Source: Taiwanofungus camphoratus (Eukaryota > Basidiomycota > Agaricomycetes > Polyporales > Taiwanofungaceae). Taken from it: DNA of 64,000 nucleotides. This document shows positions 1-64,000 of this stretch, piece after piece. The notes beneath the pieces were generated by a model, which saw nothing but the letters and a program-made list of their open reading frames with translations, had not been told where the DNA came from and made no database searches. Location: contig CP021220.1 in NCBI GenBank assembly GCA_003999685.1, positions 3,720,001 to 3,784,000 on the forward strand, in the 5' to 3' direction. Within the stretch, counting starts at the first letter, position 1; each line of letters begins with the position of its first letter. The translations under genes were made by a program, and so were the position numbers.

Positions 1-499
1 TCGCGTGCTGAAGGTCGTTGCCTGAGGTCAGTCCAAGACTTGATGTTCCATTTGCGCTACCTTCGGCGGTGCGCTTGCGTTTCTTACCCTCTGGCTCCTC
101 GGAGGATGAGCCGGGAGGGGGATATATAGTTGGGTCTGTGGTCGTGGCCGCGTGCGATGAGTGGAATGGAGAAGATGGTGCATTACTAGCGTCGATTAGT
201 TTTTGGAGTTCTCTGTACGAATGAGTTGTTAATTGTATGACCATGAAACATGGTACCGCATGCATAATTTACAAGATCTTGTCCAATATTAGAAGGCTGG
301 TATGGGCAAATGCAAAAGAAGGGAGACGTACTTTGTTTGGAAAAATGTGGAATACAACCTCGTTTGCTGCCGTCGCTGCTGTATCATGAAATTCCTGGAC
401 GCAATATGAAGCAGGATGTGAGTATAGACTCCGCGCCACCGTCTGGGTACTGACCTCGAGTTTGCTTGTAAGCTCTTTGTCCATCCTCTGCTTGTTCAT
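1..499 (-). CDS. PSME3: Proteasome activator PA28-gamma (REG) subunit, 5' part; continues off the left edge
   Basis: PA28/REG proteins form a heptameric cap that opens the 20S proteasome, in the nucleus for the gamma type. Reading down the minus strand, exon 1 (455-499) starts at ATG 499, exon 2 is 332-394, a 5-nt exon is 273-277, and exon 4 runs from 212 to the edge; all junctions are GT-AG (introns 60, 54 and 60 nt). The spliced protein reads HIFPNKILELQKLIDASN, matching the FFPKKLLELDSFLKE-type helix of the PA28 alpha domain, followed by a Ser/Pro-rich linker and a KKRKR basic stretch like the gamma-type nuclear signal. The C-terminal activator domain lies outside the window. It is divergent from TAF1, 342 bp away. 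The family call rests on the N-terminal motif and linker only. Confidence 0.8.
273..277 (-). other. 5-nt micro-exon of the PA28-gamma gene
   Basis: The flanking exons are out of phase if joined directly. Including the five bases ATCTT between an acceptor (GGACAAG) and a donor (GTAAAT) restores the frame and gives ...FPNK-IL-ELQKL..., which is the residue pattern expected of PA28. Both flanking introns (213-272 and 278-331) are of normal size for this genome. This is seen from sequence and is not confirmed by RNA. Confidence 0.7.
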
Positions 500-841
500 C
501 GTTTTTTGACCTCTGAAGTGAGAAGGTGAAAGTTGTCCCCACGCTCCCAGGGCTCGTCTACGACTCTATAGCGCGGAATGGTAGCCGCTATCTGTCCTCA
601 CACGGTACAGGAGCGCTCAATGCACAAGCGCCCAAATCACGAGACATCGCGTCGCATAAGCGCCTAAAGTGGCCGGTCGTGTAACCGTTCCTACTGCGTT
701 CACAACCTTGCTTCAGAGCTAGCGCCTTCCCAATTTCTGTCTATTAACTGGTGACTCCCCGGGTTTCTTGTATTTTCCTCTTTGTCCCATTCTAGTCCCG
801 TCAATAGGCTCCGAGGAGGATCGCGGGAAGTTTTCACAGAG
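500..841. promoter_or_regulatory. Divergent promoter region between PA28-gamma and TAF1
   Basis: This 342-bp gap separates two start codons that point away from each other, so it must hold both promoters. I see no clear TATA box; pyrimidine-rich stretches precede the TAF1 ATG (about 735-790). Confidence 0.5.
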
Positions 842-3800
842 ATGTCCGGTGCTCAGGTACGTTCATGGTCGATAGTTGATTGTGAGCTGTAGCTAACTTC
901 TCATAGGATGAAAGCGATGTTATTGCTACCTTAACTGGTTTCTCTCTGAACAATGTCCTGACCGGTCTCGACTTACCAACGGGGCGTGGTCTTTCCGACC
1001 AACTTGGTATCTCAGATGCTTCCAAATTCAGTGCACAACAGATATACAACGACAAGTGGGATGATCCGGATGCAGTTGGCCCTGGTGAAGGCGAGGATTG
1101 GGAAGATGAGGTTGACAGAGAACTGGAGGCAGAAGGATCCGAGGATGGTGCTCAGGTAAAGATGGAAGTGGAGTCTCCCAAGCAGATAGGCCGGAAGGAG
1201 AAACGCAGGAAGGTCATTCGGCGCTTGGTTGAGCGACCGAAGACCGTGTACGAGAGATTTCCATCTTTCGAGAAAGACAAGGTCTTGAACTTCACGGAAC
1301 TGTTCAAGGGGTTCACCGTCAAGAAGTCGCGGATCTCTAAGCGACCATTCCATGGTGTGTATATTCTACTGCATATATCCTCTCCTTGCTCATCGAGTGG
1401 AAGTTGAGAGTGTGTATCCTCGGAAAAGGGAAGCCACGAGGGGACTCCTTGCAGCTATAGTGGGTGACACAGAAAGACAAGTTGAAAGCAAGCGCGTAGA
1501 AGAGGTCGTCGCTTCTGGCAGTGTCGAACATGATCTCAGACGGGCCCTTGAGGTATAAGTCTGGGGTGCGACATGCACGTGCACTACTGAACCGTCCCGA
1601 AATCACTCTAGGAACGGGAGAACACTGATGTACCAATAACTTTGCCCCTCCATGATCGCTCTTTCGATCTAGTCCTCCTCTCCAACTGGGAGGACCAGAT
1701 TGTCTATGAACCAGAAGATGAAATGACTATCCCCACGACTGCTCCTGCAACCGATTTGACTACTCCTCAGAACAAGGTCCTGGAGTCTGGCGCCTGGACT
1801 CAAAGTATAATCTGGAGTCCTCGAGCACCTTTCCGCGATTTCACACAGCTTGAGCTGAATGAAGAAGATGTGGTTGTCGAAGAGCGTCTGCCTTGTATGC
1901 GTCTTGCTTCTATGTTCATCTTGTTGCATCATTGAATACTGTGCTGCAGTAATGGATGTTGTCAGACCTCGGAAACGGCTTAGGACGGACAATCAGCCTA
2001 AAGACAAGTTCAACTTGTCTAATGATCAGTTCTATGAGGTCAGCAAAGATGGGGGTCGGCATCGTGTCCGACAAACTTTCGGTCAGCTTGTTGTCGAACA
2101 TGCTTATCCTGCACAGAAACTCCAATTGCCATTCGTACGTGCCCCTGGATGTGCTCATCTTCGTCGTACTCATCACTACCTTTTTTCTAGTACAAGACCC
2201 GGCTCTCTAAACAAGAAGCTCGTTCCTTTCATCGTCCTGCTCTTCAGTTCCCTGCCAATGTCGAATTGCACTTTAGCAAAGTTCGTACGGCCAAGAAAAA
2301 GAAGGATAAAGCCGGGAGAAAAGTAGGCAAGGGCGGCAATGTTGGAGAAGGGCTTCATAGGTCCGGAGATCTCAGTCTGCGCGACACAAGCAATTTTGTG
2401 CTTTGGGAGTTTTCGGTGATTCGGTTTGTCGTTATACCGTTAACACAACGCTAATGATGAACAGGAGGAACATCCACCGATCGTCTCTAACTTTGGTATG
2501 GGCAATATATTGGTAAATTACTACCGCAAAAAGAATGAGAAGGACGAGCACGTACCCAAGGTTGGTAAAACAAATCTTGGCAAATGATGCTTTATTCACT
2601 ATAGCATTGCTTCAGTATGATCTCGGAGAGCCTATCGTGATTGAGCCGCAAGACGAGTCTCCGTTCATGAAGTTTGGATATGTCTACCCAGGACAGACAG
2701 TCCCAGCTTTATACAATAATCTGATACGAGCACCCTTGTTCCGACACAAATCATACCCGACTGACTTTCTAGTCATAAGGTTCGTGCGTTGTTACTTTTA
2801 GCAGTAGGATCTTAGTTCTGGATCTTTTATGCAAAAGATCGACCGTAAAAAATGACACGAAGTATTATATTCGGGATATCAAGAACCTATTCGTTGTAGG
2901 ACAGACTTATCCTGTAACGGAAGTTCCTGGTCCGCACTCGCGAAAAATCACAAATACGATCAAACATCGGCTTCAAATTATTGCCTTCAAGCTTCTGCAG
3001 AAGAGCTCGGAGGAGAGGTTGAAGATCTCACGGTTGATGAAGTATTTTCCCGACCAGAATGAGCTTCAAATGAGGCAGCGTTTGAAGGTATCCTTGCGCG
3101 CTAAACCTGCGTGGGAGGACCTCTGCATTGATTGTATCCTATACAGGAATTCATGGAATATCACCGACGAGGTCCTCATCAGGGCTTCTGGCGGCTCAAG
3201 TCCACTTGGACCATTCCTTCCGACGCCGACATGCTCAAAATGGTCAACCCGGAGCAGGTTGTGCTGTCTGAAAGCATGCAAGTGGGCCAGCGGCATCTTC
3301 AGGATGCTGGCTACAGCTTCAACGGGGAAGTAGCTGAAGACGACGAGGGCAACCTCTCGGTTGAGCAACAGCTCGCGCCATGGATCACGACGAAGAATTT
3401 CTTGTTTGCCACGCAAGCCAAGGCCATGCTGAGACTGCATGGAGAAGGTGATCCTACAGGGCGCGGCGAAGCTTTCAGCTTCATCCGGGTATCGATGAAA
3501 GATATATTCGTCAAAGCTGGAGAAGATTACGAACAGAAGCTTGGTACGCGCTCTTCCACCCTGGTGTCGCCTGTATGCAACTAACCCTACAAAAGCCGAG
3601 GCTGAGAGCCGTCCCAAGTCCGCTCATCGATACAACGTCGCGGAACAGCAGCAAATATACAAGTCTGAAATTGAGCGAATATGGAAAGCGCAGTTTGACT
3701 CGCTGAGCCGCAAGGACGAACCACAGCTGAGTGGGGACGAAGAAGAAAAGAAGGTTGACCAGAAGCCGCAGCGGAGACAATCGCTCGTCACTGACGTTTT

Positions 3801-4829
3801 TAATGCCTTCACCCCTGGTGGGTCTCCTGTGGCCCGTCATGATACGCCGGGCCCTTCTTCTCCCACTTTCAGTAGAGGCTCCTCGTTGGCCCGTGAGCGG
3901 GAGATGAGTCTTGGACCTGAGGCCCAGCGGAGAGTTCTTCGGATCAAGCGAATGGTATGTGCATTACGTGGATACAGCGTTCGATACAGCCTTTAAATGC
4001 ATATGATGCTAGTTCAACGGGGAATGGAGAACGGAAATCATCCGTGACGCTGCGGTCATCAACGCTTATGTGAAGAGGCGGCAGGCCATCGAGGAGGAGA
4101 TGACGACTGCGGATGCCTTGGCGCCGACTGGGGACGCGGACAAGGACAGACGGGCCAAGAAGAGGTGGAGCACTTTCGAGCCTTTTTTCCGTTTTCTTCT
4201 CAAACGTTCTCACCGGCGCGACTCGTTGTAGGCTCGAGGAAGAGATTGCGCGGATGAAGAAAAACCAGGAACGACGTCTGCATCGGAAGAATGCGAAGAT
4301 CGTCAAGGAGGGCGGCACTCCCATGCAGCTCCATCGGCCGGTGAAGCCTGATACTACTGTAAGTTGGCAGAGCCGGTTCAGGGTTCGGTCCTTACGTACG
4401 TTTGGCAGAGGCGTTGCGGGCACTGCGGTCAGATGGGCCACATGAGTGAGCAGTCAATGTGGATCCAGGGCGGCTGATACTGACCGCGCCTGGACAGAAA
4501 CCAACCGAAAGTGTCCGCGCTGGGCAGAATTCAATTCTGGCGTCCCTCCTCTGCCGACGGCTTCGGCTTCGAGCCCTCCTGCGACTTCTCCTACGGGATC
4601 GGGGGGTGTCGGATTTGGGGGGAGCTCGGAGAGTTTGTTCTCAGCAGGAGGGTCAAATTCTCTGCGTCCGCCAAATCCGTCTTTGAACTTGGGTAGCCAC
4701 GGGCCGTCACCGCTTGCTACCAGCCCTCCCATGATCGCCATGGACGAGGACGAGGACGACGATGGAGATGTACCGCCGACTGCATCTGCATCAGGCCCAA
4801 AGATCAAGTTGACTCTGAAGAAATCTTAG
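842..4829 (+). CDS. TAF1: Transcription initiation factor TFIID subunit 1
   Basis: TAF1 is the scaffold of TFIID in RNA polymerase II initiation. The gene starts with a 5-codon exon (842-856, MSGAQ) and has about a dozen exons. Visible landmarks: an acidic N-terminal part with TGLDLPTGRGLSDQ; the central DUF3591 region (FNLSNDQFYE, VEHAYPAQKLQLPF, NFGMGNILVNYYRK, DESPFMKFGYVYPGQT, APLFRHKSYPTDFLVIR); a conserved stretch around KNLFVVGQTYPVTEVPGP; a helical region around EWRTEIIRDAAVINAYVKRR; a CCHC zinc knuckle (CGHCGQMGHMKTNRKCP); and an acidic tail ending in KIKLTLKKS. No bromodomain is present, as in yeast TAF1. Everything from 3598 on is repeated about 24.4 kb downstream without the front of the gene, so this is the only complete copy here. 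Confidence 0.93.
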
Positions 4830-6953
4830 TAGGTTGTATCGCGTACGAGTGTGTTCGGGCATTATCTCTGTTGTAGCTATAGGACTATGTAATCTCATTT
4901 TACTGCCGGCCCACGAGTGTCCGGTTACTGAACGTTACGTTGACGTGGCAATGACTACGTGCGGGCTGTCTATGTGGTACGTTGAGAATCGAGACGTTTT
5001 CTACCCCAACTACATGTACCGTCATCTGCATCCAAAGTCGGGCCGGTATGGGGACGCCAGGTCCGTGTCGTCTTTGATGTCGTTCACGCCATGCGTTGGC
5101 CAGCGGCTACCGTCATGCAGTTCCAAGTAGACGTTTCTGTGTTCTGGCCGTGTGCTTCTTGCCGCTAGGCGAGTCCGCCCTTACTCAGCGGACGATTCCA
5201 GACGCGCCTGAGGGAATGACGGAACCATACGCTGCGGCCGTTTTGTGGCCCCAGCTGGTCGTGCGTGATCGTCGCCCGAGCGTAGTCAGTGTGCTTCTTG
5301 CTGGAACGGCGCGCGTGGGGTATTTGGCTTACGGCTGGGTGTCCCGGCGGCCATGTCCGGTGCGTGAAGCTAGTGCGAGCCAAATTGTGGACACACACGG
5401 CGATTCTGAATCTGCCAGGTTGCCCGCTTTCAGATCTTCAGACCGTGCTTGCAAACCAAGAGCACCGGGGCCTTCTCGGCGGGTTCAGCGGGTGCCGGTG
5501 CCGCACAGAGCGTGCACACTCAGACCCATGGTCATGTCGCGGCTTCCCAGATCGGTGGACGCGTGCGCGGGCTCTATCGGATCGAGGGAATTGTGCGCCT
5601 GTGCCTGCTTCACGTCTATTTTGGGCTGGCCCAGCGGGGAAAGGCAGGCGCGGAGACGGTCAGGCGAGGAGTGGTAGCGTCTGTGCCTCGGCGCGTGCTG
5701 CGTTGTGGGACGGCAGTGGAAGGGGAGACGTGTACGGCCCTCCGCAGAAATGCGAGGAGGACGGACGTCTGTGTCGTCGACGTCGTTGCAATAATGCGGG
5801 GCAGGACATAGGTTGCGAATGGACGTGCAGGTGTGCCATGTACGGGTTGAGAGGCCGCTGCCGCGAGCCCATCAGCTTGCGCCCATTACGCCGGGCTGGC
5901 ATCGGATGGAGCCTGTACTGGGCCGCTGTCTTTAGACGATATTCCGGCTGAGGCGCACCGACGTCGTCTGACCATGCTGGCTGGCCTTGCCAATGACACT
6001 GCTAAATTTGTCTCTGTCCGTCCGACGTCATGCTAAATCTGTTTCTGTCAGGTCAGGTCACGGGGTGCACTTGGTCGAAGTGGCGGCCCTTCCACCGCGG
6101 TCTTTGAACGGACGGTTCGCACCCACTGGCGACGCCCTGTCCCGTATATGCCCGTCGACGAGAACAGACGCACACACCCCGCTTCCATTGATGCTGGCCT
6201 CGACGAACCCACGATCTTGTCCGTGCCCCCCGAGCCTGCGAATCATGGCTCGAGCGTGGCCCGTCATGCAAGCAGCATGACCAATCCGCCCGTGCCCGCT
6301 TTAGGGCTTCACTCCGTGGCTTACGCTCGTGAGACGCACAGACCGTCGTCGCGGCGGCCGACAGCAGCTGCGATGATGGGCTGTTTGCGCAGCTGCGTCG
6401 CTGCGCGTTCCGAACGACTCGGGACGCGTCGCGCAGTGTTCCGCAGGGTCGCTAAAGGCAGCAGAGGACCGGCAGAGCGGAGGCAGATCGTGCTGTGCTT
6501 CGCGTCCGCTGCGACTTGGCGTTGGTTGACGTGCGATGTAGCCCATGTCTATTATTGTACCGGCGGCACCGAGTCTGCGCATGAGAGACACTGAGACGAG
6601 CAACTGAGACGACTCGGTGGGTGTGCTGCCCATTAGCCTCGGTGGTGTTCTTCCCTTGGCCCTTTGGCTATGGCAATGTCGAGACGCGAATCGATGGCAG
6701 CGACACACCCAGAGTCGCGTAGACCAGGCACACAGCCCATGTGGGGAATTCGCAGGCTACGTTGGCCAGTGCGGCGTCGCGTGCCTAGCTAGCGTGCGAA
6801 TGAGGACGGCGGCGTCTGCCGGGGTGGCTACAAAAGGAAACCCAAGGAGGAGCGTGCCAAGAGCAGCCAAGAGAGACTGGCTTGGCAGCGGGGGACGTGC
6901 CAAGAGATCTCGATAGCGGGCGTGTTTTAAGAGTCGAGGGCGAGTCCAGCACC
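4830..6953 (+). other. TAF1-PacC intergenic region, left copy; no gene seen
   Basis: These 2.1 kb are GC-rich. Short overlapping open frames occur in several phases, but none shows a family motif or consistent splice sites. It probably holds the TAF1 3' UTR and the long PacC promoter and leader. The same sequence recurs at 29186-31291. Confidence 0.6.
6856..6904 (+). promoter_or_regulatory. Cluster of four GCCAAG (PacC consensus) sites upstream of PacC, left copy
   Basis: GCCAAG occurs at 6856-6861, 6866-6871 and 6899-6904, and its complement CTTGGC at 6881-6886, all within 49 bp and ending 50 bp before the PacC start codon at 6954. The consensus bound by Aspergillus PacC is GCCARG. The cluster suggests that PacC acts on its own gene; that is inference. 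Confidence 0.6.
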
Positions 6954-7618
6954 ATGTCTCCGCACAACGACGACGACCCCAGGTCCCTCGTCCCCCTGTC
7001 CACCCTTCAGCACACGCTCTACCGCCAGCTCTATCCCTTCGACATCTCCCCCGACGTTCACCTTATGGCCCTCCCCGTGTCCCCCTCCTCACACCACCCA
7101 CAGCCGTCCGCGTCCCCGCCCCCCCTGTCCCAAACCGGCTCCTCCGAAATCAAGCCATCGTCAACGTCAGACCCGTCGTCCGCAGCAGCCATGCCAGACG
7201 AGCGCCACCAGTGTCAGTGGGTCAACTGCAGCAAAGTTTTCGCCGACCCCGAGGCCCTCTACAACCACCTTTGCAACGACCACATCGGCCGCAAGAGCAC
7301 AGGCAATCTCTGCCTGACTTGCAAGTGGAAGGACTGCGGCACGTCGTGCGCAAAGAGGGACCACATTACCAGCCATCTTCGAGGTGAGCGCCGCCGTCCG
7401 TTGGCCTTGGCGGTGCCGTCGGGGTGCTCACGTTTCGATATAAAGTGCACACGCCACTGAAGCCTCACGTCTGCATGATCTGCAAGAAACCGTTTAAGCG
7501 TCCCCAGGATCTCAAGAAGCACGAGAAGATCCACACGGAAGAGCACCACGCCCAGCACAAACATGATTATGCTGTCGACGTTCGAGGAGGCGCTCGGGCT
7601 GCTGCACGCGACCGTTGA
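6954..7618 (+). pseudogene. C-terminally truncated PacC/Rim101 copy, zinc fingers intact
   Basis: Exon 1 (6954-7383) and exon 2 (7446-7618) splice into a 200-residue frame. It keeps the N-terminal region and the three C2H2 zinc fingers of PacC (from [10 protein letters not shown] through [21 protein letters not shown]). After QHK the sequence jumps, in frame, over a stretch equal to about 445 bp of the intact gene (including one intron) to six residues HDYAVD of the next PacC exon. It then runs into foreign enolase-derived sequence and stops twelve residues later. The whole regulatory C-terminal two thirds of PacC is missing. The promoter and GCCAAG cluster are kept, so expression is possible. 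A zinc-finger-only product would resemble the processed PacC form; this is inference. Confidence 0.8.
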
Positions 7619-7890
7619 GTGGGCAGGGCACACGGGGCGCGTCAAGTTCGGCGTGGACCCGGCGTCGTTCGAGTTCTTCCAGCACGCGTCGTGCACGCAG
7701 CGGACAGGGTGCGGTCGGCGGCGCAGATGGTGGACGTTTACGCGGACCTGCTGGCGTTCACGCAGCGGGTGGGGGCGCGCGTCGAGATCGTCAGTGACGA
7801 CCTACTCAGCACAAAGGTGGTGCGGGTCGCCAGGGCCTGCAACGCGCTGCCGTCAGCGAGTCGATGGACGACTGGGCGGCATTCACGTGA
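7574..7890 (+). pseudogene. Enolase gene fragment fused to the truncated PacC
   Basis: One frame reads [19 protein letters not shown] followed by RVKFGVDPASFEFF, which lines up with the enolase segment EEALDLIVDAIKAAGHDGKV...GLDCASSEFF. After a frame change a second piece, GARVEIVSDDLLSTKVVRVARACNAL, matches the enolase stretch around QIVADDLTVTNPKRIATAI...ALLL. The part in between, including the IVSIEDPF catalytic segment, is missing. It is therefore a shuffled, non-functional piece of the central and C-terminal barrel of enolase (phosphopyruvate hydratase), a host housekeeping gene. No intact enolase gene is in the window. The recognition is by motif, without a search. Confidence 0.7.
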
Positions 7891-7940
7891 GGTGCTTATG
7901 TTTCTTGAGCGGGATTGGTGAGCACGGAGGTTAGGGGTAA

Positions 7941-8195
7941 AAAGAGGTAAGTCCACTACATGTTTTGGCTCTGTGCGCTTGCATGGTTTCCCCTCCCCGC
8001 AGGGACACTCCGTTTTTATCAATCGGGGGGGGCACAGAAGATGTCCCCCCCCCCCCCCATAAGTTAATGTACGGCTCAAAAAAAGAGAAGGTAAGTCCAA
8101 GACGGTTTTGGCTCTGTGGGCTTGCCGGGTTTCCCCTTCCCACAGGAACATTCCGTTTCCCCCATCAAATTGGGGCACATGCGGATACCATCCGA
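7941..8195 (+). repeat. Two direct units of about 85 bp, spaced about 140 bp
   Basis: A unit beginning AGAGGTAAGTCCACTACATG and ending near CACTCCGTTTTTATC recurs at about 8088-8170 (AAGGTAAGTCCAAGACGG ... CATTCCGTTT), with about 20 % mismatches. Homopolymer runs (about 14 C near 8047) lie between them. I see no coding potential. Confidence 0.6.
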
Positions 8196-8314
8196 GCAGC
8201 CGGTGTCTCCATCTCAAGTGGATGGGCAACGTCCACTCCATGGCCGAAACCCTAGCATAGGGTTAGCGCGCTCTCGTTTATCGCAGTGGAACGAGTACTG
8301 CCAGTGGTGTGCTC

Positions 8315-9060
8315 TCGTAAGTATTCCCCTGAATCACGGTTGAGTCGGAATCAATCACTCACTCACAGTCGTTCAGCGCGGGCCTTGTTTTCCACGAGAA
8401 GACAGCAGGACAGGCTCCAGAACAGTGCCTGCTGCCTCGTCCATCGTCGGCTCGTTTTTCACAGCGGAATGCCATTTGGAGGACCTGTGCGTCGTTTCGG
8501 GGTTGCGTAAGTACCGCTGGTTAGCACACTTCGCGCAATGAACGAGGTCAGAATCACTCACCCTCCCGTTCAGTGCTTGAAGATCATGCGTCGTCAGGGA
8601 CTTGGCTAATACCCCGCCTTGTTTTTCAAAACAGAAAGATCCCATTGACGATGCTGGAGAGCACGCTGCCCCGTTTGTCGGATTTTTTTTTTGTTTTTTT
8701 TTTGTTTTTTTGTTTTTTGCAGCACGCTGTTTGGAGGTCCCACAAGTACTGCCGGCTGGTGGCGTGATCTCATTTTTCCACAATGCGAGTACGTACTCCT
8801 TTAATTTGTGGTTAGCAAACTTCACGCAATGATCGAGACTGGAATCTCATTCACCCAAAGACATCCACGGTAGGATTCCTTGTTGGTGGGTGCTGATATC
8901 CCGGTGCGGATGTCCCAGAACATCAAGTACTGGCTCACATCGCCGTTAGCGCACTTGGTGGTGCAAAGATCGTGATCAGAATGACTCACCCCACTGAGCA
9001 GTCCCTCCGTGATTGATCCTTCCAAGGGTGCACACAGATCGTAGCACTCCTCAAGTACAC
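8315..9060 (+). repeat. Degenerate tandem repeat family B, period about 190-240 bp
   Basis: Units start near 8319, 8510, about 8802 and about 8928. Each carries GTAAGT- or GTAC-like bases, then a core like GGTTAGCACACTTCGCGCAA, then AATCACTCACYC, then a TCATCCGTC-like stretch. Divergence is high. A T-rich run interrupted by single G bases lies at 8682-8718. No gene is seen. Confidence 0.45.
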
Positions 9061-9239
9061 GGCGCATGAATGCCTGCGTCGAAGGTAACCAGACAATATA
9101 TTTATTTATTCATATCACTACCTTCCGCGGGCAACCGAGAGTGATCTTTTACGATGAACATGCAACCTACAGCCCCCATCAGCTACAGTCGCAGGCAATG
9201 CAGCAACGGTGTGAGCATACCTTCCAATCGTTAAAGATG

Positions 9240-9720
9240 GCCTCCCACCCTTGCTCGCGGGACGTCGATATGTATAGACATCGTGACAGCAGCCTTGCTT
9301 TAGGCTCACAACGTCGATTGGATGCTGGTACATGCTTGGCAACTGCACGAATGGCAAGAGCTTGAAGCTTGCGAGGACCGTTGTGCTCGCAGGCACGCTC
9401 CCTCAAAATGAAGATGCAAACGGGTCAGAGAATGACACCGCCCACATGACCTCCTGCTCCTGCTCCTGGGACGAAAATATTTTTTCAATATGGTCTCCTA
9501 CCCCTGCTCGCGGGACGTCGATATATATAGATTTCATAATGGCGGCCTTGGTTTAGCCCATGTTGTAGACATGGATTGGATGCTAGTGCATGCTCAGCGA
9601 CAATGTGAATGCCATCAGGAGCTCAAAGCTCATGAGGACAATGAAGACGCAAACTGCCCGTGTGCCCAGTGCTATGTCTCCTGCCATCAATATATATGGA
9701 CATTGTGACAGCGGCTTAGT
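9240..9720 (+). repeat. Repeat family A, first cluster (three units)
   Basis: The core GACGTCGATATATATAGACA, or a close variant, occurs at about 9261, 9515 and 9682. It is preceded by a CCTGCTCGCGG-like stretch and followed by TTGGATGCTRGTRCATGCT and a purine-rich AGCTYRAAGCTTGYGAGGAC part. The same family returns at 23395-23770 and once near 24558. The unit length is roughly 160-260 bp. No function is known to me. Confidence 0.6.
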
Positions 9721-9779
9721 GGCAGCCTGCGTGCAACAGCGACATCAGCTTACTGGCGAAGATCAATCCTTCTGAGGAT

Positions 9780-10855
9780 TCATGGAGGGCTGCTCACGGG
9801 ATGGCAATATATCAATATATTGTCTTCTCGCACAGCTTCCAAGTCAAAAACGCCCATTGAGCACTCCGCAGACTATGAAGAGCATGGTCATTAACTTATG
9901 CTGTCCATGTCAAAGAATACACATACCTATGTTGTCTTCTTGGCTTTCGAGCTTAGATAACATAGTATTTGAGACTGTATCATTTCAAAATGGCATTACG
10001 GAGGCATACGGGAGACTCGAAGATGTCAGACTACAACGAGCTCTTATACCTTTGCAATTGTGCTGTTGCGCAATGGTTGCTATGAACAAGATCTCGACAG
10101 AATATTCCATCATATTTTGCACAACGTAGAGCCATCGCAAATTGTTCATTGCTTCGGCTCACTCTTCTCTTACGTGTGATCAAATTATCTTCACTGCCAT
10201 CTCTCGTGTGAGTTTTACTCCTCCGACAGTTTCAGTGGTGTCACTGTGTGACCGAGCCCACAGTACTACCGATCTGACTCTTATCTTATCTGTGAGCAGT
10301 CCTGTCTCGAAAAATGGTTGACATAGTGGAACTGCAAAAAATATGACCTGGATTGCTCTGAGAATGTGCTAGCAGCTCAAAGTGCCACCAGCCCACAATC
10401 AACCTGACATCAAGTTCAAGTAGAACATGTATGTCAATTGTCTGTGAAAGGCTGATTGGCCAATCTCGGACACACTATTTGATTGAACCTTCTCATTGCA
10501 CAACACTCAATCCTCCGGTCTCAAAATTTTGTATGCTAATTGCAATGTGAATGGGATTGTCTGTTAAATTACCTGTGCCTCCATTTGTGGTGTGCTACAA
10601 TTTACTGACTGACTGTGCTCATCCTTGGCCTAATTTCGAGCACAAAACCACAGAACATTGCTGCAAGAATTTGATTGACACTCGTTTGCTCGCACTCTCC
10701 GGGACAATCTAATCAGCGGATGATCCTGGATTTGTGTCACATCTGGGAGTCCCTTATCGGCTTTGCCATGACTCCAAGGTGATTATTTTTTTTAAAAATA
10801 ATTACAGATATTCAAGCAATTGAGGTAAGTGTGCACGCTGTGTGAGACTCAATGC
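9780..10855. other. AT-richer stretch without recognisable genes
   Basis: Base composition is clearly more AT-rich than in the flanking genes, with short stop-rich frames. I recognise no gene, RNA or element end here. Confidence 0.5.
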
Positions 10856-10859
10856 CGAT

Positions 10860-11313
10860 CTGTTCGTCTGTTGCCTCTTTTTTTTTTGTTTGCAGAGCTG
10901 TGCTCCTGTCCTTACAATACTAGGTATCCCCATTCCATCGAGGCTACAATGGAGAGCTTTCCATCCATTAATGTACATCTTGTGCCCACTAACCGTCAGT
11001 ATTCCTGACATGGTACCCATTGTTGTCAGATTATTCCTCAGTGAGCTCCGTGTATCTGTCGTTTCTGTCACCAAGATTTCGAGGCACGGGTGAATTTACC
11101 CAGCTGCATCATTTTGTATTTTCGAAATACAAACTTCCATGCGCGTAATAGCCACCGTTAAGGTACGCGAAGGTTTGCACACGCAACGGTACTTTACTTT
11201 CTCATGCTGCATCCTCACCGAAGTGTCTCAGCTATTCTTACCCCTTTCATAGAATCCCACACCACTGGAACATCCTTCAGGCAGTGCTAGCGGCATGACA
11301 TGGTGCTCTGTAC
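10860..11313 (+). repeat. Repeat block C, left half of first copy (interrupted by the LTR element)
   Basis: Sequence from the AGAGCTGTGCTCCT motif near 10896 to 11313 matches about 24633-25022 in the same orientation, at roughly 80 % by eye. The match includes GGTACGCGAAGGTTTGCACA and CTGGAACATCCTTCAGGCAG. The match resumes after the retroelement at 18385, so the element landed inside this block. Confidence 0.75.
11309..11313 (+). repeat. Target-site duplication TGTAC (left)
   Basis: TGTAC abuts the element here and again at 18385-18389. A 5-bp duplication is usual for Ty3/gypsy integrases. Confidence 0.9.
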
Positions 11314-11867
11314 TGATACAAGCTGGTATCAACGACCGGAAAGCCTCGAACGTGAGGACCTGGCTACTGAAGATAGTAGTGAGGCTTTATGGACACTGCG
11401 TATGTCCTCCTGGGCGAAGTCGATAGAGTCGAGCGAGTACTCAGGTACGAAGCGAGAGGTCGCAAGATACGAGTATAAGATTGCTAGTGGTAACTAGCTA
11501 CTTGGTAACCAGATCGAACTTAAGGTCCGACCTACAAAGTACACGGCCTTATATACGTATTCTACCCTGCGCACGGACCATGGCACGTGGTCTAAGAATC
11601 AGCATGAGTAAGCGTAAGTAAGGCGATATGAGTCATCGGGCCGTATTAGCAATCAGTAAGCGTAAGACGGAACGTGTAAGCGGGGCCCGATATGAGTCAG
11701 AGTCCATGAGTAACCGGGGCCCGTCCGGGGCCCGTACCGTAAGCAGCGATGAGTCAAGATGCTGCGTGAAGAAGCTGGGCCTACCCGAGGCCCGTCCTAG
11801 AAGCGAAAGGTCATGGGACCGATCCGAGGTCCCACCGATAAGATATGCGATGAAAGAAATTGTATCA
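11314..11867 (-). repeat. 3' LTR of the Ty3/gypsy element
   Basis: It is 554 bp with terminal TGATACA/TGTATCA inverted ends and appears identical to 17831-18384. On the minus strand it lies downstream of the polypurine tract. Confidence 0.95.
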
Positions 11868-11880
11868 TTACCCCCCTACT
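11868..11880 (-). other. Polypurine tract
   Basis: On the minus strand AAGTAGGGGGGTA directly precedes the 3' LTR, the usual place for the plus-strand primer of reverse transcription. Confidence 0.7.
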
Positions 11881-12145
11881 TATGATTGAACGCCTGGTCA
11901 ATCAACTAAACTCTAATGGGGATGCGTCGAGTCTCTCCGAGTTGAACTTTTGGCAACCGTCGACGAACTTGACGAACTTCCGAGGACGAACTTGAAAAAC
12001 ATTTCCTGGAAGTGACGAGCGGGTGTTTCACCGCGACTGATAAGGGATGACCCTTGAACCCATAGGGGATGACCCCTCCAACCGTGAGCATCCTTCCAGC
12101 TCGAACTTTCTACAGTTTTACGACATGTCGGTCGTACGTTGCAGT

Positions 12146-12400
12146 TTAACGACGTGCACGGTCGTTCCCTCGCAGTTTAACGACATGCAGGAACCACTCT
12201 GGATGGTACGGCGGTTCCGGGTCGTAGGCGAATGCGTAATTGACGGCGGTGCATTCGCGCGTAAGGTGCCCAGGCGACGGGCGACTACAGCGTAGACATT
12301 TGTAGTCGGGGCACGTCCTGTGCGAGTGACGAGTGCTACCGCAGAGGTAGCATGGACCGTAGCGAGTGAACGAGGATGAAGGACCGTTTGACTGAGACAT
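12146..12400 (-). CDS. Accessory double CCHC zinc-knuckle frame of the Ty3/gypsy element
   Basis: An 84-residue frame starts 38 nt after the end of gag-pol on the same strand. It contains two adjacent zinc knuckles, CYLCGSTRHSHRTC (CX2CX4HX4C) and CLRCSRPSPGHLTREC (CX2CX6HX4C), after a short Ser-rich head. Such knuckles bind nucleic acid; gag-pol has its own separate knuckle. Extra frames between pol and the 3' LTR are known in some gypsy-like elements, but I do not know one that encodes only a double knuckle. It could also be a fragment of a host-derived CCHC protein. Confidence 0.6.
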   Translation of the reverse strand: MSQSNGPSSSFTRYGPCYLCGSTRHSHRTCPDYKCLRCSRPSPGHLTRECTAVNYAFAYDPEPPYHPEWFLHVVKLRGNDRARR

Positions 12401-12437
12401 GCGAGCGATGAGTGGGGTGAAAATGCGACTCCTTTTC

Positions 12438-15400
12438 TCATCGTAAGTTCTTGCGCTGCTTATATGCGTCCAGCAGCTCGTCCGCAGTACCGGCTAAGTT
12501 CTCTTCCGGTTCCCATGAGTCGTCGGCGGATGAGTAACCTTTCCACCTGACTCGATATTCTCGGCGATTCCTTCGGCGATTCTCACGATGTCCAACCAGA
12601 GCTTCGACTTCGTAGTTATCTTCGCCGCTGATAAGCTCCGGCGGTGGTTCCGTGTAGTTGGGACCATGGGTGTCCGTCTCGGTATATGGTGAAAGAAGTG
12701 CAGCGTGGAAAACGGGGTGCACTCGCCATGTCGCCGGGAGTTTCAGCTTGTAAGACACCGGTCCTAGAACGTCCGTGATTTCGAAGGGTCCCTCGCGCTT
12801 GGGAGCCAACTTCCTCGTCGGGTATGGCAGCTTTAGATTTCGTGAGTCTAGCCATACCTTTTGTCCTTTGCGGAAACCCGTTCCCTTGGGTTTCACGCGT
12901 CTTGCCAACACCGCCTGTGCTAGCTCCATTGCTGAGTGTGCGTCTTCCCGAATCTTCTGCAAGTTCCGCAGCCGATAAGCAGCGCCCGGTGTGTCCGATC
13001 CGGGGTGTACGACGGGAATCCCTCGAGGTTCATAGCCCATCATGACCTTGAAGGGTGACGCCTTAGTCGTTGAATGCTCACGCGAGTTGTGAGCGAACTG
13101 TGCTGAGCCCAGCAGCGATGACCAATTGTCCGGGTTGTTGCTCGTGAAGCATCGCAGGTAGATCTCCAGTTCCTGGTTGACTCGTTCCGTTTCTCCGTCT
13201 GTTTGAGGGTGGAACGCTGTGCTCATAGCCGACTTGACTCCGGTCATTCGGCAGAGCTCCTGGAATACCTTTGATGCGAACTGTGGTCCCCGATCGCTAA
13301 TGATCTTGTCCGGAAGACCAAACCACTTGTACACCTCACGATATAATGCCTCGGCTGTTCCTGATGCGTCGATCGTTTTGTTGCATGGAATGAAAACTAC
13401 CCCCTTCGTAAGGTCGTGGTCCACAACGACCAAAATTGAATCGTAGCCCTCCGAAGTCGGCAAATCCGTAATGAAATCGCAGCAGAATGTACTGAACGGA
13501 GTGGCGTGCTGCGCGGATTTGATCGGGAGTAGGGCTGGTCGGGTGGGGTGCGTGTTAACCTTCATTTGCTGGCAAGTGCCGCAACCTTTGACGTATCGCG
13601 TGACGAAGTCAGCCATTCCAGGCCACCAGTAGTCTCGTCGAATAGACGAGAGGGTTTTCTGAATTCCAGGGTGGCCGGCGGAGGGGAGATCGTGATAATT
13701 CGAGACCGTTTGTCGTCGTAGATCCTCGTCCAAGGGAATATACACCCGATTATCGTAGAGGAGGTCTCCGTCTCGAATTGTCCAGTGGTCATTTGAGCCG
13801 TTTTGTGCATTGCGCATCCCTTCCGTATACACCGAGTCATTTACGCATGCTTCCGCGATGGAAGCCCTTAGACTCGTGTCGATTGCTGCTGCCCATACCT
13901 TGTCTGGTAGAACGGTTACATCCTGGTTGTCTGATGAACCGTCGTCGTGGTCAGGGCGTCGGGAGAGTGCGTCGCTTTGCACCATTTGCGTGCCCGGGAC
14001 ATGAATTAACCTGTAATCGAATTCGGACAAGCGAAGAGCCCATCGTGCTTGCCTTCGATTCAGATTCCGTGCCGTCTTCCAGTACGTCAGGTTCTTGTGG
14101 TCGCTGTAGATCGTGACTGGATACGGGCTTCCGATGAGAAGGTGACTCCATTCGTTGAGGCCTCTCATGACGCCCATGAGTTCTCGGTCATAGACGTCGT
14201 AGTTTCGTTCCGCTGGTGTCATACTCTGGGAAATATAACCACACGGATGCCAATCGCCATTGTCGTCCTTTTGCCTGAGGACGGCGCCCGTGGCGAACTT
14301 TGATGCATCCGTTTCCAACGCGAACGGCTTCTCCGGGTCAGGCATCTGTAGAACCGGTTGTTCCAGGAAAGCTTTCTTCAGTGCTTCGAAAGCTTCCTGT
14401 TGTTCATCGTCCCAATGCCATTTGACGTCCTTTCGCGTAAGCGAGACCAGCGGCTGGGCCAGATGCGAGAAGCTGTGTATAAACCGGCGGTAGAAGTTCC
14501 CAAATCCAATGAACGACCGAACCTCCCTGAGGTTCTTAGGTATCGGCCAATCCTTGATGCCGGCTACCTTGACTGGGTCCATGGCGAGTTGTCCGGGTCT
14601 GATGATCATGCCTAAGAATTCGACTTCTTGCACGTCGAATTTGCATTTTTCCGGTTTGAGATACAGGTCTTTATCTCGAAGTCTTTCGATAACTCGCCGT
14701 GTTCGCTTCTTATGCTCCTCGGGGTCTGTTGAGTAGATAAGGATGTCATCCATATAGATTGCCAACCATCCTTCCTTGAGCATGTCTGCGAAGACCGTGT
14801 TCATCATCCGTTGGAACGTTGCCGGTGAGTTGCACATCCCGAAGAACATTACCCGGGGTTCGTAGAACGAGGGAGGTCCTTCCCCTGCTGCTGGAACACC
14901 GAAAGCCGCTTTCCATTCGTCCCCTTCCTTGATGCGAAGGTTGTTGTATCCTTGACGAAGGTCCATCTTCGTGAAGATCGTGGCGTTATTGAGGCGTTCC
15001 AGAAGCTCCGTTACGAGGGGAAGAGGGTATCTGTCTTTGATCGTTCCCTCGTTGAGTTCCCTATAGTCCTGGCAAGGTCGGTAGCCGCCGTCCTTCTTTT
15101 CTACGAAGAAGAACGGACTGGCGAGTGGCGATTTGGACGGTCGGATGTATCCCTTTTCTATATTCTCTTCGAGGAACTTGTCCAGTTCCGCTCGTTGATC
15201 CCGGTTAAGAGAATACGTTGACTGCTTGAAGTCCTTGAAATCTGGCTTGAGGTTTATCTCATGGTCAAACTCCGAATGCCGTGGAAGTCTCGCTGCTTTG
15301 GCTTTGTCGAACACCGGGAGGAGGTCGTGGAGGTACTCAGGAACGAGTTCCGTGACCGGTTTCTCCTCTTTCTGTGCGTGTTCCTTGATAGCGAGTTCCG

Positions 15401-17768
15401 TAGACGTGGTGAGTCGGCCGATGTCGTGCTTGACCTGCCAGATAAGACCGTTTTCGAGCCGACGATAGGTTCCGTCGAGGGGGTACCTCTCTTCCGTAAG
15501 AGGTGCGTCTCGATATGCGGGGTGCGAATCTCGTCCATATGTCGCGATCCGATCGTCTCCTTCGATGAACGCTATGACTAGTTCATCGTCGTCGATCGTT
15601 TCCATCGCCTGATCCAGTGTGATGCCGTTGACCGATTCTTCTACCCGGGGTGCGACTGGGATGTCGCGGCGTGCTGCCTGCCTAGGCATGTCTGTTGTCG
15701 GCAAGACAGGAGACATGGTGTCGATCACCTCAAAGTCTCCTTCGTCCTCTACCTCCTCAACGGTGGGCTGCCATTGTTGTTTGAGGCGTTTGTCTCGTTC
15801 GGCGAGGAATGCCGCTACCTGTGGACAAGGGGGTGCTGACCAGTCTACCTCATAGTCTAGCACGGGATCCAGGGCTTCTTCCTGTTCTCGTTCCGCTAGT
15901 TTCTTCAGCTCCAGTCGCGCTACTCGTTGCGCGATGATCCCCTTCTTCCACTCTCGAGATTCTTGTATGGTCATGCGGTGTTTCAGTTCCACACGACCCC
16001 CCTTCCAGTCGATACTGGGGTTCTCGAGTTTGAGCCATGTATGTCCGAAGATGACGTCTTCGTTCCCTATACTAGCCACGTATGCTTTGACAAACCGGGG
16101 CTCGTTCCCGATTTTGTACGATAGCAAGGCTCGTCGGTTAATGAGCGCTTGCTTGTTGGCAGTGCCGTCCACGTTGAACACCGGTATAGGGCGTGGTAGC
16201 GCCTCAGTTCGTAACTTGTGTTCTTTGACAAATCGCGGATGCACGAATATTCCCGATGCGCCACTATCGATAAAGGCGCGGGCTTCGACGGCTTTTCGTC
16301 CCACAGTAATCGGAATGTGCAAAGCTCTGTCGTTCCGGACTACCAGTACCACACGGGACAGTGAAACGGATACGGGCAGTGGTCGTGTCGGTTCACCCTG
16401 CCCCTTTAAAAATCCTCCGTTTCCTAACTCCTCGAACATCGCCCTTTTCTCGTCTGCGGAGAGCGTCTTGATGTACGAGCGGAAATCCATGGGGGATCGC
16501 GCCTCGGGTTCCTTCGAGGTACTCTGTTGGCCAGTTTTGGCCGTCTTCTTCGGACACTTGCGCACCGCGTGCCCACTCTTGTGGCAGTAGAAACATAGAC
16601 GATTGTCCATGTGGTACTTCCTTTGTTTCTCACTGAGGTTGCATCCGTCCTTCCACTTCTTGGTGAATGGTGTGGGGCGCGGTGTAACGAGTGCGTCCAC
16701 TTCCATGGGTTCGCCGTAGTCGACGTCGGTGGTGGCGGAGAGGGTTTGGTCGATCCCTCTGTAAACGGCGTCAAGGTGAAGAACGTCGGCGTACCATTTC
16801 TCCATGGAGTTGGGTCGTTCCGTACTGGTGCGACCTGCGAGTGTTGTGTAGATCTGGCGGTCCAGACCTCTGATGAAGATCGCCCTCAGCGTGGGGTAAT
16901 CGTTCTCGGTGCGTTGGCCTTGGAGGCTCGTGAAAGCGTCTTTTAACTTGGCCTTCTCTGCCAGGAGTCGGAACCTCTCCACGTACGTCTTTGTACTGAC
17001 CCTGGTCTTCTTGTTTAGTTGCTTGGCCGGCAACTCCATTAGCACCTGGTGAGCCCTCTGGACTCCTTCGTGCTCGGGGAACGCGAGTCGCAAGCTCGCC
17101 TTGAATACGTCCCAGCTAGCGTAGGGAGCATGCCCTCCCGCGGCCCGTTCGTAAAACGTATCGCGCCAGATACGTGCGTCCTGCCCTCCTTTCATGAGAG
17201 CGACCGTGTAAGCGATCTTTGCATCATCGCTTAGCCCTTGATTGTTGGTGGCAGTGAGGTAGTGCTCCACCCGCTGGAGGAAACGCTCCAGATCTTCTCC
17301 TTGCCCGGTGAACGGCTCCGGTGCAGGAATGTCGAGTTCAAGGGGTCGACTCCCCTGATGCTGTTGCGCCGAAAGGTGCGCTATGAGCGCCTCGAGCTCC
17401 GCCCTGGTCATTGTTGCGATAGTCGCCATCGTGGTAGGGGTTGTGGGTGTTACGGGTGTGGAAGGGAGTGGTGGAAACGTGGGAGTGGTCGGGGTGGCTA
17501 TCAACGGTGTCGATGGTATCGACGCGGGAAAGAAACCGGCTGGATCTCTTCCGTCTGGCGGCGGGTTACGTCTGAAATAGGAGGCTAATTTCTCCTGTGC
17601 TCGTCGATTCGAAATTGTCCCTGCCCACGCGAGTGGGGAGTTCGGGTAGATCGGATCGTGGTTCTGGTCAACGAAAGTCCAACGGAGACGATCGTACAGA
17701 AGCGGCGCGTTGTTTACTTGAGTCGGCAATCCCCAAGCGGTGGGGTCGACTGTCTCGATGGTAGACAT
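12438..17768 (-). CDS. Gag-pol polyprotein of the Ty3/gypsy chromovirus
   Basis: A single frame of 1776 residues. In order: Gag (about residues 130-350, with PAPEPFTGQGEDLERFLQRV), zinc knuckle (CFYCHKSGHAVRKC, about 395), aspartic protease (FIDSGASGIFVH, about 500), reverse transcriptase (YRPCQDYRELN and the IYMDDILIYS active site, about 880-1080), RNase H (LETDASKFATGAVL, about 1165), integrase with HHCC zinc region (GHPGIQKTLSSIRRDYWWPG ... CGTCQQ) and DDE core (FHPQTDGETERVNQELE), and a C-terminal chromodomain (YRVRWKGYSSADDSWEPEENL). Chromodomains guide integration toward particular chromatin in this clade. Gag and Pol are fused in one frame, as in Tf1-like and many fungal chromoviruses. 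Confidence 0.95.
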   Translation of the reverse strand: MSTIETVDPTAWGLPTQVNNAPLLYDRLRWTFVDQNHDPIYPNSPLAWAGTISNRRAQEKLASYFRRNPPPDGRDPAGFFPASIPSTPLIATPTTPTFPPLPSTPVTPTTPTTMATIATMTRAELEALIAHLSAQQHQGSRPLELDIPAPEPFTGQGEDLERFLQRVEHYLTATNNQGLSDDAKIAYTVALMKGGQDARIWRDTFYERAAGGHAPYASWDVFKASLRLAFPEHEGVQRAHQVLMELPAKQLNKKTRVSTKTYVERFRLLAEKAKLKDAFTSLQGQRTENDYPTLRAIFIRGLDRQIYTTLAGRTSTERPNSMEKWYADVLHLDAVYRGIDQTLSATTDVDYGEPMEVDALVTPRPTPFTKKWKDGCNLSEKQRKYHMDNRLCFYCHKSGHAVRKCPKKTAKTGQQSTSKEPEARSPMDFRSYIKTLSADEKRAMFEELGNGGFLKGQGEPTRPLPVSVSLSRVVLVVRNDRALHIPITVGRKAVEARAFIDSGASGIFVHPRFVKEHKLRTEALPRPIPVFNVDGTANKQALINRRALLSYKIGNEPRFVKAYVASIGNEDVIFGHTWLKLENPSIDWKGGRVELKHRMTIQESREWKKGIIAQRVARLELKKLAEREQEEALDPVLDYEVDWSAPPCPQVAAFLAERDKRLKQQWQPTVEEVEDEGDFEVIDTMSPVLPTTDMPRQAARRDIPVAPRVEESVNGITLDQAMETIDDDELVIAFIEGDDRIATYGRDSHPAYRDAPLTEERYPLDGTYRRLENGLIWQVKHDIGRLTTSTELAIKEHAQKEEKPVTELVPEYLHDLLPVFDKAKAARLPRHSEFDHEINLKPDFKDFKQSTYSLNRDQRAELDKFLEENIEKGYIRPSKSPLASPFFFVEKKDGGYRPCQDYRELNEGTIKDRYPLPLVTELLERLNNATIFTKMDLRQGYNNLRIKEGDEWKAAFGVPAAGEGPPSFYEPRVMFFGMCNSPATFQRMMNTVFADMLKEGWLAIYMDDILIYSTDPEEHKKRTRRVIERLRDKDLYLKPEKCKFDVQEVEFLGMIIRPGQLAMDPVKVAGIKDWPIPKNLREVRSFIGFGNFYRRFIHSFSHLAQPLVSLTRKDVKWHWDDEQQEAFEALKKAFLEQPVLQMPDPEKPFALETDASKFATGAVLRQKDDNGDWHPCGYISQSMTPAERNYDVYDRELMGVMRGLNEWSHLLIGSPYPVTIYSDHKNLTYWKTARNLNRRQARWALRLSEFDYRLIHVPGTQMVQSDALSRRPDHDDGSSDNQDVTVLPDKVWAAAIDTSLRASIAEACVNDSVYTEGMRNAQNGSNDHWTIRDGDLLYDNRVYIPLDEDLRRQTVSNYHDLPSAGHPGIQKTLSSIRRDYWWPGMADFVTRYVKGCGTCQQMKVNTHPTRPALLPIKSAQHATPFSTFCCDFITDLPTSEGYDSILVVVDHDLTKGVVFIPCNKTIDASGTAEALYREVYKWFGLPDKIISDRGPQFASKVFQELCRMTGVKSAMSTAFHPQTDGETERVNQELEIYLRCFTSNNPDNWSSLLGSAQFAHNSREHSTTKASPFKVMMGYEPRGIPVVHPGSDTPGAAYRLRNLQKIREDAHSAMELAQAVLARRVKPKGTGFRKGQKVWLDSRNLKLPYPTRKLAPKREGPFEITDVLGPVSYKLKLPATWRVHPVFHAALLSPYTETDTHGPNYTEPPPELISGEDNYEVEALVGHRENRRRNRREYRVRWKGYSSADDSWEPEENLAGTADELLDAYKQRKNLR

Positions 17769-17830
17769 GGTGTCTAACGGTTAGCCCTACTAGATAAGAC
17801 TAGGGGCGACTTAGCGTAAGTTCGATCTTT

Positions 17831-18384
17831 TGATACAAGCTGGTATCAACGACCGGAAAGCCTCGAACGTGAGGACCTGGCTACTGAAGATAGTAGTGAG
17901 GCTTTATGGACACTGCGTATGTCCTCCTGGGCGAAGTCGATAGAGTCGAGCGAGTACTCAGGTACGAAGCGAGAGGTCGCAAGATACGAGTATAAGATTG
18001 CTAGTGGTAACTAGCTACTTGGTAACCAGATCGAACTTAAGGTCCGACCTACAAAGTACACGGCCTTATATACGTATTCTACCCTGCGCACGGACCATGG
18101 CACGTGGTCTAAGAATCAGCATGAGTAAGCGTAAGTAAGGCGATATGAGTCATCGGGCCGTATTAGCAATCAGTAAGCGTAAGACGGAACGTGTAAGCGG
18201 GGCCCGATATGAGTCAGAGTCCATGAGTAACCGGGGCCCGTCCGGGGCCCGTACCGTAAGCAGCGATGAGTCAAGATGCTGCGTGAAGAAGCTGGGCCTA
18301 CCCGAGGCCCGTCCTAGAAGCGAAAGGTCATGGGACCGATCCGAGGTCCCACCGATAAGATATGCGATGAAAGAAATTGTATCA
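17831..18384 (-). repeat. 5' LTR of the Ty3/gypsy element
   Basis: 554 bp, identical by eye to 11314-11867. On the minus strand it carries a TATATAAGG-like box near the middle, a likely promoter. Confidence 0.95.
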
Positions 18385-18389
18385 TGTAC
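18385..18389 (+). repeat. Target-site duplication TGTAC (right)
   Basis: Exact match to 11309-11313. Confidence 0.9.
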
Positions 18390-18598
18390 TGCACTGGAAG
18401 GTTTGCCATTGCAGACCTGGATGAAGCTTCCAGCCTTCTTGGAATTTCAACTGTGCAAGTGTGGACATACTCATCTCTCCTTCCGGGTGCATGAACTCTC
18501 ATCTCACAGTGCTCATTGTGGTGGGCATTCACCGTTTGTCTTCATAGGTATGGTGCTCCTCAGGAGGAAACATCTTCCGCTAGTTTCACTTTCGCTTG

Positions 18599-18614
18599 TA
18601 GCGAAGGTTCGCTA
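18599..18614 (+). promoter_or_regulatory. Palindrome TAGCGAA-GG-TTCGCTA in block C, copy 1
   Basis: Seven-base inverted arms around GG, followed by AGCAATTGG (a reversed CCAAT). The palindrome is identical at 25540-25555, although the surroundings have diverged by about 20 %. Confidence 0.5.
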
Positions 18615-18948
18615 GCAATTGGACCGATCGAGTACGTACATGCAAATTCCCGTCTCCCGTATGTCCTTCCCCCACCCCTGATGCTGATGCTATGGGATGC
18701 GGCAGCCACTTCCACCCGTCTTCCCTGCAAGTGTGGACCCAAGCACGGACAGCTCGCCGTCGTGAGAGCACCATTCTGCGTGCAGTCTCTAGCTTGATTA
18801 CGAGAGTTATGCAGGAATGGTGCGGGACGGGCGGCGTTTCTCGTCTCTCGCCTCCGTCCTCGCATAGCCTCGGTGGATATTCATTTCGCCTGATCGGTAC
18901 ACGGATGACGAAGGATTGGGTTGGCACATTTGGAAGGAGGATTGGGGG

Positions 18949-18955
18949 TATAAAA
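18949..18955 (+). promoter_or_regulatory. TATA-like box TATAAAA with CT-rich downstream region, block C copy 1
   Basis: TATAAAA is followed by a long pyrimidine-rich stretch (about 18967-19020) and, at 19066, CCACCATGGTGCGC, a good start-codon context. The second copy at 25911 keeps the TATA box, the CT-rich stretch and the GTGCGCTTCGTGCGC segment. It resembles a promoter, but no long frame follows. Confidence 0.45.
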
Positions 18956-19360
18956 TGGTGGGTGTTCTCGCTGTCCTCCGTCCCCTTTTCGGTCCCTCGC
19001 GTTTTCCCTCTCTCTCTTCTCAATCAGGCTTACCTTAATGATGCCGACACTTACCATGCTTCCACCATGGTGCGCTTCGTGCGCTGTTCACCGTTGAAGA
19101 TAGGTAGGGACCATACCTTTATTTCCGTCAATCTATGTACTGACATGCTTGCTACCTGCCTCTGGTGCCTCATCATGCCCCGTTCACGATGTGGTCAAGT
19201 CGTTTGACCGCACTCACCGTTCGTGAGCATCTGGGCAGGTTTGTTCGCATGATCTTCACGGCGAGGGCGCCAGCGCCAGTGCCATCAACCGCTCGTCCTT
19301 CGCCTCTCTCTTCATCGCTTTGACTCTCCGCTTCGCGCATCACGGGGTGTCAAGATCACA

Positions 19361-21480
19361 GGTACGTACCGGTTCGTTTGAGTTGGCCCGTCGCTGAATT
19401 CACACTGTCATGCCGAACATCCCAGGCATATCGGGCTCGTCGCGTGAGTAGTCCAATTGGCAGGGCGGGCGGGCACAAAAGCGTGGGGGAGGAGGTGGTG
19501 GTAGAATTATTAGAGATAATCGAGTATCGTACCGTAGTTACATCCTTGGACGTGACCACGTACGCCGGGCGGCGGTGCGTTGCGGCACTCGCACCCTGTT
19601 CGTTCTCGGCTAGCTGGGACCCAGGGCTGAGATTTGGGGAGGAGAGAGACGGGCATGGTGATCCCGTCTGTCCCCATTCCTCGAGCGCACCGATGTGCTC
19701 ACAGCTCAAACAGCACACAGGGTCGGCTATGCAGCTTCCCCGTGGCTGAGCGGGATACCGCGACAAGCTCGACTCCACCCTGTTCGCAAGCGAATCGAGT
19801 CACCGATTAAGCAGGATAGCCACTGCTGGGCAACTGGCCAAACGCTCGTGGAACAGCGAGCGGGGGATCAGCTCCGGGTAGCGTCGGTACGGCCAGCATG
19901 AGTATCTCGCAGACGGTGGATGGCGGACGTCGAAGACGGTTGTGTGAGTGTGAGTCCTCAACTTGGAAATCGGCCAGGAGCAGGGCTCAGTGAGCCAGAA
20001 GCAAAGAGCCGGATGGAAAAGCAAGGCTGACATTACGTACCCAGCGGCACATCCAGCCATGGCCATGTCGTCATGCTGGACATTCACAATGCCACTCGCT
20101 GTTCACCGTCGATGAGGTAGGGAATATAACCTATCTTTCCGTCAATCTACGTACTGACATGCCTGCTACCCACCTGCAGTGCTTCACCACGCTCCCCGTT
20201 GGCGATGCGGTCGAGTCGCTTGACTGCGCTCGCCGTTCGTGAGCGTCAGCACACGTCAGTCGCATGATCTTCACGGTAGCAAGGGCGCCAGCGCCATTGA
20301 CCGCTCGCCCTTCGCCTCTCTCTCTTCGCGCATCACAGAGTATCAAGACTGCAGGTACGTACCGGTCCGTTTGAGTTGGCCGGCCGGCTGCTGAATTGAC
20401 ACCGCCGTTCCCAACATCCCAGACATGGTGCTCGTCGCGTGAGTAGCTGTGTTGGCAGGGCGGCGGACACAAGTGTGGAAGGGACAACGAGGAGGCGGTG
20501 GCAGTATTATAGAGATATATTGGACTACCGTACCGTAGTTACACTCTTGGACGTGGTCGCGTGCGCTGGGCAGTGCGTTGCGGCACTCGCACGCACTCTG
20601 CTCGTTCTCGGCTAGCCGGGAACCAGCGCTGATGAGACTTGGGGAGAGGAGAGACGGGCCTACCTCTGGTGCCTCACCATTGCCCCCGTTCACGATGCGG
20701 TCGAGTCGCTTGACTGCGCTCGCCGTTCGTGGACATCTGCGCACGTTCATCGCATGATCTTCACGGTGGCGAGGGCGCCAACGTCATCGACCGCTCGCCC
20801 TTCGCCCCGCTCTTCATCGCGTTATCTCTCCGCTTCGCGCGCATCGCAGGTACGTACCAGTTCGTTTGGGTTGGCCCGCCGCTGAATTCACACTGCCATT
20901 CCGAACGTCCCAGGCATCGGGCTCGTCGCGTGAGTAGCAGCCCAGTTGGCCCCGTTGGCAGGGTGGGCACAAAGGCGTGGAGGAGGCGGGGGCAGTATTA
21001 TTAAGATATTCGAGTACCGTACCATAGTTACACTCTCGGTCGTGGTCGCGTACGCCGGGCGGTGCGTTGCGGCACTCGCGCCGCGTTCGTTCTCGGCTAG
21101 CTGGGACTCGGCTCCGAAATTTGGGGGAGGAAAGAGACGGACATAGTGGTCCCATCTGTCCCCCATCGTCCGTGCGCACCGAGGTGCTCGCAGCTCGTGC
21201 AGCGTGCAGCGTCAGCTCATGGCTGTACGGGAAACTGCGACAAGCTCGACCCTACCCTGCCCTGTTCGCAAGCGGATCGAGTCCGCAAGCAGGCAGGATA
21301 GCTGTTGCTAGGCAACGTACATGAAACGGCGAGCGGGGACCAGCTGCAAGCAGCACCGATATGGCCAGCGCGAGTGTCTCGTGGACGGCGGACGTCAGAT
21401 GGCTGTGCGAGTCGAGGGAAAGCAAGGCCGACGTTACATACCTAGCGGCACATCCAACCACGGCCGTGCCACGCCGGGCT
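19361..21480 (+). repeat. Repeat family D, first cluster (three units)
   Basis: Units begin with GGTACGTACC at 19361, 20354 and 20849. Then come TTCGTTTGRGTTGGCCCG, a CGTCCCAGGCAT-like stretch, GGGCTCGTCGCGTGAGTAG, GAGGAGGYGGTGGYAG, RGTACCGTACCGTAGTTACA, GTGCGTTGCGGCACTCGC, and CGTTCTCGGCTAGCYGGGA. Two of the three end with a CGACAAGCTCGAC ... TGTTCGCAAGC tail. Divergence between units is about 15-25 %. Short frames recur but are not kept in phase, so I do not call genes. Confidence 0.65.
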
Positions 21481-21484
21481 GTCA

Positions 21485-22990
21485 CATCAAATGCCACTCG
21501 TCATCCGCCTACCAGAGAAGGCACGGGGTGCTGATTGGCACCAGCACGCGGATACTCTGCGCGAGGCTGGAAATCGTCAGCGTAGGAGTCTCGGGTGATG
21601 CGAGACGACACGAGGCCGTGCGCAGCTCGCGAACGTGCTCGATTTGAGAGGTGGCTGCCAGTCGCGAGCCGTGGACGGCTGGATGCGACGGTCTGTGGGC
21701 GGTATCCTGTCAAACCGATCGCTGGTGGGTCGTGGGCGGAGGGGATGCTGTCAGCACTCGGTGCCCATCCCAACGGGCATGTACGTTCGCCCCGCGAGCG
21801 TCGTTGTCCAGACCCAAGACCCCAGAAGACGGTCTCATACGCACCTGACTGAGTCCTGGGGCGTGCGCGAGCGTCTGGGGGCACTGCGCGCATGTTCGTC
21901 CCAGTCGTGTTGGGTGCCTGGCAGCTTCTCGACGACCCGAGTGCACACGCGAGACGAGCGAGGTCCGGGTCGAAGAGATCGAGCGTGAGAAGTGCGGGGT
22001 AGGAGCGGCAAGGGGCCGAGGGCAGTCCGAGTCGTATCGCGGATCTGGCGCGCGTTCGTGTGGCCAGTGCCAGAGCGTCGAGATCGGCGAGGGCACTGTG
22101 AGCGCAGCACTAAGATGTCAGTGCCCCCCCCCTCCCCCCACCGATGAATGGCGAGTGCTCACGGCTCTCAGAGGGTGCAGTAAGCCCTGCGTGTGGACCG
22201 ACAAGCCCAAGCCTGCGAGGAAGAAAAAGACGGGCGCAAGCGCGCCCTGCATGACGGAGCTCACGCACCACGCACGCTCGAAACATGAGTTGTACGGGCA
22301 TCGGGAACAGCGCACAGAGCCCATGCATACGAATGTCAACACCAAATGGTATTCAGCGTGTTACGGGCGCACCAAGCGCACCGGCGCGCAACGTCTGTGG
22401 ACATCGACATGGACAGCGGGCACTGTATGTAGCCCAGGATGCTGGTAGTGGATCGAGGAAGCGCACCTGCTTGCTACCCGAGTTTCAGCGCTCGTCTCGT
22501 CTGCCAAACTGCGAGACGTCTGGATGCCGAGATAGCGGAAGACTGAGTGGCTGGGCGGCCCGAGGAGCACACGAGAGGAGAGCGAGTTGCGCCTCGAGGG
22601 GGAGAGCGCGCTGAGCGTGTGAAGTGCCAGATGGAGGCGATCGCGAATATCGCGCGTCCATTCAGATATCGGATGGATGCTCGTAGTCGCCCGAGTGCCC
22701 AGCAGCTGGAAAGTCGTCGAGAGCGCTGCATTTGTCGGCAGCGCACCAGCAGAGTCGTAGGCACACAGCACCGAAGCGGGCCCTGCGCTCGAGCGAGCGG
22801 GCGGCGGTGTGGCGGGCGCGCGATCTCTCATCCCGGACGGCCTGTCACGTGACTGGGCATGCCAATAATTTGACAGCAGCTGGTTTCTACTTTACAAGGC
22901 GACTCTCTACGGCTACTCCTCTCCTGCCCTTCCGTCATTCTACCCACCACACACGCTGGCGCGCTGACACCTGCCAGCTAGCGACGAACA
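21485..22990. other. GC-rich spacer, no gene recognised
   Basis: Many short frames occur on both strands, as expected at this GC content. None has a recognisable motif or splice pattern. A pyrimidine-rich stretch at about 22905-22960 directly precedes the next frame and could be its promoter. Confidence 0.4.
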
Positions 22991-22997
22991 TGCCGAG

Positions 22998-23390
22998 ATG
23001 CCGCGGAAGAGCTGCCTCAAGACGACCCCAACGCTGACACCGGATGTGAGCGAAGAACCGTCGACGCCGAGCGGGTCCAAGTGCGGGCGGGGATCGCCCG
23101 GTCCACCTCCACCAGGGCGGGAGAGGATGGGGATGCAGAAGCGGGTGTCGTCCTACGAGGAAGAGGGGCTGGAGGACATGTACAAGGCAGACGAGTGGGG
23201 TCGCTCGGCTGCGCCGGTGATGCCGAGGCTGTCCGCAGTCCTGTGCATGCAGGATGACGACACGGCGTCGGTTGTGCCTGATCCCGTTGGTGGAGGGTCT
23301 CCCGTTTCTCCGTCGTTACTTAATGCTGGACGCTGCCAGTGGCTGACGCCTTGTCGCTCCACTCGAGCTCAAACAGCTGCATCTGTGTCC
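22998..23390 (+). pseudogene. 5' fragment of an unknown protein gene, cut by repeat A
   Basis: A frame from ATG 22998 begins MPRKSCLKTTPTLTPDVSEE and continues Pro/Ser-rich to KADEWGRSAAPVMPRLS. The composition and the ADEW-RS-x-P-RLS pattern look like a real exon of a disordered fungal protein. A CT-rich leader precedes the ATG. At about 23395 the frame enters repeat family A and ends soon after, so the gene is probably a truncated, captured piece. I cannot assign a function. Confidence 0.4.
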
Positions 23391-23394
23391 TTGC

Positions 23395-23770
23395 AGGTCG
23401 TCAATATACATAGATGTCATGATGGTGGCCTTACTTTCGGCTCACGTCGTGAGTAGACATGGGCGCATGCTCGGTGATTGTGTGAACAGCAGGAGCCAGA
23501 AGCTCGAAGTTGTAAGGACTGTTGTGCTCACAGACGCACTTTCTGGGGACGGAACACCTTTTTGATCTTTGAGATGGCCTTCTGCCCCTGGTCACGGACG
23601 TCGATATATATAGACATTGCAATGGTGTCATGGAAATGGGTGCAGGCGAGGACTGCCATGCTCGCAGGCATGCTCTCTAAAGATGGAGATGTTCTTCCAA
23701 TCTTTAAGATAGTCTCCTGCCCCTGCTTGTGGGATGTCAATGTATATAGACATTGCAACGTCAGCACGAA
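23395..23770 (+). repeat. Repeat family A, second cluster
   Basis: Variants of the GACGTCGATATATATAGACA core lie at about 23398, 23597 and 23734, with the same flanking words as in the 9.2-9.7 kb cluster (TTGTGCTCACAGRCRCACT, GCAGGCATGCTCTC). A lone further copy of the core is near 24558. Confidence 0.6.
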
Positions 23771-23774
23771 ACTT

Positions 23775-24550
23775 GATGCAAATCTGTTGAATCTCATCTG
23801 GCTCCTACACATCGGAATTGAACGTAGTCTGACTACGGTCAGCGGGAGGTCAGCTGACAGTCCCGGGAACCAGAGGATCATTGCATGCTTGTGTGCTGCT
23901 TTTAAAACATGGGTGTACTTATGCAACAGACCATACCTATTGTTTCATGTTATGGAACAATGCTCACAATGCCACATATAAAACCATATCCAGACTGAGA
24001 TGAGTAACAGCCATAACAGGTGGAGACAATACAAAAGTAACAAAAATGTTGTGATAAAGCAGTATGTACTTGATAAATACTAGGGTGATGCACCATAGAA
24101 CTAGTAGCACCACTACTATGGTTGCGCCACCGTAGCGTGACCATGCTCACTGGCCATGGAAAAGATCCAGCAACCTTGATGTGATGACACTAACCTTGTC
24201 AATAAATGATTGATCCCTTGTTAGTTTGTTCAATCGGCAAGAAGCCTGTGTTCAATAGCTGGCATGATGGATGTGGGTGGTGGGCGATGCCGATGTGTCA
24301 ACAGGGAAGTTCATTTGAAGAAGTTGAAGTCAAGCTTCAAGTCAAACCTCGGGTAAGCTCTGGACACCATAGCTACAAGCAGACTCTAGCTCACGACAGT
24401 AATCAATTGGTAAACGTGGATGTTAGTATAACTGTTACTTTCTGAGGAGTAGACGAAGGTCTTTGTTTGATGCGCTGCTCACACCCCAGCTCACACGCAG
24501 TCCCAGGTATACATCGGGCTCTAAGATTCGCAGTCAGACTACAATTCATT
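23775..24550. other. AT-rich stretch, no gene recognised
   Basis: It occupies the same relative place as 9780-10855 in the first composite copy and is likewise AT-richer. I found no frame with a family motif. Confidence 0.45.
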
Positions 24551-25539
24551 TCTTGAACGTGTATAGACATTGCAATGTTGTCAGTACGAAACTCGATGCA
24601 AATCTGTTGAAATTCATCTGTTGCCTTTTTTCACAGAGCTGTGCTCCTATGTTTTTGGATGATGCTAGATATCATGGCATCCCCATTTCATCAAGGCTAC
24701 AACAGAGAGCTCTCTGAAATCGTGACAACAGTATTCCTGGCACGACACCCATTGCTGTCAGATCATTTCTTTGCTCTCTCCATTACCCATCACTACTGCA
24801 GCCAAGAATCCGATGTGCGGATGAATTTACCCAGCCACGTTGTATTGTGTTTTCAAAATACAAATTTCCATGCATGATAGCCGATTAGGTACGCGAAGGT
24901 TCGCACACGCAACGCTACGCATCCTCGCCGAAATGTCTCGGCTATTTCTTACCCTTCTGTAGAATCCTGCACCGCTGGAACATCCTTCAGGCAGTGCTAG
25001 TGTCATAGTGCGGTTCTCTGCACTGCACTGGAGGGTTTGCCGTTGCAGACCTGGGTGAAGCTTCCAGCCTTTTCTCCTATCCGGGAATCTTCTCAATTCT
25101 GCACCCATTGACTGAAAGCCTGACTTACCCAGTAGTGGAGAGACGAACAAAAACTCAAGGTTCCGAATGTTCAAACAGGAGAGTGAGTCTGCACATGAAT
25201 TCTAGCGGCTACGTACGCGTTACGCGGACAGGTAAGTACGTTACGATCATGGTTGCGATGTAGAATATGTTCTGCTTACCGAGCCGTATTACTTTTGACC
25301 TGTTCTTCTTCAGGGCCCTGCACGTCTATCAGCAGAATATTGTCACGGTTATGTGGATGGGTTTCTCAACTGTGTGAGAGCATCCCTCCTTCCAGGTGTG
25401 TGGTCTCTCGTCTCGCAGCGGTTCTCTTCCTCATCGCGGTGGGCCTTCGCCGTCTGTCTGTCTTTACAGGTGGTGTGGTGTTCCCCCGTAGCTGGACAAA
25501 TTCGAGCGGCAGAAACCCATCTTCCGCTCATTTCGCTTG

Positions 25540-25555
25540 TAGCGAAGGTTCGCTA
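25540..25555 (+). promoter_or_regulatory. Palindrome TAGCGAA-GG-TTCGCTA in block C, copy 2
   Basis: Same 16 bases as 18599-18614, again followed by AGCGATTGG. Confidence 0.5.
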
Positions 25556-25910
25556 GCGATTGGGCTCGGTCTGATCGAGGTACGTACGTGCAAATTCCCG
25601 TCTCCCGTACGTCCTTCCCGCACCCCATTCTTCGTTGTCCCTTTTCCGATGCTGGTGCTACGGCAGCCAGCCGCTTCCGCCTGTCTCTCCCTGCAAGCGC
25701 GGTCAGCTCGCCGTTGCTAGGGCACCATTTCGCGTAGCTTCTAGCGGAATGACGAGGGCTACACAGGAACACTGCGCGAGCGAATGCGAGACGGGCGGCG
25801 TTTCTCGTCTCTCTCACCTCCGTTCTCGGTTAGCAATTGGCGGCTGTTCGTTTCGCCTGACCGGTGCGCGGAAGATGGAGATGATTGGGTCGGCAGATTG
25901 GGGATGGGGG

Positions 25911-25917
25911 TATAAAG
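25911..25917 (+). promoter_or_regulatory. TATA-like box TATAAAG with CT-rich downstream region, block C copy 2
   Basis: It is followed by a CT-rich stretch and GTGCGCTTCGTGCGC at 26055, as in copy 1. Confidence 0.45.
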
Positions 25918-26344
25918 AGGTGGGTGTTCCTCTTCTCTTTTTACTCCATGTTCTCCCTCTCTTCTACCCGTGTCTCGATCAGACTTGCGTATCCTGCCGT
26001 TGCCTTGCTACATCCCCCTCAAGGATGGTGATGCTTACCCTGTTTCCGCCACAGTGCGCTTCGTGCGCCGTTCGCCGTTGACGATAGGGAGGGAACATAA
26101 CTCTATTTTTGTCAACTTATGTACTGACATGATCGTCACCTACCTCCAGAGCGTCACCATGCGCCCGCATCCCGTTCACGGATGCGGTCGAGTCACTTGA
26201 CTGCGCTCGCCGTCGTTCGTGAGCATTTGCACAAGCCCGTCGCACGGGACGAGGGCACTAACGCCATTGACTACTCGCCCTCCCCTCGTCTCTCCACTTC
26301 GCGCGGCATCATGGAGCGTCAAGACTAGGGATATCAAGACTGGA

Positions 26345-27450
26345 GGTACGTACCCAATTTGTCTGAGTTGGCCTGCCACTGAATTCAAACTGCCGTTCTG
26401 AACGTCCCAGACAGACTTGACGGTCGTCGCGTGGACAGCTGCTTTATTGGCAGAGGGGAGGGACGACGGGGAGGTGGTGGCGATATCATAGAAGTAAATA
26501 GAGTACCGTACGTACCGTAGCCACAGTCTCTCGGTCGTGCCTGCATATGGTTGGCAGTGCGTTGTGGCCCTCGCTGCCATTGGTGAGTAGCGTCTGCACA
26601 TGCTCGTGGCATGATCTTCATGGTAGCTAAGGCACCAGCGCCATCGACTGCTGCGGCGCCGTTCGCCTTCATCACGTTATCTCCCTGCTTCGCGCGCATC
26701 GCGGAGTGTCCAAGATCTACAGGTACGTACGTACCGGTTCGTTGGGTTGGCCCGTCGGCGCTGAATCCAAGGTGCCGTTTCTGAACGTCCTAGGCTTCGC
26801 GCTGGTCGTGTGAGCAGCTCCGTTGACAGGGCAGACAACGAGGAGGCGGTGGCAGTAATACCGTACTGTAGTTAGACGGACTCTCTCGGTCGTGGGCGGT
26901 GCGTTGTGGCACTCGCCGCCGTTCATGAGCAGCATGTGTAGATGCTCGTCGCGTGATCTTCATGGTGTCGAGGGCACCAGCACCATCGACTACTGCGCCC
27001 CAAGTCTACAGGTACGTACGTACGTACGTACCAGTTCGTCCTGGTTGGCCCGCCGCTGAACCGAACGTTCCAGGCTTCGCGCTCGTCGTGTGAGCGGCTC
27101 CGCTGGCGGGGCGGGCACAAACGCGCGGAGGGGGACGACGAGGAGGTGGTGGCTGCATTATTATAAAACAAATAGAGTACCGTACCGTACCGTAGTCGTT
27201 CTTGGTCGTGCGCGCGCCCAGTTCGTCATTCTCGGCTAGCCGGGACCCAGCGCTGAGACTTGGGGAGGACGGACGGACGTCGTGCACCGAAGCGCTCGCA
27301 GCTCGCACAGCGCACAGCGCATAGCGCGAAGCATCGGCTATGCACCCTCCACGCGATAAGCTCGACTGTGCCCTGTTCGCAGGCGAATCGAATCCACGAG
27401 CGGGCATGATGGCCGCTGCCAGACAAACGGCAAGCGGGGGACCAGTCGAC
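26345..27450 (+). repeat. Repeat family D, second cluster (three units)
   Basis: Units begin with GGTACGTAC at 26345, 26722 and 27011, the last with the ACGT word repeated five times. The same ordered words as in the first cluster follow, ending with the CGATAAGCTCGACTGTGCCC ... GTTCGCAGGC tail near 27355. Confidence 0.65.
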
Positions 27451-27454
27451 GGGG

Positions 27455-27890
27455 CCATACCCAATGCCGTACGACAGCTGTTGTGTGCCGACCCACGCGG
27501 ACTGCACCGAGTTCATCGTCATGTCCATGTTGTTCCTCATCGCCACGCTGCACGCGTTCTGCCAGTCCGGTCCGAGATGGCGTGAGGTCGGGTTCGGCGA
27601 GAGGTCCAGGATGGTGGCGGGCAGGAGTACTGGTCAGATCGTTCGCGTTGGCGTCGGATCCGACGACACCACTGTGGCAGGAGAATGCAGGGAAAACGCG
27701 CGATCGAGAATCGGCGACGGGAAGGGGGTGGGGCAATGGACAGAACAGAAGACATACCTGGTGGGTCGTGCATGTGCACGCCGCCCGTCATGGGCGAGCA
27801 CAGACAGCGCGCGCACGGCGGTGTCCGTGAGTGGGCTAGCGACTTGCGGCCCGTGTCGCCTCGCAGGGGCCCCAGAGCAGCGTCGTGCAA
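27455..27890. other. Junction region; possible short hydrophobic exon fragment
   Basis: A plus-strand frame contains ADCTEFIVMSMLFLIATLHA, which looks like one membrane segment followed by a GTGAGG donor-like site. It has no recognisable partner exon and may be another captured gene scrap. The right duplication begins just after this region. Confidence 0.25.
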
Positions 27891-29185
27891 CAGAAGCTTG
27901 GTCTGCGCTCTTACACCGTGCTATCGTCTGTATGCACTTGTCTTACAAAAACTGAGGCTGAGAGCCGTCCCAAGTCCGCTCATCGATACAACGTCGCGGA
28001 ACAGCAGCAAATATACAAGTCTGAAATTGAGCGAATATGGAAAGCGCAGTTTGACTCGCTGAGCCGCAAGGACGAACCACAGCTGAGTGGGGACGAAGAA
28101 GAAAAGAAGGTTGACCAGAAGCCGCAGCGGAGGCAATCGCTCGTCACTGACGTTTTTAATGCCTTCACCCCTGGTGGGTCTCCTGTGGCCCGTCATGATA
28201 CGCCGGGCCCTTCTTCTCCCACTTTCAGCAGAGGCTCCTCGTTGGCCCGTGAGCGGGAGATGAGTCTTGGACCTGAGGCCCAGCGGAGAGTTCTTCGGAT
28301 CAAGCGAATGGTATGTGCATTACGTGGATACAGCGTTCGATACAGCCTTTAAATGCATATGATGCTAGTTCAACGGGGAATGGAGAACGGAAATCATCCG
28401 TGACGCTGCGGTCATCAACGCTTATGTGAAGAGGCGGCAGGCCATCGAGGAGGAGATGACGACTGCGGATGCCTTGGCGCCGACTGGGGACGCGGACAAG
28501 GACAGACGGGCCAAGAAGAGGTGGAGCACTTTCGAGCCTTTTTTCCGTTTTCTTCTCAAACGTTCTCACCGGCGCGACTCGTTGTAGGCTCGAGGAAGAG
28601 ATTGCGCGGATGAAGAAAAACCAGGAACGACGTCTGCATCGGAAGAATGCGAAGATCGTCAAGGAGGGCGGCACTCCCATGCAGCTCCATCGGCCGGTGA
28701 AGCCTGATACTACTGTAAGTTGGCAGAGCCGGTTCAGGGTTCGGTCCTTACGTACGTTTGGCAGAGGCGTTGCGGGCACTGCGGTCAGATGGGCCACATG
28801 AGTGAGCAGTCAATGTGGATCCAGGGCGGCTGATACTGACCGCGCCTGGACAGAAACCAACCGAAAGTGTCCGCGCTGGGCAGAATTCAATTCTGGCGTC
28901 CCTCCTCTGCCGACGGCTTCGGCTTCGAGCCCTCCTGCGACTTCTCCTACGGGATCGGGGGGTGTCGGATTTGGGGGGAGCTCGGAGAGTTTGTTCTCAG
29001 CAGGAGGGTCAAATTCTCTGCGTCCGCCAAATCCGTCTTTGAACTTGGGTAGCCACGGGCCGTCACCGCTTGCTACCAGCCCTCCCATGATCGCCATGGA
29101 CGAGGACGAGGACGACGATGGAGATGTACCGCCGACTGCATCTGCATCAGGCCCAAAGATCAAGTTGACTCTGAAGAAATCTTAG
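27889..29185 (+). pseudogene. TAF1 3' fragment (lacks the N-terminal and DUF3591 exons)
   Basis: From the intron equivalent to 3544-3597 onward it repeats the last four exons of TAF1 almost base for base, through the zinc knuckle to the stop codon at 29185. No start, DUF3591 region or TAF1 promoter precedes it, so it cannot make TAF1. The intron-derived part (27889-27953) is noticeably more diverged than everything after it. Confidence 0.9.
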
Positions 29186-31901
29186 TAGGTTGTATCGCGT
29201 ACGAGTGTGTTCGGGCATTATCTCTGTTGTAGCTATAGGACTATGTAATCTCATTTTACTGCCGGCCCACGAGTGTCCGGTTACTGAACGTTACGTTGAC
29301 GTGGCAATGACTACGTGCGGGCTGTCTATGTGGTACGTTGAGAATCGAGACGTTTTCTACCCCAACTACATGTACCGTCATCTGCATCCAAAGTCGGGCC
29401 GGTATGGGGACGCCAGGTCCGTGTCGTCTTTGATGTCGTTCACGCCATGCGTTGGCCAGCGGCTACCGTCATGCAGTTCCAAGTAGACGTTTCTGTGTTC
29501 TGGCCGTGTGCTTCTTGCCGCTAGGCGAGTCCGCCCTTACTCAGCGGACGATTCCAGACGCGCCTGAGGGAATGACGGAACCATACGCTGCGGCCGTTTT
29601 GTGGCCCCAGCTGGTCGTGCGTGATCGTCGCCCGAGCGTAGTCAGTGTGCTTCTTGCTGGAACGGCGCGCGTGGGGTATTTGGCTTACGGCTGGGTGTCC
29701 CTGTCCGGTGCGTGAAGCTAGTGCGAGCCAAATTGTGGACACACACGGCGATTCTGAATCTGCCAGGTTGCCCGCTTTCAGATCTTCAGACCGTGCTTGC
29801 AAACCAAGAGCACCGGGGCCTTCTCGGCGGGTTCAGCGGGTGCCGGTGCCGCACAGAGCGTGCACACTCAGACCCATGGTCATGTCGCGGCTTCCCAGAT
29901 CGGTGGACGCGTGCGCGGGCTCTATCGGATCGAGGGAATTGTGCGCCTGTGCCTGCTTCACGTCTATTTTGGGCTGGCCCAGCGGGGAAAGGCAGGCGCG
30001 GAGACGGTCAGGCGAGGAGTGGTAGCGTCTGTGCCTCGGCGCGTGCTGCGTTGTGGGACGGCAGTGGAATGGGGGGCGTGTACGGCCCTCCGCGGAAATG
30101 CGAGGAGGACGGACGTCTGTGTCGTCGACGTCGTTGCAATAATGCGGGGCAGGACATAGGTTGCGAATGGACGTGCAGGTGTGCCATGTACGGGTTGAGA
30201 GGCCGCTGCCGCGAGCCCATCAGCTTGCGCCCATTACGCCGGGCTGGCATCGGATGGAGCCTGTACTGGGCCGCTGTCTTTAGACGATATTCCGGCTGAG
30301 GCGCACCGACGTCGTCTGACCATGCTGGCTGGCCTTGCCAATGACACTGCTAAATTTGTCTCTGTCCGTCCGACGTCATGCTAAATCTGTTTCTGTCAGG
30401 TCAGGTCACGGGGTGCACTTGGTCGAAGTGGCGGCCCTTCCACCGCGGTCTTTGAACGGACGGTTCGCACCCACTGGCGACGTCCTGTCCCGTATATGCC
30501 CGTCGACGAGAACAGACGCACACACCCCGCTTCCATTGATGCTGGCCTCGACGAACCCACGATCTTGTCCGTGCACCCCGAGCCTGCGAATCATGGCTCG
30601 AGCGTGGCCCGTCATGCAAGCAGCATGACCAATCCGCCCGTTCCCGCTTTAGGGCTTCACTCCGTGGCTTACGCTCGTGAGACGCACAGACCGTCGTCGC
30701 GGCGGCCGACAGCAGCTGCGATGATGGGCTGTTTGCGCAGCTGCGTCGCTGCGCGTTCCGAACGACTCGGGACGCGTCGCGCAGTGTTCCGCAGGTCCGC
30801 AAAGGCAGCAGAGGACCGGCAGAGCGGAGGCAGATCGTGCTGTGCTTCGCGTCCGCTGCGACTTGGCGTTGGTTGACGTGCGATGTAGCCCATGTCTATT
30901 ATTGTACCGGCGGCACCGAGTCTGCGCATGAGAGACACTGAGACGAGCAACTGAGACGACTCGGTGGGTGTGCTGCCCATTAGCCTCGGTGGTGTTCTTC
31001 CCTTGGCCCTTTGGCTATGGCAATGTCGAGACGCGAATCGATTGCAGCGACACACCGTAGACCAGGCACACAGCCCATGTGGGGAATTCGCAGGCTACGT
31101 TGGCCAGTGCGGCGTCGCGTGCCTAGCTAGCGTGCGAATGAGGACGGCGGCGTCTGCCGGGGTGGCTACAAAAGGAAACCCAAGGAGGAGCGTGCCAAGA
31201 GCAGCCAAGAGAGACTGGCTTGGCAGCGGGGGACGTGCCAAGAGATCTCGATAGCGGGCGTGTTTTAAGAGTCGAGGGCGAGTCCAGCACCATGTCTCCG
31301 CACAACGACGACGACCCCAGGTCCCTCGTCCCCCTGTCCACCCTTCAGCACACGCTCTACCGCCAGCTCTATCCCTTCGACATCTCCCCCGACGTTCACC
31401 TCATGGCCCTGCCCGTGTCCCCCTCCTCACACCACCCGCAGCCGTCCACGTCCCCGCCTCCCCTGTCCCAAACCAGCTCCTCCGAAATCAAGCCATCGTC
31501 AACGTCAGACCCGTCGTCCGCAGCAGCCATGCCAGACGAGCGCCACCAGTGCCAGTGGGTCAACTGCAGCAAGGTTTTCTCCGACCCCGAGGCCCTCTAC
31601 AACCACCTTTGCAACGACCACATCGGTCGCAAGAGCACAGGCAATCTCTGCCTGACTTGCAAGTGGAAGGACTGCGGCACGTCGTGCGCAAAGAGGGACC
31701 ACATTACCAGCCATCTTCGAGGTGAGCGCCGCCGTCCGTTGGCCTTGGCGGTGCCGTCGGGGTGCTCACGTTTCGATATAAAGTGCACACGCCACTGAAG
31801 CCTCACGTCTGCATGATCTGCAAGAAACCGTTTAAGCGTCCCCAGGATCTCAAGAAGCACGAGAAGATCCACACGGAAGAGCACCACGCCCAGCACAAAC
31901 A
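27954..31901 (+). repeat. Direct segmental duplication, right copy
   Basis: Counterpart of 3598-7563. Offsets are 24356 in TAF1 and 24338 at the PacC start; the 18-bp difference is the sum of small indels in the intergenic part. Confidence 0.93.
29186..31291 (+). promoter_or_regulatory. Promoter/leader region of the intact PacC gene (right copy of the intergenic)
   Basis: It is nearly identical to 4830-6953. GCCAAG or its complement lies at 31194-31199, 31204-31209, 31219-31224 and 31237-31242. All four are conserved between the two copies. Confidence 0.55.
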
Positions 31902-34077
31902 CTCGAAAGCGATCACCGTCGCCGACCCCGCCTTTGCGTCTCGCGTCCTCGGTGACAATCCACCCATGGACAGTTCAGAGTCTCCTCCTCACGCAAAACC
32001 AAGGGGCACGTCTGCGGCACACACGTTAGATCGAGCGCAAGCACCCGTGGCACGAGCAAAGTCAAATTCAGTATCAGCGTCCGACGGTTCTTCTGGTACG
32101 TCTTCTATCTCGTTGCCTAAAGTCTCGCGCGCATGCCTGATGGTTGGGTGTCAGGTGGCGACTACGGTATGCTTCCCACACCTTCGCCCGAGATCGACCA
32201 GGCCGCGATTCGGTATCCAAATGCGGAGTCTGCTGCGTCTCGGACGCATCTGTATCACATGCAAAATCAGCTTCCCACTTGGGAGGTGCTTTCGACGGGC
32301 GGCAACCCCTCGAGGTCCACAACAGGTAGTGGTGCGAAGAGAGCTCATGATTATGCTGTCGACGACTTCTTCACAGACGTCAAGAAACGGAGAGTCAACC
32401 CTGCATACGATTCTAGTATGTTTCTACGTCTGCTACCGACGACCTCGCTAAATCTGCTTTTTATTTTTTTCAATATGCGTCTTGATAGATATGGCTGCTC
32501 GTTTGAACAACATTGCTTATCAACACTCACTCAGTCCAGCTACCGCCGCACAAGTGGGTCCACCCGCCGGCAATCCCGGGTTCAATCCACGCTCTGTGTC
32601 TTTCGACATCCGCAGTCCGGAAGAGCTCGCGGCTGTAAATGAATTCCTAGTGACCTTGGGTCGGGATGTCGCTGCGGGTGGGAATGCCCACCGACAGCAA
32701 CAGCAACAGCATCCCCAATCACAGGCGCACCATATAGGCTCCGCCGTGGGCGACCCGTCTTCGCCACAATCGTACTTTGATCCGGCCACCCTCAGTCAAC
32801 TGGGACTGGCAGGCATGCCCGGGATTCCCACCGCGCCTGGGCCTGGGTCTGGTGCGGAGTACCATGGTGACGCAGGTTATCTTTCTGTGGACCTCTCCTC
32901 CCACCACCTCCCTCCCTCGTACCCGAGTCGCGCGTCGCACCAGTCGGTGCAGCCTGTGCAGTATGGCGCCTACCCGAGTGCGCAGGACATCGCTTCCTCC
33001 GGCCAGACTGGCTATCCCCCGGTGAACTACTCTGCGGGCTCCCGGTCACGTGGGCTGCGCGTGTCGTCCAGTCCCAGCTTGGAAGACAGGTATGGGTCGG
33101 CCGTTAGCCCGACGTATGGCGCTTCGTCGATGCAGCAGTCGATGCCGCACTTGCATTATCTCACACCGCCGCTCGAGGGTACTCTTAACAGCGGCGCATC
33201 TCCCCTCTCGTCGCATTCTGCGTCATCGACGCCGCCCAATGACACTCCGCCGCACATTCATGCGTCCATTCCTTTCACCCTTTCTCCCGAGACTGTCGCA
33301 GCATTCGACTACCTCCGGCCAAATAGGGCCCCTCCGCCAGTGCAGCTTGCTCCCGTGGACTACATGGGCCAGACCATGCGCACGATTGTGCCGCTCCAGG
33401 GCGCGCCGAGCTCGAGTGTGACGGCCAGTCGACCAGAGCCCGTGGAGCCCAAGCTGAGCACGGCAAGCGTGCATAGGGGCCCACCAGCGAAGCTCACCGC
33501 CGAGGCAGTGTCTTCGCTATCGACGCCCGCTTCTCTGGCGCTCCCACCTTCATCCTCAAAGCTGCCGGGATCGACGTCCGCGAGCGGCTCGCTGTATCCC
33601 CTGCTCACCTCCGGAGACGACGCGTACAAGCTGCCTCCGCTCAACTCCAAGTACCGCTCGCCCTCTCCGTCACTCTCCTCGCCCCTCTCCCGTGCGTCCA
33701 CGCTCTCGCCCCCTCCGCACGCGCGTTCCCGGACGCAGCACGACTCGCCCGCGGGCAGCCCCGTCATCGGCGCCAGCGCGCGCGCGTCGCCCTCGCCGCC
33801 GCCCCAGCAGACCGTCCTTCCGAGCATCCACTCCATCGCCCGCGCGCCACCGCCCCGGCGGCGCGACTCGGAGGAGCTCGCGCGCGCGGTGGGCCGGATC
33901 GAGCTCGACAGCCGGGCGATGCGCGAGACCGCGCTGGCGCAGCGTACCGCGCACGCGCGGCTCGTGCGCGACCTGCTCGTGTCGATAAACACGGAGTACC
34001 GCCGGCAGTTCGGTGCGCCCCCCGCGCGCGGGCGGGCGCGGGGAGAGACGCGGGACGTGGAGATGTGTGCTGCGTAG
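31292..34077 (+). CDS. pacC: pH-response transcription factor PacC/Rim101
   Basis: PacC/Rim101 switches gene expression at alkaline pH after proteolytic processing through the Pal/Rim pathway, and acts in the nucleus. Four exons (31292-31721, 31784-32095, 32155-32415, 32489-34077) give 863 residues in one consistent frame. Three C2H2 zinc fingers lie at about residues 83-170: [10 protein letters not shown], then [18 protein letters not shown], then [21 protein letters not shown]. The conserved signature [19 protein letters not shown] follows in exon 3. Exon 4 has [19 protein letters not shown], then a long Ser/Pro-rich disordered part with a YPLL motif (about 33592), the type bound by PalA/Rim20. 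The C-terminus is GC-rich with Arg-rich helices. Upstream GCCAAG sites suggest self-regulation. Its 5' third is duplicated at 6954. Confidence 0.93.
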
Positions 34078-34780
34078 CGCGCGCGCATTTATGTGCTGCT
34101 GTGCGTTCTTGGCGGGCTTGGGTGCTCCGGCTCGGGTGCGCACCCGAGTCGGCTGTTGTGTGTTCTTCAGCTTCTTCGATGCACGGGATGTTGTTCTTCT
34201 GGCCGGACTGTGGACTGATGGCGACCCTCTTTATGTGCTGTACCTATTTAGTCCGTTCTGTCTTTCGTTCGTGTTCACCGGACTGACTCGCTGCTCGTAT
34301 CATATTGTTGCGTCCGCTATAAAGCTGGAGCTACTTGTACCTTCCCGCATGTTGTTACAGTTCGCAGCGCAAAAGTAATGAAGAATGCCAAGAAATTGGG
34401 GTGGGGTAACTTGTTCTCGGGTCGGTTGTTCCACGGGCGTTGCATCACCTTATCTGGACACACGATTCCACAGCTGCAGAGTATGGTTATCCGGAAACCT
34501 GTGGTACATGGTGGAGGCAAATATCTGATGAAAGTATAATGTATCGTACAAATGGCGATGCCAGCCTTGGCATGCGGACAGAGGGCCGAAGCGAGACTCA
34601 AAAAGGACTACGCCTGCCATATATGGCACCTTGTTTACTCCCGTGATGTGTCGATGGCGTCAGTCCCCGCACGAACGGTGATCGAGTTTAGCTCATACTG
34701 AACTTTCGAGCCAGTTCTACTCCAAGCGCGACTTGACGAGACGGGTCGAGACATGGCGCGGAATAGCTCTCAAGGAGGGA
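34078..34780. other. PacC 3' flank and intergenic, no gene seen
   Basis: The first part is probably the PacC 3' UTR. A minus-strand frame at 34317-34601 has no motif, and I do not accept it. Confidence 0.5.
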
Positions 34781-34786
34781 TATAAG
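34781..34786 (+). promoter_or_regulatory. TATA box of the Hsp20 gene
   Basis: TATAAG lies 60 bp before the start codon. Upstream, GAACTTTCGAGCCAGTTC (about 34700) looks like a gapped, imperfect heat-shock element. Confidence 0.5.
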
Positions 34787-34840
34787 TCACCCGGGTCGAG
34801 TCTGCTGCGTCTCTAAACGTTCAGGACTTTTTACTCGACC

Positions 34841-35423
34841 ATGTCGTTCACAACTTGGTACTACGACCCCTTTGTTGAATTCAACCGTCTTCTCGACGAC
34901 GCCTTCACTGAGAGGGGCGTGAGCCCTTCCCAAGGCCAACTGACGCGTCGTGCCACCGCCGAGCGAGCCATCGCAACTCCCAGGTAAGCAAAAAGCCACG
35001 TCTTCACCACATCGTCGTGTCACCCGGCTAACATCGCTCATGGTCGCGCAGAATGGATCTCCACGAGAACCCGCAGACCAACCTGGTCGAGGCGACGTTC
35101 GAGCTGCCCGGGCTGAGGAAGGAGGACGTGAACATCGACGTCCACAACAACCGCCTGACCGTCTCCGGCGAGCACAAGATCGCCGAAGAGCGCGACGAGA
35201 ACGGCTACGCAGTCCGCGAGCGCCGCGTCGGGAGGTTCTCTAGGACTCTGCAGCTTCCTCCTGGCACAAACGTGAGTGGTGCGATTCTGTGTGCGGCGGT
35301 GAATGACCAGGCAACTTTGTTCAGGCCGGCGACATCAAGGCAGCCATGGAGAACGGTGTCTTGACGGTCACCTTCCCGCGAGCCTCACCCGAGGCGGCGC
35401 CGAAGAGGATCACAGTGTCCTAA
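34841..35423 (+). CDS. Small heat shock protein (Hsp20/alpha-crystallin family)
   Basis: It is an ATP-independent chaperone that holds unfolding proteins. Three exons (34841-34983, 35052-35271, 35325-35423) encode 153 residues. A short N-terminal arm (MSFTTWYYDPFVEFNRLLDD) is followed by the alpha-crystallin domain from about residue 48: VEATFELPGLRKEDVNIDV, LTVSGEHK, VGRFSRTLQLPPGTN, then the hallmark GVLTVTFP. The C-terminus is PKRITVS, close to the usual KxIxI tail. Length is typical for fungal Hsp20. A TATA box and possible heat-shock element upstream suit heat induction. Confidence 0.93.
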
Positions 35424-35625
35424 GGCACTCTTGATGCTGAACATGATCTCATGGAAAGGATGTATGAAATGATGTACGACCGTGGAAACAAATCATTGTA
35501 TAGTCAGGCCATCATGGTACCCATAGTTATGTATGTGTTCAATGTAGCAAATGCTGAGCTTTGCGAGTATGCTAGTTGGACAGGCTAAGCATTCTCTGAA
35601 TGGATGCTGAACAACCTTGTTGTTA

Positions 35626-35723
35626 GCACTGATGGGGTAGTGGTAACCTGGGTCGTTGCCATTTAATGGCGGCTTTGCTGGTATAAGCTCGACCCGCCGC
35701 GGGTTCGATTCCCGCTCAGTGCA
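35626..35723 (+). tRNA. tRNA-Gly(GCC) with intron
   Basis: The acceptor arms GCACTGA and TCAGTGC pair, with discriminator A at 35723. The D arm is GGGT-AGTGGTA-ACCT, the anticodon stem GGTCG/CGACC, and the T arm GCGGG-TTCGATT-CCCGC. The loop reads TTGCCA, giving anticodon GCC. About 27 nt follow position 37 as an intron. A T-run follows at 35727-35733 as RNA polymerase III terminator. Confidence 0.92.
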
Positions 35724-35733
35724 TTTATTTTTC

Positions 35734-36354
35734 AGTTTTCAACTGGTTCACAACCTCTAAATTGCAATGTTAGACACATGATGCTATACTACCTGAAGTT
35801 GATGTTTCATTAGAGTACTACCAGCTTCATATGTACAACAAACTTCTTGAGGTTGCCGACGTCTAGTAGGTACGAACGACAGTCGAAAGTTGTCGCACAT
35901 AAAAGGGTATATTCTTGAGATGTCCATTTCGTTCTGTTGTGGCATCTGCTTTAATGGATAAATGATTGTTCACGAATATATCCTGAAAACATCAGGGAAG
36001 ACATCCTGGCTTCCGGATACCTACTGGGGTTGTCATCTTAAGAGTAAGCTCGCACCGCCATAGGTATCCATTTGTCTCGCCTGCCCTGGCGCTGCCTTCT
36101 GTGTTGGTAGACGGCGTGCCAGACCATCAAGTTCGTCTCGTGCGCAAGACCTGAGGTGTCCCATATCCTCAACGGGAGCGCCTTTCCCTGCGCCGTCGTG
36201 CCCCGAATGAACCGCTGATTGTGGCGTTCAGTCCGTGCTGAACAGGTGGAGGCGGAAGCCCGCAGAGGCCCCAGTCTTCAACTATGCCCAGTGCAGGTGG
36301 TTTGAGCCAGATCAGTGCTGTTATATGCTAACGGTGGCCACCCGACCACTCTTG
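35734..36354. other. Intergenic, nothing recognised
   Basis: No frame longer than about 60 codons and no element ends. The words GGATACCTAC and GTAGGTATCC-like near 36017 and 36060 could pair, but I see no known RNA. Confidence 0.45.
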
Positions 36355-36362
36355 ATTCTGGC
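36355..36362 (+). repeat. 8-bp target-site duplication ATTCTGGC (left of outer MITE)
   Basis: Exact copy at 37108-37115; 8 bp is the hAT hallmark. Confidence 0.85.
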
Positions 36363-37107
36363 AGGCCCCCGGAAACTTCACTAGAGTTTTATCCGTTTAT
36401 AGCATTTTTGAGGGGCCGAAAACCACACTTTCCCTGTCCGACATTGCATATTTCGGGGCCCGAAGGGACCAATCCTTAACTGAATATTAGTGTTGCGGTC
36501 GAGTCGAGTTGAACTCGGAACTCGACTCGACTCGCGTGCCGAGTTCACAAACTCGGACATCCGAGTCGAGTCGAGTAACTCGCTCGACAACTCGACGAGT
36601 TGGTGTTTCTGATAACATAAGCATGATCTCACGCAGTGATTGGCTAGTTGCTGTTCCAGCTGCCTCTTACGTAAGCACCATCAATCCAGACTCAGCACGT
36701 GAGCTGGGACATCGAACGTGAGCTCTTGCCCTCCGGTGCTTGGATTCTATTGGCTGGCACGGCTCGGTTTCACCCTAACTCGCGAGTCAACTCGCAACTC
36801 GCCTCGAAGAAACTCGGATTTTCGAGTTTTGTCGAGTTTGTGACTCGACTCGACTCGAACTCGACTCGTCGCAACACTACCGAATATAGCATATTTCAGG
36901 GCCAGTCTTGCCAGACCCATACCCAGTTGCTATTAGTAGGGAACATTTTTCGCTGTTAGCGTGACAATGCATGTGACATAGAGCAACAAATCGTGACACT
37001 GTGACTACCCTTCAAATATTGCATATTTCACACCCTTAACATTGCATATTTGAGGCCGAAATCTGGGGCTTCGGCGGATAAACCTCTAGTGAAGTTTCCG
37101 GGGGCCT
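36363..37107. mobile_element. hAT-like MITE (outer)
   Basis: The ends are inverted repeats: AGGCCCCCGGAAACTTCACT on the left and its complement on the right (24 bp, perfect by eye). Perfect 8-bp duplications flank the element. It is 745 bp long and has no transposase frame, so it is non-autonomous. Inside, the word TTGCATATTT or TAGCATATTT recurs at least four times (near 36445, 36888, 37018 and 37044), like subterminal transposase-binding repeats. A second MITE sits inside it. Confidence 0.88.
36488..36879. mobile_element. hAT-like MITE (inner, nested), built of ACTCG/CGAGT words
   Basis: It is 392 bp. The ends are TAGTGTTGCGGTCGAGTCGA on the left and the matching CGACTCG-TCGCAACACTA on the right. 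Flanks are CTGAATAT (36480-36487) and CCGAATAT (36880-36887), an 8-bp duplication with one mismatch. Both ends are packed with CGAGT/ACTCG words, so the arms can pair with each other and within themselves. No transposase frame is present. Confidence 0.8.
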
Positions 37108-37115
37108 ATTCTGGC
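37108..37115 (+). repeat. 8-bp target-site duplication ATTCTGGC (right of outer MITE)
   Basis: Exact match to 36355-36362. Confidence 0.85.
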
Positions 37116-37569
37116 CCATCATCACCACGGGGTAGGTTGATTCACTTTTGCAGTGCAATTGATTGTTCAAGATTATGCGTGTCTTTGTTGAGTCTACACA
37201 TTGTGGTGTCAACGCATACTGCCATCCAGGCATGAAAATGAGACCGATTATGCTGGGATGTCTACTGTTCAAGAATGTCTTACATGTTCACTACATTCAT
37301 GGAAAGTGCGTTTCCCCACACGCGTGCCACCCTCTGATGCATGATGGCTTGCGCATATAATTTTCAAAAACTTAGCACGAAGTCTGAAGCGATCTCAAAT
37401 GGAATTCATCTCAAGGTGAGTATAACCCAACTGTCCCCGGCAACCAGTCCAATTGTTCGTGATGACAGCAAACGGGGACCAAACCATAGATATTTATGAC
37501 TAATGAATGGACAGGCGTGATGTCATTACTAATGAGAGCTTATAAGACTGGAAAGCTTGTTCGTTCTGC
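37116..37569. other. Intergenic, nothing recognised
   Basis: AT-rich with no convincing frame. It holds the 3' flank of the reductase gene on the minus strand. Confidence 0.45.
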
Positions 37570-38582
37570 CTACGCAGCTTTAGTTTTAGGTTTCCCCGCG
37601 AGAGATGCCCAAAGGAATCGCAACACCCATGTTCTGGGCAACCACGCAAAGAACCTGAAAAGCCGAGAGTAACTGCCCAACGTCATATACATCGGCGGTC
37701 TTCGGCTCAGAGTAGCTGTCACTACCCTCCTCGCGAACTCGGTCGTCGGAAGAGAGCCAGGACCTTGGCCTTGGGTGATACGCCCTACCATTTGGTCCAG
37801 CCATCCGCCGTACAGGCTATCTGCAGGAAGAGTGAACCTATTCATCATGTTGGTCGCGATGTTGGACTTGACGCCGCCTGGGGAGACGTGCACGACGGAC
37901 ACATTGAAGGGAAGACACTCCATGTAAAGACTTTCCGAAATTGACTTAACACTGGCCTTGGTGGATGAATATACAGCGCTGAAGGGGGTGGGACTGTAAC
38001 AAAATGATATCTTCGTCAGTCATACGAACGTCGTCAATCAGGCTGCTTACACTTCGCCGACGATCGACCCTATGTTCACGACCACACCGCTTTTGCGAGC
38101 AGCCATATGAGGGATGACTGCCTGTGCCATCCGCACGATGGACAACACGTTGGTATCAAACGTCTTCATAACCTGCTCGATGGAAATGTCGAGGAGGGGA
38201 CCTGTATGTTGAATTGAGACAACGAATTCGCCAAGAGTGCTCCGTCTGCTGACCATGGCATGGAGCACCTGCATTATTGACTAGCACATCGATCTTTCCC
38301 TCCCTCTCCAGGATAGTCTTCACGGCCTCCTGCACGTTCTGGTCATTCGTGACATCTAGTTGCAACTTCTCAATTCCCTTGTGTGTGAAGCCTTCCATCG
38401 CCTCGACACGGCGCGCTGTAGCATAGACCTTGCATCCCTGCGCAGCAAATTCCTCGCATCTAAGAATATGACATTGATGAGAGTCAAGCCTTGGTGAAAA
38501 TCCCACGAGTCTTACAGCGAGAACCCGATACCGCCTTTAGAGCAGCCTGTTACGATAACGACCTTCGGAGCACTGGACATGA
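37570..38582 (-). CDS. Short-chain dehydrogenase/reductase, AYR1-like (1-acyldihydroxyacetone-phosphate reductase family)
   Basis: AYR1-type enzymes reduce 1-acyl-DHAP with NADPH in lipid biosynthesis at lipid droplets and ER. Exons on the minus strand: 38582-38516, 38459-38254, 38201-38051, 37993-37570. The nucleotide-binding motif is VIVTGCSKGGIG, followed by CKVYATARR, LDVTND and VLVNNAG. The active site has Ser in VVNIGSIVG and YSSTK (the YxxxK pair). The C-terminus is hydrophobic (YSRLFRFFAWLPRTW), suiting a membrane-attached protein. Oddity: the natural GT-AG pair joining exons 1 and 2 leaves the frame one base off, so the splice may differ, the base may be misread, or the gene may be inactive. 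The other two junctions fit. A decayed copy lies next to it. Confidence 0.82.
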
Positions 38583-39342
38583 TGATTATGGACCAATGAA
38601 GAGGGATTGTGAGAAAACTTGGGCCTCAAGTAGGATTCATAACCGAGTGCCTTGGTCGACCCTCGCGATAAGTGCTATAAAGAGGCCGGCGTGCGTGAGC
38701 TTTCATGACGGTCTAAAACGGTGGCAATGCGATTTGTGGTCGCACTGGTGATCGCCAGTTAGCGTTGCCCGCACGTGGCAGGCATGAAAGAGAGATGAAA
38801 CCTGATGAAATGCACTGTCTCGGTCCTGCAGCAGTGGCAGCAATGTATCATATCGGGGATGATGATGATCCGTCAAGGTTACTTGTGCGATGATTTGCAT
38901 GGTGGAACTTGTTGCGGAGTCTTTGCTGATACGAGTAAGTGCATCCTCAGCCTCAAGGTCAAAACTAAACTTCTCAGTCTTCTCCCGTGGATGGGCCGTG
39001 ATACCCCTGCGATGCATGTAAAACGCGCACTGACTGTACTTATGTGTCTAGGAGAAAAATGTGCACTCGCGCTACAGTTTCCGTACCGACTGTGACTCCG
39101 GATATGGTACTAGTAGGACTCCGACTGCCCATATGATTAATGGCGCAAACGGTGATCTTGGTTTGCTCCCGACTTTGCGATGGTAATCCGAACCAGTGGA
39201 CAGTGCCATGGAGAGGGAAAGGGACCAGCACCTAGGAAGACCTAGCGTTTGCCCTAGGCCTAGTTTTTTGACGGTGGGTACAGTCATGATCCATCGCAAT
39301 ACCCATCCTCGGAGTAAGCACTTGGGTCATCCAAACAGCCTA
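38583..39342. other. Intergenic between the reductase and its decayed copy
   Basis: No recognisable gene. CCTAGG and CTAGGC words cluster near 39230-39265. Confidence 0.4.
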
Positions 39343-40118
39343 TCACCACCAGTCAGCGTCATATACCTCGGTGGCTCCCTGCTGAGAGTAGCCGCCACCT
39401 CCCGTTTCACAAAACTGTTGAGGCGAGAGCGTGTCCGCAGCTCGGTTTCGGCATGCGAGGAGATCGTTAAAGCAGCCGGTATATCGACTGTCAGTAGGCA
39501 GGCCGCCGAATCTCATCAGTATAGTATACATGACATTGATCTTCAGACCGCCTCGGGCTGCATGCACGACGCAGATGTTGGAGGGACGAGCACTGCATGT
39601 GCCAGAGTGGACGCGTGTTCGCCGAGGAAAGTGACGGGCTATACAAGTTGTTTTATCATTCGGCCAGAATATGTCACGCAACATTTCGCCCGTAATCAAA
39701 CTTATGTCCATGAGCACCCCACCTTTGCGATAAGCCATGTATGGATTGTCCGCCTTTCAAGACACCGAAAGACATTGGCGTCATGCGCCTCTGATCTGCT
39801 CCATAAAAATATCGACGGAGGGTCCTGCATCGAGATTGAGTAAGGAATTGATTATGGCAGGGAGCAGCTGCTTAGTTGACCACCATGTCTGATTTTTCCT
39901 TCGCGCCAGAACAATGTTGATAATTGTTGCACGCTTTCGTCGCTCGTGACATACAACTGCAGTTTCTCAATGCCTTTGAATGTGAACCTGTCTGTAGCAT
40001 AGACCTTGCATCCTTGAGTAGAAAAACCCCACATCTCAAACATGTGGATTTCTCAATAAGGCCATCTGTGGAACAGCCAGTCACGACAACGATCCACGCA
40101 GTGCTGGATGTGGCATTG
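39343..40118 (-). pseudogene. Decayed tandem copy of the AYR1-like reductase
   Basis: Fragments in successive frames match the neighbour in the same order. IVVVTGCSTDG (about 40090) corresponds to VVIVTGCSKGG. QGCKVYATDRFTFKGIEKLQ (about 40015-39950), continuing LYVTSD, corresponds to QGCKVYATAR...GIEKLQLDVTND. ICVVHAARGGLKINVMYTIL, continuing MRFGGLPTDSRYTG (about 39580-39480), corresponds to VSVVHVSPGGVKSN...MMNRFTLPADSLYGG. The YxxxK region is not found, and the pieces lie in different frames, so this is a dead paralog left by tandem duplication. Confidence 0.82.
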
Positions 40119-40719
40119 AATGGGAAATGGTAGTGACCGACTCCGACTATGCACGCACTATAAGTATCCTCTACGAGGGCCCAACCTGACCATCCCGGAG
40201 GTCGTCTCGATGGCAAGGTGCTACCTGGAGTTAGTGGTCTGCCTTGCACGGACTCCCGAGTCGTTGGGTTTCGGGCGGACATTTTTGTCGCGCGATGGAC
40301 ATTCAAGCTAGGGATCAAACAGCCCTAAAGCAACTCTTCAAGGTGAAGTCCCTCTGAGCTTGGATCTGCCAGTGTGCTACAATTTGAAATTTATTCAATA
40401 CATCCGAGGTCGACGAATGCTAACTCACCGGGAGAAAGCGCTGAAAGCGCATTGTCGAAGTAGTTGGCCAATTTTACTGCGCAAGTCCCGACAGTATGAT
40501 TAGGCATGTCACATGTCGATAAAGAGGGTGTGTCGTTGTTATCGACACCATGACGCAGGCGTTGAGTTCCTAATTAGGAAAACCCCAAACAACGGACACA
40601 CAAGGCGTGCGACAAGCCGGAATCGGACTGAGCTCCGGCGTACTGCGTTCAACCTCGGAAGCGGCAGGTTCATAGACTGCCTTTGGCTGCCTTTCGGCAA
40701 GTGGCAATACTCGAAACTT
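40119..40719. promoter_or_regulatory. Intergenic; upstream region of FCP1
   Basis: No gene recognised. It must contain the FCP1 promoter. Confidence 0.4.
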
Positions 40720-43700
40720 ATGTCGTCCCCAACAGAATTCCGTCTTCCTCCCGACCTTCCCTATCCCATCAAGATCGTCTCGCACACCGTCCAGCCCTCG
40801 GCCACAGTCGACCGCGGCACGCGCCTGCTTAGCTATTCCTTCACGCATGCTCCTCCTGACGCCACGGCCCAACCCGAGGTCCGGTTCGGAACATGGGATT
40901 CCTCATTTGAGGGCACTGTCGAGAAATGGGGCTTCAAGCAAGGAGAAGCGGTCTCGGCGCGAAAGGCGAAGGAGGTGCCCGCTATCTATGTCACTGAACC
41001 ATGCAAGCACAGCATACAGCTCCATGGCTTGTGTGGAATCTGTGGGAAGGATATGACCAGGTTGGACACTCGACTACGTCCAGTCTGAGTTGTTGATACT
41101 GACTTCTGTTGTAGTTATGACTACACGGGCTACTCTGACGCATCTCGCGCTTCGATACAAATGACGCACCTAGCAGATGGACCACTAGTGTCGCTGGAGG
41201 AGGCCCAGAGAATAGAACGAGAGACCGCGGAGCACTTACTGAAATCACGTAGATTGTCCCTCATCGTTGATCTGGATCAGACAATCGTGCACGCCACGGT
41301 CGATCCAACTGTTGGCGAGTGGATCGCTGAAGGGGAGGCCTGGGAGGCTCGTCAGGCAGCGAAGAACACGGAGTCTGCTCATAATAAAGAACAGGACTCG
41401 GATGATACTGTCTCTGATGCCGCAGATGAAGTGAATCCCAACTGGGAGGCTCTGAAGGACGTCAAGAAATTCAGGCTAGGGCCTGAAGCCCTCGGGCAGC
41501 CCTCGATGCGGGGCTTTAAAGGTAAAGGCAAGGAAAGGTCCATCGAAAACGAAGGCTGTATGTACTACATTAAACCGAGGTGGGTCCTTTTGTATGTATG
41601 CCGGGCGCGTGTGGGCTGATACCACGGAAGGCCTGGTTGGAAGGAATTTTTGGAGACGGTAGCCCCAATATATGAGATGCACGTTTATACAATGGGTACA
41701 CGCGCATATGCGGAGGAAGTATGCGCAGCTATCGATCCTGATGGCAAGATTTTCGGTGGTCGTCTACTCAGTAGAGACGAGAGTGGAAGTATGTCTCTCG
41801 CACACACTTCTTATGTTCCGGATTAACAACATATATTTCAAGGTCTTACGCAAAAGAGTCTGCAGCGACTATTCCCCACAGATCAATCAATGGTGGTGAT
41901 AATTGATGATCGTGCCGATGTCTGGGAATGGAGTCCGAATCTTGTTAAAGTCATACCTTGTTTGTTGTTCTCCTCTATTCCCGGATGGAAGTACTGAATT
42001 AATCGCCCAGACGATTTCTTCATTGGTATCGGGGACATCAACTCCGCCTTCTTGCCTAAACTGGACCCGCTTACGCCTGTTCTCCCCCTAAGCCCCTCTC
42101 TTGCAACCAACACAGGGCCTCCCACTCAAGGTCCTTCCCCTCAACAAGCTGGACAAGAGGCACCATCCGTTTTGTCCGTGGGCCCGTCTCCTTCCACGTC
42201 TGACACAACCTTATCACCTGCTGACCGCATGGAGATCGAAAAGAGCGAGATTCTCAAGCAGAATACCATGGTGCTAGAAGCACAGGTCGAAGAACGGCCG
42301 CTGGCAAAGAAGCAAGAAGCGCTTCAGGAGGCGTCCGCCGAGGGTTCCCAGCCAAGCGATGCGCAAGCAGCCGACCCGGGCTTGAACGGATCAACGGGAG
42401 TCAGCCAGGAGCAGGTCAAGAAGGAGAAAGTAGCGCGCAAGGCCCTTCTGAAGAACGACGATGTAGAGCTCAATCGTGTCAGGAAGGTACGAGTTATCAT
42501 ATCTCCGAAATAGGAATGAGGCGGTTGAAAACACATGAAGATATTGGAAGAGGTCCATAAGCGCTTCTATGACGAATATGATGCACGCCCACCGGATAAG
42601 AAAGGCACCACGCATAGAACAAGTAAACGTTCAGAATCGGTAAGGTACGATGTTAGAGTAAGTCGTACTGTCAAATTTCCAAGTACTCTTTATTGACGCC
42701 TTGTAGGTTATAATTCCCCGAATGCGAGTGGCTACCCTGGAAGGAGTACATATATTGTTCTCCAGTGTAATTCCATTAGATACCCGACCCGAAGCTACCG
42801 ATATTTGGAAGACGGCCCACGCTTTCGGTGCTAAGTGCTATACTGAACTGTCGAGCCGTATAACACACGTCGTCGCAGCTAAGGTAATGTCTCAACCGAG
42901 TCACGCCGGATACACACTTATCCACCTCCTTGCTCTCTGCAGCGCGGCACAGTCAAAGTCGACGCAGCACGACGCCAGGGCGGTATCAATATCGTCTGGC
43001 TGTCGTGGTTCACGGACTCGATCGCACTGTGGCGGCGACAAGATGAGGCGCCGTACCTCATGGACCCAGAGCCCCCGGCGCAGACGAGCGTTGCGAGTCC
43101 TCCTTCGGATCCTCATCAGATATCTTCTGATCCTGAACCAGACGCAGATGACTGGGACGAGGACCGTGCAGCTACCGGCGACGGCAGAGACGCGGGCGGG
43201 GAGTCGCTCGCACTCGATGAAGTCGACTGGGACGAGATCAACAACGAGGTCGAGGCCGCTATGAATGAGAGCGACGACGATGGGGAGGAGGACGGAGACC
43301 AGAGTGAACGGAGCGATAGGAGTGGCATGAAGAGCGGTAATGCATCGGAGGATGAGGGCTCATGGACGGACGAGTCAAATAGCGTCATCAGGTTTGTTGA
43401 AATGTATCCAGAGCTCCAGATTGTTTTGGCTTACTCTCGATACAGCAGTACGACCTCTTCGCCACGGATGAAACGAAAACGACTGCGTAGCGTGACACCG
43501 TCGGAAATCGGGCTCAACGGCAACGTCGATTCGGATGTTCTCCGTTCTCGACTTGCAAAGCGCAAGAAAGTTGCTGCTGAGCGCTCTGGCACCTCCAAGC
43601 TCAAGGAGGGCATCACCGCTGATGAGCTCGTCCAGGGAGTGTCCTCCGCCGCCGAGAATGCTGACGTGGGCTCGTCACCAGCGAACCTCGTTGACGAGGA

Positions 43701-43797
43701 GGACGATGATGAGACGGATGATGACGGTGAAGGGGATGCGGTAATGGACGACGACGAGGATTTCCTCGCCCGAGAACTAGAAGAAGAGTGGGGATAG
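40720..43797 (+). CDS. FCP1: RNA polymerase II CTD phosphatase Fcp1
   Basis: Fcp1 removes phosphate from the Rpb1 C-terminal repeats so that the polymerase can be recycled. ATG 40720 begins MSSPTEFRLPPDLPYPIKIV. CKHSIQLHGLCGICGKDMT is the conserved Cys-rich segment before the catalytic domain. The FCP homology domain follows: LIVDLDQTIVHATVDPTVGEW with the DxDxT motif (41269-41283), then PGWKEFLETVAPIYEMHVYT, GTRAYAEEVCAAIDPDG and IIDDRADVWEW. After a low-complexity linker comes a BRCT domain (about 42740-43050, with GVHILFSSVIPLDTRP, ITHVVAAK, IVWLSWFTDSI) and an acidic tail ending EELEEEWG. About eight introns. A possible last 54-nt intron (43392-43445) is a multiple of three, so it could be kept. 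Confidence 0.93.
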
Positions 43798-45494
43798 CAT
43801 GGCCGTCATATTCCGTTCTCCTTTGTCCGCGCTGTCTTTTTGCATATCTTGCTTTCCGATGCGTGTAGCAGAGCATACATTAGGACGATATACTATACAT
43901 CCTAGCAAATGTAGCAATTTTAGTGTATTTTATGTATATCTGGTATCCTAGAGCACGCACTACCCTGTCTGTCTTCGGCTCATATATACGCAAAAAAGCA
44001 TGAAGCAGACCCTCATAGTCCCTGTTCCTACATGATTTTAGATCAAGATGGTACAGGCTTCATAAATCCTACCCATTGCTCCTGGTGAGGGCCTGGGAAA
44101 TGTGTCCTACCTATGATTATATATCATCACTTTCCGCACCGCTCAGCGCTCCTCGAACAGGTCGAGGAAGTAAGTTGTCGCTCCGTATCATATGCCCTAT
44201 TCGTGGCCGCGGCCTTCTATCTGGCGCGGCGCGGTCCCCTCTGTGTGCCGCAAGCCCCGCAATAAAGAGAAATGTGTCACCCTTCTGGACCATAGAACAC
44301 CTCCGCACGATGCTCTTGCCATGTCCTCAATCAGGACACGTTCCCTTCGTAATGTGCTTGTGGCAGTGCACAGTTTCATCTGCAGGCACGGACTGGGTAC
44401 TGTCAGTGTGTGTGGTCAGGACGGTTACTGCCAAGACGCTTTGCGTGGTTTTTACAGGTTTGGCGCATGATGCACAGCATCGTGCGGCTATAGGAACCCA
44501 TCGTGCGTCCGGTACTCCCTTCCAGCCGCAGACTGCGCCCCAGCTAAGAGTAAGGCACATCCACTGCATGGGCAGGTGCACAGCTAGCTACAAATAGCAT
44601 CACTGTGTCTCTCGACCTCGGCACGTCAGCGGGTTGAGCGTTCTCGAAGAAATTTCTTGCCACTGGATGAGAGGCATCCTCCGCTCTCAGTTTAGGGAGG
44701 TGTTAGTATTGACAGTAGGGGTGTCGGTGACGAGACCCTGACGCTTTTCTCTGCGTACCGTGAGGATGTGTCTCAACCCGATCAGGACTGAAAGTGATTG
44801 CAGTAGTGCGTTTGCTGACGGTGATCTACCCACGTTGCACCACCCCCAATGCCGCCATGGGCTAAAGAGGTTCCATGCGCACCTGCGTATGTAGTAGTCT
44901 CCGACTCGTAGATACTAAGGAGACATCATCTTGAGGATGAAGAAGGCTGAGATCTCACAAGCGATTGCAACATGTCCAACCTCAAGAAACATTCAGAACT
45001 GGAGTTGTAGACATGAGATAGAACGCTAAATACATAAAAATCTTGAAACAAACTGCTTCAGAATATTTCAGCTGCAGCAGTGATTGACGGTTGACCCCAG
45101 TGTGGTCCTCACGCGCGGCTGTGGGCCTTGTACTTCCAGCAATTTGAGCTAGCGGTGTTCGTCAATGTTCAGCCTTCATGGCCGGTAGTCTCTTATGCCT
45201 GTTTCGTTTATTCCTGGCCTCGAATCTATGCCAGAACGAGAGCAAATTCATGGTGACGACCGAGGATATTGTCACATAGGGTTGCAAACTTCGAGTTGTA
45301 ACTTGGCAGCGGGATCATTCTGTCGGCAGGTGACCTTTGATCAGGCGTCAGCGACTCAGACTGCAACCACGCTATCCGAGTCGGGTCCGAGACGGCTGAC
45401 CGATGGATATCCATTTCATCTGCAATACTAATGCATCTTGACCCAATCTTTGTGTAGGACCAATACAAGCCCTTGCAATTTGGGCTTTATCGAG
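43798..45494. other. Intergenic of 1.7 kb, no gene confirmed
   Basis: A plus-strand frame at 44076-44597 and overlapping minus-strand frames have no motif or clear splice pattern. The first 200 bp are probably the FCP1 3' UTR. Confidence 0.4.
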
Positions 45495-46939
45495 ATGTCG
45501 AGCGCAACAAGTACTGAAGTAATCCCTGTTTTCCTGAATCCTCGACCGCTCGCACGTTCTGCTGGGCGCTTCATTTTACTCCCCCTTCTTCCCTATAGGC
45601 CTTCCCTGAAGCCGCTGCCTTTGGAGATCTGGTCGAAGATCCTATCTTATGTATTTGATCATTACGAGGCTGATACCTCAAAGCCTCGCTGGGCCCGTGA
45701 GGAACTCAGGCAAGGGTTACTGGCCGTGTGCAAGGAGTTGCAGGTTCGTCGAACGCTTATTTGCAGTCGCCGGCAGGTATTGTATAAGTATTTGTACAAT
45801 ACATGTTACGGTACGCACTGTGTATTCGAACTCTTACTCATCGCTTGTCCGTGTCATGCATTTAGATCGTCGCTCTACCGCTTTTCTACGGACACGTTCA
45901 TATCACCTCACTCCCCTGCCTGCAGAAGTTCACGGAACGTTTGCATACAGCAGATCAGAAATGGGATTCAATCCGTCGTATTCCATATTCCACGCCCGGA
46001 CGATGGGTACAAAGACTTGGTCTTTGGGATCTCAATATCAGTTTGATGTCGGAGGCGTACACAGTCGATGCTCTCCTCACTCAACTCTTTCCGTTACTCC
46101 CTTTCCTGGAAAAACTCACGTTGAATCCCAGCCTTACAATCAGCTCTCGCGTCGTGAAAAGCCTCTCGTATCGGGAAGGGATAGCCAATCTTCGCTCCAT
46201 CAAGGGAATCAAACTGGACCCCTCGCCCAGCGTCAGTGAAGATGCCTTCGTTGACTTATTGTGCTTTTGTATTAATTTGGAGGAGCTCGACGTTGTGGGA
46301 AGTGGCATTGATATAACGGATTTTACAATGCCAGATACTCATGAAGCATTTGATCAGTCCAAGTCTCTCCAGCTTCCACGTCTCCGCAAGCTCGTTCTGC
46401 TCTCGACGTCATGCTCGCCTCTCATGTACGCATTACTGCACTCATCACTGCCCTCCCTGCGCTATCTCATCATAACACCTTACGACGAGAGTTTTGTCCC
46501 GACGTCCCTCGTCCCCCGCTTTATCCAGGCACATGGGCAAATGCTCACCTCACTCCATTTGTTTACTCCAAAAGTCTGGCCTGTGATGCTACTGCCCTCG
46601 CCCGTCACAATTTTACAGACATGTCCCAATCTATATCACCTTTCTCTCGAAGATCCACTCCCAGTTCTAGCACTACGTCCTCCCGTTACATCACACGATT
46701 TGCATATCCTATCTATTCCTAGGCCACGTCCCGAATTTCTTACCGTACTGGAGTCGTTACTCCCAAAGATGCCATCGCTGACAGCCGTCAGAGCGCGCGA
46801 CGTGCGATGGCTAAGACCAGGAATGTCGATGCGTGCACAGCAAGCAGGTGTACAGGGTGAAATGGTGGAGTGGAAGCGTAGGCTGGCTCGGAGGGGCATA
46901 CAGATGCTCGATGCCGAATGGAAGCCTGGGGCCCAGTGA
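45495..46939 (+). CDS. F-box-like/LRR-like protein, first paralog
   Basis: Two exons (45495-45743 and 45866-46939) encode 440 residues in frame. An F-box-like segment, LKPLPLEIWSKILSYVFDHY, lies near residue 38. Many Leu-rich stretches follow (LLTQLFPLLPFLEKLTLNPS, NLEELDVVGSGIDI, LRKLVLLSTS, LPSLRYLIITPY, CPNLYHLSLEDPLPVL), like irregular leucine-rich repeats. Such proteins are usually substrate adaptors of SCF ubiquitin ligases and are strongly expanded in Agaricomycetes. The function here is unknown. The gene is followed by a kinase-like gene on the same strand. Confidence 0.78.
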
Positions 46940-47593
46940 CATAGGACAATCTAAACCCATGTCCTTTGAAGCCTGTGTACATTATAGGTGTGTTTTGTGT
47001 AATCCTTGTGCTTTGTACAACCTCTGCTCTTGCGACAATATTGCATTCTGGTTTCACTATCGCAGCTCTTGAGATATACATAGCATTGGTTCTATTCCCT
47101 ATACAAAAAAAGCTAATCAGTTGCACAGGTGAGTATGAGATGGATTCGTGGTATCCGCGTGTAGTGCGTCATCCTGCCTTTGTCAACGATGCACCACCAA
47201 TTGTATCTACAATTCCCGAGGAGTTGAAAGTTCTGGCATTAGCGTCGGTGATCTCACGTGACCATGACAGAAACATTGAAGTTTTGTTCCTACTCCTTCT
47301 GCGAGGTGTTCTTGAGCACCAGTGCAGTATATGTGAGTACGTTGGCTGCTTCCGCCATATGTTGACATCGTTAGTTATTCTTATGCTAGGCTTTAACCTG
47401 GGTGCCACTCGGAAGTATTTATACAAACAGCTTTGACCGTGGCCACATGTCCAGCCACAGCGTTGGGATAGAGATACAATGTCCGATTAGGATGGTTCGG
47501 CTCGCATAAGAGGCTTGCGTTGAGTTGTGTTTATGCCCCAATTGCTCTTGCCTTTTACCACTGTCATCAGTCCATCGCATACTGCATAACACG
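46940..47593. other. Intergenic, no gene confirmed
   Basis: A frame over 46966-47436 lacks an ATG at its start and has no motif, so I do not accept it. The region ends at the start of the kinase-like gene. Confidence 0.4.
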
Positions 47594-48353
47594 ATGCCCA
47601 GAGGATCGAGCATTGACATCATCTTTGACCGGTCGACCGTCTATCGGCTATGGGCTTCTGAAAAGAAGTCGCCCGACCTCATCGCGAGATTGACGACAGA
47701 ATTCGTATACCACAATGAAACCCAGCAAGATCCTCTATACGGGCCGCTGAATGGATCTCGAATATATCACGCAATCCTGGAGACATACCAGTCTCCGCTA
47801 GTGGTTCCCCAACAACAGCCTCTTCAAGTCGCAGTGAAATGGGTCCGCGGGCAATATGCCATCGACAAACTCCGCTACGAAGCGGCTCTCTATACAGAGG
47901 AATTACTTCCACTTCAAGGCGATGTCGTACCAAAATTCTATGGTATCTTTGCTGCCAACATAGACGGAGTGGCCGTTGGATGCCTCGTACTGGAGTGGTG
48001 CAAGGGGATGTACCTTTCGTCAATGGAAGAACTGAAGTAAGTCATATTGGGAGCGTCTGCAATGCATTTGTTCACTCGAAAGCAGCCGCAAGCGCATGTT
48101 GGCCGCGTCCCGTCTTCACCGTGCTGGTGTAATTCATGGAAACCTGCGCGACGGACATCACTTTTTGATTGCCTCAGATGGTGGCATTCGTATTGTTGAT
48201 TTTGCCTCGGCCCAATTCCACATGTGTTCTGGTGAGTTTCCGGCTCTCTATATTAATAGGGAGGGGGAGGTGCCGCTGGGATGTGACGAGCTTTACGATT
48301 TGGAGATACGCTTCGGTAGGAACTGGAGCCGGGGCCCTGCCCAAATATACTAA
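47594..48353 (+). CDS. Small protein-kinase-like protein, first paralog (probably catalytically weak or dead)
   Basis: Exon 1 is 47594-48036; exon 2 begins at 48083 or 48086 and ends at 48353, giving about 237 residues. Kinase-like landmarks: VAVKWVRGQ (Lys), RYEAALYTEELL (helix C Glu), CLVLEWCKG (hinge), LHRAGVIHGNLRDGHHFLI (catalytic loop, with Asn where HRD or HGD has Asp) and IRIVDFASAQ (DFG changed to DFA). It is about 68 % similar in layout to the gene at 53454-54308 on the other strand. Fungal single-domain kinase-like proteins with HGxx loops are common in Agaricomycetes; function unknown. Confidence 0.75.
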
Positions 48354-48446
48354 CCGATATGTGGATGAGCCAATGCACCAGTACCGTATTATGTGGTAAT
48401 TAAAATAATTGTATATTATATAATATAAAAAAGCAAATATATTGTT

Positions 48447-48557
48447 GCCCGCCTAGCTCAATCGGATAGAGCGTCAGACTCTTATGGCATACGCTACGAG
48501 CATAGCCAAGGCGGGGAGGTGATCTGAAGGCTGCGAGTTCGACCCTCGCGGTGGGCT
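48447..48557 (+). tRNA. tRNA-Lys(CTT) with long intron
   Basis: Acceptor arms GCCCGCC and GGTGGGC, discriminator T. The D arm is TAGCTCAATCGGATAGAGC, the anticodon stem TCAGA/TCTGA, and the T arm GCGAG-TTCGACC-CTCGC. The loop reads CTCTTA, giving anticodon CTT. About 37 nt after position 37 form the intron. A TTTT run follows at 48564. Confidence 0.92.
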
Positions 48558-48650
48558 AGTAAACTTTTGGATCCCTTCTACCTACACACTTCTCGGTTAC
48601 TTGTACATGGATCTCTCATAATGTCACTTTGCAGCCTCATGCAGTCCCGA

Positions 48651-50134
48651 ATGTCTGACTTGGCCTTCGACGAATCACTGCCGTCCCCAGCTACAGGTGC
48701 TAGTTCTTTATCTCGTTTCCGTCGATCACTGACACGGACCAACGCTTTACCTGCGAGCAACGAAGACCGTACACTCGAGACGTCCTCCGAGTTGCCGAGA
48801 CGTCTGACACTTGTACTTCAGGGTACCTCAGAATATGACAATGCTCCTCGACATCCTAGAGGTTTCATGTCGCGGCCTACAAAAAAATCCACGCCGTTCG
48901 AGCGATTCTTGAAACTTGCGAAGAGAAAGAAGGGCAAGCCAACGGGGACACCCACTACCCATTTGCCGGACTCGTTGCGAGATGATGTTATTAACGATTA
49001 TTCGCATGATCCGCTGGCAGGCGAAGTTGATGAAGGAGATGCTACTGTTCCTTCAGAAGTGGGTCCGACTTCACTGGGCAATGCCACCACACGCTGCGAC
49101 GAAGCAGATTCAAAACTACTAACTAACGAAGACACAGCAGTCCAAGCTGAATGCGAGACAACCTGCGAGGCTGCCGAAGATATACCACCGGAGCCAACGT
49201 TTCTTGCACGTACAATTCAAGGCCTACTGTCTGCCTTGCCATTGTCCTCCTCCTCGACATGCGCCTCCTCGACTGCCTCACCTAGTTCTGATACCACCCC
49301 CTCAGCCCCGCCACAGATTTTGGACTCGAAGCTCGTCTCATTTCTATCCTCGCCCTCAATCATGAACGGCTCGAACCCGAAAGGTAGCCAGAGCGTCTGG
49401 TCCATGTTGGACCTACTTACGTCGAAGGTGGCAGAACCGTGCCAGAACGCGCATGGAGGGGGGGCACATCAAGGGGACTGCAGGGAGAACGACGAAGATA
49501 CTGATACCATCTCAGGGGATGACGACTCGAGCGTGATGCTGTATGCTCCCCTTATACCCGATGCACGGTCCGAAGTCGAAATTGCACGCTCGGAGGTCGT
49601 ATCGCTGGATGAGGAAAGCTGGCGCATCATGTCCAGCAGAGAATACCTGACTACTTCTCGGAGGGAGCACGGAGACGGCCGATCAAGCACTTGGTCCTTC
49701 ATGGGTAGCGAGAAAGAAGAGTGTGTCACTTTGATGCCAGCCACGGAAAGAAAAATTTGGGTGCCATCGACCACCAAGATTTCGCTCGAGGTAAGGTGGT
49801 GGGGATATCGTGTGTGCGCTTGTAACCTCATCACTCGGTGGACATGCATTCACTTACCCGCTCTCTTTTCCCCGCATCCAGTTATCTGCCTCCGCCAATC
49901 CTAGACCTCCTGAACAACCAGCGGATTGAGGCGAGCAAGCGCGCAGCTCTTGTAACGACTGCGTTCAAATGGCTATTGGACCACATTCCTGAAACTGTCA
50001 TACCCCCGCAAGTGCGTCCAGTGCTTCAGCTCCTGAAAGGTCTCGTACCATATCTAGCCTACATTGGTGGATTTGTCGCGTGGACCTGGGGCGCGATCAA
50101 GGGGTTCGACAAAGGTGCGTTGCCTGACCATTAG
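48651..50134 (+). CDS. Hypothetical Ser/acidic-rich protein with hydrophobic C-terminus
   Basis: The preferred start is ATG 48651 (MSDLAFDESLPSPATGASSL); ATG 48621 is possible, and an earlier start would collide with the tRNA. Exon 1 (to about 49796) is low-complexity, with basic patches (TPFERFLKLAKRKKGK) and acidic stretches. Exon 2 (about 49882-50134) reads SYLPPPILDLLNNQRIEASK and ends with a conserved-looking amphipathic and hydrophobic part (LLKGLVPYLAYIGGFVAWTW). The obvious GTAAGG donor at 49791 puts exon 2 out of frame; a donor five bases later (GTGGTG) keeps it in frame, so the splice is uncertain. No known domain. Confidence 0.55.
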
Positions 50135-50518
50135 CGCAACACTTGACGCTCAGTGAGGAGGTAGGCAATGGCGTCATATTGACAGCTACTTGGCTTTTAC
50201 CTGTCGCGCTGATCCCAGGAACATGGGAAGACCATGAGGTGCCAGAAGCAACCCCGGATATCGACTGAGGTCGCAGCAGCTCCCGCAAAAATCTTGACTA
50301 CTCACCGGCGCTATATCGTCGCGCTGATACCCTTTACCTCATATACCTGGCCACTTTCGCAAGGTTGTCTCGTTATCACGACGGACATCCATTCGAAGAT
50401 TCAATGTGAATCTTGATTCAGCCTCAGGAACATGCAATTCTATTCTAATCATCCATCTTGCATCATTATCGCACAGCATTGCTGCCTTTCTATTGAATGC
50501 CCTTCTTGCTATAGTAGA

Positions 50519-51190
50519 TTACTGCGCTTCGGCGAAGAAACTCCTCAGCCATTCTGCCTCCTTCTCCATTTCTTCCATTGTTCGTGGTTCCCTATCTTCG
50601 TCCGCGTCAACTCTGAGCGGTTCGTTCTGCATAAGCGACTCTGTAGTCGCTTGTGATTTGGGCCTGACTTGGAGGTCGAAGTGCATAGTACCCTCGGCTT
50701 GTTCGAGTGCAGGATAGACTTCGTCGTTGTTAGTAAAGCGATCTCCTTTCAATTTACGGGGTAGGAGATGGAAGTGAACGTGAGGGACTGTCTGCCCAGC
50801 AGCCCTACCATCCTGGAAGACGTTAAATCTGCATGGCCGCCAAGTTGGATGGAGTGACTGCTCACCTGGCAGGAGATAGTCAGACCGTCTGCTCCGTATG
50901 CACGCTCTATGACATTGCCGACATGTTGTACGGATGTCATGAGAGAGGTCAGTTCTGGCGTTGTGAGGTCTGCGATACGGGGCACCGGGCGGGTTGGGAG
51001 AACGAGTACATCTGCGAATCAGACAGCAGATTCGAAGCGATGCACAACTTCTTGGAACCTAAGATGACCGGAAACAGATGCGCTTACGTCCTGGAACGAT
51101 GGGCTTAAGATTGACTATAGCACAACTGAGTGCGGTGCGATAGAAAGCCTGGCGGGTGACCTCTATAGTGGAAAAGAACAGACTGGTCAT
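50519..51190 (-). CDS. HIT-family bis(5'-adenosyl)-triphosphatase (FHIT/HNT2-like)
   Basis: It hydrolyses diadenosine triphosphate to AMP and ADP. Exons on the minus strand: 51190-51088, 51011-50866, 50812-50519, giving 180 residues. It starts MTSLFFSTIEVTRQAFYRT, then AIVNLKPIVPGHVLVLPTRP, the helix TSVQHVGNVIERAYGADGLT, and the histidine triad GQTVPHVHFHLLPRK. An acidic helical C-terminus follows. All parts match FHIT in order, and its length (FHIT is about 147-217) is normal. It converges with the hypothetical gene to its left, 384 bp apart. Confidence 0.92.
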
Positions 51191-51605
51191 CGTGAAAGAC
51201 AACGAATAGAATGCTACATATCCATGCGAGAGAAGTTTCCAGCTTATTTCCTCTTGGACCGCATTTACCCGTAACTTCAGTTAGAGCTCCCTTTCGCTGC
51301 TGCGATTCGTGCTGCCAGCCGACATGATCATCTCAAGTCTTCAAACCCACCAGCTGCGTCTCTCTTTCGATGAAGTTCAATTCACAAGTTTGCGGACTGC
51401 GTTCCTGGGCACCCTGCGTTTCCTCGGTGTTGTTATACACCGCCCGCATGAGCCGTCTTTGACTGATCATAGATCGATTTTTGTATCTTACATCCCGATA
51501 GTACAGGTTTTCGCGTGACAAAGAGATTGCACTCCCCATTGAGCGCCACCGACGACGTTTGCCCTTTCTTCTACTAGGACCCTAGCAGATAGCGGCCAAG
51601 TGGAT
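51191..51605. promoter_or_regulatory. Divergent promoter region between FHIT and the second F-box-like gene
   Basis: 415 bp between two diverging start codons. No clear TATA box seen. Confidence 0.45.
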
Positions 51606-53294
51606 ATGCTCGCCCCGCTGGAAGCCCTCCCCCCTGAGCTCTACTCTGCTATACTCTCGCACGTAGCCGTTAACGATCTCCAGCAAACCGTCTTGTCTCT
51701 GACTCGCGCCATTCCACGATCGCCAGTCCCAATACACCATCTGTTCGAGCATGTCCGACTAAGGCACTCGGACCAAGCCTTTCAGCTATATCGCCGCCTT
51801 CGGAAGTGCCCCGAGGATGCTGCCTCCGTCTATGATTTCGCACTGGAGTGCTGGGCCGTGGACGCGGACATAGTTGTCAATCTGGTCGCGCTCTTACCTC
51901 GGGTGACCGACCTGACGTTGTGGGTTGGACCTAACTTTTCTCCAGAACACCTGGAGGAGATGTTCCAGCACCCAATGGAAGGCTTGAAGTTCATCTCCCT
52001 GAGATTCAGGCCATAGTAAGTTCTCACACTTGGCACAACTATCGTTATCTAATACATCTCTCAAAGCGTTCAGCGAGCAACGTATTATCAATTTCTCAAG
52101 GTGCGTACATAACAGCACTGAACATTGTATGCATTCTGATGTTGCATTCAACAGGGTGCCTATTTCGATTCTACTCTGCTCGCTCTTTCGCGCTGGCCAG
52201 CTGCTAATCTTTCCACCCTTTCGATTGTCCAAGACCCGCTCGATCCCACCATCGCTCCCACCCAGTTTGCGCAGCCCCTCGTCTTCTTTCGGCTCGATCC
52301 CCTGTCGACCCTTGCCCAGTCACCCCTAGTGGAACAGCTTTTTCACTTTCGCATGCGCATTCCTGCCCGCCAAGCCGCGCGCTACCTCTACGCTCTGCCT
52401 CGTACATTGCCTAGCATAGAGCTACTAGACCTGTCGACGTGCAATGTTCACGACGCAGACATCGAGGGGATCCTCGGCCGCTTCGGGAGACTGAGATCAT
52501 TAGTCCTGGACGGATGTTCCGTTGTGAGTCAGCGAGTTGACGCTCAGGCCCAGGGCGCAGATGCTCTGGGACAGTGGGCGGCGCTGGGTAAGATGATGGC
52601 GCTTGCAGGCGCGAAGTATGCGAGGGAGCGAGAGAAACAGCTCAAGGCATGGCAAGAAGCTGCTAGCGCCCGCGCTGCAGCACTCGCCAACGACCAGCTA
52701 GTAGTCCAGGAAGAGCGTGCTCCGAGACGGTCAAGACGTGGTCGTCGCGGGCTTGCCACTGCGACCATCTCTCTCCGCCAGTCTCCCCCGCGCGACTCAA
52801 AGCCACTCCCGGGACGTCCACCCACCAGGGGCCCGCCGTCATCCGTTCAGAAAATCCGCGTTCTTGCTCGCGTCCCTTCTCTCCGTTCGGTCGCGACGAC
52901 GGCGCCTCCGTCTGTCGGCAGCGACAAGCACGAGGCCATCCGCGCAGACTTCGAGAGAGGATGGGCAGAGGGCATCGCGCAACTCTCCGCCATCCGTGCC
53001 CGGCTAAAGACGAGCTGGGGCAACGGCGTGAGAGTTGTCATGTTTGACGAACAGTACGTCCCGGATGAGGACGACGACGATGGCGACAACGGGCTCGCCG
53101 GGCTGAAAGATGTCGACAATGAGAGAGCGTTTTTGATCCAAGTCGCGGATAGAGATGAGGGCGAAGGTAGCAAAGATGGCGTCGACGACGGAAAGTGCCC
53201 CCTTCTGTGCCTTGCTGGACCTGGACCCAAGGACGGACACATGGCGGGTTGTGGGCATCAGCTAGGGTGGCAGGTATGGAGGGATGAGCTATAA
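51606..53294 (+). CDS. F-box-like protein, second paralog
   Basis: Three exons (51606-52015, 52067-52100, 52155-53294) encode 527 residues in frame. The N-terminal F-box-like segment is LEALPPELYSAILSHVAVND. Leu-rich repeat-like stretches follow (ALLPRVTDLTLWVGPNF, TLPSIELLDLSTCNVHDADI, FGRLRSLVLDGCSVV). A charged helical and disordered C-terminal half has a basic run RRSRRGRRG and acidic DEDDDDGDN. Likely an SCF-type adaptor; substrate unknown. The next gene downstream is a kinase-like gene, as with the first F-box-like gene. Confidence 0.75.
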
Positions 53295-53453
53295 GTAGAG
53301 TGTGCATAGAACGGAATCAATGCCATCAGACACACATCGCGCATATAAGATAATCGACATCAAATTCATAATATGGGAACATCATACTGTACACGTCCAA
53401 GCTTAACACTTGTGATGCATGGGTACAACAATAATATAACATCAGCGGCCAGA

Positions 53454-54308
53454 TTAGAGCTGGAGGAAACTGAACATGGTCGAGGGAGAGGGTGGAGAGG
53501 GTGGTGGATACAGATCATGCATCATCCGAATCTGGTGTGCTTGATCTCCCGTATCAGGACCAAATGTCTCCTCTAGATCGGCCAATTCACTGCAGCCCCT
53601 TGGCTGCTCTTCGCCAGACAAGTTTATCAAAAGAGGTGTGCCTCCTGCACATGCATGAACACCAGCACGTGCAAAGTCAACTATGCGGAGGACATTGTCT
53701 TTCGATCCCGGGACAAAATGATGGCCGTCTTGCAAACTTCCGTGCAGGATCCCCTTCTCATGTATGCTACATGCTGCTAACATTCGCTGACGGCTAACAT
53801 CTCGTCAGCTCTGATTCTACAACGCGTTATTCTGTACTTACTTGGCCTCATAAAGATTGGGATGTGTCCGGCCACCACACCATTCCAAAACAAGACAGCC
53901 TACATGAACACCTTCAATTTTGGCGGTGAAAAAGCCATAGAACTTTGGCACAGTGGTCCCTTGCAGTGTCTTCAACTGGTTCTCATAGACGCCAGCTTCC
54001 CACCTCAGTAGGCCGATTCGTTGCAGGCCAGTTACCCACTTGAGCGCGACCTCCACCGGTTCTGAGTTCGGTTGGCGGTTGGGACCACCATTAGTTTGCA
54101 ACCATGCATAGAGGACACGTTTACCCCCTTTCTTGCCATGGATGGGATGATCCTCGGGTCCGGGGTTCCAGACTCGCCCGTGGACACCGATGCAGTCCTG
54201 CAATCGCGCTGTCCAGTCAATAGGTTTCGTCTCCGAAGGCGACCACAACTTGTAGGAGGACGAAGGATCAAAGACAACGGTCAAACTATCACTGGTAAGC
54301 TTGGACAT
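53454..54308 (-). CDS. Small protein-kinase-like protein, second paralog
   Basis: Exon 1 is 54308-53842 and exon 2 is 53793-53454, giving 268 residues. It starts MSKLTSDSLTVVFDPSSSYK, continuing LW, parallel to MPRGSSIDIIFDRSTVYRLW of the first paralog. Landmarks: VEVALKWVTGLQ (Lys), LRWEAGVYENQL (Glu), VPKFYGFFTAKIEGVHVGCL then VLEWC, IHEKGILHGSLQDGHHFV (Ser at the catalytic Asp place) and LRIVDFARAG (DFA). The intron is at the same place as in the first paralog. A Pro-rich tail follows. It is probably a pseudokinase or an atypical kinase; function unknown. Confidence 0.75.
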
Positions 54309-55614
54309 TGGCGGGACTGTGATGGAGTACGAATGTAAGTATAAAGTGTAGGAGATTGTGTCCGAAGTCCAAGGTGTTTGTTTATAGGAAGTACCGCTTT
54401 GACCGTCAACGATGGTCCAGCGCCACCGTGGCCTCATTTCAAACGTCTTTATCACTAGTGACTGTCAAAGCATGTAGTAGGCCACAGCAACCGGCCAGAA
54501 TCGGAAGTCTACTGGTTGCTTGTTTCCATCAGATACAATGGGAAATGCGTTGAAGATCAGCGATTGAGTATATGGAAGTTCGAATGGGCTGACCTAAAGC
54601 ATCACGACATGCTTTTCAATGTCTCGACAAGTCCGAGACATCTAACGAGGGACTTGAGGAGTAAGGCGAAAGTCTGGCAGATGTTTTGAGAGTATGCCCC
54701 AAAAGGTGTCCCAGAAGCGGTGTCTCGTAATCAATCTTGAGGAGTCCGGAGGCGCTATTCACTGACAGCGAGGATTTTGTAAAATCATGCGAAAATCATG
54801 TGAGTGCAGGCCCAAGTCTGTGGACAAGAACTGGACTAGGCATGTCGAGTATTTCCAGAGACCGTCAGGACGATTGAGAGTAGCAGGAGTAAAACAGGGA
54901 TATGCGAACAATGCCATATATGAGTTCGCATTGCCCCCGAACAACGAAGTCGCACAGCTGAGGTTCTTTCAGACTCGAGAGGCAGCCCAAGTTTGTCTCG
55001 TAGATTCGAGGAACGACTTAGACAGTTTCCACGGGAGGAGGTCACAAGTTATAAGGTTCTTCAGGCCTTAGGAGTTCTGTAGAAGAGAAGTCAGAATGGA
55101 GACGTTATGCTAGTGATGGTACCAGGTAGGATTCGAAAAAAAAAGGTCAGACACGAAAGGCTTTTTTTGTACATTTTTGATTGAAAGTCCATGCCGCCAA
55201 TGGGCTCTTGACTTACCTGCTGGTCAGTTTCCGTGCCCGCGTCGGATTCAGCCTACAGCGGTGCCAGCATACATATTCTAGGGCACGAAGATTGGAGGAG
55301 GCGTCTCCGAGTCGTCTGCCCAGGTAGACTAGTGCTAGGCAGCCGTGGCAAAAGACCTGAAAGTGAAAGTTTGCAAGAGTCGAACTTTGCAAGAAGTCGG
55401 TTTAGGACAATTTTGGCCAGCTGGAACCAGACCTCAGGTACGATCTCAAGGGGTTAAGTACCTCAAGTGACATGATATGCGCCTAAAACATTTCATTCGC
55501 ACTACGTTGTTCATATCTGACAACTGCCTGCGGCAACGACAATTTACAGACAAGTAACCACTCTTCTTTTGACAGGTTTATGATCTCATCCAAGTTCTTT
55601 GTCCACATTCCTCT
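54309..55614. other. Intergenic of 1.3 kb, no gene recognised
   Basis: A plus frame at 54787-55071 (MRKSCECRPKSVDKNWTRHV...) has no motif, and no exon partners are evident. Short A and T runs at about 55136 and 55165. Confidence 0.4.
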
Positions 55615-58600
55615 CTACTGGACAGACCCATATCCAGAGGCACAGTTCTGGAAAGCAAGACTTGCACTCCCGCTGCGCATGTAACAGATTTTTGCAGCAA
55701 TGCAATCACCGGTGCACGGCGGCGAGCGAATAGATTCCTTGCCTTGGTAGTTGTTGAACACCTATGGAAGATTTTCCAGCAGTCAAACACAGGAACATTC
55801 ATCGAGTCATGAGGGACATACCTCGACAAGTGTCGAATTAGCTTCCATGGCTGGACGGGTGATTTCATGAATTCGCTGTGAGCTTAATATTATTGTCACA
55901 GGAGGCCTATTACAGACCTTCCGTAACCAGATGCCACCAAGTGGCGTTCAATGGGTCATTGGGGCCCCACCCGGTTATGCTCGCTCCGTATGCTTCGCGC
56001 GTGCTATACTCAAACCTGTATGTAGGTCCGAATTCGGTCTGCCCGTCGAGCTCAGGGAAGGAATTGACGTCAGCCATCCAGCTGAGACGCTTGGTTAGCG
56101 CTAAGCCCTAGAAAGACTGAACCCCCGATTTTGGTTGGGCACTCACGTGTATGCATCGAGGATATCGAACGTCTATCCAGTCAATTCAGCGGAGTCCACC
56201 ATCAGTCATGCGACACTTGAGGTGAAAAAAAAACTTACCCCAGAATCGACTTCGTAGACGCGGAAGCCGGAATTCAGATTTGTAAGAGGCGTCAGAGAAG
56301 GTGTTATCTGTGAGAACATGAACATCGAGGCTATGCTCCGGAATCTCAAGCCTTACCCATGCGACTGTTTGAGCGTTCTCTGTGCTAATGTTGGTGGCGT
56401 TATTGGCGTAGAAGATCTAAATGAGAAATGAAACGCCAGATAGATGGCTTCAAGTAGAATGCTGCATACAGTGAACTGATCCTCGTGAGTATGGCCGAAG
56501 AAGATGGCTGTGGAGTTAGTAAAGTAAATGAGATGGGAATGGGGTTGTTTGGCTAGCGCACATACCCGCTATGACATGGGGCGAGTAACGGTCAACACTT
56601 GATAAATAACGTAAGCTAGATACCAAGGAGAGGCACAGGGATACCGGACCACTCACATCTGGTAGACTGCACAGCATGACGTGAGGTAAGTCTCTTTACT
56701 TGAGTCAGTGCTCGACAGAACTACTCACACAAATTTGTCGGGTTCTGCAGCGGGTTAGTGCCATCCCATCCACTAAGAACATGACCCATGATCCAGACTG
56801 CTGACGTCAGAAACAATATACGCCGAGGTAATAGTAATAGTTGGTTCACCTCGATCACCCGCATCCTCGGCATCCTGTAGCTCGTCAGTCAGGAACCTAA
56901 GCATTCCCGAGTTGTCGGACGAAGAAAGATTGATATAGTTGTAGTAGTTCGCCCTTCAAAAATAGTTCAGTCTATAGATCCTGGTTTCGTGCACTAAATA
57001 ATACGCACGTGTACCCTAAACACACGACGAGGTATCGTATAAGAATTAGAGTTGCCTTCGAGAAGGAAAGAGTTCACGCACAGAAATCAGTGTTAAGAGT
57101 GATGATTCGCAGTCCATCTGAACGCTGGACCGCATAAGCAGCGTAATGAGTACGGGCGATTTGAGCAGTGGCGCCGTCAATCCACCCCTCGTATTCCCAG
57201 AGAGATGCGAGATGATCATAATCCCTGAATAAACATCCCTGTAAATCTTGGCGCACACATACAGTGGTTACGGTAACATACCAGTCAAATTGATGCTCGA
57301 GCTCAGGTCCGATGTTGTATGGGGAATTTTGCGCTCTACCGCAACATTAATCAGTGACAGGCAGAGAGCATGGACCAACACCCACTCATTATAGGTGTCG
57401 TGGTTCCCAAGAACCGCGTAAACAGGACCAGACTTAAGCTGACTCTTCAACAAGTCGTATATCACAGTCTGACGAACCGTGATTAGTCACGTAAGGTAGC
57501 ATGGAGCAGACTCAAAACTACCTCAGTATACACGGTGTACTGCCTTATAGTTATGATTAGCCGGACAGAAGTGAAGTCCCCACTGACCACACATACCTCG
57601 ACAACTCGTTGGAGGGATCGTGGGACACTAGATCACCAGTATACACTGTGAAGTTGAAACCATCCTCCTCTGTGCCAGCAAGGACCGGGATGGATTGAAG
57701 AGCGGCCAAAATCAACGTATACGGCGAGTCGCTGCTCCGCTGCTTTAGCATATGCGATTGGATAAAGAATCAGAATGTTACCAGTAGTAAGAACCATAAC
57801 GAGGTGCAGGAAGAGTCGTCTGATTGGGGCTATGCTTGTTGTAGCTGCTCGGGCGGCAGCATAGATAAGCACTGCAGTTAGCCTCGGCACCGATAGTGTA
57901 CCCTTTACCGAGTGCCATCAGATACGTCCTCCGAATCTATATAGTATACATACGAGGATCGATGTGCATGTCGGAAAGATGCAGGATCTTAAGCCGCTCG
58001 CCGGTGGCCTGCCTTGGTGGCGGAAGAGGATTGGGCTTCGGCTTAGCAAACCAGCCGGTCAAGTTCAGAGGGCTAGTAGGAGGCGTTGGGCAGAGGCCGA
58101 GGAACTGCTGACAGATCGACTATCGCGACCAATAAAAGATTGTGTCAGAGGGGTTACTACTGGCCACTGAACGTCCACATACCTGTCCGTCATATCCGCC
58201 AACATCAGCATAGGCGATGACTTGCGTGATGGGGGAGCCAAGAGTGTAGATACCGTACTCCGTCTCACAGTCGGAGGTGTAATCGAAGTACTCGCAGAGT
58301 CGCACGGCCAAATTGGGACCTTGCTCGGGGGCAGCCAAGGCCAGGAACTTCGCGACCTCCAAAGAGGCTTGGCAGCGAGTGCACGTGTCATCCCCAAAGA
58401 CAGGGTTGGTGGAGATGGAGATGATCTGCGTGACAGCCTGCTCGAGAAGCTGAGAGGACGAAGCCGTGGGGGGCAGAGGATGGGGTTCATCCGTGTCAAG
58501 CTTGGAGATTATGAGGATCAGATCTCTGTAGATCACAGAAAAAGAATCTGCGTACTTGCGAAATGGTTTCCGGATTCGTTAAAGAGTAAGGATAGGTCTC

Positions 58601-58865
58601 GTGCTTTGTGTGTACTCCTTGAGCATCGCCCGATACATGACTTCTCAGATAAACTCACCGTGATCGGGTCGGTAATCACGGGCTGAGGCTCAGCGGTCGT
58701 TGCAGTTGGATCATTATAGTAGGCCTCGTAGACCGAAGTCGGAAAAGTGCCTGGGGCGGTATACGCAGAAGGACCCAATCCACTAATAGAGCTAGACTGC
58801 GAAGTTACGGTGCCAGCCAAGACAAGGCTGCCGGCAAGCCTGAGTATTCCAAGTCGACGCAACAT
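55615..58865 (-). CDS. Secreted acid sphingomyelinase-like phosphodiesterase
   Basis: Such enzymes hydrolyse sphingomyelin or related phosphodiesters in acidic compartments or outside the cell. The minus-strand gene starts at ATG 58865 with a signal peptide (MLRRLGILRLAGSLVLAGTV). It is broken by well over ten short introns and ends at 55615 with GSASLAFQNCASGYGSVQ. A saposin-B-like part (CTRCQASLEVAKFLALAAPE ... CEYFDYTSDCETEYG) precedes the metallophosphoesterase core: LHLSDMHIDP (near 57965), AVLGNHDTYNE (near 57395), GHVLSGWDGTNPLQNP (near 56770), and FGHTHEDQF (near 56490). These supply the DxH, GNHD and GHTH metal ligands of the calcineurin-like fold. Cys residues near the C-terminus fit disulfides of a secreted protein. 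I did not resolve every exon. Confidence 0.9.
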
Positions 58866-60064
58866 GATTGCGACACAGCTCTGAGATTTAGCGACAAGAA
58901 CCACCACGTACTCTCACCGAGCAGGTCCTCTCGAGAGGTTGCCAGCAGCCATGAGCCTCAATAAATAGCAGAGGTCACACTGTCAAAACCTCCGTACAGT
59001 TGAAGGGACGTTTGTGAACGTGCGTCGCATAACGTACTTAAAGGCACAAATAAGATAGCAGGGTAAAATGGTTCCCACGACTTACTGCGTCAAGACGGCC
59101 CCGTAGCGGGCTCAGACCTTCTGAGAATGCGATGCGTTTTTTGGGAATTTTCAACACCACACATTGGCCGCATGCAACGGCACAAGACGCATATTCTGTC
59201 TATAAATCTGCACCTTTGGCACGAACAAGTGTTCTCAAATTCTCGCACGGCGCCTTGCTAAGATTAGGATCGAGCGCATGGTCACAGCCTCGTGCACAAC
59301 GCTGGTGAAGGTCGGAGGTGAAGAGGGTCGAGCTGTTCCTGACATGGGATGATTAGCACTCACCCACGTTTTCGGCGTCACGCCAGGCGGTCAGGGGGCC
59401 AGGCTTGTGCCGCTGTCTTGCAATAAAAGGTCTTCAGCGAATATACACAAACGTTTCTTTTGGCTTCATATTCTGTATGTATAGCGGGGTTGTGCTTGAG
59501 TGTTCCCTCAGGTAAGTTCGGTCGTTTCTGCAGTGTGCCCGACATTGCTTGGAGTTCGAAATCTATGTAGCAGTGTCGGTACTGGCGCAATTTCCCGACA
59601 TCACGCACGTGCGCCGCTACAAATGACAATGACGGCGAGTAACCTCCACAGGCAATGTGCATTCAAGTAGTAGGTACATACAATAACCCAAATTACAACC
59701 AGGAAAGAAACCGGAGAGTAAGCGAGGAAAATAAAAGGATGGTATATGACAGCAGGGGAGATGGAGCGACTCCGGAGAGAGATAGCAAGGGGGAGGACTG
59801 ACTGACAAGGTGCGACGGATCAACTAGATGGACTATTTAACAGTACACCGCAGCCATGAAGGTGCGTACAGGGCTGTAAGCCGGTTAAATATTCTAAAGC
59901 GTCGGTGAGCAAGCGGATGGCAATTGTTATGGTCTTTGCGTCGTTGTGGACTAGCGATGCAGGCGCGGCGGTGGCGCGAGTATGGGCAGCTGCGGGCGGT
60001 CATTGACTTGGTCCCTTCAAGTCTTGAAGCGGTCCCCTCCCAGCACTATCTTCCTCGCGACACA
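58866..60064. other. Intergenic of 1.2 kb, no gene recognised
   Basis: Frames at 59378-59662 and 59617-59823 on the minus strand have no motif or good start, and I do not accept them. Confidence 0.4.
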
Positions 60065-60450
60065 TCAATCCCCGGAGGTCTGAGCCGACTGTGCCCCAGC
60101 CTTCCTCTGCCTTTGCTTCTCTTCCTGTTTTCTCGCAACTGCAGCTTGTGCCGCCTTCACTCGGGCCTTCTCCTCTGCCACCCTTCTAGATTCTGTCCAC
60201 AACCGCAGTGTGTAGTCATGCAGTGATTGAGAATAGAGCACAAGAGGATCGATGTCAGGCTGTTCGGTGCGGGTCGGCGGGTTCGCCAGCATGATGATGC
60301 GCGCCAATATCGACGATAGAATTGGAGAGTGATGTAGCGTTGGAGTACTCGATGCGATGCACCGAAAGGCGTTGAACGCAAAGCGAGAACGGGCGACAGG
60401 ACCGAGCTCGTAGATGGGCTGAGGTAGCGAATACGGGTAGGTGCACCCGT
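60065..60450 (-). CDS. Hypothetical protein, last exon; start not found
   Basis: An open minus-strand frame beginning near 60450 reads PIYELGPVARSRFAFNAFRC, then TPTLHHSPILSSILARIIML, then DIDPLVLYSQSLHDYTLRLW. It ends in a charged helix (VAEEKARVKAAQAAVARKQE) and stops at 60065. The composition looks coding. A likely acceptor (TAG) lies at the upstream edge, so earlier exons should be above 60460, but I could not join any with confidence. No known family. Confidence 0.5.
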
Positions 60451-60460
60451 CCTCTATTTA

Positions 60461-60990
60461 GCTTTTAGCTCACGGGAGCTATGGTGGGATGTGGGTAGGA
60501 AAGAAAACAGGGTGCATTCGTTTTCCTCGCGATGGAGCTCGCAACATCGCGCTTGGTGTCTTCTGCCAGTCGGCATAGTTCATTACACAGGGGGCATATC
60601 CGGCTTCTTGGCCCGTGGCCCTCGGCTGGCTGCCGCAGGCCACGGCGCACGAGCGGCTTCGATCCATGGACGCCACCGCGGGCAGAGTGCGTGGGCTTGC
60701 TCTACCTCCCCTTCTATCTGTGTGTGCACCTGCCTCCGGATCATACATGTAACGGCACTGTTCTCTGCCCTAATACCAGATCCTAATCTCCCGTGTCTTT
60801 ACCCTCGTCTTTGGTTGCTGTGAGCGGCCAGAGCTTGTCATCCTGATCTATAAAGATAATGCACTCCCTGCGGAGTCGGCGCCCCACCGGGGAGGACCCG
60901 TGATGAAAATGTGGTGCTTGTCAGCGCCACCTTTCTTTCGCGTGACTGCGGTAACATCACTGCAACATATAGGCGCGACAGCGTTACACA
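60461..60990. other. Possible upstream exon(s) of the preceding gene; unresolved
   Basis: Two competing minus-strand frames overlap at 60479-60748 (one with LCNELCRLAEDTKRDVASSI). Neither splices cleanly to the exon at 60450. Confidence 0.3.
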
Positions 60991-60996
60991 CAACTT

Positions 60997-61185
60997 CTAG
61001 GTGAGTCCTTCACCCCAAAAACGTAAGGTCGCGACGCCAACAGCAAATGGAGCACCGTCACTTGACGCTAAGTAATTCCGAAATCCTTCTCCATAACAAT
61101 CGATCGGTCTGTTTTTCTCGCGAAGGTTGTCTTTTATCCAAAATGCCACAACCACGACCACAGCTATCGTAAACACCGGCGACAT
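60997..61185 (-). CDS. Possible small single-pass membrane protein or exon
   Basis: ATG 61185 opens a 62-residue frame with one strongly hydrophobic segment (VFTIAVVVVVAFWI) followed by charged residues (KDNLREKNRP). It may be a real small protein, one exon of a larger gene, or chance. No family recognised. Confidence 0.25.
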   Translation of the reverse strand: MSPVFTIAVVVVVAFWIKDNLREKNRPIDCYGEGFRNYLASSDGAPFAVGVATLRFWGEGLT

Positions 61186-61189
61186 CACC

Positions 61190-62080
61190 AGATATCGGTT
61201 GCAGTACTCCTATGTCGCGTCGGAATACCTAATTGACTCTGATAATATCTAGATAGCCGAGCACCGAGCACCACCACCACGAGGAAAAGCGCGAAACGTC
61301 ATCACTGCAAATGGATCCATACTTGAAAGTCACCGTCACCACCAAGCAAAACCTTTATATTTACTGCAGCTCAAATGTGGGATCCATGACCCCGTCTGCA
61401 GCTGTCGACGAGTCGAAGATCACGAAGTAGCGACTCGTTTGTTATCGTGCACAACACATGCTCCACGCGGGTTCTCAAAGACGGAAACGGTTCACAAAAT
61501 TTACGGGCCCCTTCTCAAGGCGAAGACACTCCCAGTAGAGATGAGCACCGACACGAGTCGGCTAGAATGCCGCAGTGACGCCCGATGTGATCTTGGGGCT
61601 GGTTCCACGCTCCGATCACCACCACCTAATCAGTAATGGATCTCAGGCGGGCCGTCCTGACTCCTGATGGCTCGCAAAAGTGCGATGCTTATCGATGGGG
61701 GCAGCGCGATCGGCGCAGCCGTTGCAATCACCCTTGGCGTCTGGTCGTAGTCGCAGTGCTCACCTTCCCAGCCGGTAAACAGGCGTATTTCAGGCAGAGC
61801 ACTAAGCCAAAGTCAACCGAGCATCACCCCTCGTGGGTTCGATCAGCACCCCTTAAATTTTCCGTATTTGTCCTCCATAGAAAGTACATCCGAACAGCTC
61901 GACAATTACTTCAGAAAGTGTCCATGTCGGTAAGGTATCCAAAAATCATGTCAGTCGTATCAGTACAAGCATCACAGCGGACATCATATCATAACCAAGC
62001 ATGAGCGTTCTGTCAGTCTTCGCGAAAAGAACAGCTAACCAACAAATGTAGGGATCGAAAACACATATCTAAAGCACAGA
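61190..62080. other. Intergenic, no gene confirmed
   Basis: A short plus frame (MARKSAMLIDGGSAIGAAVA, about 61670) is hydrophobic but ends quickly. The longer frame at 61636-62004 has no motif. Confidence 0.35.
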
Positions 62081-64000
62081 TCATGAGCTCGTCTGAGCAC
62101 GCCGGGTTTGCGATGGCCATGATCGTTGAGGTTGCACGTCGTCTTTTGCTCGCACGTCCAAGGTCACGCGGAGCTCGTGGTATTTTTCTAGGTCATAGGC
62201 TTCCGAGCGTCCGATACCACCCGCATCGTTGGTAAGCCAAATGACCGGAGGCGGAGCAAGCAGTTCGGGAGCGTAAAGGATGCCCGCCATCTCTTCAGCA
62301 TGATCCGCGAACGGTAGTGGAGGGAGATGGGGTGGTGCATCCGGGTGCGTGCGTGCAGCGCGCTCTGTAGCGGTGAGGTCATCAAGTGTCTCGGTTGCTG
62401 CAGAGAAACATTATTCATTTGACATTCACAGAAGCATGGAAAGGACACTCGCCTAATGGCACGGCCCCCCTTGTTTCTGATGGTGACGGTACCACCGCAA
62501 GCGTCAACGACATCATTTCTAATATAGACGCGAAGGAACCTCGTATTCTTGTGTTCCGCGCCGAGCTCACGAGACTCAGGCTCTCTTCCTCCATGTTTCG
62601 TTCCTTACCGGGTCTCGCGGTCCTACTGAAGGTTTCCAAGCAGTCAACAGTTATGGGTGTCAGTAGCTTTCGCCCGGGCTGTCTGGTCCTCCAGCTACAG
62701 TAGCCCTCTACGAACACCACAACGAAGAAGGCCATCCCACAGAGGATCCCGCCTTCCACCCATAGCAGTCTGCTCAGGAGAATGAGACCAAGTAACAGAG
62801 GCTGGAACGCTAGAAGAGTGCCGAAGCGCCGGAGGAGCCATATTTGGAGAAGGCCTCCAGTCGATGAGTGAGTACGGCCATACACATAGCCAACCAAGAA
62901 GCGATGTGCTATGATCGACTGTAAGCATAGCTCTCAATTCCAAACTTCTGGATACATACCGACAAAGGTGAGGGACAACAGCAATAGCGCAGCAGGGGCT
63001 ACCAAAGGGAAGAGGAGAGTAAAGGCTGAGGTATAGAGGATCGCAAGCACGCAACAGCTAAGTGCGTAGGACGGGTTATACGTCCTCGGGTATACAGCTA
63101 GGTGGGAATGAATATAACGATGCATATAAAAGGTTTGGACTGACCCCTGAAGCGCTGTCGGGACGTGACCGCCGCCCTCTCAGAGCGGAGGATCGTGAGA
63201 AGCCGAACGGGTTGCAACATGAGCAAGCCAGGACAAATGATCGCGACAGTAAGGAGTATGTATAGCGCAAAAGTACTCATGTAGATGATGCCATTTGCCA
63301 CAGATTCGGATTCACCGATGCCGATACTGAAGGAGTGCATCGCGAACAGAATAGCACCAACAGTGAAGAGCCAAACGCCGCCGACGAGCACGAGAATCCA
63401 GAATATTGTCTTGTAGATAAAAATTTGGCTACCTGAAACAGATATTGATTTGACGAGCTGTGCCGCATCTACGACTACGCGTTCATAAAGGGACGACGAT
63501 AGGATAGACTGAAGACTTACAATGCACCAGTCTGAGAGCTAACGAGATGAACAAGGTGGCCGCAACCGCTGGCACTAAGCACGTAGCAATACCAGCTCCC
63601 AAGTCATTGCCTTCATCAAATAGCAATAAGAAGGGAAAGTAATGCGCGAAGTCCGGGGCAGTGCTCATCGCTAGTCCTGCGAATGCACTCACTGTACCAC
63701 AGTCAGAGATCAGATATTATCCAGTAATAAACGGAAACGTACAGACGACACCAAGCATGATGGCAGTTGTGATTGCAATGATCCAAAAGGCCACGCTCCT
63801 GAGGGGACCGCCTTCGTTCTGGAGCTCGTCCCAACGGATGTCTTCTTTAGCTCTACCCTCTATAAGCTGCACCCCAGGTATAAACCTCAGACCTCGCCCA
63901 ATCATTAGCCAGCCTTTGATCCGAGCACCGTCGGCGATGTCATTGTAGCATTCGTGCTGCACTTCTGATATCTCTGCATTGATGACCTTTAGTTTTGATC
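62081..64000 (-). CDS. CSC1/OSCA-type (DUF221, RSN1 7TM) cation channel family protein, 3' part; runs off the right edge
   Basis: CSC1/OSCA proteins are osmosensitive, calcium-permeable membrane channels; fungal relatives are often named phosphate metabolism protein 7. The visible part starts at the right edge with the end of the cytosolic domain (AKEDIRWDELQNEGGPLRSV) leading into the first core membrane helix (AFWIIAITTAIMLGVVCTFP). Further membrane exons follow: FAGLAMSTAPDFAHYFPFLL, FWILVLVGGVWLFTVGAILF, YPRTYNPSYALSCCVLAILY ... LVAPAALLLLSLTFV. Then comes the family-typical segment HRFLVGYVYGRTHSSTGGLL and GTLLAFQPLLLGLILLSRLL. The last exon is a soluble Pro-rich tail ending near 62081. 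Exons are split by introns of about 50-60 nt. The start lies outside the window. Confidence 0.85.

Follow-up and report, generated by a model that had tools for sequence, protein, structure and literature searches.

The TAF1-PacC neighbourhood of Taiwanofungus camphoratus contains a 4-kb segment in two direct copies separated by ~20 kb of mostly repeat-like DNA. We interpret this as a partial direct duplication, probably real and of older date, which has a patchwork at its junction, repeats in its spacer and a core that has been homogenised or recently exchanged by recombination. The window, i.e. the whole stretch of DNA that was analysed (64,000 nucleotides of contig CP021220.1, positions 3,720,001 to 3,784,000), was compared with itself by BLAST, which paired 3532-7563 with 27889-31901 in the same orientation (4032 columns, 98.66%), bearing out the original prediction of a 4-kb direct duplication with a 20-kb island between the copies. 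A column-by-column alignment of the core (3598-7561) revealed 22 substitutions and 3 indel events over 3946 aligned sites, and the resulting divergence of 0.56% agrees with the value of about 0.6% that had been estimated by eye. The predicted start of the duplication at position 3598 holds for this core, but recognisable homology extends upstream to 3532, over a further 66 bp of much lower identity. The arrangement is that of a partial direct (segmental) duplication, one ancestral segment being present twice in the same orientation (Table 1).

Table 1. Coordinates of the features in the window, with the evidence on which each assignment is based
Feature	Position	Strand	Evidence or remarks
TAF1, complete (left)	842-4829	+	DUF3591 in two tested pieces, frames to stop; start codon by eye
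Decayed duplication edge (last 12 bp of a TAF1 exon and its intron)	3532-3597	+	52/66 identical to 27889-27953
Left copy, core (TAF1 3' part, intergenic region, PacC 5' part)	3598-7563	+	Self-BLAST and alignment
Four predicted PacC-type sites (GCCARG, either strand) in 49 bp	6856-6904	+	Four sites within 60 bp in 0/5000 first-order simulations
Left PacC, truncated, 200 aa	6954-7618	+	Exons 6954-7383 and 7446-7618, stop 7616-7618; translation
19-bp patch	7562-7580	+	Identical to PacC 32346-32364; 2-bp CA microhomology at the joint
Enolase-like scrap (putative), frameshifted, gapped	7581-7890	+	phmmer, Pfam
Spacer ("island")	7583-27888		No match to flanks
Older diverged repeat, split by the retrotransposon	9221-21500	+	Partly paired in order with 23390-27426
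Ty3-type LTR retrotransposon with chromodomain	11314-18384	-	Identical LTRs; target duplication TGTAC at 11309-11313 and 18385-18389
Right TAF1 fragment, 3' end only	27889-29185	+	Alignment; acceptor site of the first intron altered
Right copy, core	27954-31901	+	Self-BLAST and alignment
PacC, complete (right)	31292-34077	+	Pfam zinc fingers, translation; later exons by eye

Genes and uneven identity of the two copies

As had been predicted, the left copy completes TAF1 and breaks PacC, while the right copy does the opposite. Two pieces of the left TAF1 match the Pfam family DUF3591 (E-values 1.2e-35 and 7.6e-53) and its frames continue to a stop codon at 4827-4829, and the right PacC runs from a start codon at 31292 to a stop codon at 34075-34077. 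With TAF1 supplied by the left side and PacC by the right side, the locus would still work. We take the second gene to be PacC on account of the finger sequence of this family and of the PacC-type promoter sites; no PacC-specific model gave a score, and Pfam backs its zinc-finger part only. The claim that each gene is kept in just one working copy is correct as far as full-length genes are concerned, but the left PacC retains an intact promoter and the DNA-binding fingers: its 2.1-kb upstream region, start codon, first intron, three zinc fingers and open frame are all present. According to the translation, it comprises 182 native and 18 foreign residues and is devoid of the C-terminal region. 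The Pfam zinc-finger matches span residues 86-111 and 151-173 (the middle finger was recognised by eye), and the native part stops about nine residues past the last finger histidine.

The predicted PacC-type sites were searched for with the A. nidulans PacC consensus GCCARG (quoted in PMC3618310). The cluster of four lies ~50 bp upstream of the PacC start in both copies, and nowhere else in the window do four such sites fall within 60 bp. Altogether, eight sites were found upstream of the left PacC versus 3.1 expected (P-value 0.013). In T. virens, nine PacC-type sites are described within 1 kb upstream of pacC, and autoregulation was suggested (PMC3618310).

The differences between the two copies are distributed unevenly. 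The TAF1 part holds 2 substitutions in 1232 bp, the region between the genes 10 in 2124 bp and PacC exon 1 another 10 in 430 bp, with none in the 62-bp intron or in exon 2 (116 bp). The longest identical run spans 1473 bp (3873-5346; P-value 0.0004, 20000 permutations), and the 10 exon 1 substitutions, out of 22 in total, are confined to one stretch of 226 bp, which was matched in none of 20000 simulations. This identity is higher or patchier than a uniform clock would give, as in interlocus gene conversion, judged here from two sequences and without an outgroup. The pattern fits conversion in patches or an exchange with a diverged allele, but two plain alleles can show it as well; allelic differences are also uneven, so the mosaic alone does not speak for conversion. 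Seven of the 10 differences in PacC are silent. If both copies had evolved neutrally, this excess would have a P-value of 0.0017-0.0065, and if one copy was constrained and the other neutral, a P-value of 0.016-0.073, depending on the rate settings tried. The silent excess thus appears to exclude neutrality of both copies, and only weakly excludes a neutral left copy next to a constrained right one; these values suggest either selection on the left PacC or an allelic origin of the copies.

Two further features were noted downstream of PacC and beyond: a small heat-shock protein (HSP20, E-value 1.9e-13) at 35053-35270 and, on the minus strand, a HIT-domain match (E-value 2.7e-6) at 50522-51058, while nine other ORFs tested in the region 39-59 kb gave no Pfam match. 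Rfam reported two tRNA genes (35626-35723 and 48447-48557; 48.6 and 51.8 bits), of which ARAGORN, in its bacterial mode, called only the one at 35626-35723, and with a stop anticodon, probably owing to an intron.

Junctions and spacer

The inner ends of the two copies are scarred, each differently. On the left, PacC can be followed to 7563, whereupon 446 bp of the gene are skipped and the match resumes for 19 bp (the CA of the joint counted). There follows a sequence with a first piece that resembles residues 218-256 of enolase (phmmer E-value 3.6e-4) and a second piece, in another frame, with a phmmer E-value of 0.0087. The Pfam profile Enolase_C scored 19.9 bits, just below its cut-off of 21.5, and given this score and the modest E-values we assign the scrap to enolase with moderate confidence. 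On the right, the copy ends in the 66-bp edge, in which the differences start past the first 14 bp, are mostly intronic and include an altered splice acceptor; the score of this short match (52/66) was reached by none of 5000 shuffles. Upstream of the edge, the alignment exhibits no visible similarity between the copies. The two ends of the spacer differ in kind, with gene scraps or unassigned DNA adjoining the copies, and the scars look like aged genomic breakpoints.

The spacer matches neither flank at an E-value of 1e-3. It contains a young retrotransposon with a single frame of 1780 codons (12441-17780) that matches protease-like, reverse transcriptase, RNase H, integrase and chromodomain sequences; the paired LTRs, the short target duplication, the position of the reverse transcriptase and RNase H before the integrase, and the chromodomain identify it as a Ty3-type element. 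Together with the short introns of the genes, such an element is consistent with a fungal genome. It interrupts an older repeat, the paralogue of which runs across the insertion point (10997-11315 plus 18385-18437 versus 24729-25071). The element is younger than the repeat around it and the spacer predates it, and we therefore rejected the retrotransposon as the maker of the duplication.

Much of the remaining spacer consists of stretches that are 66-92% alike to one another. Within the older repeat, 19082-21412 comprises three mutually repeated stretches (~76% alike), with more relatives at 26066-27269, and some of them bear CAG-GTACGTACC motifs that resemble exon-intron borders when inspected by eye. 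An open frame with a start codon and a promoter-like upstream region was found at 22998-23330 and enters the repeat at ~23390; it looks like the 5' fragment of another gene, and the ORF around it (22968-23453) is without a Pfam match. Outside the retrotransposon, none of the tested ORFs of at least 85 aa (58 of the 66 in the spacer and two that overlap the right copy) reached a Pfam cut-off, the enolase-like piece having been scanned separately from these 58. The gene scraps prompted us to consider capture by a Helitron, which we rejected: the same set of ORFs revealed no helicase or Rep domain, the terminal motifs having been checked by eye only.

Origin of the duplication

The proposal of a tandem duplication with filler fits the locus best, with a patchwork at the left junction that is succeeded by repeats. 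The duplicated segment would have begun in a TAF1 intron and ended within PacC (~4.5 kb, 27889-32364 or more in coordinates of the right copy), and the junction would have been patched from scraps of other sequence, possibly by template switch or end-joining. The left copy would then have lost 446 bp inside PacC at the 2-bp microhomology, the outermost part of the right copy would have decayed, and the spacer of diverged repeats would later have gained the Ty3/chromovirus element. Recombination, either of the two copies or of their alleles, may have kept the 4-kb core alike or lately exchanged it. The low identity of the edge as opposed to the 0.56% divergence of the core, the 446-bp skip and the enolase-like scrap are scars not expected from an assembler join, although the edge is short and the evidence on the duplication amounts to two sequences; we infer a genomic event, its age and the homogenisation of its core. 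Interlocus-converted partial segmental duplications likewise consist of two direct copies, which are nearly identical in the core and have unevenly spread differences; for Aspergillus, conversion accompanied by deletions has been reported for ectopic paralogues (PMC12844118), and interlocus gene conversion has been modelled for segmental duplications (PMC4132178). The present case differs from them in that conversion is deduced from the pattern in two sequences and that a repeat-rich spacer lies between the copies.

A fault of the assembly, in which a single path was built from two haplotypes, or from the native locus and a separate repeat locus with the same 4 kb, is in our opinion unlikely, albeit worth serious consideration. 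Haplotype duplication is a documented problem in assemblies of dikaryotic fungi, and it likewise yields tandem near-identical copies with allele-like divergence (PMC10995626); the divergence of the core is compatible with such an origin, and the mostly silent substitutions in PacC exon 1 are what would be expected between two functional alleles. The original suggestion of two haplotypes joined by an assembler is sustained to this extent, but a join alone does not explain the junctions. Joining normal haplotypes in tandem would leave whole genes on both sides, whereas here the copies end inside genes and give way to unrelated, decayed sequence on each side, and the window does not contain any N. 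At this place, the PacC of one haplotype would have to be truncated and the TAF1 of the other reduced to a 3' fragment, and the decayed edge, the skip in PacC and the enolase-like scrap would still be left unexplained; in these patchworked inner junctions within genes the locus is unlike a dikaryotic haplotypic duplication.

A locus with whole genes on the outside and fragments on the inside would also result from a Campbell-type, i.e. single-crossover, integration, in which a circle or an ectopic repeat-rich segment with a captured TAF1-PacC fragment would have undergone one recombination with the native locus. This explanation accounts for the full gene on each outer side and places the scars at the inner, element-derived ends (the PacC end of the left copy and the TAF1 end of the right copy), where they are found. 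A duplication with filler makes the same prediction, however, and the tested spacer ORFs revealed no mobile-element gene besides the retrotransposon; we consider such an integration decidedly unlikely. The suggestion of an insertion that duplicated 4 kb of its target had in its favour the direct repeats that border a mostly repetitive spacer, and it can be practically dismissed. The recognised element is flanked by a 5-bp target duplication of its own, deep within the spacer and inside the older repeat; the differing spacer ends share only weak short matches, no terminal inverted repeat stood out, and no element ends with terminal motifs adjoin the two copies. No transposase is known to leave target duplications of 4 kb. 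A literature search revealed no direct parallel to the locus, which is not to claim that none is in print.

The truncated PacC and its possible role

Partial duplications are an event of a known kind, and it is the particular product, a promoter-bearing PacC reduced to its fingers, that deserves attention. The nuclear active form of A. nidulans PacC has about 250 residues and is made by proteolysis of the C-terminal part; it is approximated by residues 6-253, while a frameshift allele with residues 5-238 is described as acidity-mimicking (PMC4832277). The left PacC resembles the processed form in that the zinc fingers are kept and the C-terminal region is absent, but its native part ends at residue 182 and not near the processing point at about residue 250 of the A. 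nidulans protein. Since it is shorter than that form, it would more probably act as a competitor or be inert than serve as a pH-blind activator.

Truncated relatives of pacC are known from Fusarium oxysporum, where three lineage-specific homologues that lack the C-terminus and keep the DNA-binding domain are found among transposable elements (one of them among Gypsy elements); two are moderately expressed, and PacC_b is nuclear (PMC6994591). These copies are described as 60-74% identical to the full gene and as located on other chromosomes or regions (PMC6994591), whereas the left PacC is a near-identical direct duplicate with the same promoter, 24 kb from the full gene.

We speculate, while regarding it as rather unlikely, that the left copy is a working minigene, which encodes a self-regulated finger-only PacC under the duplicated PacC promoter with its four PacC-type sites. 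If so, its product would escape the pH-controlled proteolysis. With nearly everything behind the fingers lost, it would more probably compete with the full PacC than activate, and the competition would take place at shared sites, including both PacC promoters; the direct repeats would let a single recombination event revert this state.

Should the locus prove to be an assembly fault after all, it cautions against taking gene counts in such genomes at face value. Provided that the junctions are real, it is a gene neighbourhood with a gene for a general transcription factor that has been split by 20 kb and is nevertheless functional, because each full gene sits outside the repeats, and it would illustrate how a copy of a pH transcription factor that has a promoter and is regulator-free can arise beside the full gene.
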